Assembly: GCA_003216815.1 (NCBI GenBank)
Contig: QCIG01000012.1
Coordinates: forward strand, 1 to 55,253
Length of the DNA stretch: 55,253 nt
DNA from: Prochlorococcus sp. AG-402-K14
GTDB lineage: Bacteria > Cyanobacteriota > Cyanobacteriia > PCC-6307 > Cyanobiaceae
Direction of reading: 5' to 3'
In this document: positions 1 to 55,253 of the stretch, in pieces
How positions within the stretch are numbered: position 1 is the first letter of the stretch
How the letters are laid out: every line of letters starts with the position of its first letter
Notes under the pieces: generated by a model
What the model saw: only the letters and a program-made list of their open reading frames with translations
Told to the model about the DNA's origin: nothing
Database searches by the model: none
Program-made: the position numbers and the translations under genes

Positions 1-1
1 A

Positions 2-1687
2 CTCAAACCTGATTACGCCGAAGCACATTACAATCTAGGAGTCATATTGAGTGATCTTGGACAATTACAAGATGCAGAATTATCTACTCGCAAAGCGATT
101 GAACTGAAACCTAATTTCGCAGAGGCACATTACAATCGGGGAATCATATTAAAAGATCTTGATAAATTACAAGATGCAGAATTATCGACTCATAAAGCAA
201 TTGAAATCAAACCTGATTACGCAGAGGCTAATTACAATCTGGGAATCATATTAAAAGATCTTGGACAATTACAAGACGCAGAATTGTCATACCGCAAAGC
301 AATTGAACTGAAACCTGATTACGCAGAGGCTCATTCCAATCTGGGAATCATTTTGAAAGATCTTGAAAAATTACAAGACGCAGAATTATCACAACGCAAA
401 GCAATTGAACTCAAACCTGATTACGCAGAGGCATATTACAATCTGGGAATCATATTGAGTGATCTTGGACAATTACAAGATGCAGAATTATCGACTCGCA
501 AAGCGATTGAACTGAAACCTGATTTCGCAGAGGCATATTCAAATCTAGGAAGCATATTGAAAACTCTTGACAACTTACAAGATGCAGAATTGTCAACTCG
601 CAAAGCAATTGAACTGAAACCTGATTTCGCAGAAGCTCATTCTAATCTGGGAAACATATTGCTAGATCTTGGAAAATTAAAAGAATCAGAATCAATTCTT
701 CGGAAAGCGATTGAACTGAAACCTGATTTCGCAGAGGCTTTATTCAATCTTTCATATTTAGAGCTTTTAAAAGGTGATTATCAATTTGGGTTAGAAAATT
801 ATGAATTTAGATTAAAAAAGAAAAAGCATCTATCAATACATGGAAATCCAACTATTAGAAAGATCGATGGTATTGATTTTACAAAAGAAGAAAATCTTTT
901 AGTCGTTAGTGAACAAGGTTTAGGGGATACGCTTCAATTTATGCGTTATATTCCTTATCTGAGAACTAAAGGTTTCAATGTTTCATTTTCTTCTCAGGAA
1001 AAACTACATACATTGATCAAAGCATCAGGTATTGATCCCAATCCATTGACTCCAACTCAAGTAGATGCCGTATCGGAAGGAAAATGGATACCACTATTAT
1101 CTGTACCTAAATATTTACAGGTAAACCCAAAGAATCCAATCATTACAGAGCCATATATCTATTCCACAGATGCATTAACAAAGAAATGGAAAAATATACT
1201 CTCGAAAGAAAAAAGACCAATAGTTGGTATTAATTGGCAAGGAAATCCAGAAATGGAAAAGCAGCATCAAGGACGATCAATACCTCTAGAAATATTTTCA
1301 ATCCTGCCTGAGCATAGTAAAATCACAATGCTTTCTCTACAAAGAGGATTTGGTTCAGAGCAATTAGATCAGTGCTCATTTAAAAATAAGTTTGTTAAAT
1401 GCCAACCAAAAATTGATGAGACATGGGATTTTCTTGAAAATGCTGCCATCATTGAGAATTGTGATTTGATAATTACTAGTGATACTTCAATTGCTCATTT
1501 AGCAGGAGGAATGGGAAAAACAGTTTGGCTACTATTAAAAGATATACCGTTTTGGACTTGGGGACTGGAAGGGGACACTACATTTTGGTATCCATCAATG
1601 AAGTTATTCCGACAAAAAGATCGTCGTAATTGGAATGAAGTCATGGAGAGAGTATCACTTCAACTAAAAACAAAAACATACAAGTAA
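2..1687 (+). CDS. TPR protein with GT9-like glycosyltransferase domain (5' end outside window)
   Basis: The reading frame is open to the left edge of the window, so this is the 3' part of a longer gene. It begins with seven visible 34-residue TPRs of the type LKPDYAEAHYNLGIILKDLG, spaced 102 bp apart and nearly identical in DNA, then a degenerate eighth. From about base 745 the protein changes to a domain resembling the glycosyltransferase family 9 (heptosyltransferase-like) C-termini often found behind TPRs. Signatures are VSEQGLGDTLQFMRY near base 905, VGINWQGNPE near 1215 and ITSDTSIAHLAGGMGKTVWL near 1472. This suggests transfer of a sugar to a surface glycan or protein, but the substrate cannot be read from sequence. 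It is the first of seven same-strand cassette genes. No methyltransferase tail remnant follows it, unlike the other cassettes. Confidence 0.85.
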   Translation, partial: LKPDYAEAHYNLGVILSDLGQLQDAELSTRKAIELKPNFAEAHYNRGIILKDLDKLQDAELSTHKAIEIKPDYAEANYNLGIILKDLGQLQDAELSYRKAIELKPDYAEAHSNLGIILKDLEKLQDAELSQRKAIELKPDYAEAYYNLGIILSDLGQLQDAELSTRKAIELKPDFAEAYSNLGSILKTLDNLQDAELSTRKAIELKPDFAEAHSNLGNILLDLGKLKESESILRKAIELKPDFAEALFNLSYLELLKGDYQFGLENYEFRLKKKKHLSIHGNPTIRKIDGIDFTKEENLLVVSEQGLGDTLQFMRYIPYLRTKGFNVSFSSQEKLHTLIKASGIDPNPLTPTQVDAVSEGKWIPLLSVPKYLQVNPKNPIITEPYIYSTDALTKKWKNILSKEKRPIVGINWQGNPEMEKQHQGRSIPLEIFSILPEHSKITMLSLQRGFGSEQLDQCSFKNKFVKCQPKIDETWDFLENAAIIENCDLIITSDTSIAHLAGGMGKTVWLLLKDIPFWTWGLEGDTTFWYPSMKLFRQKDRRNWNEVMERVSLQLKTKTYK

Positions 1688-1724
1688 TATTTCAACTTTA
1701 TAACTACATTTTAATAGTGATAAC

Positions 1725-1746
1725 CATTCCTACTCAATAGTTCCTG
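1725..1746. repeat. Short att-like copy of guaA 3' end (copy 1)
   Basis: ACTCAATAGTTCCTG at 1732-1746 matches guaA 3' coding sequence at 17273-17287 exactly. The few bases to its left match imperfectly. Only the guaA-internal part is kept; the 40-bp flank seen in the other copies is missing. It sits in the gap after the first cassette gene. Confidence 0.55.
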
Positions 1747-2067
1747 CCCAAATATTAATTATGATCCCTATCTTTCACTCAACTAATTTCACCTCAATTC
1801 TCGTGTCAAACAAGTAGAAGATATATTGATACTATGATATTTCCTTTTTAGACATTGATATAGAGATTACGTCAATCATGTTACGTCATATATCCATTCC
1901 GTGATTTTATCCCCTTGTCCTATGTTCTCTACGTAAAGAAACAATATAAAGATTTACTGTTAGAGTCAATTTAGAAGTTTCGGAATGACTGCTGACAAAG
2001 TTAACAAGAATAAGAATGAAAGTTAGTAGTAAAATAGTTGCAATCAAAAGAGAGAAAAGAACAATTA
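1747..2067 (+). promoter_or_regulatory. Type A cassette control region
   Basis: This 321-bp gap holds no gene. It aligns by eye with 8541-8815 upstream of the gene at 8816. Shared blocks include CACTCAACTAATTT-like, TTTTAGACATT, ATATAGAGATTACGT and the stretch around TTGTCCTATGTT. It ends in TTAGTAGTAAAAT. The hexamer TAAAAT at 2030-2035, 33 bases before the start codon, is a candidate -10 element found at a similar distance in the other cassettes. No clear -35 is visible. Transcription from here is inferred. Confidence 0.5.
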
Positions 2068-3666
2068 ATGAAATCGGATAAACAAGAGCAAAGAAACAAA
2101 AAGATCCCTGAAGTCAAAATATTTCCAGTTCCATTTGTTTTACAAAAAATCAAAGAAAAAATCAGTATTACTACTCATGTTTCTTCTAAAGAACAAATTA
2201 TAGATCAAGCATTAAAGTTTCATTCAGAAGGTAATATTTCAGAAGCCTCAAAATATTATCAACAGATCATAGCTCAAGGGTGCAATGATCACAGGGTTTT
2301 TTCTAATTTTAGTGTCATATTAAAAGGTCTGGGCAAATTACAAGAGGCAGAATTATCTCAACACAAAGCAATTGCACTTAATCCTAATTACGCAGAAGCG
2401 CATTCCAATCTGGGAAATATATTGAGAGATCTTGGCAGATTAAAAGAAGCAGAATTTTCTCTACGCAAAGCAATTGAGCTTAATCCTAAGTTAGCAGAGG
2501 CGTATTACAATCTGGGCAATATATTGAGAGATTTTGGCAGATTAAAAGAAGCAGAGCTTGCCCTAAATAAAGCAATTGAATTAAAACCAGATTTCGCAGA
2601 TGCACATACAAATCTAAGCCTCATATTTTTTGATCTTAAAAAGTTACTAGAGGCAGAAATATCTATTAAAAAAGCAATAGAACTTAATCCCAATTCATAT
2701 CAATCACATTTCATTTTGTCTAAAATTTTTATTGATAAAAATCAAGCTAAACAAGCAGAAAAATCTCTTCGTAAAGCTATTAAAATTAAACCTGACTATT
2801 ATAAAGCTTACTTAGAGTTAGAAGAATTATTAAATGAATTAACAAATTCAAAAACTTCAAAGAAAATTCAAAAAGAAGCAATAAGTCTGAATAAAAGTCA
2901 AAGGATCCAAAGATTAATTAGTAATGATTCTATGCTTCCAAAGTGTTGGTATACATCAATTGGATTCTTATATCAATTTAATACTATTAATCACTGGGTT
3001 CTAAGTCCTCCAAAGGCTGGTACATCATTGATATTTAATTCTTTACGTGAATCAGGAATTAATTGTCTCCATTTGCATAATGATTACAATATAAGAAAAT
3101 ATTGTCAGCTTTCATTACCTTTAAAGAAGTATAATATTAGTATTATTGATTTACTAAAATTTAGAGCTACTGCAAATAATAATACACTTAATATATATTT
3201 TGGTGTAAGAGATCCAATCTCTTGGACTATGAGTTTACAATCAGAATTATTTCCCTCTTCCTCTGAGGAAGAAATTAAAAATATTGCTCACAATATTAAT
3301 AGAGAAGAAATTAGAAAACATCTCCCAAGTGAAACTGTTCAAATCATCAATGAATATCTAGGGCACAGTATGCTGCAAAAACCATTTGATAAAATTAATG
3401 GTTTTTCAATATTTCAATATCAAAATACTAAGATTTACTTATATCGCCTTGACTCAATCGATAAAATAATAAATTACTTGGTTCAATGTAAAGGATTAAA
3501 TAAAAGTCTAAATACACGCAAGAATAAAAGAGTTAATTACCAAAATGCTCTAAGGAATACTAAGTTTGACAAAGATACTGTTACTAAATTACTTGCATTA
3601 CCTTATGTGAATCATTTTTTTAACGAAGATCAAATTCTCGAAATGAAGAACAAATATTTATTTTAA
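2068..3666 (+). CDS. TPR protein with sulfotransferase-like C-terminal domain
   Basis: I place the start at ATG 2068 rather than the upstream in-frame TTG 2038, because ATG 2068 aligns with the ATG of the MDSSS-type cassettes and lies after an AGAGAGAAAAG purine run. The product of about 532 residues has the shared leader (KIPEVKIFPVPFVL) and an amphipathic segment SKEQIIDQALKFHSEGNISE. Six to seven TPRs follow to about residue 275. The C-terminal domain has SPPKAGTSLIF at about residues 312-322, matching the PAPS 5'-phosphosulfate loop of sulfotransferases, and VRDPISWTMS near 378, matching the 3'-phosphate region. Sulfation of a glycan or protein is likely; the acceptor is unknown. A remnant of an FkbM domain lies just downstream, so this C-terminus appears to have displaced another. 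Confidence 0.8.
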   Translation: MKSDKQEQRNKKIPEVKIFPVPFVLQKIKEKISITTHVSSKEQIIDQALKFHSEGNISEASKYYQQIIAQGCNDHRVFSNFSVILKGLGKLQEAELSQHKAIALNPNYAEAHSNLGNILRDLGRLKEAEFSLRKAIELNPKLAEAYYNLGNILRDFGRLKEAELALNKAIELKPDFADAHTNLSLIFFDLKKLLEAEISIKKAIELNPNSYQSHFILSKIFIDKNQAKQAEKSLRKAIKIKPDYYKAYLELEELLNELTNSKTSKKIQKEAISLNKSQRIQRLISNDSMLPKCWYTSIGFLYQFNTINHWVLSPPKAGTSLIFNSLRESGINCLHLHNDYNIRKYCQLSLPLKKYNISIIDLLKFRATANNNTLNIYFGVRDPISWTMSLQSELFPSSSEEEIKNIAHNINREEIRKHLPSETVQIINEYLGHSMLQKPFDKINGFSIFQYQNTKIYLYRLDSIDKIINYLVQCKGLNKSLNTRKNKRVNYQNALRNTKFDKDTVTKLLALPYVNHFFNEDQILEMKNKYLF

Positions 3667-3720
3667 AAATATTTATATAATCTTATTATATGTCTCTCAA
3701 TATTAGTATTTAAAGCATAA

Positions 3721-3782
3721 ACAATTATGTTCGAAAGTAGATGATTGGTATGTTTTTGCCGAATAAATAAATTGAAAATCAA
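3721..3782 (+). pseudogene. Remnant of FkbM methyltransferase C-terminus
   Basis: Bases 3737-3782 match the end of the gene at 8816-10006 plus its 3' flank with a single mismatch that I can see. They read as a VDDWYVFAE-like end and stop codon (3764-3766), then AAATTGAAAATCAAG. Nothing upstream is an FkbM domain; the intact gene ending at 3666 is a sulfotransferase. This is the leftover 3' end of a previous C-terminal domain. Confidence 0.75.
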
Positions 3783-3799
3783 GTCATAAGAACTCTCTC

Positions 3800-3903
3800 C
3801 CAATAGATAAAAAATAAACCAACTTACAAAACTGGGAAAAGTTTGAGGAAAAAAAAACCAACACTTTAAAAGCAATGTATCAGTTCTCGGTTTGTAAAAC
3901 GAA
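3800..3903 (+). pseudogene. Remnant of methyltransferase C-terminal tail
   Basis: In one frame this reads NLQNWEKFEEKKTNTLKAMY and then QFSVCKT, against NLQNWAKFEEKHTNTFRAMY and QFWVCKT at the end of the methyltransferase gene at 6397-8373. The stop is lost, and the CAA of KKQTN has become TAA, a change shared with the remnants at 5887 and 10040. It lies directly after the FkbM remnant. Confidence 0.75.
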
Positions 3904-3935
3904 AATTTCACTACTTCCAGAGCATAAAAGTATTT

Positions 3936-4010
3936 GATTTTGTAGAGAAAATCATCATTCTACAATTCTCTATAGAGACGGTAAAAATGTCCTATACAAA
4001 ACCCACGTGA
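3936..4010. repeat. Conserved 3' cassette repeat (copy after gene ending 3666)
   Basis: This is a diverged copy of a block that starts TTTTGTAGAGAAAACCATC and runs through CTACGATTTCTCCATGGAGA to ACGGTAAAA and an ACGTGA-type end. It is followed by CAAAACCCT and the second ACGTGAAACC-type element. Better copies are at 6022, 8404 and 17089. Confidence 0.65.
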
Positions 4011-4074
4011 CAGCGACCCATCAAAACCCTACTTATATCACAATCATTCTTCTCATGTAAAAACCTAGGTGCAA

Positions 4075-4132
4075 CCATATAAATCAAATTATCACTAGAA
4101 AGTAGACGTTTCCGCTACTCCCATGCAATAGT
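4075..4132. repeat. 58-bp att-like repeat (copy 2)
   Basis: This aligns without gaps to 17225-17282, which spans the guaA stop codon. I count seven mismatches. The right-hand 18 bases correspond to the guaA 3' coding end, here with ATGC in place of ACTC. Confidence 0.75.
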
Positions 4133-4392
4133 CAATCGCAAAGGAGAGTCCCTAAACCCCAGTCATACCAACGGGTCTTTTCTTTGAAGATAGCACGTGA
4201 AACCCACGTCAAATCCAGTCGTGCCAATGGATAGCAAGGAAAAATATACTCAATAATGCTTTTGTAGAGAAATCAAATACAAATCTACTTATTATTCTCA
4301 CTCTATAAATGATAAATGATTTCAGAAAGAATTTATAAGGATTGAAATTAGTAGTAAAATAGGAAAAACCAAAAGAGAAAAGATAAGAGAAG
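4133..4392 (+). promoter_or_regulatory. Type B cassette control region
   Basis: This shares with 10374-10683 and 12498-12749 the blocks CAATCGCAAA, CCCAGTCATACCAACGGGT, a second CCCAGTCGTGCCAATGGAT, AAAAATATACTCAAT and TTTTGTAGAGAAAT. It then runs to GGATTGAAATTAGTAGTAAA just before the gene. TAAAAT at 4355-4360 is a candidate -10, 33 bases before the start codon. The segment with the CTCTACGTAGAG palindrome is absent here. Confidence 0.5.
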
Positions 4393-5850
4393 ATGGATAG
4401 TTCTAGTCAAGAAGAAGAAAGAAAGATAAAAATTACTGAGGTACAAACATTCCCAGTTCCATTTCCTTTAAAAAAAAATCAAGAAAATCGTACTATTAAT
4501 ACTCCTTCTACACCATCTAAAGAACAAATAATCAATCAAGCATTTAAGTTTCACTCACAAAGAAACATTTTAGAAGCAACAAAATATTATCAATATTTCA
4601 TAAATCAAGGATTCAAAGATCACAGAGTTTTTTCAAATTATGGAGGAATTTTAAGAGATCTTGGAAAGTTAAAAGAAGCAGAATTATCTTACCGCAAAGC
4701 AATTGAAATTAATCCTGATTACGCAGAGGCGCATTACAATCTGGGAAACACATTGAAAGATCTTGGAAAGTTAAAAGAAGCAGAATTATCTACTCGCAAA
4801 GCGATTGAACTTAAGCCTGATTTCGCAGAGGCGCATCTCAATCTTGGAGTGGTTTTAAAAGATCATGGAAAACTACAAGACGCAGAATTATCGTACCGCA
4901 AAGCAATTGAAATTAAGCCTGATTTCGCTGAGGCGCATTACAATCTGGGAATCGGATTAAAAAGACTTGGAAAACTACAAGACGCAGAATTATCGTACCG
5001 CAAAGCAATTGAAATTAAGCCTGATTTCGCTGAGGCCTATTCCAATCTAGGAACCATATTGATAGATCTCGGCAACATACAAGACGCAGAATTTTCGTAC
5101 CGCAAAGCAATTGAAATTAAGCCTGATTTCGCTGAGGCGCATTTAAATCTGAGCAGGATAGAGAATAAGAGTAGAATTGATATGGACTTCATCCAAAATA
5201 TTGATACTAAATATAAAAAAAATTGCTTAAAAAACTTAAGCCTTTCAAAATCACAATTTAGGCAAGATTTATTTGCTTTAAGTCAGTTACATTTTAAAAA
5301 AAATGGTTTTTTCGTAGAATTCGGATCTTGCGATGGTGTTGTTGGTTCTAATTCTTATTTATTAGAAAAACATTTTGATTGGGACGGAATCCTAGCTGAA
5401 CCAGCGATTTACTGGCATAACAAACTACAAGAAAATCGATCAGTAAATATAGAAACTAAATGTGTATGGAAATCATCTGGGCAAGAAATTTTATTTAACG
5501 AACCTGTCTCCAATAAAGGAATGGCTTCAATCACTATTTTTTCTGATGAAAATAAAGAATATTCTATGGAAGCGAATAAATATAAAGTTCAAACAATTTC
5601 ATTATTTGATTTGTTAGAGAAATACCAAGCACCAAAAACTATAGATTATTTATCTATAGATACAGAAGGCAGTGAATATGAGATATTAAAGGCATTTGAT
5701 TTTGATAAGTATAAATTTAGGGTAATTACTTGTGAACATAATTTCTCTCCTATTCGAGAGAAAATCTATGATCTTTTAATGAATAAAGGTTATACAAGAA
5801 AATCAACTCATATTTCAAGAGTGGATGATTGGTATGTTTTTGCCGAATAA
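4393..5850 (+). CDS. TPR protein with FkbM-type methyltransferase domain
   Basis: The product has 485 residues. The leader MDSSSQEEERKIKITEVQ and then FPVPFPL is typical of type B cassettes. After the conserved segment NILEATKYYQYFINQGF come six TPRs (about residues 75-270). Three of them are almost identical in DNA at exact 102-bp spacing. From about residue 289 the protein is an FkbM-like SAM methyltransferase: SQFRQDLFALSQLHF, FFVEFGSCDGVVGSN (SAM-binding glycine region), DYLSIDTEGSEYEIL near residue 418 and a terminal RVDDWYVFAE. FkbM enzymes O-methylate sugars and other metabolites, so a glycan target is plausible. The gene at 8816-10006 has the same C-terminal domain, with identical and divergent blocks alternating. 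The start ATG follows AGAGAAG. Confidence 0.85.
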   Translation: MDSSSQEEERKIKITEVQTFPVPFPLKKNQENRTINTPSTPSKEQIINQAFKFHSQRNILEATKYYQYFINQGFKDHRVFSNYGGILRDLGKLKEAELSYRKAIEINPDYAEAHYNLGNTLKDLGKLKEAELSTRKAIELKPDFAEAHLNLGVVLKDHGKLQDAELSYRKAIEIKPDFAEAHYNLGIGLKRLGKLQDAELSYRKAIEIKPDFAEAYSNLGTILIDLGNIQDAEFSYRKAIEIKPDFAEAHLNLSRIENKSRIDMDFIQNIDTKYKKNCLKNLSLSKSQFRQDLFALSQLHFKKNGFFVEFGSCDGVVGSNSYLLEKHFDWDGILAEPAIYWHNKLQENRSVNIETKCVWKSSGQEILFNEPVSNKGMASITIFSDENKEYSMEANKYKVQTISLFDLLEKYQAPKTIDYLSIDTEGSEYEILKAFDFDKYKFRVITCEHNFSPIREKIYDLLMNKGYTRKSTHISRVDDWYVFAE

Positions 5851-5886
5851 GTAAATTGAAAATCAAGATTCATAAGAACTCTCTCA

Positions 5887-5990
5887 CGAAAGATACAAAA
5901 TAAACCAATTTACAAAACTGGGCAAAATTTGAAGAAAAACATATCAACGCTTTCAGAGCGATGTATCAGTTCTGGGTTTGCAAAACGTAG
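5887..5990 (+). pseudogene. Remnant of methyltransferase C-terminal tail (best preserved)
   Basis: One frame reads NLQNWAKFEEKHINAFRAMY then QFWVCKT and a TAG stop at 5988-5990, almost identical to the true end of the gene at 6397-8373. Just upstream the KKQTN codon CAA is TAA, so the frame is closed. It follows a complete FkbM gene, which shows that the FkbM domain was placed in front of an older methyltransferase tail. Confidence 0.8.
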
Positions 5991-6021
5991 ATTTAAATAC
6001 TTCAAGAGCATAAAAATAGTT

Positions 6022-6100
6022 GATTTTGTAGAGAAAACCATCTTCCTACGATTTCTCCATGGAGACGGTAAAAGTGTGCCACGTAAAACGCACGTAAAAC
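6022..6100. repeat. Conserved 3' cassette repeat (copy after gene ending 5850)
   Basis: This is a close copy of the block at 17089-17163: TTTTGTAGAGAAAACCATC, CTACGATTTCTCCATGGAGA, CGGTAAAAGTGTGCCACGTA. Beyond it the expected 58-bp att-like block is missing. The second ACGTAAAACC element (about 6138) joins directly to AAACCCAGTTTTACCAATGG, as expected for a deletion between short repeats. Confidence 0.75.
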
Positions 6101-6147
6101 TGACACTTCAAAACCCTAGTTATCTCCTCATCAGACCTCTCACGTAA

Positions 6148-6396
6148 AACCTAAGTAAAACCCAGTTTTACCAATGGATTACAAGGAAAAATATACTCAA
6201 TGATGTTTTTGTAGAGAAGTCACCAAATATGCTTCTATCACCTTGTCACCTGCTCTCTACGTAGAGAAATAATATACAGACCTACTTTTATTCTCGCTCT
6301 ATAAGTGGTAAATGATTTCAAAAAGAATTAATAAGGATTGAAATTAATAGTAAAATCGGAAGAACCAAAAAGAGAGAAAAGAAAAGAGAGGATAAG
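6148..6396 (+). promoter_or_regulatory. Type B cassette control region
   Basis: This starts at the second CCCAGT element and runs through AAAAATATACTCAATGATG and TTTTGTAGAGAA. A perfect 12-bp palindrome CTCTACGTAGAG lies at 6255-6266. It ends with GGATTGAAATTAATAGTAAA. TAAAAT at 6351-6356 is a candidate -10, 41 bases before the ATG. Apart from the weak methyltransferase tail and repeats described separately, the gap 5851-6396 holds no gene. Confidence 0.5.
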
Positions 6397-8373
6397 ATGG
6401 ATAGTTCTAGTCAAGAAGGAGAAGAAAAGAAAAAAATTACTGAGGTGAAAACATTACCAGTTCCATTTGCTTTAGGAGAAATAAAAGAGAATATTTCTAT
6501 TGCCACTAACACTCCTTCTCAAGAACAAATAATTAAGGAAGCATTTGGTTTCCATTCACAAGGAAACATTTCAGAAGCAGGACAACTTTATCAAAATCTC
6601 ATAAATCAAGGATTAAAGGATCACAGAGTTTTTTCTAATTATGGAGTCATATTAAAAAATCTTGGCAAATTACAGGACGCAGAATTTTCTACTCGCAAAG
6701 CAATTGAACTGAATCCTCATTTTGCAGATGCTCATTCAAATCTTGGAACCATATTAAGAGATCTTGGTAAATCACAAGATGCATTAAATTCTTACCTTAA
6801 AGTAATAGAAATAGATCCAACCAATTCAAATATTTATCATTTAATTATTAAACTTCTAAAATCCTTAGATCTTTCTAAATTTAATCAATCCAAGTTAAAA
6901 GAAATATTAAATCTATTATTAGATAAAAATAATTTTCCACATAAAGAATTATCTAAATTATTTCATTTTTTATATAGCAATGAAATAATTGAAAATCTAC
7001 AACGATTTGAATCTTCTTTCTTTAAAGAAGATTCATTAACAATATTCTTCAATAATAAAACTATAATCAATGCACTTAGAAAGATACCTTTTAAAGGTAT
7101 TAGATTGGAAAAAATCCTAACAAAAACAAGAAAGTATATATGCGGTAGCATTTCAGAAAATAAAAAAGGAATAGGTTGCTCGCAATTAAGATTTATTATT
7201 GCATTAGGAGAGCAATGCTTTCTGAATGAATATATTTACTCATGCAGTCAAGAAGAAAAGACATCTATTAATAAAATAATTACTAGATGTATAGATGGTA
7301 AATTAAATGAAAAAAATATTTCAATTTTATCTTGTTATTTTCCATTATATAATCTGCTTGATCAAATACCATCTTTAAAATCATTTAATTCGTCTAAAAG
7401 TTATTTTAAAGAACTAATGATATTACAAATATCTGAACCTCTAAAAGAAATTGAATTATCTAAAAATATAAAAAAATTAGGTACAATAAAAAATCATATT
7501 TCAAAAAAAGTAAAATCTCAATATGAAAAAAATCCATATCCTAGATGGAGAGATGGCAATCCTTTCAAAGAGAAAAAGTTTTCTATTAATAAAGCAATTA
7601 ATGATGAAATATACCCTAATTACAGAAATCTAAGTTTAAATAAAAAACAATTAAAAATTCTAGTTGCTGGATGTGGAACTGGTCAACAGATTTTACAATC
7701 ACAAAGATATCAAAATGCTCAAGTGACAGGCATAGATTTAAGTTTATCTAGTCTTTCTTATGCTCAAAGAAAAATAAATGAACTTAAGATTGATAATGTT
7801 CAACTTATTCAAATGGATATATTAGAAGTTAATTTATTAGAGGAAAAATTTGATATTATTTTATGTTCAGGAGTTTTACATCATATGGAAGATCCCTTGA
7901 AAGGTTTGAAAGCATTATTAGGTATTTTAAAACCTAATGGATGTCTCAAACTCGGTCTATATAGTGAATTAGCAAGAAAAGACATAGTTAAAGCAAGAGA
8001 TTATATAACTACTAACAATTTTGAAGCAAATAATGAGGACATAAAACGTTTTCGAGAGGATGTTTTTTCTAGCAAAATCAAACAAATAAGTAATCTTAGT
8101 AATTGGGGTGATTTTTATACGATGTCCGAATGCCGGGATCTTTGCTTCCACACCCAAGAACATAGATTCACAATTCACGAACTGCAAGAAACTCTCCAAT
8201 CTAATGAATTAGAATTTCTTGGATTCTTACTTCAACAACCTGTTAAATCTCTTTATCAAAACTATTTCCCAGAAGATAAAAAGCAAACAAACTTACAAAA
8301 CTGGGCAAAATTTGAAGAAAAACATACCAACACTTTCAGAGCGATGTATCAGTTCTGGGTTTGCAAAACGTAG
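6397..8373 (+). CDS. TPR protein with class I SAM-dependent methyltransferase domain
   Basis: The product has 658 residues. The leader MDSSSQEGEEKKKITEV and then LPVPFAL is followed by only two or three TPRs (about residues 75-150). Next comes a long helical linker of unrecognised character (about 150-375). The methyltransferase has ENPYPRW near residue 378, motif I ILVAGCGTGQQIL near 420, GIDLSLSSLSYAQRK, and ILCSGVLHHMEDPLKGLKAL near 488, matching Methyltransf_11/12-type enzymes. The end, LQNWAKFEEKHTNTFRAMYQ then FWVCKT, is intact here. The same tail survives only as decayed fragments behind five other cassettes, which makes this the best candidate for the ancestral C-terminus. The substrate is unknown; peptides, glycans and small molecules are all possible. 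Confidence 0.85.
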   Translation: MDSSSQEGEEKKKITEVKTLPVPFALGEIKENISIATNTPSQEQIIKEAFGFHSQGNISEAGQLYQNLINQGLKDHRVFSNYGVILKNLGKLQDAEFSTRKAIELNPHFADAHSNLGTILRDLGKSQDALNSYLKVIEIDPTNSNIYHLIIKLLKSLDLSKFNQSKLKEILNLLLDKNNFPHKELSKLFHFLYSNEIIENLQRFESSFFKEDSLTIFFNNKTIINALRKIPFKGIRLEKILTKTRKYICGSISENKKGIGCSQLRFIIALGEQCFLNEYIYSCSQEEKTSINKIITRCIDGKLNEKNISILSCYFPLYNLLDQIPSLKSFNSSKSYFKELMILQISEPLKEIELSKNIKKLGTIKNHISKKVKSQYEKNPYPRWRDGNPFKEKKFSINKAINDEIYPNYRNLSLNKKQLKILVAGCGTGQQILQSQRYQNAQVTGIDLSLSSLSYAQRKINELKIDNVQLIQMDILEVNLLEEKFDIILCSGVLHHMEDPLKGLKALLGILKPNGCLKLGLYSELARKDIVKARDYITTNNFEANNEDIKRFREDVFSSKIKQISNLSNWGDFYTMSECRDLCFHTQEHRFTIHELQETLQSNELEFLGFLLQQPVKSLYQNYFPEDKKQTNLQNWAKFEEKHTNTFRAMYQFWVCKT

Positions 8374-8403
8374 ATTTAGTTACTTAAAGAGGATGAAAAT
8401 AGT

Positions 8404-8480
8404 TGATTTTGTAGAGAAAACCATCTTTCTACGATTTCTCCATGAAGACGGTAAAAATGTGCCACGTGAAACCTACGTGA
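8404..8480. repeat. Conserved 3' cassette repeat (copy after gene ending 8373)
   Basis: This is a very close match to 17089-17163, ending CCACGTGAAACCTACGTGAA. The 61-bp segment between the two CACGTGAAACC elements of the 17.1-kb copy is missing here, so the repeat runs straight into the att-like block. Confidence 0.8.
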
Positions 8481-8482
8481 AA

Positions 8483-8540
8483 CCATAAAAATCAAGTTAT
8501 CACTGGAAAGTAGACGTTCCCGCTACCCTCACTCAATAGT
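8483..8540. repeat. 58-bp att-like repeat (copy 3)
   Basis: This aligns without gaps to 17225-17282 around the guaA stop codon, with five mismatches by my count. ACTCAATAGT is identical to the guaA coding end. Confidence 0.8.
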
Positions 8541-8815
8541 TTCTAGCCCAACTATTCCTTGTAATCCCTGTTACTCACTCAACTAATTTTCTCTCAATTC
8601 TCGTGGGAAACGTATGGGAAACGTGTAGGAGACATTTTTGCCCTTTTATATTTCCGTTTTAGACATTCATATAGAGATTACGTAAATCATATTACATCCT
8701 GTTTCCATCCGATAATTTTATCCCCCTTGTCCTATGTTTTCTACATAGAAATAATATGAGAAGTCAAATTTGAATTAATAGTAATATGACTGGAGATTTA
8801 GAGTCCAAAAGGAAA
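8541..8815 (+). promoter_or_regulatory. Type A cassette control region
   Basis: This is homologous to 1747-2067. TAATAT at 8782-8787 occupies the position of the TAAAAT candidate -10 of the other cassettes. It overlaps the in-frame ATG at 8786, which argues against that ATG as the start. No gene is present in the gap. Confidence 0.5.
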
Positions 8816-10006
8816 GTGGACAGACCGAAGAAACAGGAGAAAAAGAATAAAGTCACTAAAGTAAATACATTCCCAGTTCCATTCGCTTTAACAGAAAGTA
8901 AAGAGAATATTTATATTTCTACTAATTCTCCATCTAAACCTTCTAAAGAAGAAATAATTAAACAAGCATTCCACTTTCATTCACAAGGAAATATTTCAGA
9001 AGCAGCTAAGTATTATCAACACTTCATAAATCAAGGATTTAAAGATCACAGAGTGTTCTCCAATTATGGAATCATCTTGAAACAACTTGGAAAATTACAA
9101 GACGCAAAATTGTCATACCAAAAAGCAATTAAACTAAAACCTAACTTCGCAAATGCTCATTATAATATGGGTATCATTTTGAAAGATCTTGGAAAATTAC
9201 AAGACGCAGAATTTTCATATCGCAAAGCAATTGAACTAAAGCCTAACTTCGTAAATGCTTATTTAAACCTTGGAAATATATTAAAAAATCTTGGCAAATC
9301 ACAAGAAGGAGAATATCTAGAAAAGAAAGGTATTGATATAAGTTTAATAGAAAATATTGATTCTAAATTCAAAGTAGATTATCTCAAAAATATCAAGCTC
9401 TCGAAATCACAATTTAGGCAAGATTTATTTGCTCTAAGTGAGTTGAATTTTAAAAAAAATGGTTTTTTCGTAGAATTTGGTTCTTGTGATGGTTTGAATA
9501 ATTCTAATTCTTATTTATTAGAAAACTTTTTTAATTGGGACGGAATCCTAGCTGAACCAGCGATTTACTGGCATAACAAACTACAAGAAAATCGATCAGT
9601 AAATATAGAAACTAAATGCGTATGGAAATCCTCGGATGATGAACTGTTGTTTAATGAGCCCTCTACAAGAAAACAAACGGCTTCAATAGATGATTTTTGT
9701 AAAGCTAATAAGGAATATATTAAAGAAACAAAAAAATATAAAGTTCAAACAATTTCATTATTTGATTTGTTAGAGAAATATCAAGCACCAAAAACTATAG
9801 ATTATTTATCTATAGATACTGAAGGCAGTGAATATGAGATATTAAAGGCTTTTGATTTTGATAAGTATAAATTCAGAGTGATTACTTGTGAACACAATTT
9901 CTCTCCTATTCGAGAGAAAATCTATGATCTTTTAATGAATAAAGGTTATACAAGAAAATCAACTAATATTTCAAGAGTAGATGATTGGTATATTTTTGCC
10001 GAATAA
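8816..10006 (+). CDS. TPR protein with FkbM-type methyltransferase domain (second copy)
   Basis: I choose GTG 8816 as start. It aligns with the ATG of type B cassettes (MDRPKKQEKKNKVTKVNTF against MDSSSQEGEEKKKITEVKTF), and AAAAGGA lies just upstream. The alternative ATG 8786 adds ten residues but falls on the conserved -10. The product of about 396 residues has the leader, three TPRs (to about residue 175) and an FkbM-like domain with SQFRQDLFALSELNF, FFVEFGSCDG, DYLSIDTEGSEYEIL and an end RVDDWYIFAE. Compared with 4393-5850, DNA blocks 9534-9630 and about 9738-10006 are almost identical, while the segment between them (about 9631-9737) is clearly different. The predicted role is methylation of a sugar or similar acceptor. 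Confidence 0.82.
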   Translation: MDRPKKQEKKNKVTKVNTFPVPFALTESKENIYISTNSPSKPSKEEIIKQAFHFHSQGNISEAAKYYQHFINQGFKDHRVFSNYGIILKQLGKLQDAKLSYQKAIKLKPNFANAHYNMGIILKDLGKLQDAEFSYRKAIELKPNFVNAYLNLGNILKNLGKSQEGEYLEKKGIDISLIENIDSKFKVDYLKNIKLSKSQFRQDLFALSELNFKKNGFFVEFGSCDGLNNSNSYLLENFFNWDGILAEPAIYWHNKLQENRSVNIETKCVWKSSDDELLFNEPSTRKQTASIDDFCKANKEYIKETKKYKVQTISLFDLLEKYQAPKTIDYLSIDTEGSEYEILKAFDFDKYKFRVITCEHNFSPIREKIYDLLMNKGYTRKSTNISRVDDWYIFAE

Positions 10007-10039
10007 ATAAATTGAAAATCAAGATTCATAAGAACTCTT

Positions 10040-10143
10040 TCCCAAAAGATAAAAAATAAACCAACTTAAAAACTCGGAAAAGTTTGAAGAAAATTATCCC
10101 AACACTTTAAAAGCAATGTATCAGTTCTGGGTTTGTAAAACGA
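10040..10143 (+). pseudogene. Remnant of methyltransferase C-terminal tail
   Basis: One frame reads FPKDKK, a stop, then TNLKNSEKFEENYPNTLKAM and YQFWVCKT, homologous to the end of the gene at 6397-8373. It has the same CAA-to-TAA change as the remnants at 3800 and 5887, so these three share a history. Confidence 0.75.
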
Positions 10144-10176
10144 AGATTTAACTACTTCCAGAGCATAAAAATAGTT

Positions 10177-10255
10177 GATTTTGTAAAGAAAACCATCTTT
10201 CTACGATTTCTCCTTGGAGACGATAAAAACATGCCACGTAAAAAATACATGAAAG
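10177..10255. repeat. Conserved 3' cassette repeat (copy after gene ending 10006)
   Basis: This copy is moderately diverged: TTTTGTAAAGAAAACCATC, CTACGATTTCTCCTTGGAGA and GCCACGTA. It is followed by CAAAACCCTAATTATATCGG and a second ACCTACGTGAAAC element before the att-like block. Confidence 0.7.
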
Positions 10256-10315
10256 CGATCTATCAAAACCCTAATTATATCGGCATCATTCTTCTCATGA
10301 GAAACCTACGTGAAA

Positions 10316-10373
10316 CAATATAAATCACGTTATCACTGGAAAGTAGACGTTCCCGCTACTCCCACTCAATAGT
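10316..10373. repeat. 58-bp att-like repeat (copy 4)
   Basis: This aligns without gaps to 17225-17282, with four mismatches by my count. The last 18 bases, CTACTCCCACTCAATAGT, are identical to the guaA stop codon and preceding five codons. Confidence 0.85.
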
Positions 10374-10683
10374 CCTTTGCAAAAGAGCACCCCTAAACCC
10401 CAGTCATACCAACGGGTTTCATCTTTACATATAGCACGTAAAACCCACGTAAAACCCAGTCGTGCCAATGGATTATAAGGAAAAATATACTCAATGATGT
10501 TTTTGTAGAGAAGTCACCAAATATGCTTCTGTCACCTTGTCACCTGCTCTCTACGTAGAGCAATAATATACAGACCTACTTTTTATTCTCGCTCTATAAA
10601 TGGTAAATGATTTCAAAAAGAATTAATAAGGATTGAAATTAATAGTAAAATCGGAAAATCACAAGAGAAAAGGATAAGAGAAG
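10374..10683 (+). promoter_or_regulatory. Type B cassette control region (fullest copy)
   Basis: This holds two copies of a CCCAGTCRTRCCAAYGG element (about 10399 and 10459), an ACGTAAAACCCACGTAAAAC block, TTTTGTAGAGAAGTCACC, the palindrome CTCTACGTAGAG at 10549-10560, and GGATTGAAATTAATAGTAAA. The candidate -10 TAAAAT is at 10646-10651, 33 bases before the start. No gene is present. Confidence 0.5.
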
Positions 10684-12219
10684 ATGGATAGTTCTAGTCA
10701 AGAAGGAGAAGAAAAGAAAAAAATTCCTGAGGTGAAAACATTCCCAGTTCCATTTTCTTTAGGAGAAATCAAAAAAAATATAACTCTTACTACTAACACT
10801 CCTTCTAAACCTTCTAAAGAACAAATAATTAATCAAGCATTTAAGTTTCACTCACAAGGAAACATTTCAGAAGCAACAAAATATTATCAATATTTCATCA
10901 ATCAAGGATTCAAAGATTACAGAGTGTTTTCTAATTATGGAACAATTTTAAAAGATCTTGGCAAATTAAAAGAGGCAGAAGTATCTACTCGCAATGCCAT
11001 TAACCTGAATCCTAATCTGGCAGTTTTACATTACAATTTGGGAAACATATTAAAAGATCTTGGCAAATTAGAAGAAGCAGAATTGTCATATCGCAAAGCA
11101 ATTGAAATTAAACCAGATTACGTAGAAGCGCATTACAATCTGGGAAATATATTGAATGATCTTGGTAAATTAAAAGAATCAGAAATGTCATATCGCAAAG
11201 CAATTGAAATTCAACCTGATTACGCAGAGGCGTATTCTAATCTAGGAAATATATTAATTGATTATAGAAAATTAGAAGAAGCAGAAAAATCACTACATAA
11301 AGCATTGGAATTAAATCCTAAAAATGAATCTATTAAGAATAACTTAATAAATTTACTAACTATATACAAACCAAAAAATATTGAATCAGACTTGTTGTAT
11401 ATGATAAATGAAGAATTCAAAGAAATAAATCTTTTTCATAAAGAGAATTTTCTTATAACTGATAATGAAGCGATAAGAATTTATCAAGATGGACTTGAAA
11501 TTTATAAAAAATATAATTTAAACTTAAAAACAGATTTCTCACAAATATATAAAAGAAATGAAGTGAATTTAAATTGTAAGAGGCACAAACTAATATTCAA
11601 TACACATAAAGTAATTCCTGAATTTTGCTTTGGGTGTTATAAGGTTCAAGTTGAAGTAGGTTCAATAATTGAATTAATTAAACTATTTTTAGTTTTCAAT
11701 CAGTTAAAACTTAAAAATAATAATACTAGAAAATCTATTATTGAACTCCGTACTAATATCTCAGGATTTTATAAAGGACTGATATATTGTTTAAGTCTAA
11801 CTGAAGCATTAGCAATATCTAAAAAGTTAAATGTTCATATTCAGAATAATATTAGAATTGATTTAATGTCAAAAGTAAAAAGAGGATGTTCTGAGTATCC
11901 ACTTGAGTTCCCGAAATACAAAGAGATAAGCACTTCTGGTGATCAACCAATGAATTACAATGTGAACTGGAGAACTATTGAAAAAGAAGTAGATCAAGGG
12001 AACAAAAATTGGGGTAAATGGAGCAAAAGTATAGAAGGATTTAATTTAAATTACTTTCTTATAATGAGAAACTGGATCGCATATGCGCAAAAGATAGGAG
12101 ATCAAACTGTAAGTAAAATTACTAATGAACAAATAAAAGGACCCAAATTTTTCCAGAATTTGAACAGGGACTTTACTCCGAGCAAACCTCCAATACAAAA
12201 ATTTCATCCCTCTTTATAG
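10684..12219 (+). CDS. TPR protein with unrecognised Cys-containing C-terminal domain
   Basis: The product has 511 residues, with leader MDSSSQEGEEKKKIPEVKTF and PVPFSL. Four to five TPRs cover about residues 80-235. The following 275 residues match no domain I can name. Visible features are NCKRHK near residue 298, HKVIPEFCFGCYKVQVEVGS near 307-326, ELRTNISGFYKGLIYCLSLT near 352, and a polar basic end KPPIQKFHPSL. The four cysteines in NCKRHK, FCFGC and IYC could bind metal, but no standard motif is present. Its place among glycosyl-, sulfo- and methyltransferase cassettes suggests an enzyme acting on the same class of target; that is inference. A degraded methyltransferase tail follows directly. 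Confidence 0.75.
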   Translation: MDSSSQEGEEKKKIPEVKTFPVPFSLGEIKKNITLTTNTPSKPSKEQIINQAFKFHSQGNISEATKYYQYFINQGFKDYRVFSNYGTILKDLGKLKEAEVSTRNAINLNPNLAVLHYNLGNILKDLGKLEEAELSYRKAIEIKPDYVEAHYNLGNILNDLGKLKESEMSYRKAIEIQPDYAEAYSNLGNILIDYRKLEEAEKSLHKALELNPKNESIKNNLINLLTIYKPKNIESDLLYMINEEFKEINLFHKENFLITDNEAIRIYQDGLEIYKKYNLNLKTDFSQIYKRNEVNLNCKRHKLIFNTHKVIPEFCFGCYKVQVEVGSIIELIKLFLVFNQLKLKNNNTRKSIIELRTNISGFYKGLIYCLSLTEALAISKKLNVHIQNNIRIDLMSKVKRGCSEYPLEFPKYKEISTSGDQPMNYNVNWRTIEKEVDQGNKNWGKWSKSIEGFNLNYFLIMRNWIAYAQKIGDQTVSKITNEQIKGPKFFQNLNRDFTPSKPPIQKFHPSL

Positions 12220-12224
12220 GAAGC

Positions 12225-12335
12225 ATTTCCCCGAAGATAAGAAACAAATTAACTTACAGAACTGGGAAAATTTGAAGAAAAACATCCCAATACCTTCGCA
12301 GGAATGTAGCAGTTCTGGAGTTCTAAAAAGGAGAA
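12225..12335 (+). pseudogene. Remnant of methyltransferase C-terminal tail
   Basis: This reads FPEDKKQINLQNWEN in one frame and then, after a one-base shift, EEKHPNTFAGM, a stop, and QFW. It matches the end of the gene at 6397-8373. The KKQ codon is intact here. HPNT(F/L)AG is shared with the remnant after 14508, so these two form a second subgroup. Confidence 0.75.
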
Positions 12336-12361
12336 TTGACAACTTCCAGAGTAAAATATTT

Positions 12362-12439
12362 GCTTTTGTAGAGAAAAGAATCTTTCCACGATTTCTACAT
12401 AGAGACGGTAAAAGTGTGCCACGTAAAACCTACGTGAAA
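12362..12439. repeat. Conserved 3' cassette repeat (copy after gene ending 12219)
   Basis: The order is TTTTGTAGAGAAAAGAATC, CACGATTTCTACATAGAGAC, GGTAAAAGTGTGCCACGTAA and AACCTACGTGAAAC, running straight into the att-like block. The 61-bp middle segment is missing, as in the copy at 8404. Confidence 0.75.
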
Positions 12440-12497
12440 CCATATAAATCAAGTTATCACTGGGAAGTAGACGTTTCCGCTACTCCCACTCAATAGT
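12440..12497. repeat. 58-bp att-like repeat (copy 5)
   Basis: This aligns without gaps to 17225-17282, with four mismatches by my count. CTACTCCCACTCAATAGT is identical to the guaA 3' coding end. Confidence 0.85.
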
Positions 12498-12749
12498 CAA
12501 TCGCAAAACAGCACCCTCAAACACCAGTCATACCAACGGGTTTCTACTTTGCATATGGCACGTGAAACCCTGTCATGCCGATGGATTACAAGGAAAAATA
12601 TACTCAATGATGCTTTTGTAGAGAAATAATATACAGACCTACTTATTATTCTCGTTCTAATAAGTGATAAATGATTTCATAAAGAATTAATAAGGATTGA
12701 AATTAGTAGTAAAATCGGAAAAACCAAAAGAGAGAAAAGACAAGGGAAG
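12498..12749 (+). promoter_or_regulatory. Type B cassette control region
   Basis: This is homologous to 10374-10683 but shorter. The segment between two GTAGAG copies, which carries the palindrome, is missing, so TTTTGTAGAGAAATAATATA is continuous. TAAAAT at 12710-12715 is the candidate -10, 35 bases before the start. No gene is present. Confidence 0.5.
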
Positions 12750-14508
12750 ATGGATAGTTCTAGTCCAGAAGAAGAAGGAAAGAAAAAAATTACTGAGGTA
12801 AAAACATTCCCAGTTACATTTCCTTTCAAAGGAGACCAAGAAAATCTTACTATTAAGACTAATAAACCCTCTAAAGAACAAATAATCAATCAAGCATTTA
12901 AGTTTCACTCACAAGGAAACATTTCAGAAGCAACAAAATATTATCAATATTTCATCAATCAAGGATTCAAAGATTACAGAGTGTTTTCTAATTATGGAAC
13001 AATTTTAAAAGATCTCAAAAATTTAAAAGAAGCAGAATTATCTACTCGCAAAGCAATTGAACTTAATCCTGATTTCACAGAAGCGCATTACAATCTGGGA
13101 AATATATTGAGTGATCTAGGCAAATTACAAGAAGCAGAATTATCTACTCGTAAAGCAATTGAACTTAATCCTGATTTTGCAATGGCGCATTCCAATCTGG
13201 GAAATATATTGAGTGATCTAGGCAAATCACAAGAAGCAGAATTATCTACTCGTAAAGCAATTGAACTTAATCCTAATTACGCAGAAGCGCATTTCAATCT
13301 GGGAATCATATTGAAAGATCTTGGAAACTTACAAGAAGCAGAATTATCTACTCGTAAAGCAATTGAAATCAATCCTGATTTCGCTTAATCCTAATTACGC
13401 AGAGGCGCATTTCAATCTGGGAATCATATTGAAAGATCTTGGAAACTTACAAGAAGCAGAATTATCTACTCGTAAAGCAATTGAAATCAATCCTGATTTC
13501 GCAATGGCATATTTTTATCTATCGACTCTTCAATATTCTAATAAAAATATAATATGGAAGGAACAACTTTTTTCTGACAGTATATTAAAAAACAAATCAC
13601 AACAAGATTTGGTTAATATTTACTTCGCAAGAGCAAATATTCTTCATAAGGAAAAAAAATACGAAGACAGTTCTAAATTTCTAACATTGGCGAATCAATT
13701 AAACCTTAATCTTAACCCATCTAAAGCATATAGTTTAATCAATCAATCTAAAGTATTGCTTATTGAATGTGATAAACAAGAAATTAATAAAAAAGAAAAC
13801 AGAAACTCATCTGATAGTATTTTTATTGTAGGAATGCCTAGAAGTGGTTCTACATTATTAGAATCAATTCTTAGTATGCGCAATGATGTATATGATCTAG
13901 GCGAAATTAATATTCTAGAGGAATTATTCATAGAGTGTAAGAAGTCTAAACAAGATACAAATCTTGGCAAACTATATGAGGGAAAAATAAATAATAAGAC
14001 GGATTTTAGTCTCACAACTAACAAATGGTTATATAACTACCAATACGCAGGTATTATTGCTAGGCATATACCAAACGCAAAAATTATTCATTGTTTTCGC
14101 CATCCTTTGGATAATATTCTTTCAATTTACCGAACACATTTTTCTAAAGGAAATGAATATTCCTCATCCTTAGTAGATTGCGCAAAAGTTTATTTAGATC
14201 AAGAGGCAATAATGACAGAATATAAGAAGAGATTTAGATCAAAAATATACGACATAAATTATGATTTATTAGTAAGCAATCCTAATCAACAAATTCAATC
14301 TTTGCTCTCTTGGTTAGGTTGGGAATGGAGCGATTCATATCTAGAACCACATCTGAATCCACGCTCAGTTTCAACAGCAAGTAGTGTTCAAGTCCGTTCC
14401 CCAATTAATTCAAAGTCAATTGGTGGATGGAAAAACTACGCAAATATGCTGAAACCTGCGATTGAAATCCTTACTCAAACTGATAGATATAAAGACATCG
14501 CTTCCTAA
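12750..14508 (+). pseudogene. TPR protein with sulfotransferase domain, frameshifted by a tandem duplication
   Basis: The first part (leader MDSSSPEEEGKKKITEV, FPVTFPF and four TPRs) stops at TAA 13386-13388. The second part continues in another frame from about 13387 to 14508. It holds one more TPR, a short helical region and a sulfotransferase domain with VGMPRSGSTLLES near 13828 and FRHPLDNILSIYRTHFSKGN near 14096, typical of PAPS-dependent sulfotransferases behind TPRs. The break is caused by an almost perfect 118-bp tandem duplication (13266-13383 and 13384-13501), one TPR unit plus 16 bp. Removing one copy restores a single frame of about 546 codons. It is either a recent pseudogene or a reversibly switched gene. 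A downstream reinitiated product is possible but has no good start. Confidence 0.8.
13266..13501. repeat. 118-bp tandem duplication inside TPR gene
   Basis: The unit 13266-13383 repeats at 13384-13501. I see one difference (GCAGAAGCG against GCAGAGGCG). Because 118 is not divisible by three, the second copy shifts the frame. The 102-bp TPR period cannot explain 118 bp, so this was an out-of-register event. Confidence 0.9.
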
Positions 14509-14512
14509 TAAC

Positions 14513-14592
14513 AACTTACAAAAATAGGCAAAGTTTGAAGCAAAACATCCAAATACCCTTGCAGGTATATCTCAGTTCTGGGTTTGGAAAAC
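14513..14592 (+). pseudogene. Remnant of methyltransferase C-terminal tail
   Basis: One frame reads NLQK, a stop, then AKFEAKHPNTLAGIS and QFWVWKT, homologous to the end of the gene at 6397-8373. It follows the sulfotransferase cassette and is then interrupted by the metalloprotease gene region. Confidence 0.7.
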
Positions 14593-14632
14593 GGAGATTT
14601 GACTACTTCACAAATATAAAAATATTTTGGTT

Positions 14633-14708
14633 TTGTAGAGAAACCATTTCAAGCAAAATCTATACAACATAGAATTGCTATATAATAAAAAAATAAAGTC
14701 ACTTAATA
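14633..14708 (+). promoter_or_regulatory. Junction of interrupted 3' repeat and upstream region of the metalloprotease gene
   Basis: TTTTGTAGAGAAACCAT at the left matches the first bases of the conserved 3' cassette repeat, then sequence diverges. A perfect TATAAT at 14681-14686, 23 bases before the ATG, is a candidate -10; I see no convincing -35. The rest of the 3' repeat resumes only at about 17089. Confidence 0.45.
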
Positions 14709-17015
14709 ATGTGTTTTATTTGCAGCGAGTCAAAAGGTTTCGAAACTAATCTTGCGACAATTATCGAAATAAATCAGACTCCAACATTAGAAGTCAGCAA
14801 AAATACATTTTCCACGCCAACAAAACCAGTAATCACTGATTCTAATGGGAATAAATATACCTTTAATATTGTTGGTCTTGACCAAACATCTTCTCTTTAT
14901 AGTGGAATATATTTGAATTCAGTCAAAGGAATTGAATATATATCGAGCAAATTCAAATGGAAAGGAACCATTGATTTTGTTGTTAAATACGAAGAAAATC
15001 CTCCATCAAATTGGGATGCAACTGATCCAAAAAATAATTGGACAGATCGAGGATTTGGTGGATATGGAAACACTGATGAAGCATTATATGAAATCACAAC
15101 TGGTATTGATCGATATACAGGAGTAACCGGTTGGGATGACACTCTTTATAATTTAGATTATGACATAGGTTCTTTTATTTTCCCCAGTCCATATTCTTCT
15201 ACTAAATTATATAATTATACTTATGAAGTTTTTATAGATGAAAATCCTATCGCCGAACTAGATTCAGCAGTTCCTTCAAATACTCATGATTATTTTAGTT
15301 TATTTCTTCATGAAACTGGACATGGAATGGGAGTTCATCCAGACAATACAACTTTTACTAATTTAATACAAGAAATCAATGGTACCGATTATTTCACAGG
15401 GGAAGCAGCAGTATCAATCAATAATGGATACATAGAAGTTGTAGATAACAAGACTCATTTTTTATATGAAGAAAATAATGGAGAAATATATGATTTAATG
15501 GGATCAACTAAAGGGTATAGACTTTATGAACAAAATAGGTTCACAATAACGAAACTAGATCAAGCAATATATGGTGATCTTGGATTTGGAATATTATTAG
15601 ATGGAGACAATACTAATGAAAACTATATTGGGGGTTTAGGAGACGATATAATTAATACATTTGGAGGAAATGATGTAATCAAAGGTAGAAGTGGAGACGA
15701 TATAATAAATGGTGGAGATGGATCAGATAAATTTATACTTTCAGGTCCAAAGAGTTATTATACTGTAAGTAAAATAGATGATAATAAATACAAAATTATA
15801 GATAATATAAGTAATGATGGTACTGACGAAGTTACCTCGATTGAAACACTAGAATTTTCGGATCAAATACTGATTTTAGATCCAGCACCAACAGATATAC
15901 AATTATCAAAATCAAGTTTCAATGAAAATATTTCTGATAATTCAATAATTGCAAATCTTTCAAGTTCAGATTCAACTTCAAATGATAATCATACGTATTC
16001 TTTAGCAAGTGGATCTGGTGATACAGATAACAGTTTATTTTCTATTAATGGAACATCTTTAAAAATCAAAACTTCTCCTGATTACGAAACAAAATCTTCT
16101 TACGCAATCCGAATCCAATCAACTGATAGTCATGGAAATAATTACTCAGAAGCATTCACGCTGTTAGTTAATGATATCGAAGTAGAATTTATAGCAACAA
16201 TTTCAGGCACATCCCGTAATGACAATCTAGAAAGTACTAGTAGTAATGATTCAATCGATGGAGGACAAGGGATCGATACCATTGCTTTTACTGGCAACTT
16301 CTCCAGTTATTCCTTTACACGTGGCACAGACACACTAGAAATCGCTGATCAACGAACAACAGGAACAACCGACGGCACTGATACTCTCAAAAATATCGAA
16401 TACATTCAGTTCTCCGATCAAACCGTAGAAGAATCCAAAGTAGACGTAGTGAAAACTTATAGCGGTGAATTTAGTGATTACAAGTTCTATAACAAAGGTA
16501 ATGGTGTCTATCAAATCAAAACTGATTCTGGTTATGACGACATCACTGGTCTTCCGTTATTGACCTTTACAGGAGAAGCAACAACCAGTTCCTTTAAAGA
16601 CATCAGTGCCATTGTTGATATTAAAGGAACGTTTGATCTAGTGACTGGATTGAATACTGATTCTGGACGTATGTTCCGCCTATATAACGCATCATTTAAA
16701 CGTTTACCTGATCCTGATGGATTGGAGTATTGGATTAATCAGTTCAGTTCTGGAGCAAACACCATCAGAGTTGTTGCTTCTTCATTTTTAGGTTCTGGTG
16801 AATTCGCTGAACGATATGGTAGCAATGTCACTGATGAAACCTTTGTAAATACTCTCTATAAAAACGTCTTAGGCAGAGATGCTGATCCAGATGGATTGAA
16901 CTATTGGTTAGGTCAATTAAATAGTGGTGCTGAAACACGATATGAAGCACTACTTGGGTTTGCAGAGTCCGCAGAAAACAAAGCACTATTTACTGACATG
17001 ACTGGATTTGGTTGA
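14709..17015 (+). CDS. RTX metzincin-like protease with cadherin-like and DUF4214 regions
   Basis: The product has 768 residues and no clear signal peptide. HETGHGMGVH at residues 201-210 completes HExxHxxGxxH, the metzincin zinc site. DLMGS near 262 fits the Met-turn. GGxGxDxxx-type calcium repeats lie at about 308-340 (GGLGDDIINTFGGNDVIKGR and GGDGSD). A cadherin-like segment follows at about 395-490, then a second short RTX-like part. Two DUF4214-like motifs lie near the end (RLPDPDGLEYWINQF, NVLGRDADPDGLNYWLGQL). RTX proteins usually leave the cell by type I secretion and bind calcium outside, so this is probably an exoprotease or surface protein. Its insertion splits the conserved 3' cassette repeat, so it was probably added to the array later. 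Confidence 0.8.
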   Translation: MCFICSESKGFETNLATIIEINQTPTLEVSKNTFSTPTKPVITDSNGNKYTFNIVGLDQTSSLYSGIYLNSVKGIEYISSKFKWKGTIDFVVKYEENPPSNWDATDPKNNWTDRGFGGYGNTDEALYEITTGIDRYTGVTGWDDTLYNLDYDIGSFIFPSPYSSTKLYNYTYEVFIDENPIAELDSAVPSNTHDYFSLFLHETGHGMGVHPDNTTFTNLIQEINGTDYFTGEAAVSINNGYIEVVDNKTHFLYEENNGEIYDLMGSTKGYRLYEQNRFTITKLDQAIYGDLGFGILLDGDNTNENYIGGLGDDIINTFGGNDVIKGRSGDDIINGGDGSDKFILSGPKSYYTVSKIDDNKYKIIDNISNDGTDEVTSIETLEFSDQILILDPAPTDIQLSKSSFNENISDNSIIANLSSSDSTSNDNHTYSLASGSGDTDNSLFSINGTSLKIKTSPDYETKSSYAIRIQSTDSHGNNYSEAFTLLVNDIEVEFIATISGTSRNDNLESTSSNDSIDGGQGIDTIAFTGNFSSYSFTRGTDTLEIADQRTTGTTDGTDTLKNIEYIQFSDQTVEESKVDVVKTYSGEFSDYKFYNKGNGVYQIKTDSGYDDITGLPLLTFTGEATTSSFKDISAIVDIKGTFDLVTGLNTDSGRMFRLYNASFKRLPDPDGLEYWINQFSSGANTIRVVASSFLGSGEFAERYGSNVTDETFVNTLYKNVLGRDADPDGLNYWLGQLNSGAETRYEALLGFAESAENKALFTDMTGFG

Positions 17016-17088
17016 TTCATAGAGTGTGTTTGTTGTAGAGAAATCATACATAAACAACAAGTTCTTAGAAATCAAAAAAAGACTCCCA

Positions 17089-17163
17089 AGTGTAGAGAAA
17101 ACTATCTTTCTACGATTTCTCCATGGAGACGGTAAAAGTGTGCCACGTGAAACCTACGTGAAA
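17089..17163. repeat. Conserved 3' cassette repeat (guaA-proximal copy)
   Basis: This is the best-preserved copy: GTAGAGAAAACTATC, CTACGATTTCTCCATGGAGA, CGGTAAAAGTGTGCCACGTG, AAACCTACGTGAAA. GTAGA and TCTAC could form a weak hairpin, but no U-tract follows, so I do not call a terminator. Copies lie after most cassette genes. Confidence 0.8.
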
Positions 17164-17224
17164 GCGACCCATCAAAACCCTAATTATATCGCTATTAATC
17201 TTCTCACGTGAAACCTACGTGAAA
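17144..17224. repeat. Pair of identical 20-mers, 61 bp apart
   Basis: CACGTGAAACCTACGTGAAA occurs at 17144-17163 and again at 17205-17224, identical. Each contains the CACGTG palindrome and two ACGTGAAA words. In the gaps after 8373 and 12219 only one copy remains and the 61 bp between are gone, as expected from recombination between the two. Confidence 0.8.
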
Positions 17225-17282
17225 CCATGTAAATCAAGTTATCACTGGAAAGTAGACGTTCTCGCTACTCCCACTCAATAGT
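17225..17282. repeat. 58-bp att-like block overlapping the guaA 3' end (reference copy)
   Basis: The right 18 bases (17265-17282) are the guaA stop codon and codons for TIEWE, and the left 40 bases are downstream of guaA. Gapless copies at 4075, 8483, 10316 and 12440, and a partial copy at 1725, separate the TPR cassettes. No integrase gene is present in the window. Confidence 0.8.
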
Positions 17283-18851
17283 TCCTGGGGGTTTGCTTGT
17301 TATATCGAAAACAACTCGATTAACACCGCCAACTTCATTGACTATACGATTAGAAATTTTCTCTAAAACTTCATATGGCAAACGAGACCAATCAGCAGTC
17401 ATTCCATCTTCACTTGAAACACAACGAAGAACTATAGGCCATGCATAGGTTCTCTGATCTCCCATCACGCCAACTGAATATACAGGCAGCAAAACAGCGA
17501 AAGCTTGCCAAATGTCATGATACAAACCAGCATTATTGACCTCTTCTCTGACAATTAAATCAGCATCCCTCAAACAATTTAATTTTTCATGATTCACTTC
17601 CCCTAAAATCCTTATAGCCAATCCTGGACCTGGAAATGGATGTCTTCGGACAATCTCATCGGGTAATCCTAATGATTTACCAACTTTTCGTACTTCATCT
17701 TTAAATAAACGTCTCAAGGGCTCTACCAATTTAAATTGTAAATCTTTTGGTAACCCACCTACATTATGATGACTTTTAATTTTAACCGCTATTCGTTCCC
17801 CTGTTTTTGGATCAATATTTGTTCCAGCACTTTCAATAACATCTGGATAAAGTGTCCCTTGAGCCAAGTAATCAAAAGGGCCTAGACGAAGACTTTCCTC
17901 CTCGAAAACCCTAATAAATTCTTTCCCTATAATTTTACGCTTTTGCTCAGGATCTGTGACTCCTTGCAATTTTGAAATAAATCTTTCTCTAGCATTGATG
18001 TATTCAACATTTATATTAAACTTTTTATCGAAAAAAGACATAAGAAATTCCGGCTCACCTTTTCTCATAAAACCTTGATCAATAAACATACAAGTCAATT
18101 GAGGGCCTATTGCTTTATTCAATAAAAATGCAAGTGTTGATGAGTCAACACCACCCGAGAGAGCTAATAAAACTTTTTTATCTCCTACCTGTTGCTGTAC
18201 TTGAGAAACTGCCTCATCAATGAATAAATTTGTTGTCCAATCTGGCTCACATGAACAAATATGATACACAAAATTTCTTATTAAAATCATTCCCTGAGTG
18301 GAATGAACCACTTCAGGATGAAATTGCACTCCATAAAACCTCTTCTCATGCCAAGCAATAGCTGCTTCTGAAGTATTAGAAGTATGAGCTAATCTGACGA
18401 AGCCCTTTGGTAATTCTTGAACTGAATCTCCATGACTCATCCACATCGTAGACCCACTCAAAACACTGGTTAATAAAGCTGTTGGATCATCAACTAATAA
18501 AGGAGCTTTTCCATATTCGGCTTTTCCAGTTGCAGGCTTAACAGAACCACCTAACTGATGAACCATTAATTGCATTCCATAACAAACACCAAGAACTGGA
18601 ACACCTAAATTAAAAATTTCTGGATCACAATATGGAGCACCCTCTTCATAAACTGACCCAGGTCCTCCGCTTAAGATGATTCCTTTGGGCTGGAGTACCC
18701 TCAATTGATCAGCAGACGTTGTGTAACTCATAACTAATGAATAGACCTCGGTCTCCCTTACCCTTCGAGCAATTAGTTCTGAATATTGAGACCCAAAGTC
18801 GAGAATGACGATTGCTGGATTACGTTTTTCGTCTGAAATAATTGAAGTCAT
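17265..18851 (-). CDS. guaA: GMP synthase (glutamine-hydrolysing)
   Basis: This enzyme converts XMP to GMP with ATP and glutamine, the last step of de novo guanine nucleotide synthesis in the cytosol. Length is 528 residues, normal for the family. The N-terminal glutamine amidotransferase has [11 protein letters not shown] (catalytic Cys) and VQFHPEV (catalytic His). The ATP-pyrophosphatase domain has the PP-loop ALSGGVDSS. The C-terminal dimerisation part ends with KPPGTIEWE. Its last six codons (including stop) are the part repeated across the island to the left, so guaA borders the accessory island and stays intact. It lies 69 bp downstream of cbiD on the same strand. Confidence 0.97.
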
Positions 18852-18920
18852 ATCAACTTGATAAATCCTGATAAAGCATTCATATCAAATAGACTAATTA
18901 AGAGCATTGAAATATGCCTA

Positions 18921-20063
18921 TCACTTAAGAATTAACCCTAAAGATTTAATTTGTTGTAAACCCTGAAATCCAGCCCATCGAATTTGTCGTTTACGATCAA
19001 ATAAAACAGATCCGATTTCCATCGATGAAGTCAAATATCGATTGACGTAACTCAAACTTTTAATTTCAATTTCGTTGGCCATCCTTCCCCAAATCAAAGC
19101 AACATCATCTGGGTGATTTGACTCAAGGGCTAATAAAGCATTTTCGACAGAAGTTGACTGACTTATTAACTTAATCAAATCAAAAGAAATACCTTCTTTG
19201 ACCGCAAGTGAAGTAAGTATTTCAATTCTTCCATCTGCAAGATGATGATGTGTATGAAAAATACCGCCAGATAGTTTTATTAATTTTCCATGATAGCCAA
19301 ACAATAAAAGTTTCTTCACGCCATTTTGCGAAGCTGCCACTAAAAGAGGGCCCAGCCAATTACCCGTTTTAACAATTTGATTAGCTGAACATCCAAATTG
19401 CAATGCTAAATCCATTCCATTTTCACCAATCACAAAAGTCAAACATCCATCAAATGTTGATTCAGAGCATTTACGTTCCAAAATCTTTTTGCAATTTTTT
19501 AACTGCTCAGGAGAGGAACTAATTTGAACCTCAGCTTGTGTCCCAATAAGAGATAATCCATCTACAACTCCAAAAGCTTTATTACTTGTCTTTAAAGCAC
19601 GATCTTTCCCTTGGGGTAAAACAATTTCTACTTTGATTGAATAACCTTTAGGCAACAAAGGATAAAGATTTAAGCAAAGCAAATCACGCGTAAACTGTGA
19701 GATACAAGGCTGTCCAGATGATTCAAATTTACCAACTCCATAACCAGCTTGAAAATCAAGCCAATCAGGAAAGCCATTTTCAACTGCCTTTACAGAATGA
19801 GTAGTAATTTTATTTAATTGTATATAAGCCCAAATTTCTAATCCTCTTGTTACGTCAAGAGATAAACCTGACTGACAATAACTGACTGCTAAAGATCTTT
19901 TACCATTTTCTAGTAATGCAGATGAAGCAACAGGTACAGTAATTGACTCATCTTTATTGGGTAAATCAATTCTCTCAGTATCTTTGAATTGATTGCCAAT
20001 TAAGATATTTGTTGCAGCCTTTGCAGCTGCAACTACCCAAACTGGAAGAGTAAATTCATTCAA
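18921..20063 (-). CDS. cbiD: Cobalt-precorrin-5B C1-methyltransferase
   Basis: CbiD methylates C1 of the corrin ring in the anaerobic (early cobalt insertion) route to vitamin B12. The 380-residue length and the start MNEFTLPVWVVAAAKAAT match the family. TVPVASSAL, LAVSYCQSGLSLDVTRGLEIW, QCG-like GFPDWLDFQAGYGVGKFESS and LFGYHGKLIKLSGGIFHTHH are recognisable conserved parts. Marine picocyanobacteria are known to make a B12-type cofactor through this pathway. The gene is upstream of guaA on the same strand and diverges from the aminotransferase at 20143. No cobalamin riboswitch is obvious in the 79-bp gap. Confidence 0.93.
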   Translation of the reverse strand: MNEFTLPVWVVAAAKAATNILIGNQFKDTERIDLPNKDESITVPVASSALLENGKRSLAVSYCQSGLSLDVTRGLEIWAYIQLNKITTHSVKAVENGFPDWLDFQAGYGVGKFESSGQPCISQFTRDLLCLNLYPLLPKGYSIKVEIVLPQGKDRALKTSNKAFGVVDGLSLIGTQAEVQISSSPEQLKNCKKILERKCSESTFDGCLTFVIGENGMDLALQFGCSANQIVKTGNWLGPLLVAASQNGVKKLLLFGYHGKLIKLSGGIFHTHHHLADGRIEILTSLAVKEGISFDLIKLISQSTSVENALLALESNHPDDVALIWGRMANEIEIKSLSYVNRYLTSSMEIGSVLFDRKRQIRWAGFQGLQQIKSLGLILK

Positions 20064-20142
20064 ATCATTCGAAGAGCTGACGATAGAAGAAATTCCCTAA
20101 ATAATTTTTTAAAATAATAATAATCTAGATTTAAATAAGTAA

Positions 20143-21297
20143 ATGCAGGACAAGCTCAATCTAATGATTCCTGGACCAACACCGGTACCAGAAAATGTTT
20201 TGAGTTGCATGAGTAAACACCCCATAGGTCATAGAAGTGGAGATTTTCAGGAAATTGTTGAAAAAACTACTGAGCAACTGAAATGGCTTCATCAAACGAC
20301 CTCAGATGTACTAACGATTACAGGAAGTGGGACAGCTGCAATGGAAGCAGGAATAATAAATACATTAAGCAAAGGTGATCAAGTCATCTGCGGTGAGAAT
20401 GGAAAATTCGGTGAAAGATGGGTAAAGGTTGCAAAAGCATATGGACTAGATGTAAAAGTTATCAAAGCTGATTGGGGACAGCCTCTTGATCCAAATCAAT
20501 TTAAAAGAGTTCTCGAAGAAGATAAAAATAAAAAAATTAAAGCAGTTATTTTAACTCACTCAGAGACCTCAACAGGAGTGCTAAATGACCTGAAAGCAAT
20601 TAATAATGAGATCAAAAATCATGGTGAAGCTATTAGCATTGTTGATTGTGTAACAAGTATTGGTGCATGTAATATTCCCATGGATGAATGGGGAATTGAT
20701 GTCATAGCTTCAGGCTCTCAAAAAGGTTATATGATTCCACCAGGTCTTAGTTTTGTTGCTATGAGCAAAAGAGCATGGGATGCAAATGCTCTATCAGATC
20801 TACCTAAATTTTATTTAGATTTAAAACAATATTTAAAGACCGTAAATAAAAATAGTAATCCATTCACTCCTGCAATAAATTTATATTTTGGCTTAGAAGC
20901 TTCACTAAAAATGATGAAAAAAGAAGGGTTAAATAATATTTTTAGACGTCATGCGCGTCATCAAAAAGCAACACAAGAAGGAATAAAAGCAATGGGTTTA
21001 AACTTATTTACTAAAGAAAGTTTTGGAAGCCCAGCTATAACAGCTATTCAACCTGAGAATATAGATGCTGAAGAAATCAGAAAATCAATGAAAAATGACT
21101 TCGACATTCTCCTTGCTGGAGGTCAAGATCACTTAAAAGGAAAAATCTTTAGAATTGGCCACTTAGGGTTTGTAAATGATAGAGATATCATTAGTGTTAT
21201 ATCTGCTTTGGAAAGCACTCTAGATAAAATGGAAAAACTAAAAGCACCAACCGGACAAGGCATTGCAAAAACAATTTCAGTTCTAAATAACGAATAA
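20143..21297 (+). CDS. Class V aminotransferase (serine/alanine-glyoxylate type)
   Basis: A 384-residue PLP enzyme of fold type I. MIPGPTPVPENVL at the start, TGSGTAAMEAGIINTL, DCVTSIGACNIPMDEWGIDV and SGSQKGYMIPPGL with the PLP lysine are typical of the alanine-glyoxylate/serine-glyoxylate aminotransferase group, sometimes annotated as soluble hydrogenase small subunit in cyanobacteria. A role in photorespiratory glyoxylate metabolism is likely, but the exact amino donor cannot be read. It ends one base before the convergent small gene at 21298. Confidence 0.9.
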   Translation: MQDKLNLMIPGPTPVPENVLSCMSKHPIGHRSGDFQEIVEKTTEQLKWLHQTTSDVLTITGSGTAAMEAGIINTLSKGDQVICGENGKFGERWVKVAKAYGLDVKVIKADWGQPLDPNQFKRVLEEDKNKKIKAVILTHSETSTGVLNDLKAINNEIKNHGEAISIVDCVTSIGACNIPMDEWGIDVIASGSQKGYMIPPGLSFVAMSKRAWDANALSDLPKFYLDLKQYLKTVNKNSNPFTPAINLYFGLEASLKMMKKEGLNNIFRRHARHQKATQEGIKAMGLNLFTKESFGSPAITAIQPENIDAEEIRKSMKNDFDILLAGGQDHLKGKIFRIGHLGFVNDRDIISVISALESTLDKMEKLKAPTGQGIAKTISVLNNE

Positions 21298-21486
21298 TTA
21301 TCTAGTTTTAATTAAATGGAGCACTTGGGGGCCAACAGTTAGAGCTTTTCTCTCTTTATCAAGTGCTTTCAAAATTAAACCAGCACATAATTGCAAATCA
21401 CCATCATCAGCATGCTCAGAAGCATTTTTAAAAAAACAACCAGCCTCTTTTAAAAAGGCTTGTTTCTTTACTTGTAGTGCATTCAT
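21298..21486 (-). CDS. Small conserved-looking hypothetical protein (62 residues)
   Basis: The frame starting at ATG 21486 gives MNALQVKKQAFLKEAGCFFK, followed by NASEHADDGDLQLCAGLILK and ending HLIKTR. A TTG at 21519 could add 11 residues but looks less likely. The protein is soluble and helical with two cysteines and an acidic HADDGD turn. It ends back to back with the aminotransferase gene, with no space for a terminator. I believe similar short proteins occur in related picocyanobacteria, but I cannot name a function. Confidence 0.6.
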   Translation of the reverse strand: MNALQVKKQAFLKEAGCFFKNASEHADDGDLQLCAGLILKALDKERKALTVGPQVLHLIKTR

Positions 21487-21731
21487 TATTAAATTTGTAA
21501 ATACAAAAAATTTTGTCAAATCACTATATCAAAAGATCGTTATTTTAGTCATATTGAAAATGAAAGGGAGATCATAAGTAAGCAAATTTAAATCATCTAC
21601 ATTCAAAATTGATTTTTTATCCAGCAAAAAATCCAGAAAAGTAGGTAATAAAAAAGAACTACTAATGCCAACTAAAGCTAGACAGAGGAAAAAAAAATAG
21701 ATAATTTAAAATCGATAATTCTATTAAAATC

Positions 21732-22154
21732 ATGGCATTTGGAATAAAGCGAAACTTCTTACCTATTTCAATAATTTCGATAGTTTGCAGTAGTACTTTC
21801 GGATTAAAAACTAACGCAGCAGTCACAAACGGTGCAGATATATATTGCTTCATGAGAAATGGTGGCAATACTCATGAACCAAGCTGGCAAGCAGCCTATG
21901 AATTTATAAAAAATAAAAAGCAAGGGTTGTTTAAAACTTCACCTAAGCAAGCTGCCTCATTTATTGTTGAAGAAGTAGTTCAAGATCCTGCAAAATATGA
22001 AAATTGCATTAATTATTTAGGCGATTTATATACGGATGACTCAGCTTCAATAGATTTGAATAATAATAAAGAATTACAAAATGAAGTAAGTTCCCCTGAA
22101 AAGAATACAGAAAAAATTCCGAAAGGGAAACTTATAGATCGTTATGATTATTGA
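21732..22154 (+). CDS. Exported small hypothetical protein
   Basis: The product has 140 residues. An N-terminal signal-like stretch (MAFGIKRNFLPISIISIVCS, then a TNAA-type cleavage region) suggests export to periplasm or thylakoid lumen. The body has ADIYCFMRNGGNTHEPSWQA, AYEFIKNKKQGLFKTSPKQA and a second cysteine in YENCINYLGDLY, so a disulfide is possible. It may belong to a cyanobacterial domain of unknown function (I think of DUF6554, unsure). The C-terminal 40 residues are polar and probably disordered. The gene stands alone, with 212 bp upstream in which I see no gene. Confidence 0.75.
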   Translation: MAFGIKRNFLPISIISIVCSSTFGLKTNAAVTNGADIYCFMRNGGNTHEPSWQAAYEFIKNKKQGLFKTSPKQAASFIVEEVVQDPAKYENCINYLGDLYTDDSASIDLNNNKELQNEVSSPEKNTEKIPKGKLIDRYDY

Positions 22155-22291
22155 TTTAATAAAATGAATTTTAATATAACAATCGAAGGCAAATATTCAT
22201 TAATAAAAAATTAAAAAATCTAAAAATGCAATTTTCGATACATTGACTTATGACTCCAGCAAGGCAGAATTGCAATAGTTAAATCTTTCGT

Positions 22292-22702
22292 ATGCACAAT
22301 AGGGATGCGGTTTTCTTAGAAGATCTCTGCCCAAAGCTGCGTGACCGAAGATGGCGCAAATCCTTGCATCAATTCACGGGTCAAAGATGTATCTATTGTG
22401 GAAAAAATTCAGAATCAATTGACCATGTTTTACCTCGCAGCAAAGGAGGGTTAAGTATCACCGACAATTGTGTACCTGCCTGCCTTTCCTGTAATGGCAG
22501 CAAAACAGACAATGATGCTTTTGAATGGTATAGAAAGCAATATTTTTATGACCCAAGACGTTCAATGGCTATACGAGCGTGGACGGAAGGAGACATACGT
22601 TTAGCATTGAGACTTCTAAAATGGGCACAACCCAAACAGAATGCAAATCTTGAGACATCAACCACCAAATTAAACAAAGAGTATTCTTGGCAAGCAGCTT
22701 AA
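22292..22702 (+). CDS. HNH endonuclease-family protein
   Basis: A 136-residue protein with the HNH zinc-associated core: CIYCGKNSESIDHVLPRSKG, then NCVPACLSCNGSKTDNDAFE. The two CxxC pairs would bind structural zinc. DH and the N of SCN supply the HNH catalytic triad. The basic segment RDRRWRKSLHQFTGQR precedes it. Such single-domain HNH proteins occur in the core genome of picocyanobacteria, so a role in DNA repair or processing is as likely as a mobile-element role; no intron or restriction partner is visible here. Confidence 0.85.
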   Translation: MHNRDAVFLEDLCPKLRDRRWRKSLHQFTGQRCIYCGKNSESIDHVLPRSKGGLSITDNCVPACLSCNGSKTDNDAFEWYRKQYFYDPRRSMAIRAWTEGDIRLALRLLKWAQPKQNANLETSTTKLNKEYSWQAA

Positions 22703-22706
22703 AGTT

Positions 22707-22931
22707 TTACCAAACTTGACAAGCGACAGGGGAGTTATATTTTTCGCATATTGAAGCTAGATTAGTTGGCCTCTCAGGCACAAAAGCGATACAAAGAAGA
22801 AAGCAAATTGAAGCTAGCAAAGGTTTTATCAAAATTTGATTTTTCTTTTGCTCAAATAATCTTTTATCGTTCCTTAATCTCCTGACACCATTTATGGAAT
22901 TAAGACTAGGCTTTAAATAAGAAGCAATCAT
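22707..22931 (-). CDS. Small membrane or exported hypothetical protein
   Basis: The C-terminal half is the convincing part: a hydrophobic segment IKPLLASICFLLCIAFV and then PERPTNLASICEKYNSPVAC and QVW. The two cysteines after the membrane segment could form a disulfide outside the membrane. The start is uncertain: ATG 22931 and ATG 22955 are both in frame. It diverges from the epimerase-like gene and converges with the HNH gene. The function is unknown, and coding status is likely but not certain. Confidence 0.5.
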   Translation of the reverse strand: MIASYLKPSLNSINGVRRLRNDKRLFEQKKNQILIKPLLASICFLLCIAFVPERPTNLASICEKYNSPVACQVW

Positions 22932-22963
22932 TGCTAAATAATCAACGTAATACATTTGTACTA

Positions 22964-23854
22964 ATGATTGAGGATATTGTCAAGCGATTGGATCCTATGC
23001 CATCTAAATCAAAATTAATCATATTTGGAGGGGGATATAGTGGCCAAAGAATCGCAAGTGTAGGCAGACGTCTTGGGGTAAAAGTTTTATGTAGTAGAAG
23101 AAAAAAAGATAGTAAGGGAGCTGATTTTGTATTTAATAACGATGAGGAATTGTCTAATGACATTTTCGAGGGAGCAACGCATGTCTTAAGTTGCATCCCT
23201 CCTTTAATGAATGGCAAAGATCCAGTGCTACGTAAGCTGAAGACTCAATTATTGAATGTAAAAAATTTAAAGTGGGTTGGCTACCTATCCACTACGGGTG
23301 TATATGGAGACAAAAAAGGAGCATGGGTAGATGAAAACACTACTCCCAACCCTCAACAAGAGAGAAGTATTCGTAGATTATCTTGTGAAAAAGAATGGTT
23401 AGCAACAAAGCTTCCGATACAAATACTGAGATTGCCAGGTATTTATGGGCCAGGAAGATCTGCATTTGAAAGCCTTTTAAATGGAACCACCAAAATGATT
23501 GACAAACCTGGGCAAGTTTTTTCAAGAATTCATGTGGATGATATTGCTGGAGCTGTCTTATTTTTAATTAATTTATATTCGCAAGGTAATAATCCATCTG
23601 TAGTGAATTTAGCTGATAACTTACCAACAAATAATCTTAAAGTGATTACTTTAGCAGCTAAATTAGCGAAAAAATCTCTTCCTTCAACAATACCTTTTGA
23701 AATAGCACAAAAAACAATGAGTCCAATGGCACTATCTTTTTGGCAGGAAAATAGAAAAGTTGATAATCATTTATTATGTAAAAAGCTTGGATATTCGCTG
23801 ATTTATCCTGACTTCAGATCTGGCTTAAAAAATTGTTTCTCTCAATTACAATGA
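22964..23854 (+). CDS. NAD(P)-binding SDR/epimerase-like protein
   Basis: This is a Rossmann protein of the atypical extended SDR group (YeeZ-like). IIFGGGYSGQRIASVGRRLG is the dinucleotide-binding glycine motif. STTGVYGDKKGAWVDE contains the serine/tyrosine-type active-site region, and RLPGIYGPGRSAFE and FSRIHVDDIA are family signatures. The start is chosen at ATG 22964; ATG 22997, just before the fold, is also possible, and a TTG at 22931 is less likely. The substrate is unknown. It precedes pdxA by about 190 bp on the same strand. Confidence 0.85.
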   Translation: MIEDIVKRLDPMPSKSKLIIFGGGYSGQRIASVGRRLGVKVLCSRRKKDSKGADFVFNNDEELSNDIFEGATHVLSCIPPLMNGKDPVLRKLKTQLLNVKNLKWVGYLSTTGVYGDKKGAWVDENTTPNPQQERSIRRLSCEKEWLATKLPIQILRLPGIYGPGRSAFESLLNGTTKMIDKPGQVFSRIHVDDIAGAVLFLINLYSQGNNPSVVNLADNLPTNNLKVITLAAKLAKKSLPSTIPFEIAQKTMSPMALSFWQENRKVDNHLLCKKLGYSLIYPDFRSGLKNCFSQLQ

Positions 23855-24045
23855 ATTAATAATCTTTATTTTTACAAAAAACTATTATGAGATTTCCTTT
23901 ACAAAACTCATATAAATTTAATGGATAATTAGAGTCTATTGAAGTAAACCAATATACAAAAAAACTTACCCCAATTCATTACAAGTAAGACATTAGTGAA
24001 ACCTTTGCTTAGGCTAAAAAAATTAAAACCACATCACATCACAAC

Positions 24046-25071
24046 ATGACAAAATTTAAAACGCCAAGCAATAAAAAAAGTACTGTTGTTATTTCATTAG
24101 GTGACCCTGCAGGGATAGGAACTGAAATCACATTAAAAGCTCTTGGCTCTAATCGCTTAAATGAGAATATAAATCCTTTACTTGTTGGATGCAAAAATAA
24201 CATTTATGAAACTTATTCACAGTTAATTGATCATGGAATAAATAATATTCCTGATCCAAAGACATTAGATATTATTGATATCCCATTAGAGAAAAAAGTT
24301 ATTCCAGGAATAGTAAACAAACATACAGGATCTGCAAGCTTTAAATGGCTTCACGATGCAACTAATTTAATTTTAGAAGGAAAAGCAAATGCACTAGTAA
24401 CAGCTCCTATTTCAAAAATCGCATGGCATAAAGCTGGTCATAAATTTGCAGGACAAACTGAATTATTGGGTAAATTAACTAATAAAAAAACATCTATGCT
24501 TTTTACAGCAATATCACCAAATAATGGATGGAGATTTAATACTTTACTAGCGACAACACATATACCTCTTGAACAAATAAATAAGAAATTAACAAAAGAA
24601 TTAATTCAATACAAATTAGATGCCTTATTGAATTTCTGCCGTAAGTTCAAAGACAGGCCATTGATACACATAGCCGGCCTAAATCCACATGCAGGAGAAG
24701 AAGGAACAATTGGAATAGAAGAACAGAGCATAATTATTCCAATATTAAATGAATGGAGATTAAATAATCCAGATATCAAACTTAATGGACCTATCCCTCC
24801 TGATACCTGTTGGATTTCAGCAGCAGAGACTTGGAATGGCGACTCAAAAGGAAATAATGCACCTGATGGAATACTAGCTTTATATCACGATCAAGGACTT
24901 ATACCAGTAAAGCTGATTGCCTTTGACGAAGCTGTGAATACAACTGTTGGACTCCCTTTTATAAGGACATCACCTGATCATGGCACTGCTCTTGATATTG
25001 CTGGTGAGTTTAAAGCTAGAGAAACAAGCATGATTGCTGCAATTAATAATGCCTGGATTCTTTCTAATTAA
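24046..25071 (+). CDS. pdxA: 4-hydroxythreonine-4-phosphate dehydrogenase
   Basis: PdxA oxidises 4-phosphohydroxy-L-threonine in the DXP-dependent synthesis of vitamin B6. The 341-residue length is normal. ISLGDPAGIGTEITLKALG at the start, ALVTAPISKIAWHKAGHKF, HIAGLNPHAGEEGTIGIEE and LALYHDQGLIPVKLIAFDEA (metal-binding His) are diagnostic, as is IRTSPDHGTALDIAG at the end. It is convergent with accB; the ten-base gap between the genes contains part of an AAAAGCTTTT palindrome that is too weak to call a terminator. Confidence 0.96.
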   Translation: MTKFKTPSNKKSTVVISLGDPAGIGTEITLKALGSNRLNENINPLLVGCKNNIYETYSQLIDHGINNIPDPKTLDIIDIPLEKKVIPGIVNKHTGSASFKWLHDATNLILEGKANALVTAPISKIAWHKAGHKFAGQTELLGKLTNKKTSMLFTAISPNNGWRFNTLLATTHIPLEQINKKLTKELIQYKLDALLNFCRKFKDRPLIHIAGLNPHAGEEGTIGIEEQSIIIPILNEWRLNNPDIKLNGPIPPDTCWISAAETWNGDSKGNNAPDGILALYHDQGLIPVKLIAFDEAVNTTVGLPFIRTSPDHGTALDIAGEFKARETSMIAAINNAWILSN

Positions 25072-25081
25072 ATAAAAGCTT

Positions 25082-25579
25082 TTACACAGGTTTTAATAAC
25101 ATTAAAACTTGACCAAACTCAACAGGTGTTCCATTCTCAACCAGAATTTCAACTACTTCACCACTCACCTCTGACTCTAATTCGTTCATTAATTTCATTG
25201 CCTCAAGAATACAAACAGCTTGACCAACACTGATTCTCGATCCAATGTCTACGAAAGGAGGCTCTTCTGGACCTGGCGCGCGATAAAAGGTACCAACCAT
25301 AGGAGCAGTGACTTCAACTAAATCAGAGCGTGATCCAGGGACTGAGGGGGGAGGAGTACTTGGTGCTGCAGAGGCCTCAATTTTGCGCTGAGGTAATGGT
25401 GGGTCAATCTCTTCTGTTGTAATTTTCTTTGGAGAAGAGAAAGAATCTGAAGAAGTACCAAGATTACGTTTGACTTCTAAGCAAAAATCTTCCCCCTCAA
25501 GTCGAAACTCTTGTATATCGCTTTCAGCTAAAGTTGCCAACAAGCGATGAAGCTCTTCGTGATCAAGATTCATAGTCAT
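25082..25579 (-). CDS. accB: Biotin carboxyl carrier protein of acetyl-CoA carboxylase
   Basis: AccB carries biotin between the carboxylase and transferase parts of acetyl-CoA carboxylase, the first committed step of fatty-acid synthesis. In the 165 residues, the C-terminal biotinyl domain has the biotinylated lysine in [12 protein letters not shown] Pro/Ser-rich linker (about residues 45-85) joins it to an N-terminal domain with [17 protein letters not shown]. Its ATG overlaps the efp stop by four bases, so efp and accB are translationally coupled, an arrangement common in cyanobacteria. Confidence 0.96.
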
Positions 25580-26139
25580 TGTGTTTCTCGGCCTAGATAA
25601 CTGTCATTTCGAGTATCTACTCGAATTTTCTCACCAATTGAAATAAATAGAGGGACCATTACTTGAGCTCCTGTTTCTAAGATTGCAGGCTTTGTACCTC
25701 CTGTAGCAGTGTCACCTTTTACCCCAGGATCAGTTTCTTTTATTTCTAAAACAACTGAGTTGGGCAATTCAACTTCAAGAGGTTTTTCATTCCAAGACAC
25801 TACATTAACCTCCATCCCCTCCTTTAGATATTTCTTACTTTCCCCGATTTGTTTAGCAGTTAAGCGCGTTTCTTCATAAGAACTCATGTCCATAAAAACA
25901 AAATCATCACCATCCATATATGTATGTTGCAACTTAGATTTCTCTAGAAGGGCTTGGGGCACCATTTCCCCAGCTCTAAAAGTCTTTTCAACAACACTTC
26001 CACTCACAACCGCTTTTAATTTAGTCCTGACGAACGCAGAACCTTTACCAGGCTTGACATGTAGAAATTCAATAACACGCCAAACTGCACCGTCTAACTC
26101 GATCGTCGTGCCAGTGCGAAAGTCGTTACTTGAAATCAT
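25576..26139 (-). CDS. efp: Translation elongation factor P
   Basis: EF-P rescues ribosomes stalled at polyproline stretches. The 187 residues contain [20 protein letters not shown], the domain I loop [16 protein letters not shown] with the modifiable lysine tip, and the C-terminal OB part ending in [15 protein letters not shown]. It is the first gene of the efp-accB pair and diverges from the cyclophilin gene at 26203, with 63 bp between, which must hold both promoters. Confidence 0.96.
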
Positions 26140-26202
26140 TCACACAAAAGATACCAATCGATCATAAGTCTGTGCGAAAGTCATGCAAAACATAGAACTC
26201 AC

Positions 26203-27279
26203 ATGGCAAAAAAGATTTGCATTCTTGCCTTGATAACAATCCTATTTTCTTTAAGCTCTCCATGGATTGAACCAGCTATTGCAGGGCTTCCTAATGGTAA
26301 TCGACTAAAAGATCCATATGCAATCTTAAGAAATTCTTTACCGATAGACCAAAAAGAATTACGTGAATTACAAAACAAACTTGAGGATACAAGCGATGAT
26401 CTTCGCGGGAGTAGATGGTCAGCAGTAAGCAAAGCCACCTCAAGAAGTCAATTCTTAGTGAGTAATAGAAAAAATCAAATTCTTGACTCCATACCAGAAG
26501 AAAATAAAGAAAAAGCAGTTAATCTACTTTCGAATTTGAAAGAAGATCTTGATCAATTAGGACAAATAGCGAATGAAAAAAATAAAGTCATGTTTCTTGA
26601 CGTCAGACGTAAAAGTTTAAAGAAAATTGATGATTTAGAGTCTCTTTTAATTACTAATAAGTTTCCATATACAATACCTAACGAATATGATAATTTACCA
26701 AGACTTTTAGGCAGAGCAAATGTAGAAATAAAAACAACTAAAGGAAAAATGAATGCCATTATTGATGGATATAATGCGCCTTTAACTGCTGGAGCTTTTA
26801 TAGATCTGTCATTGAAAGGTTTTTATGATGGGTTACCAATTAACCGAGCTGAAGAATTTTTTATTCTCCAAACAGGTGATCCTAAAGGAGAAGAAATTGG
26901 ATACATAGATCCTGATAGTAATAACATGAGAACAGTTCCATTAGAAATTAGAAGTCCCAATTCTGAAGATACACTTTATGGACAAACTTTTGAGGATCTA
27001 GGTCTTTATACTGAAACACCAGTTCTTCCATTTGCAACTTTAGGAACTCTTGGCTGGGCTCACTCTGATTCGGATTTAAACGATGGTTCGTCTCAGTTTT
27101 TCTTCTTCTTATATGAAGCTGAATTAAATCCAGCTGGACGGAATCTTATTGATGGAAGGAACGCAGCTTTTGGATACGTAATAGAAGGTTCAGAAATATT
27201 AAATAAATTAAGTGTAGACGATAAAATTATTGCGATTAAGGTATTAAATGGTTCAGAAAATCTAAAACTCAAAGCTTAA
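26203..27279 (+). CDS. Lumenal cyclophilin-type peptidyl-prolyl isomerase (CYP38/TLP40-like)
   Basis: The product has 358 residues. A signal peptide (MAKKICILALITILFSLSSP, cleavage after PAIA) directs it to the lumen or periplasm. A helical N-terminal region of about 150 residues (KELRELQNKLEDTSDDLRGS) precedes a cyclophilin fold starting near VEIKTTKGKMNAIIDGYNAP. GSSQFFFFLYEAELNPAGRN is the cyclophilin core, with a changed active-site arginine region. This two-part layout resembles plant CYP38/TLP40 and its cyanobacterial relatives, linked to photosystem II assembly. Isomerase activity may be reduced. thiL follows after 14 bp. Confidence 0.85.
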   Translation: MAKKICILALITILFSLSSPWIEPAIAGLPNGNRLKDPYAILRNSLPIDQKELRELQNKLEDTSDDLRGSRWSAVSKATSRSQFLVSNRKNQILDSIPEENKEKAVNLLSNLKEDLDQLGQIANEKNKVMFLDVRRKSLKKIDDLESLLITNKFPYTIPNEYDNLPRLLGRANVEIKTTKGKMNAIIDGYNAPLTAGAFIDLSLKGFYDGLPINRAEEFFILQTGDPKGEEIGYIDPDSNNMRTVPLEIRSPNSEDTLYGQTFEDLGLYTETPVLPFATLGTLGWAHSDSDLNDGSSQFFFFLYEAELNPAGRNLIDGRNAAFGYVIEGSEILNKLSVDDKIIAIKVLNGSENLKLKA

Positions 27280-27293
27280 TTTTTGTAAATAAA

Positions 27294-28277
27294 GTGATAC
27301 CTACAATTAAAGATATTGGAGAAATAAAACTTCTCAATCGCTTAAAAAAATTTATGCGCTCAGGGCAAATAGATGATGATGTTGCCGAAATCAAATCAAT
27401 AAAAAAAGATTTACTTATTAATACTGATTTACTTGTCGAAGAAATTCACTTTTCAGAAAAAATATCCAATGCTCAAGATATTGGCTGGAAATCCATTAGC
27501 ACAAATGTTTCTGATCTTATTTGCAGTGGTTCGGAAAAAATGACTTCTTTTAGTGTTGGATTGGTTTTACCACCTAACACAAATTTGAAATGGGTAGAAA
27601 GCCTATATGAAGGAATGAACCAAGCAATTCAAGAGTTTGGAGGAGAAATCATTGGTGGAGATTGCTCAAGCGGAGCAATAAAAATAATATCAATTACGGC
27701 AATTGGTGAAAAAAATGAACCTAGGCTTCACAGAGGTCATGCAATACCAGGAGATTACCTAGTTAGCACAGGATCCCATGGATTGAGCAAATTAGGCTTA
27801 GCACTATTAAAATCAGAAAAATTACCAAGTGAAGTTCAGTTAAATTCTCAACTTATTGAAAGAGCAATACAAGCTCACAAGCGACCGTACCCGGCCATCA
27901 AAGCACTCAGAGCACTCAAAGCGACTAAACCTGAAGGAACCAGCTGGAGAGCAGCAGGAACAGACAGTAGCGATGGACTTCTTGAATCAATTAGAGGTAT
28001 TTGCACAAGCAGTAATTGTCAGGCAATTATAGATAGAGCTTCTCTTCCTAAAGATCCAGACTGGCCTAAACATTCCAATTGGAACGAGTGGTGTCTAAAT
28101 GGAGGTGAAGATTATCAATTAGTGCTTTGTTTGCCAAAACAATGGGCTGAAGCTCTATCTCAAGAATATAAACTTGCTAAAATCATTGGTTTTATTCAAA
28201 AAGGTGAACCAAATATTTTCTGGGACAACTTAGAAGAAATTAATATGAACTCATCAGTTCTATACAGACATTTTTAA
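27294..28277 (+). CDS. thiL: Thiamine-monophosphate kinase
   Basis: ThiL phosphorylates thiamine monophosphate to thiamine diphosphate, the active cofactor. The 327 residues start at GTG 27294. The family pattern is visible: an acidic DDDVAEI near the start, LLINTDLLVEEIHF (the metal-binding TDxxVEGVHF-like motif), IGWKSISTNVSDLICSG, GGDCSSG, and a C-terminal DSSDGLLESI and NGGEDYQLVL. It lies just after the cyclophilin gene, probably on the same transcript, and converges with gap2. Confidence 0.94.
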   Translation: MIPTIKDIGEIKLLNRLKKFMRSGQIDDDVAEIKSIKKDLLINTDLLVEEIHFSEKISNAQDIGWKSISTNVSDLICSGSEKMTSFSVGLVLPPNTNLKWVESLYEGMNQAIQEFGGEIIGGDCSSGAIKIISITAIGEKNEPRLHRGHAIPGDYLVSTGSHGLSKLGLALLKSEKLPSEVQLNSQLIERAIQAHKRPYPAIKALRALKATKPEGTSWRAAGTDSSDGLLESIRGICTSSNCQAIIDRASLPKDPDWPKHSNWNEWCLNGGEDYQLVLCLPKQWAEALSQEYKLAKIIGFIQKGEPNIFWDNLEEINMNSSVLYRHF

Positions 28278-28297
28278 CTATTTTGTTTATTTGAATA

Positions 28298-29320
28298 TTA
28301 TTTCCACTTTTGAGCAACAATTTCTGCCAAATCAACAACCCTTTGGCTATAACCCCATTCATTGTCATACCAAGCTAAAACTTTGACCATATTGTCATCT
28401 ATACACATTGTTAAAGCTTCATCAACAATGGTGGATTCATTAGTTCCAGCGTAATCAGTAGAGACAAGAGGCAGATCTCCATATTTTATGATTCCTTTCA
28501 TTTCCCCCTCTGAAGCGGTTTTTAATAATGCATTTACCTCTTCTGCACTAGTGTTACGACTTGATTCAAATACCAAGTCAACTGCAGATACATTTGGAGT
28601 AGGAACTCTCATGGCAATACCAGTAAGTTTCCCTTTCATTTCTGGATAAACAAGCGCCACAGCTTTTGCCGCTCCAGTAGAAGTGGGAACCAAATTCATT
28701 GCTGCAGCCCTTGCACGGCGTAAATCACGATGAGCATTATCCAAGATTCTTTGATCACCGGTATAACTATGAATTGTGGTCATTAAACCTTTATTTATTC
28801 CTAACTTTTGATCTAAAACTTTTACGATTGGAGCTAAACAATTAGTTGTGCAACTTGCATTGCTGAGAATATCAAAATCATCATGAGAGTATTGATCGGC
28901 ATTAACACCAACAACAAAGGTACCAACGCCGTCACCCTTACCAGGTGCAGTAAGAATGACCTTCTTAGCCCCTACTTGTAAATGCTTACTCGCTCCAACA
29001 TCTGTATTAAATACACCTGTTGACTCAATAACTAGATCAATGCCCCACTCTTTCCAAGGTAGATTTAAAGGGTTTCTATCTGAATAGCATTTAATGGTTT
29101 TACCGTTAATTTGAAATGTGTCATCTGTATGTGAAATTTCCGCGTTGCTTATTGCACCGAGAATAGAGTCATACTTGAGTAAGTGGGCACATGTTTTTGG
29201 ATCAGAAGTGACGTTAATACCGACCACCTCAATATTTGTATTTGCACCCCTGCTAAGCCAACAACGCATAAAATTGCGTCCAATTCTTCCGAATCCATTA
29301 ATCGCAACACGCAAAGTCAT
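28298..29320 (-). CDS. gap2: Glyceraldehyde-3-phosphate dehydrogenase, photosynthetic type
   Basis: In cyanobacteria Gap2 reduces 1,3-bisphosphoglycerate in the Calvin cycle and can use NADPH. The 340 residues show [20 protein letters not shown] (dinucleotide binding), the catalytic [25 protein letters not shown], and [20 protein letters not shown] at the end. The assignment to gap2 rather than gap1 rests on its closeness to the plant-type enzyme and its core position; picocyanobacteria usually have this form. It is divergent from murC with 185 bp between. Confidence 0.93.
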
Positions 29321-29505
29321 TTCAAAAACGGTTAAACCGGATAAGCTACTGGCCGCTGATCATACAGAACGATGATCATTTTCTGCGCATTTTGAAAAAT
29401 AATTGAAGCGTTAAGGACATAAAAAGTAGAAAAACTTGCTAATTCTTTAGAAAATGTGCCTTTGGAGAGATGAAGAGTTATCTTTCAATCGACACTTGAG
29501 CAAAA

Positions 29506-30954
29506 TTGAAGAAGTCACGACACTTACCGCCTCATATCCACTTTATTGGTATTGGAGGCATTGGTATGTCTGCTTTAGCAATGATTTTTGCTAAAAATGG
29601 ATATTTTATATCGGGTTCGGACCAAAAAAAAAGTTCTATTTTAAAAGAATTAAAAGCGAACAATATTAGAATTTTTGAAGAGCAAGATAAATTGAATATA
29701 GAAGAACTTTATAAATCTCATGGAAAAAATATTTTAGTCATCACAAGCTCTGCAATACGTGAAGACAATCAAGAATTAAAAAAAGCAAAAAAATATAACT
29801 TACTAATCAAGCATCGGTCTGAAATACTAAAGCTATTAATAGATGAAAAGAAATCAATAGTAATATCAGGCTCACATGGTAAAACAACAACGAGTACTTA
29901 CATAACAACAATTCTTTCCATTTCCGAAGAAGATCCTAATGCTGTAATTGGCGGAATAGTTCCACTTTACAAAAAAAATTACAACATTAGCAATAGTGAA
30001 CTTTTAGTTGCAGAAGCAGATGAATCAGATGGATCATTAGTTCAATTCAATCCAAGTATTGGAGTAATAACAAATATAGAGCTTGAACATGTTGATCATT
30101 ACAAAAATCTAGAAAATGTCATAGATACTATGAAACAATTTTCCAAAAATTGTAAATGCATAATTGCAAATTCTGACTGTGAAAATCTTAAAAATAATAT
30201 AGAAGCTTCTAAATGGTTCTCAATAAAAGAAACTCAGAATATAGATTTTGCACTAATTCCAAAAGAATCTAATGGTTGTCAAATTATTGCAGAATATTAT
30301 GAAAAAGAAAAATTTATTGATTTAATAAAAGTTCCTATTCCTGGAATACATAATTTAAGTAATGCTATAGCTGCTATTGCAGCATGTAGAACCGCTGGTA
30401 TTCTTTTTGAAAATATAAAACAAGGAATTGATCATTTAAAGCTTCCCTCAAGAAGATTTGACTACAAAGGATTATGGAAAAACAGATTATTAATTGAAGA
30501 TTATGCTCACCATCCTAGTGAAATTAATGCGTCAATATCTATGGCATCTACTATAATTAAGACCAAAAATAACATTTCAGAAATTTCACCTAATAGATTA
30601 GTAACAATATTCCAACCACATAGATTTAGTAGAACTCAAAAATTTAAGAAAGAATTTGCAAAAAGTCTAAGTCAATCTGATTTAGTATTTATTACTCCAA
30701 TTTACTCTGCTGGAGAAGATAAAATCAAAGGAATAACTCATAACTCGATTGCATATGAATTAAAAAAAATAAAACCTAATCTAGAAACATATACTCCAAA
30801 TAACAATCAAGAGCTCATAAAACTAATACAAGAAAAAACAATGGAAAAAGACTTGGTTTTAGTTATGGGAGCTGGAGATATTAATATGATATTTGCAAAT
30901 TTATTTTTAGAAGTAATTAATAATAAACCAATTAGCAATGATTTAGCTGCTTAA
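29506..30954 (+). CDS. murC: UDP-N-acetylmuramate-L-alanine ligase
   Basis: MurC adds L-alanine to UDP-MurNAc in peptidoglycan synthesis. The 482 residues contain [20 protein letters not shown] (nucleotide-sugar binding), the ATP loop [35 protein letters not shown] and [13 protein letters not shown]. The start appears to be TTG 29506: the only upstream in-frame ATG (29470) runs into a stop at 29497, and the fold starts a few codons after the TTG. murB follows after three bases. Confidence 0.95.
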
Positions 30955-30957
30955 TAA

Positions 30958-31842
30958 ATGAATTCAATCCAATTAGAAAAAAATATATCCTTAGCAAATT
31001 TCACAACTTGGAGAATAGGCGGTCCTGCAGAATGGATTGCTACACCGAAAAATCATAAAGAAATACAATTTTTAATTACTTGGTTAAATAAGAAAAAAAT
31101 TCCCTGCAATATTATTGGTGCTGGTTCAAATCTTTTAATAAATGACAAGGGAATTAAAGGTTTAAGCCTTTGTATGCGAGAACTTAAAGGAATTCAAATT
31201 GATAAAAACACTGGGATTATTGAAGTGCTTAGCGGGGAGATGCTTCCAACTTTAGCCAGAAAAGCTGCATCGAATGGACTACATGGACTCGAATGGGCAG
31301 TGGGAATACCAGGAACTATTGGTGGAGCAGTAGTGATGAATGCAGGCGCACAAGGACATTGCATATCAGACTATCTCGAGAGTATTACGACAGTATCTTT
31401 GAATGGTGAATACAAAATTATCAAAGCAACTGATCTCAATTTTGGGTATAGATACAGTCTTCTTCAAGATGAAAAATTAATTGTAGTATCTGCAAGACTC
31501 AAACTGGAATCTGGCCATTCTGAATCAAAAATTCGTCAAATTACAAAAAATAACTTTAAGCATCGATTAAAAACTCAACCATATAAATACCAAAGCTGCG
31601 GAAGTGTTTTCCGTAATCCTGAACCTTTAAAAGCTGCAAAATTAATTGAGGCAGTTGGTTTAAAAGGATTTAGGTTTGGTGGAGCTGAAATATCTAAAAT
31701 TCATTCAAATTTTATTATTAATGCAAACAAAGCTTCATCTTATGATGTGCGGGAACTGATTAAACATATCCAAAAACAAGTTTTTGATTCATATGGAATC
31801 TTGTTAGAAACAGAAGTAAAACAATGTGGCTTTGAAATTTAA
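30958..31842 (+). CDS. murB: UDP-N-acetylenolpyruvoylglucosamine reductase
   Basis: MurB reduces the enolpyruvyl group to give UDP-MurNAc, the substrate of MurC, which is encoded just upstream. The 294 residues show the FAD-binding pattern: FTTWRIGGPAEWI, NIIGAGSNLLINDKGIKGL, GLEWAVGIPGTIGGAVVMNA, YRYSLLQDE, and CGSVFRNPEPLKAAKLIEAV with the catalytic serine. Length and lack of an extra domain fit the type IIb-like short form. Confidence 0.95.
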   Translation: MNSIQLEKNISLANFTTWRIGGPAEWIATPKNHKEIQFLITWLNKKKIPCNIIGAGSNLLINDKGIKGLSLCMRELKGIQIDKNTGIIEVLSGEMLPTLARKAASNGLHGLEWAVGIPGTIGGAVVMNAGAQGHCISDYLESITTVSLNGEYKIIKATDLNFGYRYSLLQDEKLIVVSARLKLESGHSESKIRQITKNNFKHRLKTQPYKYQSCGSVFRNPEPLKAAKLIEAVGLKGFRFGGAEISKIHSNFIINANKASSYDVRELIKHIQKQVFDSYGILLETEVKQCGFEI

Positions 31843-31873
31843 ACCCTAAAATTATTGACAATAGGAAAATCTC

Positions 31874-32221
31874 ATGGCTGGATTCGGATTACCAAATTTT
31901 GGACAACTAACTGAAGCTTTTAAAAAAGCACAACAAATTCAGCAGAACGCTCAAAAGCTTCAAGAAGAGCTAGAGGTGATGGAAATAGAAGGGACAAATA
32001 GTGACAATCGCGCAAAGATATGGATGTCTGGAAATCAAAAGCCTTTGCGCGTAGAAATTAACACGACACTGCTTTCTGAAGAAAAAGCAATGATTGAAGA
32101 AGCAATACTTGATGCAATGAAATCAGCCCACGAAATCTCAACTTCAACGATGAAAGAGCGGATGGAAGATTTAACTGGTGGATTCAAACTCAATCTCCCA
32201 GGTATGGGAGAGGAGAATTAA
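31874..32221 (+). CDS. YbaB/EbfC family nucleoid-associated protein
   Basis: A 115-residue DNA-binding protein. [20 protein letters not shown], then a helical [23 protein letters not shown]-type loop [17 protein letters not shown] and a glycine-containing end [17 protein letters not shown] match the family, which forms dimers that bind DNA with little sequence preference. It is the third gene of the murC-murB run, 31 bp after murB. Its last 32 bases overlap the convergent rsgA gene. Confidence 0.92.
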
Positions 32222-33128
32222 TCATTTCATCAAGTTTTTCACGATAAAAAGAATATCTTTCAAGATCTTTATTAAGTACACAACCAGGCTCATCTCTATG
32301 CAAACAATTACGGAACTTGCATTGTGACTTTATTAACTGAGTTCGAAACTCAGGAAATAAAGAAGCCAAATCAGAGGGCTCACATACTATTTCTGGACGA
32401 TTAAACCCTGGCGTATCCGCAAGAAGTGATCCATTTTCAAGCGAAAAAAGTTCGACATGTCTAGTCGTATGTGTGCCTCTCTTTAATTTTTTTGAAACAG
32501 CTGAAGTAGGTAGTGATATGGTTGGGATTAAATGATTAATTAAACTTGTCTTTCCTACTCCAGACGGACCAGCAAGTACGGTTAATTTTGTTTTTGTAAA
32601 TCGTTCTATTAATGAATCAATTCCATACGAATTCTGTATAGATACAGGTACACAATCATAACCCCAAGATTTTAATTTATTTATATATAAAATCAAATCA
32701 TTCTTTGTAATTAAATCTATTTTGGTTAAAATTATCAAAGGTTGAATGTTTGCACACTCAGCCGTTAATAAAAAACGGCTGACTTGCTTCATATCAAATA
32801 AAGGCTCATCCACTGAGATGCAAATAGAAACTGATGTTACATTTGCCACAGCAGGACGTTTTAAAAAACTTTTTCGAGGTTCAACTTTATAAATTACAGC
32901 TCGTTTATTCTTATAATCTATAGACTCAACATAAACTGAATCACCTACATCTATAAATAGACCTTGATACTCTAACTTACTTCTTCGTGTACATAGAAGT
33001 CTAATATTTTCAGAAACATTATCTAATAAATCTTGTTTATTGTCCTCAAAATCAATCTCTACTATTAAAAAATTAGCCTTAAGTGCGACAACAGTACCTT
33101 TTAAATTCTTAAATTTATTTTTGTTCAC
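32190..33128 (-). CDS. rsgA: Ribosome small subunit-dependent GTPase A
   Basis: RsgA is a circularly permuted GTPase that aids late maturation of the 30S subunit. In 312 residues: an N-terminal OB fold ([20 protein letters not shown]), ILTKIDLI (G4), [18 protein letters not shown] (G1), [10 protein letters not shown] (G3) and a C-terminal zinc site [14 protein letters not shown]. The order G4-G1-G3 confirms permutation. The start is GTG 33128, overlapping the upstream tusA-like gene by 14 bases. The 3' end overlaps the ybaB gene on the other strand by 32 bases. Confidence 0.95.
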
Positions 33129-33360
33129 TCGATATTATCAAAGTCACTTTTATTGAATCTTTATTCAATATTTTTACTTTATAACCCTTTTCTTGTAAAC
33201 CATTTATAACACTAGTCTCAGACTCACCTATATCTAAATCTACTTTTAAAACTTGATTTAAAGATAAATTTTCCAATGCTAAACAACATTTAACAAAATT
33301 GACTGGGCAAGAAAGGCCGCACAGGTCTAGATAATGATCAATTAGTATATTTTTCTCCAC
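33115..33360 (-). CDS. TusA/SirA-like sulfur carrier family protein
   Basis: An 81-residue protein with LDLCGLSCPVNFVKCCLALE, the CPxxxVK-type motif of the TusA family, where the first Cys of CP carries sulfur as persulfide. It starts at GTG 33360, and this base is also the last base of the dnaJ stop codon, so translation is coupled. Function could be sulfur relay for tRNA or cofactor modification; the partner is not visible here. Confidence 0.85.
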   Translation of the reverse strand: MEKNILIDHYLDLCGLSCPVNFVKCCLALENLSLNQVLKVDLDIGESETSVINGLQEKGYKVKILNKDSIKVTLIISSEQK

Positions 33361-34493
33361 TATTTATTGCGAAACAGCTTACTAAATAAGCCACTCTTAT
33401 GATGATGGTGTTGAGGTCCACGTGCAGAGTAATGTCCAGCTAATTCTTCTAATAAATTTCTTTCAGAATCCGATAATTTTGTAGGTAATTTTATCTTCAC
33501 TGAGACTTGATGATTTCCTCTAGCAACAGGATTACCTAATTTCGGCACTCCTTTATTTTCTAAGTTCAAAATAGAATTAGGTTGAGTTCCTACTGGAATT
33601 TGTAATTTAGTTGGACCATCTACAGTATCTATTTCAATAGTATCTCCTAAAATTGCCTGAAGATAACTAATATTGATCTCAGATAAAATAGTCAATCCAT
33701 CTCTCTTCAAATTAGCATTATTTTTAACTTTTAAGAAAACATATAGATCTCCAGATGGACCGCCCTTTAATCCAGCATTACCCTCTCCTGAAACTCTTAA
33801 TCGTGTTCCGCTATCAACCCCCGCAGGAATATTAATTTTTAATTTTTTTCTTACTTGTTTGACCCCTTTCCCTCCACAAGAATTACAAGGATCCTTAATA
33901 ACTTGTCCAGTGCCTGCACAATTTGGGCATTCAGCGACTTGGGTAAAACTTCCAAAAGGTGTACGCGTAGCTCTTCTTACTTGACCTGCTCCACCACATG
34001 TAGGACAAGTAACAGGACCAGTACCTTTCTTGGCACCAGTTCCTCTGCAAACATCACAAGTTTCTAAATGAGGAACCGTAATCTCTTTTTCTTGTCCAAA
34101 AATAGCTTTATCAAAATCAATCGTAAGATCGTACCGTAAATCATCTCCCTGCTGAGGTCCTCGCCTTTGAGGACGAGAGCCTCCTGGTGACCCTGAACCA
34201 CCAAAGCCATTAAAGAAGGTTTCAAACAAATCTGCAAAGCCTCCCATGTCTCCCATATCTGGCATGCCTGCGGCCCCGCCTAAGCCAGCTTCTCCAAATT
34301 GGTCATAGCGAGCTCGCTTTTGAGAATCGCTTAAAACTTCATATGCTTTACCTATTTCTTTAAACTTATCCTCTGCACCTGCTTCCTTATTAACGTCAGG
34401 GTGATATTTCCGAGCTTGCTGCCTATAAGCTCTTTTTAAAGTGTCAGCATCAGCATCTCTGCTAACACCCAATAGTTCGTAAAAATCAGCCAT
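33360..34493 (-). CDS. dnaJ: Chaperone protein DnaJ
   Basis: DnaJ delivers unfolded proteins to DnaK and stimulates its ATPase. The 377 residues show all parts in order: J domain with ARKYHPDVN, a G/F-rich region ([20 protein letters not shown]), four zinc-finger repeats [24 protein letters not shown] and CNSCGGKG, and the substrate-binding C-terminal domains. It is a full type I DnaJ. It follows grpE by 44 bp; dnaK is not in the window. Confidence 0.97.
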
Positions 34494-34537
34494 TAGTCCA
34501 TTTAAACAAATTCACTTCCGTTTCGATAACCATGTAC

Positions 34538-35317
34538 TTAATTCTCATCTTTAGTTGAACCATCTGAAGATTCGCTTTGTACTTCATGAGAAGCACTCTC
34601 ATCAGAAATCTCTTCATTCCCAGCTTTCGGTCCTGGTCCCATAGAAACTTTGACCAAAGCATGTCTTAGAACACGACCATTCAAGTGATAGCCCCTCTGT
34701 AATTCTTCAATCACAATGTCTTCAGCCTTTTCATCACTGGGCTCTCGCATAACCGCTTCATGCAAAGAAGGATCGAAAGCCTGATCAACAACACGCATTG
34801 GAGCGACACCTAATTGCTTAAGAACTTCAACTAATTGCTTATATAGTCCCTGGTAACTTCGATGTAATGCTTGAGCTTCTTCACCCTCAGGATTTAATTG
34901 CTGTCTTGCTCTTTCAAAATTATCCACAACCGGAAGTATTTCACTAAGCGTAGTGCAAGTGAGTTGAATTTTTAGATCATCCTGATCACGCGACTGACGC
35001 TTTCGAAAATTATCAAAATCAGCAGCTATTCTCATATATTGGCTATTTAGTGTTTCATGCTCTTTTTCTAATTGCTGTAATCTTGCTTCAGTATCAGGAA
35101 CTTTAATATTTTGATCAGAGCTAGTTGAAGATTGATCGGTTTCTATATCTACAGAATCATTCTTCAATTGAGTCCCCACTGCGGGATTATCACAAAGCTC
35201 AACTTGATTGGATGATTCATTACTTGTACTAGAAATTACAGAGTTTTCATTGGAATCATTTTCTGATGAACCATCCTGAGATAATTCATTTTCCGAGGAG
35301 GGAACGTCTGAATTCAT
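34538..35317 (-). CDS. grpE: Nucleotide exchange factor GrpE
   Basis: GrpE releases ADP from DnaK. The product has 259 residues with a long acidic, Ser/Asn-rich N-terminal tail of about 90 residues ([20 protein letters not shown]). A coiled coil follows ([20 protein letters not shown] then [14 protein letters not shown]), and the C-terminal beta part has [20 protein letters not shown] and [20 protein letters not shown]. The long tail is usual in cyanobacterial GrpE. It is the first gene of grpE-dnaJ-tusA-like-rsgA. Confidence 0.95.
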
Positions 35318-35409
35318 ATAGTTTGATTAGCTATTAATACATGTTGATAGCAAAGGGTTGTTTGTACAAGCTACGGAAGCCCACACCTATTTAGCTAGAA
35401 AGAAAATAT

Positions 35410-35895
35410 TTATGAATCGGCTTGAAACACAAGGGCAACTCCATTATTGCAATACCTTTTGCCAGTGGGCCTTGGACCATCATTAAAAACATGCCCTTGA
35501 TGCCCACCACAACGTCGACAATGATATTCAGTTCTAGGAACAATTAATTTAAAGTCTGTCTTTGTCTCGATTGCATTAGGTAAGTGGTCAAAAAAACTTG
35601 GCCAACCTGTTCCACTATCAAACTTTGTTTTTGAAGAAAATAAATCAAGCCCACATCCTGCACATCTAAAAATTCCTTTCCTTTTTTCATCATTCAAGGG
35701 ACTTGAAAATGGCCTCTCAGTTCCTTCCTTGCGTAAAACGGTAAAAGCGTCTTCAGGTAAACGATTTTTCCATTCTGCATCCGTTATAGTTTTATAATCA
35801 TACATAGGTTTTGAAACAGCAAAAGCAGTTTTTGGCTTGATAATAAAACCAAAAAGGCTATGAAAGAACCCAAACATTAAAAATCTGCGTTTCAA
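35410..35895 (-). CDS. msrB: Peptide-methionine (R)-S-oxide reductase, exported form
   Basis: MsrB reduces methionine-R-sulfoxide in proteins. The 161 residues start at TTG 35895 (ATG 35877 is an alternative). The TTG start gives KRRFLMFGFFHSLFGF, a hydrophobic leader with twin arginine, so export or membrane anchoring is possible. The domain has EWKNRLPEDAFTVLRKEGTE, zinc cysteines in FRCAGCGLDLF and YHCRRCGGHQGHVFNDGP, and the catalytic cysteine in RYCNNGVAL. Confidence 0.9.
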   Translation of the reverse strand: MKRRFLMFGFFHSLFGFIIKPKTAFAVSKPMYDYKTITDAEWKNRLPEDAFTVLRKEGTERPFSSPLNDEKRKGIFRCAGCGLDLFSSKTKFDSGTGWPSFFDHLPNAIETKTDFKLIVPRTEYHCRRCGGHQGHVFNDGPRPTGKRYCNNGVALVFQADS

Positions 35896-35966
35896 AGAAG
35901 TTTTTCGATTCGATCAATACTAATAAAATTTACTCCTTAAAAGTTGAAAAAATTAATTGATAAAAA

Positions 35967-36974
35967 ATGATTTCCAAATCTTTCAAAGCCAATGAAATAG
36001 CAAACTATCGATTAAGTATTGCTCCAATGATGGATTGCACGGATAGGCATTTTCGTGTCCTAATGCGTCAAATCACAAAAAAATCACTTCTATACACAGA
36101 AATGATTGTTGCTCAGGCACTCCATTACAGCAAAAATAGAAGCAAATTATTAGATTTTGATGAAATTGAACACCCTATTGCCATACAACTCGGAGGAGAT
36201 AATCCAAAGCTTTTAGCTGAGGCAGCACAAATGGCAGAAGATTGGGGATATGACGAAATTAATTTGAATGTTGGATGCCCAAGTCCAAAAGTTAAATCAG
36301 GAAATTTTGGGGCTTGCTTGATGGGAAAACCACAAATAGTGGCTAAATGTATAGAGGCAATGAAAAATTCATGCAAAATTCCAATTACTGTGAAACATAG
36401 GCTTGGTATTGATAACCTTGATAGTGACGAATACCTCATGCAATTTGTTGATAATTGTTCAATTGCAGGAGCTGACCGATTTATAGTCCATGCAAGAAAA
36501 GCTTGGCTAAATGGATTAAACCCAAAAGAAAATCGGACAATTCCACCACTTGAATATGAAAGAGTTCAAAAATTAAAAAACAAAAGACCAGGATTAATTA
36601 TTGAACTCAATGGCGGTATAAATACAATAAAAGAGTGTATTCAAACTCTTAAAACATTTGATGGAGCTATGGTTGGTAGAGCTGCATACTCGCATCCATA
36701 TATTTGGACAAAAATTGATTCAATGATTTACGGACAAAAAGAAAAGTATTTATCTAGATCAACAATAATTAAAAAAATTATTCCTTTTGCTGAGAAACAT
36801 TTAGAAAATGACGGACGTCTTTGGCATATATCTAAACACATTATAAATCTAATAGAAAACATTCCCAATGCAAAAATATTAAGACAAGAATTAAGCGAAA
36901 AATGTCAAAATAAAAAAGCTGATATTTCTATTTTAAAAAAAATAGCCCAGCAACTTGAAGATGCTGGGCACTAA
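35967..36974 (+). CDS. dusA: tRNA-dihydrouridine synthase, DusA type
   Basis: This FMN enzyme reduces uridine to dihydrouridine in the tRNA D-loop. The 335 residues have SIAPMMDCTDRHFRVLMRQI, IAIQLGGDNPKLLAEAA, EINLNVGCPSPKVKSGNFGA with the catalytic cysteine, VKHRLGID, IVHARKAWLNGLNPKENR and ELNGGINT, then GAMVGRAAYSHPY. The HARKAWLNGLNPKENR form is typical of DusA. The last 25 bases of its coding sequence form a terminator hairpin for the convergent RNA-binding protein gene. Confidence 0.93.
   Translation: MISKSFKANEIANYRLSIAPMMDCTDRHFRVLMRQITKKSLLYTEMIVAQALHYSKNRSKLLDFDEIEHPIAIQLGGDNPKLLAEAAQMAEDWGYDEINLNVGCPSPKVKSGNFGACLMGKPQIVAKCIEAMKNSCKIPITVKHRLGIDNLDSDEYLMQFVDNCSIAGADRFIVHARKAWLNGLNPKENRTIPPLEYERVQKLKNKRPGLIIELNGGINTIKECIQTLKTFDGAMVGRAAYSHPYIWTKIDSMIYGQKEKYLSRSTIIKKIIPFAEKHLENDGRLWHISKHIINLIENIPNAKILRQELSEKCQNKKADISILKKIAQQLEDAGH
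36934..36969 (-). terminator. Rho-independent terminator for the RRM gene, located inside the dusA 3' end
   Basis: GCCCAGCA (36945-36952) and TGCTGGGC (36962-36969) form a perfect 8-bp stem with a 9-base loop. Read on the minus strand, the stem is followed by TATTTTTTTTAAAA, a proper U-tract. On the plus strand the flank is A-rich, so termination is directed at the minus-strand RRM gene ending at 36991. The hairpin lies fully within dusA coding sequence. Confidence 0.75.
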
Positions 36975-36990
36975 AAAAGCAACACAATCT

Positions 36991-37497
36991 TTAGGATTCT
37001 GCACCACCATAATCTGCAGTAGAGTCATCTCCGCCTTCAGGTGAAGCACCTCTTCTTCTTCTACTGCGACCTTGATCAAAGCCGTTAGAATCTTGTGAAG
37101 CATTGCCATGACTACGATCTTCCCAACCTTTAGCTCCAGAAGGTCTATCTTGAGCTGATTGATCATTTTGGCCGCCACCGCCATAACCGCCACCGCCATA
37201 GCCGCCACCTTGGCCGCCACCGCCGTAACCGCCACCGCCTCTCCTGGGAGCACTACCTCTAGGTTCGGCCTTATTAATTCTTAAAGGACGACCCATAAGC
37301 TCAGCGCCTTGTAAAGATTCAATTGCTGAAGCTTCAACTGCTTCATCAGCCATCTCAACAAAAGCAAAACCTCTTTTGCGTCCTGTATCTCGTTCTAAAG
37401 GTAAAGAACAATTTGCCACCTCCCCAAAGGGAGAAAACAATTCAATGACATCTTCCTGCTCAGCGCGGAAGGGTAAGTTGCCGACAAAAATACTCAC
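36991..37497 (-). CDS. Glycine-rich RRM RNA-binding protein
   Basis: A cyanobacterial Rbp-type protein of about 168 residues. One RRM holds RNP2 (SIFVGNLPF) at the very start and RNP1 (KRGFAFVEM) near residue 42. A glycine/tyrosine-rich stretch (GGGGYGGGGQGGGYGGGGYG) and a polar, arginine-containing tail follow. I place the start at GTG 37497, because family members begin directly with the RRM; ATG 37548 would add 17 unusual residues. Such proteins are often linked to cold stress or mRNA localisation in cyanobacteria. Confidence 0.88.
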   Translation of the reverse strand: MSIFVGNLPFRAEQEDVIELFSPFGEVANCSLPLERDTGRKRGFAFVEMADEAVEASAIESLQGAELMGRPLRINKAEPRGSAPRRGGGGYGGGGQGGGYGGGGYGGGGQNDQSAQDRPSGAKGWEDRSHGNASQDSNGFDQGRSRRRRGASPEGGDDSTADYGGAES

Positions 37498-37624
37498 TTG
37501 AAAATTGGACTGAAAATAAAATGTAACTAATTGGCTTGGAATAGCCAAAATTAATAACTCTAAAATGAGTCATCAATAAACACTTTAATACTGAAAGCCC
37601 TCAAATAGATTGAAAACAATTATT

Positions 37625-39016
37625 TTACTTAAATAATTTTTCTCGCCACAAAAGAAGCTGTTCCTGAACTCTCTCAAATCCAGTTCCACCAGCACTCAAA
37701 CGAGACTCAACCACACTTGAAGGCAAAAGCTTTTCAAAAATATCTTCTTCAAAAGATTTATGAAATGTTTTCCATCTCTCCAAAGGAATATCTTTTAATA
37801 AAATTCCCTGCTCCATAGAGGTCTTAACAATTCTCCCAACTAATTGATAAGCCTCTCTAAATGGTATTTCCTTGGCCACTAAATAATCAGCAACATCAGT
37901 CGCATTCGAGAAGTCTGATGAAACAGCATGATTAAGTTTTTCTTTTCTAAAAATCAGGCCTTCTTCAAACAAAATTGATATTGCTAATAATGAATCCTTA
38001 ACTGTTTTCACACTATCGAAAATAGCTTCTTTATCTTCCTGAAAATCTTTGTTGTAAGCCAAAGGCAATCCTTTTATCATCGTTAGCATTGCTTGTAAAT
38101 GTCCGAAGACTCTCCCTGACTTGCCTCGAACTAATTCTGGAACATCAGGATTCTTCTTTTGAGGCATAAGGCTACTACCAGTAGCACATCGATCTGTTAA
38201 TTGAATAAATGCAAATTCTTCAGATGCCCACAAAATGACTTCTTCGGATAATCTACTTAAATGAGCCATTATCAACGATGCGGCTCCTAAAAATTCTACG
38301 ACAAAATCGCGATCACTTACAGCATCTAAACTATTGGAATATATATCTTGAAAATGCAATTCTGAAGAAGTCATTTTTCTGTTTATAGAAATAGACGTTC
38401 CAGCCAAGGCTGCTGCACCTAATGGTGAAATATTCACTCGTTTTCTTACATCTTTTAATCTATTTCTATCTCTTTGTGCCATCTCAACATACGCCAATAA
38501 GTGATGCGCTAAAGACAAAGGTTGCGCTCTTTGTAAATGCGTATAACCAGGAATAAGTGTATTAAGATTTTGCTCAGCTAATACAAAAAGAGATACTTGA
38601 AAACGCTCTAAATCCATATCAATTTCATCAATCCGTTTTCTCAACCATAATCTGAAATCTGTGCCAACTTGATCATTACGACTACGACCTGTATGAAGTT
38701 TTTTTCCGACCGGGCCTACTAAATCTATTAATTTTTTTTCTACTGCAAAATGAACATCTTCATCTGAAATAACAGGTTGAAACATCCCAGAAGCTGCCAG
38801 CTTTCTGATCTGTTCAAGACCATTCTCTAATTTAATGGCTTCTTCCTTAGAGATAATCCTTTGATTTCCCAGCATTCGTGCATGAGCAATTGATCCATCC
38901 AAATCTTCTTCTAATAGGCAAAAATCAAACTCGATTGAAGCATTAAATTTTTCTATGAAAGGATTTAATCCTTTATCAAATCTATCGCTCCACGTTTTAC
39001 TCAATGCTTTTTCCAA
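37625..39016 (-). CDS. argH: Argininosuccinate lyase
   Basis: ArgH splits argininosuccinate to arginine and fumarate, the last step of arginine synthesis. The 463 residues are normal length. [59 protein letters not shown] (catalytic His region) and the flexible loop [20 protein letters not shown] (catalytic Ser) are diagnostic. It lies 49 bp downstream of the PP2C-type gene on the same strand. Confidence 0.97.
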
Positions 39017-39065
39017 ATTACTAATACAAATAAAGCAAGAGTATTAGCAATTGTCAGGAGATTTA

Positions 39066-40466
39066 CTAAGTTAATTCAGGAAGCGTTAATTCTTCATTGA
39101 CTTTTAAAACCACCATTGATGCATCATCTTCAAGGTGATGATCACTCACTCCTACAAAACTATCCAATCTTTGAAAAAGTTTATCTAGTATTTGTTGAGC
39201 ATCTAACCCTTCCCTTGCAAATCTATCTAAAAAAGTTATTAAACGATTTTCGTCAAAACGTTCACCTGATATACCCGGGGCCTCTGTAACTCCATCAGTG
39301 TAGTAAAGAAGAACATCGCCTGGCTGAAGAATTATCTCTCCACAACTATATTCAGCTTCAGGTTGAAGACCAATCAATAAACCTGGTGCATCAAGTCTAT
39401 TTATAGATTTTGACTGAGCACTCCACAGCAAAGGAGGATTATGTGCTGCATTAGCAAAACGTAATTTTCTCGATCTTGGATCAAAATCTGAATAAAACAA
39501 AGTGACAAAACGATGTGATTGAGTCAAATCTTCAAGAGCTAATTGATTTAAGTCATGCAAAATACAATGAGGAGGTAATCCACTTAAAACTTCCGCTCTA
39601 AGCATCCCGCGCAACATAGTCATTAATAAACCAGCAGGTACACCTTTACCCATAACATCCCCAATTACAAACGCCCAACGCCCACTGGCTTTAGCTATAT
39701 CAGTCAAATCTGGACGAGTCGGCATGAAATCGTAATAATCACCACCAACTTGAAAAGCAGGTCTACAGCAAGCAGCTAAGTGAACACCTTCTATGATTGG
39801 ACATTGATCAGGCAACAATTGTGATTGAATTTCAGCGCCAATACTTATCTGTCTATCGACTTTTTCATGATTACGTATGACCTGAAATATAACATCATTT
39901 TCTATTGCTACTCCAGTTAAATCAGCAACTAATTGAATATGTTTTCGATGGATATTACTTCCAAAATCAATCTCTTTTTTATCAAATGCATACAAACGGC
40001 CTCTTTGTCGGCCTCGTGAAACTATTGAGGTAGCAATTACATTCGAAGAATCAAAATGTCTTTTAACCAAACGATCTAACATTACAATATTCTTTTCTTG
40101 CATGCCAAACCCAGTTTGCATTCCTTCCTCAAGAAGAAATAATTCTTTAAATAGTTCTGAATCTTCATCCATAGGAACCATTTGCAATTGTTCACGCCAA
40201 AGAGTTCCATTGTCTTGAAAAGGTATTAACAATGCCCCATTAATCCCAACCAATTGAGTAACAAGAAGCGGAATTAGTTCAAGAAAACGCTGTAAATTAG
40301 TAAAACTTCGCAAAGCAAAGCTTAAGGAAAGCAATAAATCTTGATTTACAATTTGCTCTTCACAAAGACTATTAATCAAATCTGTTAAAGACTTTGAAGC
40401 AGCATTTGAAAATGAGTTCTTTGATTGTAGATATTTATGTCCTGAAATTGGAGAATTTTTATTCAC
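39066..40466 (-). CDS. GAF-SpoIIE type PP2C serine phosphatase
   Basis: The product has 466 residues. An N-terminal helical part and a GAF-like sensory domain (about residues 35-185) precede a SpoIIE/RsbU-type PP2C domain. That domain shows SIGAEIQSQLLPDQCPIIEG, RPAFQVGGDYYDF (metal-binding Asp), FVIGDVMGKGVPAGLLMTML and LLYYTDGVTEA. Such phosphatases act on anti-sigma-factor antagonists or similar regulators; no partner switch genes lie nearby. It sits between ftsY and argH, its usual place in this gene order. Confidence 0.9.
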   Translation of the reverse strand: MNKNSPISGHKYLQSKNSFSNAASKSLTDLINSLCEEQIVNQDLLLSLSFALRSFTNLQRFLELIPLLVTQLVGINGALLIPFQDNGTLWREQLQMVPMDEDSELFKELFLLEEGMQTGFGMQEKNIVMLDRLVKRHFDSSNVIATSIVSRGRQRGRLYAFDKKEIDFGSNIHRKHIQLVADLTGVAIENDVIFQVIRNHEKVDRQISIGAEIQSQLLPDQCPIIEGVHLAACCRPAFQVGGDYYDFMPTRPDLTDIAKASGRWAFVIGDVMGKGVPAGLLMTMLRGMLRAEVLSGLPPHCILHDLNQLALEDLTQSHRFVTLFYSDFDPRSRKLRFANAAHNPPLLWSAQSKSINRLDAPGLLIGLQPEAEYSCGEIILQPGDVLLYYTDGVTEAPGISGERFDENRLITFLDRFAREGLDAQQILDKLFQRLDSFVGVSDHHLEDDASMVVLKVNEELTLPELT

Positions 40467-40523
40467 CAGTCTTCAGCTATAAGAAATTAAAATTTAGCAA
40501 CAATTACAAAAAATTTCTAAATT

Positions 40524-41825
40524 TCATCGATTAGTTAAAAGTGCCTCTATAAATTCGAAGCTATTAAATGGCCTTAAGTCTCTAATTTGCTCCCCAGCTC
40601 CGATAAATCTGACAGGAAGTTTAGCTTCTGATGCAACAGCCATAGCAACACCTCCTCTTGAAGATCCATCAAGTTTTGTAAGAATTACTCCAGTTAAGTC
40701 AGCTGAATTAGCAAAAGCTAATGCCTGCTTAAGTCCATTTTGTCCTTGACTAGAATCAAGGACTAATAGTGATTCAACATTTGCTTGAGGGGCAAGTTTC
40801 TCAATAATTTTTCTAATTTTTTTTAACTCTTCCATTAAATTATTTTTTGTTTGCAATCTTCCAGCAGTATCGACCAATAATAAATCAATATTTTTTGATT
40901 TACATGCACCAATAGCATCAAATACTACTGATGCAGGGTCTGCATTCTTAGATTCATTCGCAATAACTTCTACCTGAGTTCTCTGACCCCATACTTTTAC
41001 TTGTTGAACTGCTGCTGCTCTAAAAGTATCTGCAGCAGCAATAATTGCAGAAAAACCACTTCTTTTTGCAACACTGGCCAATTTACCAAGGGTTGTTGTC
41101 TTACCAACTCCATTAACACCAACTAACATCCATATGTTTAAAGAACCTTTTTGTGGAGCAAGTAATTCAATACCACTATCTTTTATTGGTTTTTCTAAGA
41201 TATTAACTAATTGTTCTTTTAAAAAACGCAAACCCTCCGAAGCATCAACCACTTCTTCATTTAACTTGCTTCTTAATGACTCCAAGATTTGATCAGTAGC
41301 TGAAACTCCGGCATCTGCTTTAAGTAAGAGAGTTTCGAGATCATCCAGAACTTCTGGAGTAAGTGGATCATCACCTAATTTATCTAATAAATCGGTAACA
41401 AAACCTTTACGAGTTTTTTCTAGACCCTGTTTTAACCTACTAAGCCAATCAATTTCATCTAACGAAAATTGATCTATTTTTTTCCCTTGTGCAGCTAAAA
41501 CTTCAGCTGACCAAGTAAAAGTATCATCAAAATCTCCTAATTTAGGCTCATCTTCTTCCTTTAATTCTTTATTAACTAAAGGTTTATTATCAACTATGAT
41601 ATTCGATTTGAAGTCTTTCTTTTGAGTATTTTTAATAGTATTATCTATATTATTTTTGCTTAATATTTCTTTTTCTTTAATTTCTTTCGCCTCATTTTGC
41701 TTTTGCTTTAATTGCAAATAAGCTTGTTTCGCCCAATCTAAAGATTCATCCTTAAAAGATGAAGAGGTATCATTTTTCTTATTGTTAGGAGGATTTTTGT
41801 AATCCTGAAATAAATCGTCTGTCAT
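40524..41825 (-). CDS. ftsY: Signal recognition particle receptor FtsY
   Basis: FtsY docks SRP-bound ribosomes at the membrane. The 433 residues have a charged, Lys/Glu/Asn-rich N-terminal A domain (about 1-115), the four-helix N domain (WLSRLKQGLEKTRKGFVTDL) and the G domain. The G domain shows VGVNGVGKTTTLGKLA, AADTFRAAAVQQVKVWGQR, LVDTAGRLQTK, LTKLDGSSRGGVAMAV and FIGAGEQIRDLRPFNS. It follows nusB by two bases, so the two are co-transcribed. Confidence 0.96.
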   Translation of the reverse strand: MTDDLFQDYKNPPNNKKNDTSSSFKDESLDWAKQAYLQLKQKQNEAKEIKEKEILSKNNIDNTIKNTQKKDFKSNIIVDNKPLVNKELKEEDEPKLGDFDDTFTWSAEVLAAQGKKIDQFSLDEIDWLSRLKQGLEKTRKGFVTDLLDKLGDDPLTPEVLDDLETLLLKADAGVSATDQILESLRSKLNEEVVDASEGLRFLKEQLVNILEKPIKDSGIELLAPQKGSLNIWMLVGVNGVGKTTTLGKLASVAKRSGFSAIIAAADTFRAAAVQQVKVWGQRTQVEVIANESKNADPASVVFDAIGACKSKNIDLLLVDTAGRLQTKNNLMEELKKIRKIIEKLAPQANVESLLVLDSSQGQNGLKQALAFANSADLTGVILTKLDGSSRGGVAMAVASEAKLPVRFIGAGEQIRDLRPFNSFEFIEALLTNR

Positions 41826-41827
41826 TT

Positions 41828-42448
41828 CTAATTAAATTTGAAAGTAGAATTTTGAAGTTTCCTTAAAACTCCATTAATCATTCTGCGTCCTTGCTCATCA
41901 CTATAACGATTTGCAAGGTTTACAGCTTCATTACAAGTAACAGCTATTGGAGTATTAAAATTAACCAAATCAACCACAGCTAATCTTAAAATATCTCTAT
42001 CAATTCTAGGCAATCTTTTTAGTCTCCAACCCTCCATAACAGAATCAAGTTTATTATCTATCTTATCTTTTTGATCAATCACTAAATGAACATGCTTTAG
42101 AGCTAATTGCCGTACTTCACTCTGATCAAAAAGTACTAAAAGTCTTGGTAATTCTATACTTTCTGATAAGCTATTTAGTATATTTTCTGAATCAATCAAA
42201 CTAATTTTCAGATGATTACGAGATTTTTCTAATAATCCAGCATCTTCTTGCAATTCACTATCCAATAATTCCTGATTAGCCTTTTCTAATTTTAAGGCAC
42301 AAAAATCTAATTGCTCTCTCCAATGTTGAGTTAAAGATTCTATCGCTTTACTGAGTAAACTTTCAATTGTAATTTTATTAATATCATTTTTTTTGATTTG
42401 TCCTAAAAGTAAGAGCGCTAATTCTCTAGAAATTGATTTTAATTGCAT
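41828..42448 (-). CDS. nusB: Transcription antitermination factor NusB
   Basis: NusB binds boxA RNA with NusE and supports rRNA transcription. The product has 206 residues, longer than enterobacterial NusB because of an inserted helical stretch (about residues 40-110), as usual in cyanobacteria. SRELALLLLGQI at the start and LPRIDRDILRLAVVDLVNFN, then ITCNEAVNLANRYSDEQGRR near the end (with V for I), mark the family. It lies between the DUF502 gene and ftsY. Confidence 0.92.
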   Translation of the reverse strand: MQLKSISRELALLLLGQIKKNDINKITIESLLSKAIESLTQHWREQLDFCALKLEKANQELLDSELQEDAGLLEKSRNHLKISLIDSENILNSLSESIELPRLLVLFDQSEVRQLALKHVHLVIDQKDKIDNKLDSVMEGWRLKRLPRIDRDILRLAVVDLVNFNTPIAVTCNEAVNLANRYSDEQGRRMINGVLRKLQNSTFKFN

Positions 42449-42468
42449 AATTATAATTATAAAATGCT

Positions 42469-43194
42469 TTACGAAGATGAAGCTCTTAACTGAGAAAACA
42501 AACTAGAAAAAGAAGTATTGGTAGAGTTATTTCTATCATCAGGATTTACTATTCCAGCAGAAATAATTGTTCTAAATGCATCTTCAACAGATATATCTAA
42601 ATCTTTTACTGAACCTTCTGGAACAAGGGTATACCAACCAGTTGTAGGATTTGGTGCTGTAGGTATAAAAACACTTAATAAAGGTTTATCAGGTTCAGTT
42701 TGCAGAGATGGTCCAACAATACCAGTAACAAAGCCTACACTGAATAAACCTTCACGCGGATATTCAACTAAGACAACTCTTCGAAACCTAGTAGAGTTGT
42801 CTCTAAGAAAAGTTTCTAAAAGTTGTTTCAGGGTTTTATACACTGATCCTGCAAGAGGTATACGAGAAAGAGTTCCCTCTCCAAACTCAAGCAACCATCT
42901 GCCTACAAAATTTCTGGCCATGAGGCCAATTAATAAAATCCCCAGCAAAGGTACAGTTAGACCTAACGCAAGATTGATTAAATCTTGCAATAAAGGATTA
43001 AGAGTAATGAAAGGATTTAATTGCTTTGGTATTGAAGTCAATATTGCCAGAACAAAGCGGCTGACAATTGTAGACAACCAAATAGTGGTAGCTAAGGGAA
43101 TAACTACCAAAAGACCAGCTATCAGGTCATTTTTTAGATCCTGCTGAAGCCTTGAGGCAAGAGTCAGGTCTTGCTTTGGAGAAGACTGCACCAA
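42469..43194 (-). CDS. DUF502 family membrane protein
   Basis: A 241-residue protein with two long hydrophobic segments (GLLVVIPLATTIWLSTIVSR; LALGLTVPLLGILLIGLMA) and the conserved family parts IPLAGSVYKTLKQLLETFLR, VVLVEYPREGLFSVGFVTG, VFIPTAPNPTTGWYTLVPEG and DAFRTIISAGIV. The function of this widespread family is not established. It is the first gene of the run with nusB (20 bp) and ftsY. Confidence 0.92.
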   Translation of the reverse strand: MVQSSPKQDLTLASRLQQDLKNDLIAGLLVVIPLATTIWLSTIVSRFVLAILTSIPKQLNPFITLNPLLQDLINLALGLTVPLLGILLIGLMARNFVGRWLLEFGEGTLSRIPLAGSVYKTLKQLLETFLRDNSTRFRRVVLVEYPREGLFSVGFVTGIVGPSLQTEPDKPLLSVFIPTAPNPTTGWYTLVPEGSVKDLDISVEDAFRTIISAGIVNPDDRNNSTNTSFSSLFSQLRASSS

Positions 43195-43378
43195 AGACAG
43201 AGAGTCCGAAAAGTGTATATGTATATAATCTAACCAAAATCAGTGCATTAATTAAATAATTTAAGCTATTAATAGAAATAAAACATTAAAAGAAAGCGTT
43301 TGGATCACCAAAACCAGAAAAAATTGACTTAAGAACCTTGTAATTAAAGTTACAAAAACTACTTATGAACAACTAACT

Positions 43379-44323
43379 GTGAACTTAAAAAAATCTATTG
43401 ATCTTACAAAAAAAATTAAAGAAAAAGCTTTTGCAGAAGGATTTGATGCAGTTGGGATTGCAAAAGTTCCAGGATCCTCAAGACTTAAGCTTCGAACTGC
43501 TTCATTAGAAAGATGGTTACAGGCTGGGCATCAAGCCAAAATGGATTGGATGAAAAATCCAAGAAGAAAAAATATAGAGCATATGCTAAAAGGAGTGCAA
43601 AGTGTGCTTGCCGTAGGACTTAATTACTATATAGATACAGAAAATGCACCTAAAGATATCTCAATCGCAAGATACGGATGGGGAAAAGATTATCATAAAA
43701 TAATAGAAAAAAAATTAAAAAGAATTGCTCTATTTTTAGAACAAGAGAGACCGAATTCTAAATGGAAAATTTGTATAGATACAAGCGCATTTTTAGATAA
43801 GGCATGGGCTGAAGAAGCTGGAATTGGATGGATTGGAAAACATAGCAATATAATTAACTCTAAAATTGGCTCATGGATGTTTTTAGGTCACCTTCTGTCT
43901 ACTGAAAAATTAGAAGCTGACAAACCATCAAAACCTATTTGTGGTGAATGTGAAAAATGTATTGAAGCCTGTCCAACTAAAGCAATAGAAGAACCCTTTA
44001 CGATCAACTCAAACAAATGTTTAGCGTATCACACCCTAGAAAATAGAGAAAAAGAGCTACCTAAAAATATTATTAATAATATGGGGAATTGGATTGCAGG
44101 TTGCGATATTTGCCAAGAAGTTTGTCCATGGAATCATAAAAACATACCAAATGCAATAGAACCCGACCTCCAGCCATCTGAATGGATATTAAATCTATCT
44201 AAATATGATGCATTATCTTGGAGTGATAGTAAGTGGAAAGAAAATTTAAGTAGTTCAGCTTTGAAGCGAATTAAGCCTTGGATGTGGCGTAGAAATATAA
44301 ATTCAATATCAAATAATATTTAA
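43379..44323 (+). CDS. queG: Epoxyqueuosine reductase
   Basis: QueG reduces epoxyqueuosine to queuosine in tRNA, using cobalamin and two [4Fe-4S] clusters. The 314 residues start at GTG 43379. VGIAKVPGS, WMKNPRRKNIEHML, CIDTSAFLDKAWAEEAGIGW and IGKHSNIINSKIGSWMFLG are family signatures. The cluster cysteines lie in CGECEKCIEACPT and CDICQEVCPW. The B12 requirement fits with cbiD elsewhere in the window. It diverges from the DUF502 gene. Confidence 0.95.
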   Translation: MNLKKSIDLTKKIKEKAFAEGFDAVGIAKVPGSSRLKLRTASLERWLQAGHQAKMDWMKNPRRKNIEHMLKGVQSVLAVGLNYYIDTENAPKDISIARYGWGKDYHKIIEKKLKRIALFLEQERPNSKWKICIDTSAFLDKAWAEEAGIGWIGKHSNIINSKIGSWMFLGHLLSTEKLEADKPSKPICGECEKCIEACPTKAIEEPFTINSNKCLAYHTLENREKELPKNIINNMGNWIAGCDICQEVCPWNHKNIPNAIEPDLQPSEWILNLSKYDALSWSDSKWKENLSSSALKRIKPWMWRRNINSISNNI

Positions 44324-44325
44324 AT

Positions 44326-45195
44326 ATGAAAAAAATAAAACAAGGAGTTTATACACTTTTACTTTGTATAAGTTTAGTAGAAAATTCTATTATACCTAGA
44401 AAATCAAGTGCTTTTGTTCCAAAAATTAATGAACCAAGTCAACAAGAATTGCAATCAACATCAATAAAAATTGGTAAAACAGCTATTCAGCTAATTCAAT
44501 TAGATCAAAACAAAGAAGCTATTAAACTATTAAAACTAGCAGTAAACTTAAATCCTCAAGAAAGTGATCTTTGGTTGAGTCTTGCAGAAGCGCAGATCAG
44601 ATCAGATCAAAAAGATGAAGCATTGTCATCGTTAAATCAAGCACTAAAATTAAAACCAAAAGAGCAAAATATATATTTCACGAAAGCTTCTATATATATG
44701 GATTTAAATGATCCCAAAAAAGCTAGAAATTCAATAAAAAAAGGTTTATTAATTAATAAAAATAGTGAAAAAGGCTATTTCCAACTTGGTAATGCAGAAA
44801 TAATGCTAAAAAATTATAAATCAGCAATAGTTGCATTTAGAAAATCATCACAAATAAATTCAAAATTTTGGCAATCAATTAATAATGAAGGACTAATTTT
44901 ATATGAATTAAATAATATAAAAGAAGCTATATCAAAATTAAAATTAGCTCTTGAAATTAGCAATGATGCAGAACCAATGTTAGCTCTAGCAATTGTATTA
45001 TTTTCTACAGATAATAAATCTGATGAATCAATGAGCCTAGCAGAAAAAGCTTTAAAATCTAATCCAAAATATGTTTCAAGAGACTATCAAGCAAAACAAT
45101 TATGGGGAGAGAAATTACAGAAATCAGCACAACTTCTTTTTAAAACCAAAAAAATGAAAAAAGTAGTTAGAGAAGCTAAAGAAAAAAGTCAATGA
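44326..45195 (+). CDS. Exported TPR protein (core-type)
   Basis: A 289-residue protein two bases after queG. A signal-like start (MKKIKQGVYTLLLCISLVEN, then an SSAF region) suggests export. Four to five diverged TPRs follow: NKEAIKLLKLAVNLNPQESD, KDEALSSLNQALKLKPKEQN, PKKARNSIKKGLLINKNSEK, YKSAIVAFRKSSQINSKFW. These repeats differ strongly from each other, unlike the near-identical TPRs of the island, so this is an old single-copy gene unrelated to the cassettes. The function is unknown; scaffolding is likely. Confidence 0.85.
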   Translation: MKKIKQGVYTLLLCISLVENSIIPRKSSAFVPKINEPSQQELQSTSIKIGKTAIQLIQLDQNKEAIKLLKLAVNLNPQESDLWLSLAEAQIRSDQKDEALSSLNQALKLKPKEQNIYFTKASIYMDLNDPKKARNSIKKGLLINKNSEKGYFQLGNAEIMLKNYKSAIVAFRKSSQINSKFWQSINNEGLILYELNNIKEAISKLKLALEISNDAEPMLALAIVLFSTDNKSDESMSLAEKALKSNPKYVSRDYQAKQLWGEKLQKSAQLLFKTKKMKKVVREAKEKSQ

Positions 45196-45278
45196 ATTAA
45201 TGTTTAACAAAAAACTGGTTTTTAATAAATTAGTTAGTAGCCTAAATAAAGAAATTTAGGCCTCTTACATATTCAAAG

Positions 45279-47762
45279 ATGGCCAAGGAACGCCTGAAAC
45301 CAATATCGTTGCATCAAGAAATGCAGCGCTCTTACCTCGAATACGCAATGAGCGTAATCGTAGGAAGAGCATTGCCAGACGCTAGAGATGGCTTGAAACC
45401 AGTACAAAGAAGAATTCTCTTCGCAATGCACGAGTTAGGACTGACTCCGGACAGACCTTATAGAAAATGTGCACGTGTTGTAGGAGATGTGCTTGGCAAA
45501 TACCACCCACATGGGGATCAAGCTGTTTATGACGCGCTTGTAAGACAAGTGCAAATTTTTAGTTCACGATATCCAATTCTTGATGGTCATGGAAACTTTG
45601 GATCAATTGATGATGATCCTCCAGCAGCCATGAGATATACAGAAACTCGATTAGCTCCAATATCTAACGATGCAATTTTAAGAGAAATAGATCAAGAAAC
45701 AGTTGATTTCTCTCCAAATTTTGATGGATCCCAACAAGAACCTAATGTCTTGCCAGCGCAATTACCTTTTTTACTTTTAAATGGAAGTGCAGGGATTGCT
45801 GTTGGAATGGCAACAAGTATTCCTCCTCATAATTTAAACGAAGTAGTAGATGCTTTAATAGCAATAACAAAAAAACCTTCCTTAAACGAAGAAAATTTAT
45901 TAGACATAATCCCTGGACCTGACTTTCCAACAGGAGGCGAAATTTTAATTAGTAATGGAATAAAAGAAACTTATACAAAAGGAAGAGGAAGTATAACAAT
46001 GAGAGGCATAGCTCATATTGAGGAAATTTATCCTGGAAAAGGAAAACACAAAAGAAGCGGGATTGTTATTACTGAATTGCCATATCAATTAAACAAAGCT
46101 AATTGGATTGAAAAATTAGCTGATCTGGTAAACAACGGAAAAATTTCTGGTATTGCAGATATTAGAGATGAAAGTGATCGCGATGGAATGAGAATTCTTG
46201 TAGAAATCAAAAGGGATTCAGATCCAGAAAAGATTCTTGAATTTTTATATCAAAAAACTTCATTACAAAGCAATTTTGGTGCAATTTTACTTGCTTTAGT
46301 TGATGGTCAACCAGTTCAACTTACATTAAGAAAATTATTAGATAATTTCCTAGAATTTAGAGAAAACACAATTTTACTTAGAAGCAATTATTTATTAAAA
46401 AAAATAAAAACTAGACAAGAAATAGTTGAGGCTCTAATTGAAGCAATTAATAATCTTAGAGAAATTATCAATTTAATAGAAAAATCTAAAGATACCGCTG
46501 AAGCTAAAAGTCATTTAATTAACTTTTTAAAAATAAATGAAAAACAAGCAGATGGAATTTTAGGAATGCCTTTAAAAAAAATCACAGGTCTAGAAAAATC
46601 ATCACTAAAAAATGAGATAAAAGATTTAAGACTTGAAAGAGATGAGCTGGAATCAATTATTAATAATAGAGAAAATTTGATGAAAGTTATGATTAAAGAA
46701 TTAAAAAATCTTAAAAAAAGATTTGGTAGCACTAGAAGAACAAAACTAATAGAAGGTGGAGATGCTTTAATTGCTGAAAGAATAGCAAATCAACGACCAA
46801 ACAAAGAACTCCAAAGAATCAATGCTTTAAAGCAATTATCAATAGATTCTGAGATCGTTATACAATCAAATAATGAAATAAAAATTATCCCTTCAATTAC
46901 AATAAAAAAATTAAAGTTAAAAGAAGTTAATCAAGAAAAAACAAATTTTATACCAACAAAACTAATATGGCCAATAAAAGATGAGCCAAAAATATTAGCC
47001 ATAAGTGAATCAGGAAAAATAGGACTTATAAAATGGGAATTTGCTGGACAAAAACCTGGACGACTAGAAGAATTTTTACCTGCTGGTTTAGAAAATGATA
47101 AAATCATTAATTTAATACCCTTAGCAGAAAAAAAAGATATAAGTTTAGGATTAATAAGTAGTGATGGAAAGTTTAAAAGAGTTTCAATTAATGAAATAAG
47201 CGATATGTCTAATAGATCAACAACTATTTTAAAATTGAAAAAAAATATTAAACTTAAATCATGTCTTCTTTGTGAAGAAAATAGCTATCTATTAATAATA
47301 AGTGATATAGGAAGAATTATTAAACTTAAAATAACAAAAGATGACTTTCCTTCTATGGGAAAATTAGCTCAAGGTACAAGTGTCATAAAATTATTTCCAA
47401 ATGAAAATATTATTGAAGTTTTAAATATTAATGAAAAACAAAATAAAGATTTGATTTTAATAACAAGTAAAAATTCTTTCTTGAAATATAATTCAAAGGA
47501 AATAAAAACATCAAAAAAAGGTGAGTTAGGATTTATGGGGATTAATTTTAAAGATACTAAAATGACTAAAGATAGATTAATAAGTTGTTTTATTAATAAT
47601 AAATATGTTTATCTCAAAACCAATCAAGAAAGATATGAAAAACTTGAAACAGATCAAATTAATTTAAATCCATACAAAAAAGAAACAAAGTTTAATATAA
47701 TATTAAATAAAGATGAATATATTAAATCTATTTTTTCAATAATATTACCAGAAAATAATTAA
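45279..47762 (+). CDS. Type IIA topoisomerase subunit A (gyrase A / topo IV A)
   Basis: The product has 827 residues. The N-terminal cleavage-religation part is strongly conserved: [53 protein letters not shown], and [10 protein letters not shown] with the active tyrosine. A coiled-coil region follows, then C-terminal beta-pinwheel repeats of low complexity. I do not find a GyrA box (QRRGGKG-like) in the C-terminal part, so it may act as a decatenase (ParC-like) rather than a supercoiling gyrase; picocyanobacteria commonly have two such A subunits. Its stop overlaps the convergent purF end. Confidence 0.9.
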
Positions 47763-49216
47763 GATAAAGATGTTTTTTCAATCCATGATAAATATTCCTC
47801 TGTTACTGTTCCAGTCACATAGTTTCCTGTAAAACAAGACAAATCTAATTGCTTAATTTTAGTATCTTTAGTAATTGCGTTTGTAAGATCATCTACTTCC
47901 TGATATATCATTTTATCGATAAGTAAAGTATCTTCTATTTCTTTTATATTTCTATTATAAGCTATCAATTCATTTCTACTTGGCATATTAATTCCATAAA
48001 CATGTGGATATCTGATTGGTGGAGCAGCAGATGTAAAAGTAACTTTATTAGCCCCGGCAGTTCTTGCCATTTGAACGATTTGCTGAGATGTTGTCCCCCG
48101 AACAACTGAATCATCAACTATCAAAACATTTTTATTATTAAATTCCGTACTCATTGCATTTAACTTTTGTCGCACGGAACGTTTTCTTAGAGATTGACCA
48201 GGCATAATGAATGTTCTACCAACATAACGATTCTTAAAAAATCCTTCCCTATATTCAATTCCTAACTGTCTTGCTACTTGCATAGCAGCTGGCCTAGATG
48301 AGTCAGGTATTGGCATCACAACATCTATATCTCCTAGAGAAATTTGTTTTTTTATAGTTTCTGCCAATAAATCTCCCATTCTTAATCTTGACTCGTAAAC
48401 AGAAATACCATTCATAATTGAATCAGGTCTGGCTAAATAAACATATTCAAATGAACAAGGCAATAGTTGAGGATTATCTGAGCATTGTTGAGAGAAAAAT
48501 TGTCCATCAGAGCTAATAAAAATCGCCTCCCCAGGTTCAACATCTCTGACAATTTGATAATCATTATTTTCAATAACTAATGACTCACTAGCTACAACCC
48601 ACTCAGGCTTATTATTTTCTAAGATTCTTTTTCCAATAACTAATGGACGTATTCCAAAGGGATCTCTAAAAGCTAAAAGACCATGACCAGCAATTAACGC
48701 AATTGAAGCATAGGATCCCTCCACTCTCCCATGAAGCCTTTTAACAGAATTAAAAAGATCCTCTGGACTGATATCTTTACCTTGTATTGCTCCATTCAAT
48801 TCTGTTGCTAAAACATTCAATAACATTTCAGTATCACTTGAAGTGTTTGTATGCCTTCTATCAACCTTAAAGAGATCTTTTTCTAACTCTCTAGTATTAG
48901 TTAAATTTCCATTATGAACAAGAATAATCCCATAAGGAGCGTTTACATAAAAAGGTTGTGCTTCTTCTTCTCGATGCGCAGCTCCTTTAGTGGCATATCT
49001 GACATGTCCTAATCCAGTTGTTCCTATTAAACCTCTCATATCTCTTGTTCTATAAGCTTCACGAACTTGACCTTTAGATTTATTGATATGAAAAACACTG
49101 CCATCCATAGTTGCTATGCCAGTCGAATCTTGACCTCTATGCTGCAGCAACAGCAAACTGTCATAAATCATTTGGTTACATTGATCAGTTGAAACAACTC
49201 CTACGATTCCACACAT
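47759..49216 (-). CDS. purF: Amidophosphoribosyltransferase
   Basis: PurF makes phosphoribosylamine from PRPP and glutamine, the first step of purine synthesis. The 485 residues begin MCGIVGVVS, so the nucleophile Cys is residue 2 and there is no long propeptide. Further signs are [23 protein letters not shown], and the PRPP loop [20 protein letters not shown]. It is 61 bp downstream of purL and ends overlapping the gyrA-like gene on the other strand. Confidence 0.96.
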
Positions 49217-49277
49217 ATTTATATTTCCTCGTTAAATAATTTTTTTTTAGTTTTAAAATTATAAATCATTGGCGATT

Positions 49278-51689
49278 TTATTTAGATATTTTTTTATATA
49301 TAGTATTTTTATATATATCTTTTAATGATAAAATATCTAAATCAATGATCAAATTATTCGATTGATATACGAATAATTTTTTTTGATTATTTACATTGCC
49401 TAAATGAGATATAGAAAAACCTTTAGAGTCTGCTAAAGTTATATGTTTATAATATTTTTTTAATTCTAAACTTTGAACTTCTGAACAACTGATTAAAACT
49501 CTTGAGCCACCCTCGGCAAAAAGAATACGATCTAATCTACATTTACTTGAAGGTAACGTAATATTTGCTCCATATCCCGAAGAAATGCAACATTCAGCTA
49601 TAGCTACTGCTAAGCCTCCATCTCCTAAATCATGAGCTGAATTAATAATACCTTTTTCTATTATTTTTCTTAAAAATAAATGGACATCTTTTTCTAAATG
49701 TAAATCTACTTCTGGTGGCCTACCAGTTTTTAGACCATGAATATACTCTAAAAATGATGAAGCAGCTAGTGAAATTCTATTATCTAGCCTTTCATTTGTT
49801 TCCAAAGGTAATCCAATCATCCATATTTGATCACCTGTATTAAGCCAAGATTTTTTACAAACAGTGTTTAAGTTATCTATTAACCCAACCATACCAATTA
49901 CAGGTGTGGGATGTATTGGTATAACCGTGTTATCTGATAATTTTGTATCATTGTATAAAGAAACATTTCCTCCTGTGACAGGAGTATTTAATACTTCACA
50001 AGCATTTTTGATTCCTTCACATGACATTGATAATTGCCAAAAACCCACTTGTTTTTCAGGAGAAGAAAAATTTAAATTATTAGTAATTGCTATTGGTTCT
50101 GCTCCAACACAACTTAAATTTCTAGCTGCTTCTACCACAGCAGACATACTTCCGCGTTCAGGGTCTAAATAAACCCATCTATCATTACAATCGACTACGG
50201 AAGCGATTCCTCTATCTTGATTTAATTTTTTATGAAATTCGTTTTGAGGACGAATTCGAATAACAGCTGCATCTGCTTCTCCAGGGGAAATAACTGTATT
50301 AGATTGCACTTGATAATCATATTGTTTATATACCCAATTTTTTGAAGCTATTGAAGGATTTGCTAATAAATCTAGCAAAACATTATTCCAGCTCATAAAT
50401 AAATTATTTTCTATTTTAATAATTCCATCATCTAAATGTTTAGGTAATAAATGTTCTTTCCATTGCCAATGTTCTTGTAAATATTTAGGAATTGTATCTA
50501 TTAAAATATGATCTTCTATAGGAGTATCATCCGCGAGTGCAGATGCAGGTATATCTGCTACAACTTCTCCTTTATGTATAACTCTAACAACTTTTTCTTT
50601 TAAAACTTTTCCTACCACTTCAACATATAATCCCCATTTCATAAACAGCTGTCTCATTTTTTTTTCTGAACCTGGTTTCACAACGAATAACATTCTTTCT
50701 TGTGATTCAGATAATAAAAATTCATATGCAGTCATTCCCTTTTCTCTGGCTGGAACATGATCAAGATTCAATTCAATGCCTACTTCACCTTTGGAAGCCA
50801 TTTCCGAACAACTACAAGTAAGGCCCGCAGCTCCCATATCCTGAGCGGCAATTACATCTCCTGTTTTAAATGCTTCTAAACAAGCTTCTATTAATCCTTT
50901 CTCAAGAAAAGGATCTCCAACTTGAACAGCAGGTCTATCATCTATCGAAGTTTTTGAAAGTTCAGAACTAGCAAAACTTGCTCCTCCCATTCCATCTCTA
51001 CCCGTTGTATTTCCGACATATAAAACTGGAAAATCTATTCCACTAGCCCCTGAACAAACTATTTCATCTATTTCCATCAAGCCCAAAGCCATTGCATTAA
51101 CTAAAGGATTACCTGCATAACTATCATCAAAACCAACTTCTCCTCCAACAGTGGGAACTCCTACACAGTTTCCATAATGAGAAATTCCTGCAACAACCCC
51201 TTCTAATAAACTGATATTTTTTTCATCATCCAAAGGACCAAATCTTAGAGCATTTAATAAAGCTATAGGCCTCGCTCCCATAGTAAATATATCCCTCAAT
51301 ATTCCACCAACTCCGGTTGCGGCTCCTTGAAAAGGTTCTACAGCAGAAGGATGGTTATGACTTTCTATTTTAAAGACTAACTTTTGTCCTAAACCAATAT
51401 CTACAACTCCAGCATTTTCACCAGGACCAACAAGAATTCTTGGTCCTGTTACAGGAAATTTCTTTAATAATGGCCTAGAGTTACGATAACAACAATGTTC
51501 CGACCACATTACACCAAACATTCCTAATTCATTGCGATTTGGTGCTCGATCTAATCTTCTACAAATCTCTAAAAAATCAGCTTTTTTTAAACCTTCTTGT
51601 TGCAACGAAGCTAAAACATCATATTCAACAAAAAATTTTGATGAATTTATTAATTGATTAAAATTTTTATTTTCAAAAAAACTTGTCAT
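49278..51689 (-). CDS. purL: Phosphoribosylformylglycinamidine synthase subunit PurL
   Basis: PurL converts FGAR to FGAM with ATP. At 803 residues it is the small form, which works with separate PurS and PurQ rather than the large fused enzyme. Signatures are [91 protein letters not shown] and [16 protein letters not shown]. Together with purF just downstream it forms the purine block next to dnaN. Confidence 0.96.
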
Positions 51690-51692
51690 TAA

Positions 51693-52469
51693 TTAAATCC
51701 ATGGATCAAGATCACTTTCATTTCTTAAACCTTTTTTTTTCTGACGCTGATTCATTGTATTAAATTCTTCAGAACTATCCATATCAAAATTATCTATCCA
51801 ATCATCATATGAATCGGTATTTTCAGAGGCAATATCATCTCTATCATTAATTTCATTCTCATTAATCTGATCGTCAATCCATCCCTCAAGCCTGTCAGAA
51901 GCTTGATAAGTCAAGTCTTGAAATTGAGTTTTCCATTTTCTGCTCTTATTAAGAAACTCTTCTCTAAGACTCGCTGTTTGTATTAGTAAATCTTCAAAAG
52001 TATCAATATCACAAGAAATAGAACCGGGTTGTTTATCCATTATTTTAGATAAAGGTAAACGCCATCGGCTTGATCCAGGTATTAATGGATTTGAACGACT
52101 AACCAAATAATACTTAATATTGCCTTTTTTGGTGTCAAAAAGAAAATCAGCTATCAATCCTAATTTTTCTCCCCTTCTATTAAAGAGATTAGCATTCATT
52201 AGAGTAGGAAAACGTTCTAAAGTTTGGTTATCAGAAATTGAAGAATTACCTTTGACATAAACTTCTTCTTTATTGAAACCTTTTAATTGATCTAGTCTCC
52301 AAACATCTCTTTCAAGTCTGAAATTAGAAGGACGACTTATGAATCCTAATATTCTGTGCGCAGGAGGATGCATCCAAGGAATAATAATTGGACCATGGTC
52401 AATTCCAGTATCACAACGAACATTATGTTTTAATAAGTCACTAAATAATAATTGATTTGGTAAGTTCAA
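51693..52469 (-). CDS. PRC-barrel domain protein
   Basis: A 258-residue protein tightly placed between dnaN and purL (gaps of two and three bases). RFPTLMNANLFNRRGEKLGL and IADFLFDTKKGNIKYYLVSR match a PRC-barrel fold. A second barrel-like part begins near LPLSKIMDKQPGSISCDIDT. The C-terminal 70 residues are acidic and polar (NENEINDRDDIASENTDSYD), probably disordered. The position next to dnaN is conserved in marine picocyanobacteria as I recall; the function is unknown. Confidence 0.88.
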   Translation of the reverse strand: MNLPNQLLFSDLLKHNVRCDTGIDHGPIIIPWMHPPAHRILGFISRPSNFRLERDVWRLDQLKGFNKEEVYVKGNSSISDNQTLERFPTLMNANLFNRRGEKLGLIADFLFDTKKGNIKYYLVSRSNPLIPGSSRWRLPLSKIMDKQPGSISCDIDTFEDLLIQTASLREEFLNKSRKWKTQFQDLTYQASDRLEGWIDDQINENEINDRDDIASENTDSYDDWIDNFDMDSSEEFNTMNQRQKKKGLRNESDLDPWI

Positions 52470-52471
52470 AA

Positions 52472-53632
52472 TTAATTTCTAATTTGTATAGGCATAACAA
52501 GATAAGTAAAATTAACATCACTATTAATAGGGGAAAAAACTGCTGGTGTTGTAGGAGCATTACAACTTAATTTAATAAGATTAGAATCTATTACTTTAAG
52601 TCCATCTAGTAAGTATCTTACATTGAAAGCAATTTGAAATGATTCACCTTTAAAGGAAGCTGGTAATGATTCAAAACCATTTCCTATATCTTGAGCATCT
52701 GTAGTTATTTTCATTATATTTTCGGAGCTTTGAATAGAAATTTTAATAACATTATTATGTTGATCTGCTAAAACAGCGATTCTTTCTAATGAAGAAATAA
52801 ATTCTTTCCTATCAAATTCTAATACATTTGTAAAATGATCAGGTAACAATTGAGAATAATTTGGATAAGAACCTTCTAAGGCTCTAATTGTTATAATTTC
52901 GTCTACAGATATAAAGACTACTTGTCCTTTATCTATAAAAAAATTAATTGGCTTGCTAACATCACAAGTATTTAAAAATTTATCTACTTCTCTTAAAGAT
53001 TTTGAAGGTAAAGTAATAGAAAATTTATCAATACTAGTAGAAGAATTCTTATCTTGTGATTGACATAATACATTATTCAAATTTAAAATAGCTAATCTAT
53101 GACCATCCGTTGCTGCAGATTCAAGACCTAAATCATCAAAAGTTAAATTAACTCCAGTAAGTAATTGTTTAGCATCATCAGTACTACTTGCGAATAAAGT
53201 TGACTTAATAGCACTTGATAAAGATAAAGGATTCAATTGAATTGAAGTTCCGTTCTCAACTAAAGGTAAATCAGGAAAATCATCAGCAAGCATTCCTTTA
53301 ACTTGATAAGTACCACTTTTACTTGTTAACTCAACTTGTTGGCTAACGTCGTCAGAAGTTAAACTTAATGGAGAATCATTAGATAATTTAGAAACAATTT
53401 CACCAAATAATTTAGCTGGTAAAGTAATAGCACCACTATTTTCTATAGAAGCAGATATTGAAGTTTGAATTCCTAAACTTAAATCAAAGCCAGTAAGACG
53501 AAGTTTCCCTGTAACTTCATCAGCCGCTAATAAAACATTAGCTAATACGGGATGGGTCGGTCGATTTGAAACTGCTCTGCTAACTAATTGAAGAGCAGAA
53601 TTCAATTCAGTTTGAGAACAATTTAATTTCAT
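52472..53632 (-). CDS. dnaN: DNA polymerase III beta sliding clamp
   Basis: DnaN forms the ring that holds polymerase III on DNA. The 386 residues contain three clamp folds: KLNCSQTELNSALQLVSRAV, NRPTHPVLANVLLAADE, ATDGHRLAILNL, and the conserved end YLVMPIQIRN. It is the first gene of the minus-strand run dnaN, PRC-barrel, purL, purF. The 375-bp gap upstream carries DnaA-box-like sites, as expected near the origin. Confidence 0.97.
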   Translation of the reverse strand: MKLNCSQTELNSALQLVSRAVSNRPTHPVLANVLLAADEVTGKLRLTGFDLSLGIQTSISASIENSGAITLPAKLFGEIVSKLSNDSPLSLTSDDVSQQVELTSKSGTYQVKGMLADDFPDLPLVENGTSIQLNPLSLSSAIKSTLFASSTDDAKQLLTGVNLTFDDLGLESAATDGHRLAILNLNNVLCQSQDKNSSTSIDKFSITLPSKSLREVDKFLNTCDVSKPINFFIDKGQVVFISVDEIITIRALEGSYPNYSQLLPDHFTNVLEFDRKEFISSLERIAVLADQHNNVIKISIQSSENIMKITTDAQDIGNGFESLPASFKGESFQIAFNVRYLLDGLKVIDSNLIKLSCNAPTTPAVFSPINSDVNFTYLVMPIQIRN

Positions 53633-54007
53633 CCAGTTATCTCTAAATAAAAATCCATTGATATAAGAATTTCATAGCTATTTCAAAAAGGCAATACCGT
53701 TAAAAAAAACGAAATTTTTTTTCTCCTGTTCTTCTTTTCTTTTTTAATTGAAATTGAATTAGTAGTAGTAGTTCTTGTGGTTTTTGTGGTTTTTCCAAAA
53801 AAATCAATGCTTGACAGGAATATTTGAGATTTTTTTTGTGGAAAAAAAGCTTTATCCGTGGATAAAAAAAGCTTTATCCACTGCTATTTTAAGTTGTGGA
53901 AAAAACATCAATATTTTTTTGTTGTTTTTTGAGATTTTTCCACAATAAAAACAAGAAGAAAAGACCTGATTTAACAGACAGTTTTTTGATTGGATAATCT
54001 TATGTTT
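53633..54007. other. Candidate replication origin region (oriC) upstream of dnaN
   Basis: The gap holds no gene and is very rich in T and A. It contains DnaA-box-like sites of the TTTTCCACA form, reported for cyanobacterial DnaA: TGTGGAAAA at 53837-53845 and 53895-53903, and TTTTCCACA at 53936-53944. TTATCCACT lies at 53874-53882. A palindrome TTTATCCGTGGATAAA lies at 53851-53866. Four TAG triplets at 53760-53771 resemble DnaA-trio elements. Location next to dnaN supports an origin. The dnaN promoter must also be here. No strand skew was computed. Confidence 0.65.
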
Positions 54008-55114
54008 TTAAAAGCCCATTTTTTTGATTATTGAATTCATATCAGGCTCAACATCCGTATGAAAAATCGAATCATTATTATTGATTGCACAATCAGGATC
54101 CTTTAGACCATTCCCTGTAAGAACACAGACAATAGTTGAGTTTTTTGGTACATCATTTTTAAGCTTTAATAAACCAGCAACAGAAGCTGCGCTAGCTGGT
54201 TCGCAAAAAATTCCTTCTTCTTTACCAAGAATTTTGTATGCATTAATTATTTCTAAATCTGTTACTGATGAAAATTTACCTTTGCTTGATTCTCTGGCTA
54301 AAAGTGCTTTTTCTTTGTTAACGGGGTTTCCAATTCTTATTGCAGTAGCAATTGTTTCTGGATTGCTAATACTTTTCCCTTCAACTAAAGGGGCAGAACC
54401 GCTCGCTTGAAAACCCATCATTCTTGGAAGCTGTTTAGATTTATTTGCATAAAAATATTCTTCAAAACCCATCCAGTAAGCAGTTATATTGCCTGCATTT
54501 CCCATTGGAATACATAACCAATCTGGGGCATTTCCAAGATTTTCTATTATTTCAAAAGCTGCCGTTTTTTGTCCTTGCAATCTATAAGGATTTACTGAAT
54601 TAACAAGAGTTATTGGATATTTATTAGATAACTCTCTAACAATATCTAAAGCCTTATCAAAATTACCTTTGATAGCTAATATTTCTGCTCCGTAAACTAA
54701 GGCTTGAGCTAGTTTCCCCTGAGCTACATAACCGTCTGGAATAACAACAAAGGCTCTCATTCCTCCTCTTTTTGCATACGCTGCAGCAGATGCTGACGTA
54801 TTCCCTGTACTAGCGCAAATTACCGCTTCACAGCCATCCTCCTTAGCTTTACTTATGGCCATAGTCATTCCCCTATCTTTAAATGACCCAGTTGGATTTA
54901 GTCCGTCATATTTGGCATATACTTTTACTCCTTTTCCAATTCGATTAGCAATAGATTTTATTTCTATAAGAGGAGTTGCACCTTCTTTTAAGGTGATTAT
55001 TGGTGTTTTTTTTGTTACCGGCAACCATGGTTTGTAGGCTTCTATAAGCCCATCCCAGTTATTGTTTTTCGGCTTAGAAGTGAAAAACTGTTTTAATTTT
55101 TTTGAAAATGACAC
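54008..55114 (-). CDS. thrC: Threonine synthase
   Basis: ThrC converts O-phosphohomoserine to threonine with PLP. The 368 residues contain [40 protein letters not shown] with the PLP lysine, [36 protein letters not shown] and [12 protein letters not shown]. The start is GTG 55114; no better ATG lies nearby. It is upstream of the origin-like gap and transcribed toward it. Confidence 0.95.
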
Positions 55115-55140
55115 TTCTTCAACTAGTTGTTTTAAACAAT

Positions 55141-55253
55141 CTAAATGCTAGAGCTTCCATCTTTTAGTTTTTTTAGAGGAGAATTTGAATAAAATTCAAT
55201 TAATTCTTTTAAAGATTCTGCTTTTTTTAAAGCTTGAGTTAATGCATTTAGAT
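55141..55253 (-). CDS. 3' end of an unidentified gene (5' part outside window)
   Basis: On the minus strand an open frame enters from the window edge and ends at TAG 55141-55143. It encodes [20 protein letters not shown], then [15 protein letters not shown]. The sequence is helical and charged. Too little is present to name the family. It is followed 26 bp later by thrC on the same strand. Confidence 0.6.

What the first reader, a model, noticed from the sequence alone, without database searches (positions are those of the whole stretch)
1725..17287. A 58-bp block containing the guaA 3' end is repeated between TPR cassettes, like serial att sites
Seen directly: 17225-17282 spans the guaA stop codon (18 coding bases plus 40 downstream). 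Gapless 58-bp copies lie at 4075, 8483, 10316 and 12440 with about 4-7 mismatches each (two have the full 18 coding bases intact), and a partial copy at 1725. Spacing is about 1.8-4.9 kb, one or two genes each. Known: the guaA 3' end is an integration hotspot for genomic islands in other bacteria, where guaA is rebuilt and the displaced end stays as a direct repeat. Inference: the array grew by repeated integration, or by duplication of a unit that first captured the guaA end. This would be a cassette-accreting element outside the known tRNA-site islands of Prochlorococcus.
Basis: partly seen in the sequence, partly recalled or inferred. Interest (0 to 1): 0.88.

Follow-up and report, generated by a model that had tools for sequence, protein, structure and literature searches.

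The report
Gene-cassette array at guaA in Prochlorococcus
Next to the guaA gene, Prochlorococcus keeps a row of gene cassettes, each bounded by a copy of that gene's last 18 letters, the spot where an integrase can add DNA; most cassettes lack their own integrase and carry genes that look like cell-surface enzymes or phage defence, so this abundant ocean phototroph seems to collect genes at a protein gene and not only at tRNA genes.

Summary
In detail: four gapless 58-bp copies (7, 5, 4, 4 mismatches) and a partial one at 1724. The unit is an 18-bp core, the last 18 bases of guaA, flanked by exchangeable arms. In 25 own-genus stretches holding guaA the core repeats lie on the guaA strand; other Prochlorococcus-like genera, picked for having repeats, show the same. 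Arms on the two sides of one core are independent (p=0.15); arms at the two ends of one cassette are linked (p<1e-4). Core position 1 follows the left arm, positions 15, 17, 18 the right arm, so the crossover lies in CTATTGAGTGGGA, which contains the published guaA integrase site GAGTGGGA. Twelve of 87 cassettes are only 110-194 bp. No integrase gene was seen in own-genus arrays apart from one remnant, but relatives of one integrase sit 191-350 bp behind guaA in 10 genomes, and one such element shares its ends (97%, 89%) with two integrase-less cassettes. Best reading: tandem accretion of integrase-less cassettes mobilized by autonomous guaA-specific elements, a new variant of a known kind. 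Mobility is untested.

The parts
17265..18851 (-). guaA (GMP synthase, 528 aa), host gene whose 3' end is the attachment site
17265..17282 (-). 18-bp core at the guaA 3' end (attachment site; crossover region = core positions 2-14)
17206..17264 (-). Right arm type A with tandem iterons (17206-17225), start of cassette 1
12498..17264 (+). Cassette 1: TPR-sulfotransferase gene (12750-13388 and 13321-14508, two frames) and RTX/cadherin/DUF4214 gene 14709-17015
12480..12497 (-). 18-bp core, 0 mismatches; left arm L1 to its right, right arm A with iterons 12421-12440 to its left
10374..12479 (+). Cassette 2: TPR gene 10684-12219; matching iterons at both ends (12421-12440 and 10436-10455)
10356..10373 (-). 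18-bp core, 0 mismatches
8541..10355 (+). Cassette 3: TPR-FkbM methyltransferase gene 8786-10006
8523..8540 (-). 18-bp core, 2 mismatches; left arm L3, right arm A with iterons 8464-8483
4133..8522 (+). Cassette 4: TPR-methyltransferase gene 6397-8373 and TPR-FkbM gene 4393-5850; read as two former cassettes fused by loss of the core
6136..6165 (-). Fused junction: left-arm iteron joined directly to right-arm iteron, core missing
4115..4132 (-). 18-bp core, 2 mismatches
1742..4114 (+). Cassette 5: TPR gene 2038-3666 with a weak NKWYS (capsule) C-terminal match, below the curated cut-off
1724..1741 (-). 18-bp core, 3 mismatches; left arm L3-like, right arm C-like (by eye)
1..1723 (+). Cassette 6 (open at the contig start): TPR gene 47-1687

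Best explanation
The region is a tandem array of integrated gene cassettes at the guaA attachment site. A tyrosine integrase recombines the 18-bp core of an incoming circle (left arm + core + right arm, each arm with two ~11-bp tandem iterons) with the core at the guaA 3' end. The crossover lies within CTATTGAGTGGGA. guaA is rebuilt with the newcomer's last codon letter and stop codon, and the earlier core is pushed away from guaA, so the array grows from the guaA side. Most cassettes carry cargo but no integrase and are mobilized by autonomous relatives (integrase, replication-type protein, primase-like protein, resolvase) that use the same kind of ends. Shown by computation: core, arms, crossover mapping, linkage, fixed cassette orientation, autonomous relatives at guaA, shared ends. 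Inferred: excision and circularisation, mobilization in trans or in cis, and the direction of growth.
For: Core repeats on the guaA strand in all 25 guaA-containing stretches, and in stretches of other genera chosen for having two or more copies, including g18, which I take to be high-light Prochlorococcus. Linkage: core position 1 with the left arm, positions 15/17/18 with the right arm, each 0 of 500 permutations, no cross-linkage (123 cores); in guaA itself position 15 is G with 10 of 10 type-A arms and A with 8 of 8 type-B arms. Same core n=80 p=0.149, same cassette n=75, 0 of 10000. Iterons at the two ends of a cassette match better than permuted ends (74 cassettes, 0 of 5000, also within right-arm classes; interior control p=0.92). 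12 of 87 cassettes are 110-194 bp, little more than the two arms. 82 of 82 array ORFs over 200 aa that resemble the window's TPR proteins point towards guaA (or its strand where guaA is not on the stretch). Core mutations rise with distance from guaA (68 cores, 20 arrays, within-array p=0.0012). Integrase family starting 191-350 bp behind guaA in 10 of the 18 genomes with a hit. G051 autonomous element: right end 97% (72 bp) to a cassette of G004, left end 89% (100 bp) to a cassette of G027, medians over all long cassettes 58% and 52%; neither genome has a match to this integrase. Published: GAGTGGGA in guaA is the site of the GIsul2 integrase, which also moves a second unit (PMC9376610, passages); ICERspD18B repeat ACAATNGAGTGGGAATNNTT (PMC7775301, passages).
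Against: No integrase in the window. Among the own-genus genomes only one decayed remnant of the guaA integrase was found (G006), so mobility today may be rare. No circular form can be seen. The cassette shared by G017 and G034 (body about 98% against 82% for guaA) has an exact boundary only at its distal core; its first ~110 bp (right arm) differ. The G020/G022/G029 cassettes share bodies but not arms. So cargo also moves between arm sets by another route, probably homologous recombination. Arm classes were set by hand-chosen references, and cores were picked as near matches. At least one junction (6136-6165) lost its core. The AlphaFold model of the integrase is poor (pLDDT 55). The sharing of both ends with the G051 element is with different cassettes; the best single cassette for both ends (G012) reaches only 68% and 83%, or 63% and 89% (G027).
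Confidence: 0.8

Rival explanations
1. The array grew only by RecA-dependent tandem duplication and unequal crossing-over of one unit that had captured the guaA end; no integrase was involved after the first event.
For: TPR genes and intergenic DNA are paralogous along the array; a core was lost between iterons at 6136-6165; cassette bodies occur with different arms.
Against: Left and right arms at one core are independent while the ends of one cassette are linked; linkage switches within the 18-bp core; unrelated cargo (restriction-modification, integrase elements) sits between the same cores; 110-bp cassettes; other genera show it at the same site.
Confidence: 0.12
2. The recombinase is the conserved ~390-aa tyrosine recombinase that I place between hemH and cobO (neighbour names by my reading of two loci), a fixed chromosomal gene acting in trans on integrase-less cassettes, as in an integron.
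For: A relative was found in 24 of 25 genomes of other genera (2 of the 24, G118 and G051, only by weak partial matches); in 5 of the 16 genomes the only Phage_integrase match is of this length; array strains without the guaA-type integrase still have it.
Against: It is also present in genomes with a single guaA pattern copy and larger size (G048, G063); no core at up to 4 mismatches lies in the ten ~3.4-kb stretches around it; a guaA-adjacent integrase family with matching ends exists.
Confidence: 0.15
3. The repeat is a conserved RNA or terminator element shared by convergent genes, and its likeness to the guaA end is incidental.
For: It lies between convergent genes at guaA; some arms contain short inverted repeats (by eye).
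Against: No Rfam match at gathering threshold and no tRNA in the window; core alleles follow the right arm, also in guaA; the core contains the published guaA integrase site.
Confidence: 0.03

Closest known systems
Dehalococcoides ssrA genomic islands (PMC3146451, passages read)
   Same: Tandem islands behind a single-copy gene, bounded by repeats of its last 20 bp; 28 repeats aligned over several strains; 15 islands lack an integration module and are proposed to be cis-mobilizable.
   Different: Target is tmRNA, integrase is a serine recombinase, cargo is reductive dehalogenases; here target is guaA, tyrosine integrase, cassettes down to 110 bp, paired iterons in the arms.
CIME accretion on ICE/IME (PMC5704250, passages read)
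   Same: Elements that lost integration and transfer genes but kept attL/attR and sit in tandem with relatives.
   Different: There typically a tandem of a few islands (recalled); here up to 13 cores with mostly one- to few-gene cassettes, in a whole lineage.
GIsul2 and ICERspD18B at guaA (PMC9376610, PMC7775301, passages read)
   Same: Same target; GAGTGGGA inside the core; site-specific recombination by an integrase; the GIsul2 integrase also moves a second unit.
   Different: Islands of 15-28 kb that carry their own integrase, in gammaproteobacteria; no multi-cassette array in the passages seen.
Tycheposons of Prochlorococcus (Hackl 2023, not held; known here only through passages of PMC10872708)
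   Same: Same host group; tyrosine recombinase; integrative elements with cargo; the autonomous guaA elements look like small relatives (inference).
   Different: Described there as bordered by tRNA genes (7 of them) and 4-200 kb; here guaA, a protein gene, and mostly integrase-less.
Additive flexible genomic island of Methylopumilus (PMC10872708, passages)
   Same: Repeats of the last 20 bp of a target gene (tRNA-Lys) and variable content from 330 bp up.
   Different: tRNA target; no arms or crossover mapped in the passages seen.
Integrons (recalled)
   Same: Array of small cassettes added by a tyrosine recombinase, cassettes without their own integrase.
   Different: No integrase beside this array; a core with arm-type repeats instead of attC.

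Membership tests
CIME / tandem accretion array | Both ends keep att cores matching the target gene end | tested here: met
CIME / tandem accretion array | No integrase gene inside | tested here: met
   No PF00589 match on the array stretches located in 15 of the 16 genomes; but an integrase remnant in the G006 array
CIME / tandem accretion array | No transfer genes inside | not tested
   no search for conjugation genes was run; the window's cassettes hold only the genes listed
CIME / tandem accretion array | Ends shared with an integrase-bearing element | tested here: met
   G051 element vs G004_46881_55123 (right end 97%) and G027_10415_12918 (left end 89%); whether that element is functional is unknown
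CIME / tandem accretion array | Co-mobilization with the integrase-bearing element | not testable with these tools
   needs excision assays or reads
Integron | Integrase gene adjacent to the array's primary site | tested here: not met
   own genome: PF00589 matches only on other contigs; none in the other located own-genus arrays
Integron | attC recombination sites with a GTT crossover (recalled) | tested here: not met
   Crossover maps to core positions 2-14, CTATTGAGTGGGA, with no GTT on either strand; no attC search program was run
Tycheposon | Integration at tRNA genes | tested here: not met
   site is guaA; no tRNA in the window
Tycheposon | Encodes its tyrosine recombinase | tested here: inconclusive
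   not in the window; yes in the G312, G051, G225, G289 elements
guaA-specific islands (GIsul2 type) | Insertion at GAGTGGGA of guaA | tested here: met
   for the window and its relatives
guaA-specific islands (GIsul2 type) | Own integrase, often P4-type with AlpA | tested here: inconclusive
   window cassettes have none; the G312 integrase matches PF00589, phrog_1 and phrog_216, and its 78-aa neighbour has no match

The most novel reading that the evidence does not exclude
Prochlorococcus runs an integron-like cassette system at guaA: a polarised array, newest next to guaA, that collects and trades small cassettes for cell-surface-modifying TPR enzymes and restriction-modification genes, moved in trans by a guaA-specific integrase family. 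The paired iterons act as address codes: the two ends of one cassette tend to carry the same iteron variant while neighbours can differ, so different integrase arm-binding domains may each move their own subset of cassettes.
Probability: 0.4. Interest if true: 0.88.

Novelty: new variant of a known kind. Interest (0 to 1): 0.75.

Why it matters
How the ocean's most abundant phototroph gains surface and defence genes is an open question; the elements described so far are tied to tRNA genes (passages of PMC10872708). A guaA array found through the own genus and in several other Prochlorococcus-like genera, with a mapped crossover, minimal 110-bp cassettes and an identifiable integrase, makes the question testable: which integrase moves which cassette, how often, and under phage pressure. 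It is also a case in which the last codon letter and the stop of a conserved metabolic gene appear to be rewritten by each insertion.

Tried and rejected
Three arm patterns in viral contigs and one 80-base att sequence in phage records: nothing. The integrase in viral contigs: one pattern match, none confirmed. tRNA and Rfam explanations: nothing. Foldseek on the integrase model: model too poor, best matches Cre (E 0.067) and a staphylococcal integrase (E 0.12); not used as evidence. A profile search of solved structures gave integrase chains 3nkh (E 2e-7) and 6en0 (E 2.2e-7; that 6en0 is the Tn1549 Int is recalled). Serine resolvases are absent from 7 of 17 genomes, so not the common recombinase. 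Using the G017/G034 cassette as proof of core-to-core transfer was weakened after a finer look. Four core-like hits were dropped before cassettes were counted and linkage tested (G003 7099 and G030 9717 inside ORFs without arms; G004 19820 and G005 68611 outside the arrays), and cores whose flanks were cut by a contig end were left out. There 13 right and 9 left arms stayed unclassified and were left out of the tests that need them. The searches used genomes picked because one search had shown two or more copies (G051 and others), so they say that the arrangement occurs there, not how common it is. PMC5974335 holds both words Prochlorococcus and guaA (listing only) and was not opened.
Full report
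CHECK. The four 58-bp copies are present at the stated coordinates with 7, 5, 4 and 4 mismatches, and the partial one at 1724 is the 18-bp core with 3 mismatches. Two more lie on another contig of the same genome, C47, between TPR genes; contig C12 begins inside TPR sequence and C47 ends in a TPR gene, so the array was probably cut by the assembly (inference).

ANATOMY. guaA runs on the minus strand and ends at 17265. Reading along guaA, each junction is: left arm, 18-bp core (ACTATTGAGTGGGAGTAG, the guaA end), right arm. The 40 bases downstream in the 58-bp block are a type-A right arm. I sorted right arms into six classes and left arms into seven by likeness to hand-chosen references. Roughly 40-60 bp from the core many arms carry two ~11-bp direct repeats (iterons), for example GTTTCACGTAG-GTTTCACGTG, GTTCCCCGTAT-GTTCCCCGTG, GTTTTGTGCGG-GTTTTGTGTG.

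RELATIVES. A 63-bp query hits 34 of 41 genomes of the genus, 16 of the 17 that are at least 90% complete. In 37 own-genus stretches the core (up to 3 mismatches) occurs in 36, on one strand only in each, and in all 25 with guaA it is the guaA strand. An exact pattern search of 400 family genomes finds two or more copies in 15 of the 17 own-genus genomes at least 90% complete; in genera with genomes of about 2-4 Mb (which I take to be Synechococcus-like) it is nearly always one or none (counted by eye). Twenty stretches of other genera, chosen for two or more copies, show cores with arms beside guaA, all on the guaA strand where guaA is present. Nine own-genus genomes counted have 1 (G001, where the region is rearranged) to 13 cores (G006).

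SITE-SPECIFIC RECOMBINATION. With 123 cores classified, position 1 carries information on the left arm only and positions 15, 17, 18 on the right arm only (each 0 of 500 permutations). Left and right arms across one core are independent (n=80, p=0.149), while the right arm at the start and the left arm at the end of one cassette are linked (n=75, 0 of 10000). So cassettes are the inherited units and joints form inside positions 2-14. That stretch holds GAGTGGGA, the published guaA integration site. Since cores were selected as near matches, the low variation at positions 2-14 is partly built in; the linkage result is not. Iterons at the two ends of a cassette match beyond chance, also within right-arm classes (74 cassettes, 0 of 5000; interior control p=0.92). 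All 82 TPR-like array ORFs over 200 aa point the same way, towards guaA. Core mutations at positions 2-14 increase with distance from guaA (Spearman 0.42, within-array permutation p=0.0012; 0.37 without G006), as expected if new cassettes enter at guaA.

SHORT CASSETTES. Of 87 inter-core intervals 12 are 110-194 bp, little more than two arms. They suggest that arms and core are all that is needed in cis (inference).

THE INTEGRASE. No PF00589 match lies on the array stretches located in 15 of the 16 own-genus genomes. Of 14 genomes of other genera one has such a match in its array: G312. There the first cassette is a 7.6-kb element with a 457-aa tyrosine integrase beside the right arm, a weak REP_ORF2-G2P match (below cut-off), a DUF5906 protein with a weak primase match, and a resolvase. 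A protein search of 400 genomes gives hits in 18. In 10 the match starts 191-350 bp behind guaA on the same strand (G312, G225, G293, G051, G289, G049, G284, G331, G117, G251; G117 and G251 carry stops). One (G006) is a remnant inside the array of the own genus. G318 has fragments with no guaA in the 16 kb fetched, G338 a weak match with no guaA in 12 kb. Five weak ones (G355, G239, G221, G170, G152) were not examined for guaA. The G051 element (8759 bp between cores) has a right end 97% identical over 72 bp to a cassette of G004, and a left end 89% and 83% identical over 100 bp to cassettes of G027 and G012; medians over all long cassettes are 58% and 52%. This is the link between integrase and passive cassettes. 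AlphaFold gives only a low-confidence model; its N-terminus (residues 10-95, four strands and a helix, pLDDT about 60-82) would fit an arm-binding domain, but this is weak.

CARGO. Window: TPR with FkbM methyltransferase (two genes), methyltransferase, sulfotransferase, a weak capsule match, and an RTX/cadherin/DUF4214 protein. Contig C47: TPR with glycosyltransferase 41. Other strains, from a hand-picked set: type I methyltransferase with Schlafen domain and a ResIII helicase (G003), type I restriction set (G384), cytosine methyltransferase (G381), type IIG-like enzymes (G374), helicase-nuclease (G023) (the ResIII helicase has no PADLOC match at 1e-10). The likely role is exchange of surface and defence genes (inference).

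LIMITS. Cassette bodies also occur with different arms, and a core was lost between iterons (6136-6165), so homologous recombination also shapes the array. Whether cassettes move today is unknown.

KNOWN OR NEW. Tandem accretion behind a target gene is known, guaA as target is known, tRNA-linked elements in Prochlorococcus are known. The listings of searches show no paper on guaA islands in Prochlorococcus in the held library; the Hackl 2023 paper is not held and was not read. The combination is therefore rated a new variant of a known kind.

Noticed in passing
window 12750-14508: The TPR-sulfotransferase gene is split over two overlapping frames (12750-13388 and 13321-14508): a frameshift in the TPR repeats or an assembly error.
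   Followed up: no
L077 817-1995; L072-L081: A ~390-aa tyrosine recombinase occurs in each of the 16 own-genus genomes (by length; ten confirmed by BLAST), and a relative in 24 of 25 genomes of other genera (two only weakly). In L077 its neighbours read as hemH and a cobO-like gene: a fixed integrase-like gene of unknown role.
   Followed up: partly
G004:C1:1525378 (L060): A core with arms between two TPR genes lies about 133 kb from the last core of the array and 167 kb from guaA: a secondary site or a translocated cassette pair.
   Followed up: no
G312 array, oriented coordinates 13429-21491 (L111 and L112): Array genes here are several small TPR-like proteins with a similar hydrophobic start ('MKKRTAFIGAILSL...'), unlike the low-light TPR enzymes; G118 has similar ones (L122).
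   Followed up: no
L159-L163, L166, L129: Integrases with a distinct N-terminus (G049, G284, G331) go with CTACCCCGTG-like iterons, most others with GTTTCAC-like ones: possible co-variation of arm-binding domain and iteron (phylogeny not controlled).
   Followed up: no
G006, G005, G003 and G029 arrays: A 120-aa gene of unknown function (cluster c10) sits shortly before a core with an L5-type left arm in these four; in G007 and some others it lies elsewhere.
   Followed up: no
L125 (G104) and L124 (G153): A 193-aa serine resolvase rides in guaA cassettes of these two strains next to small genes like those of low-light arrays.
   Followed up: no
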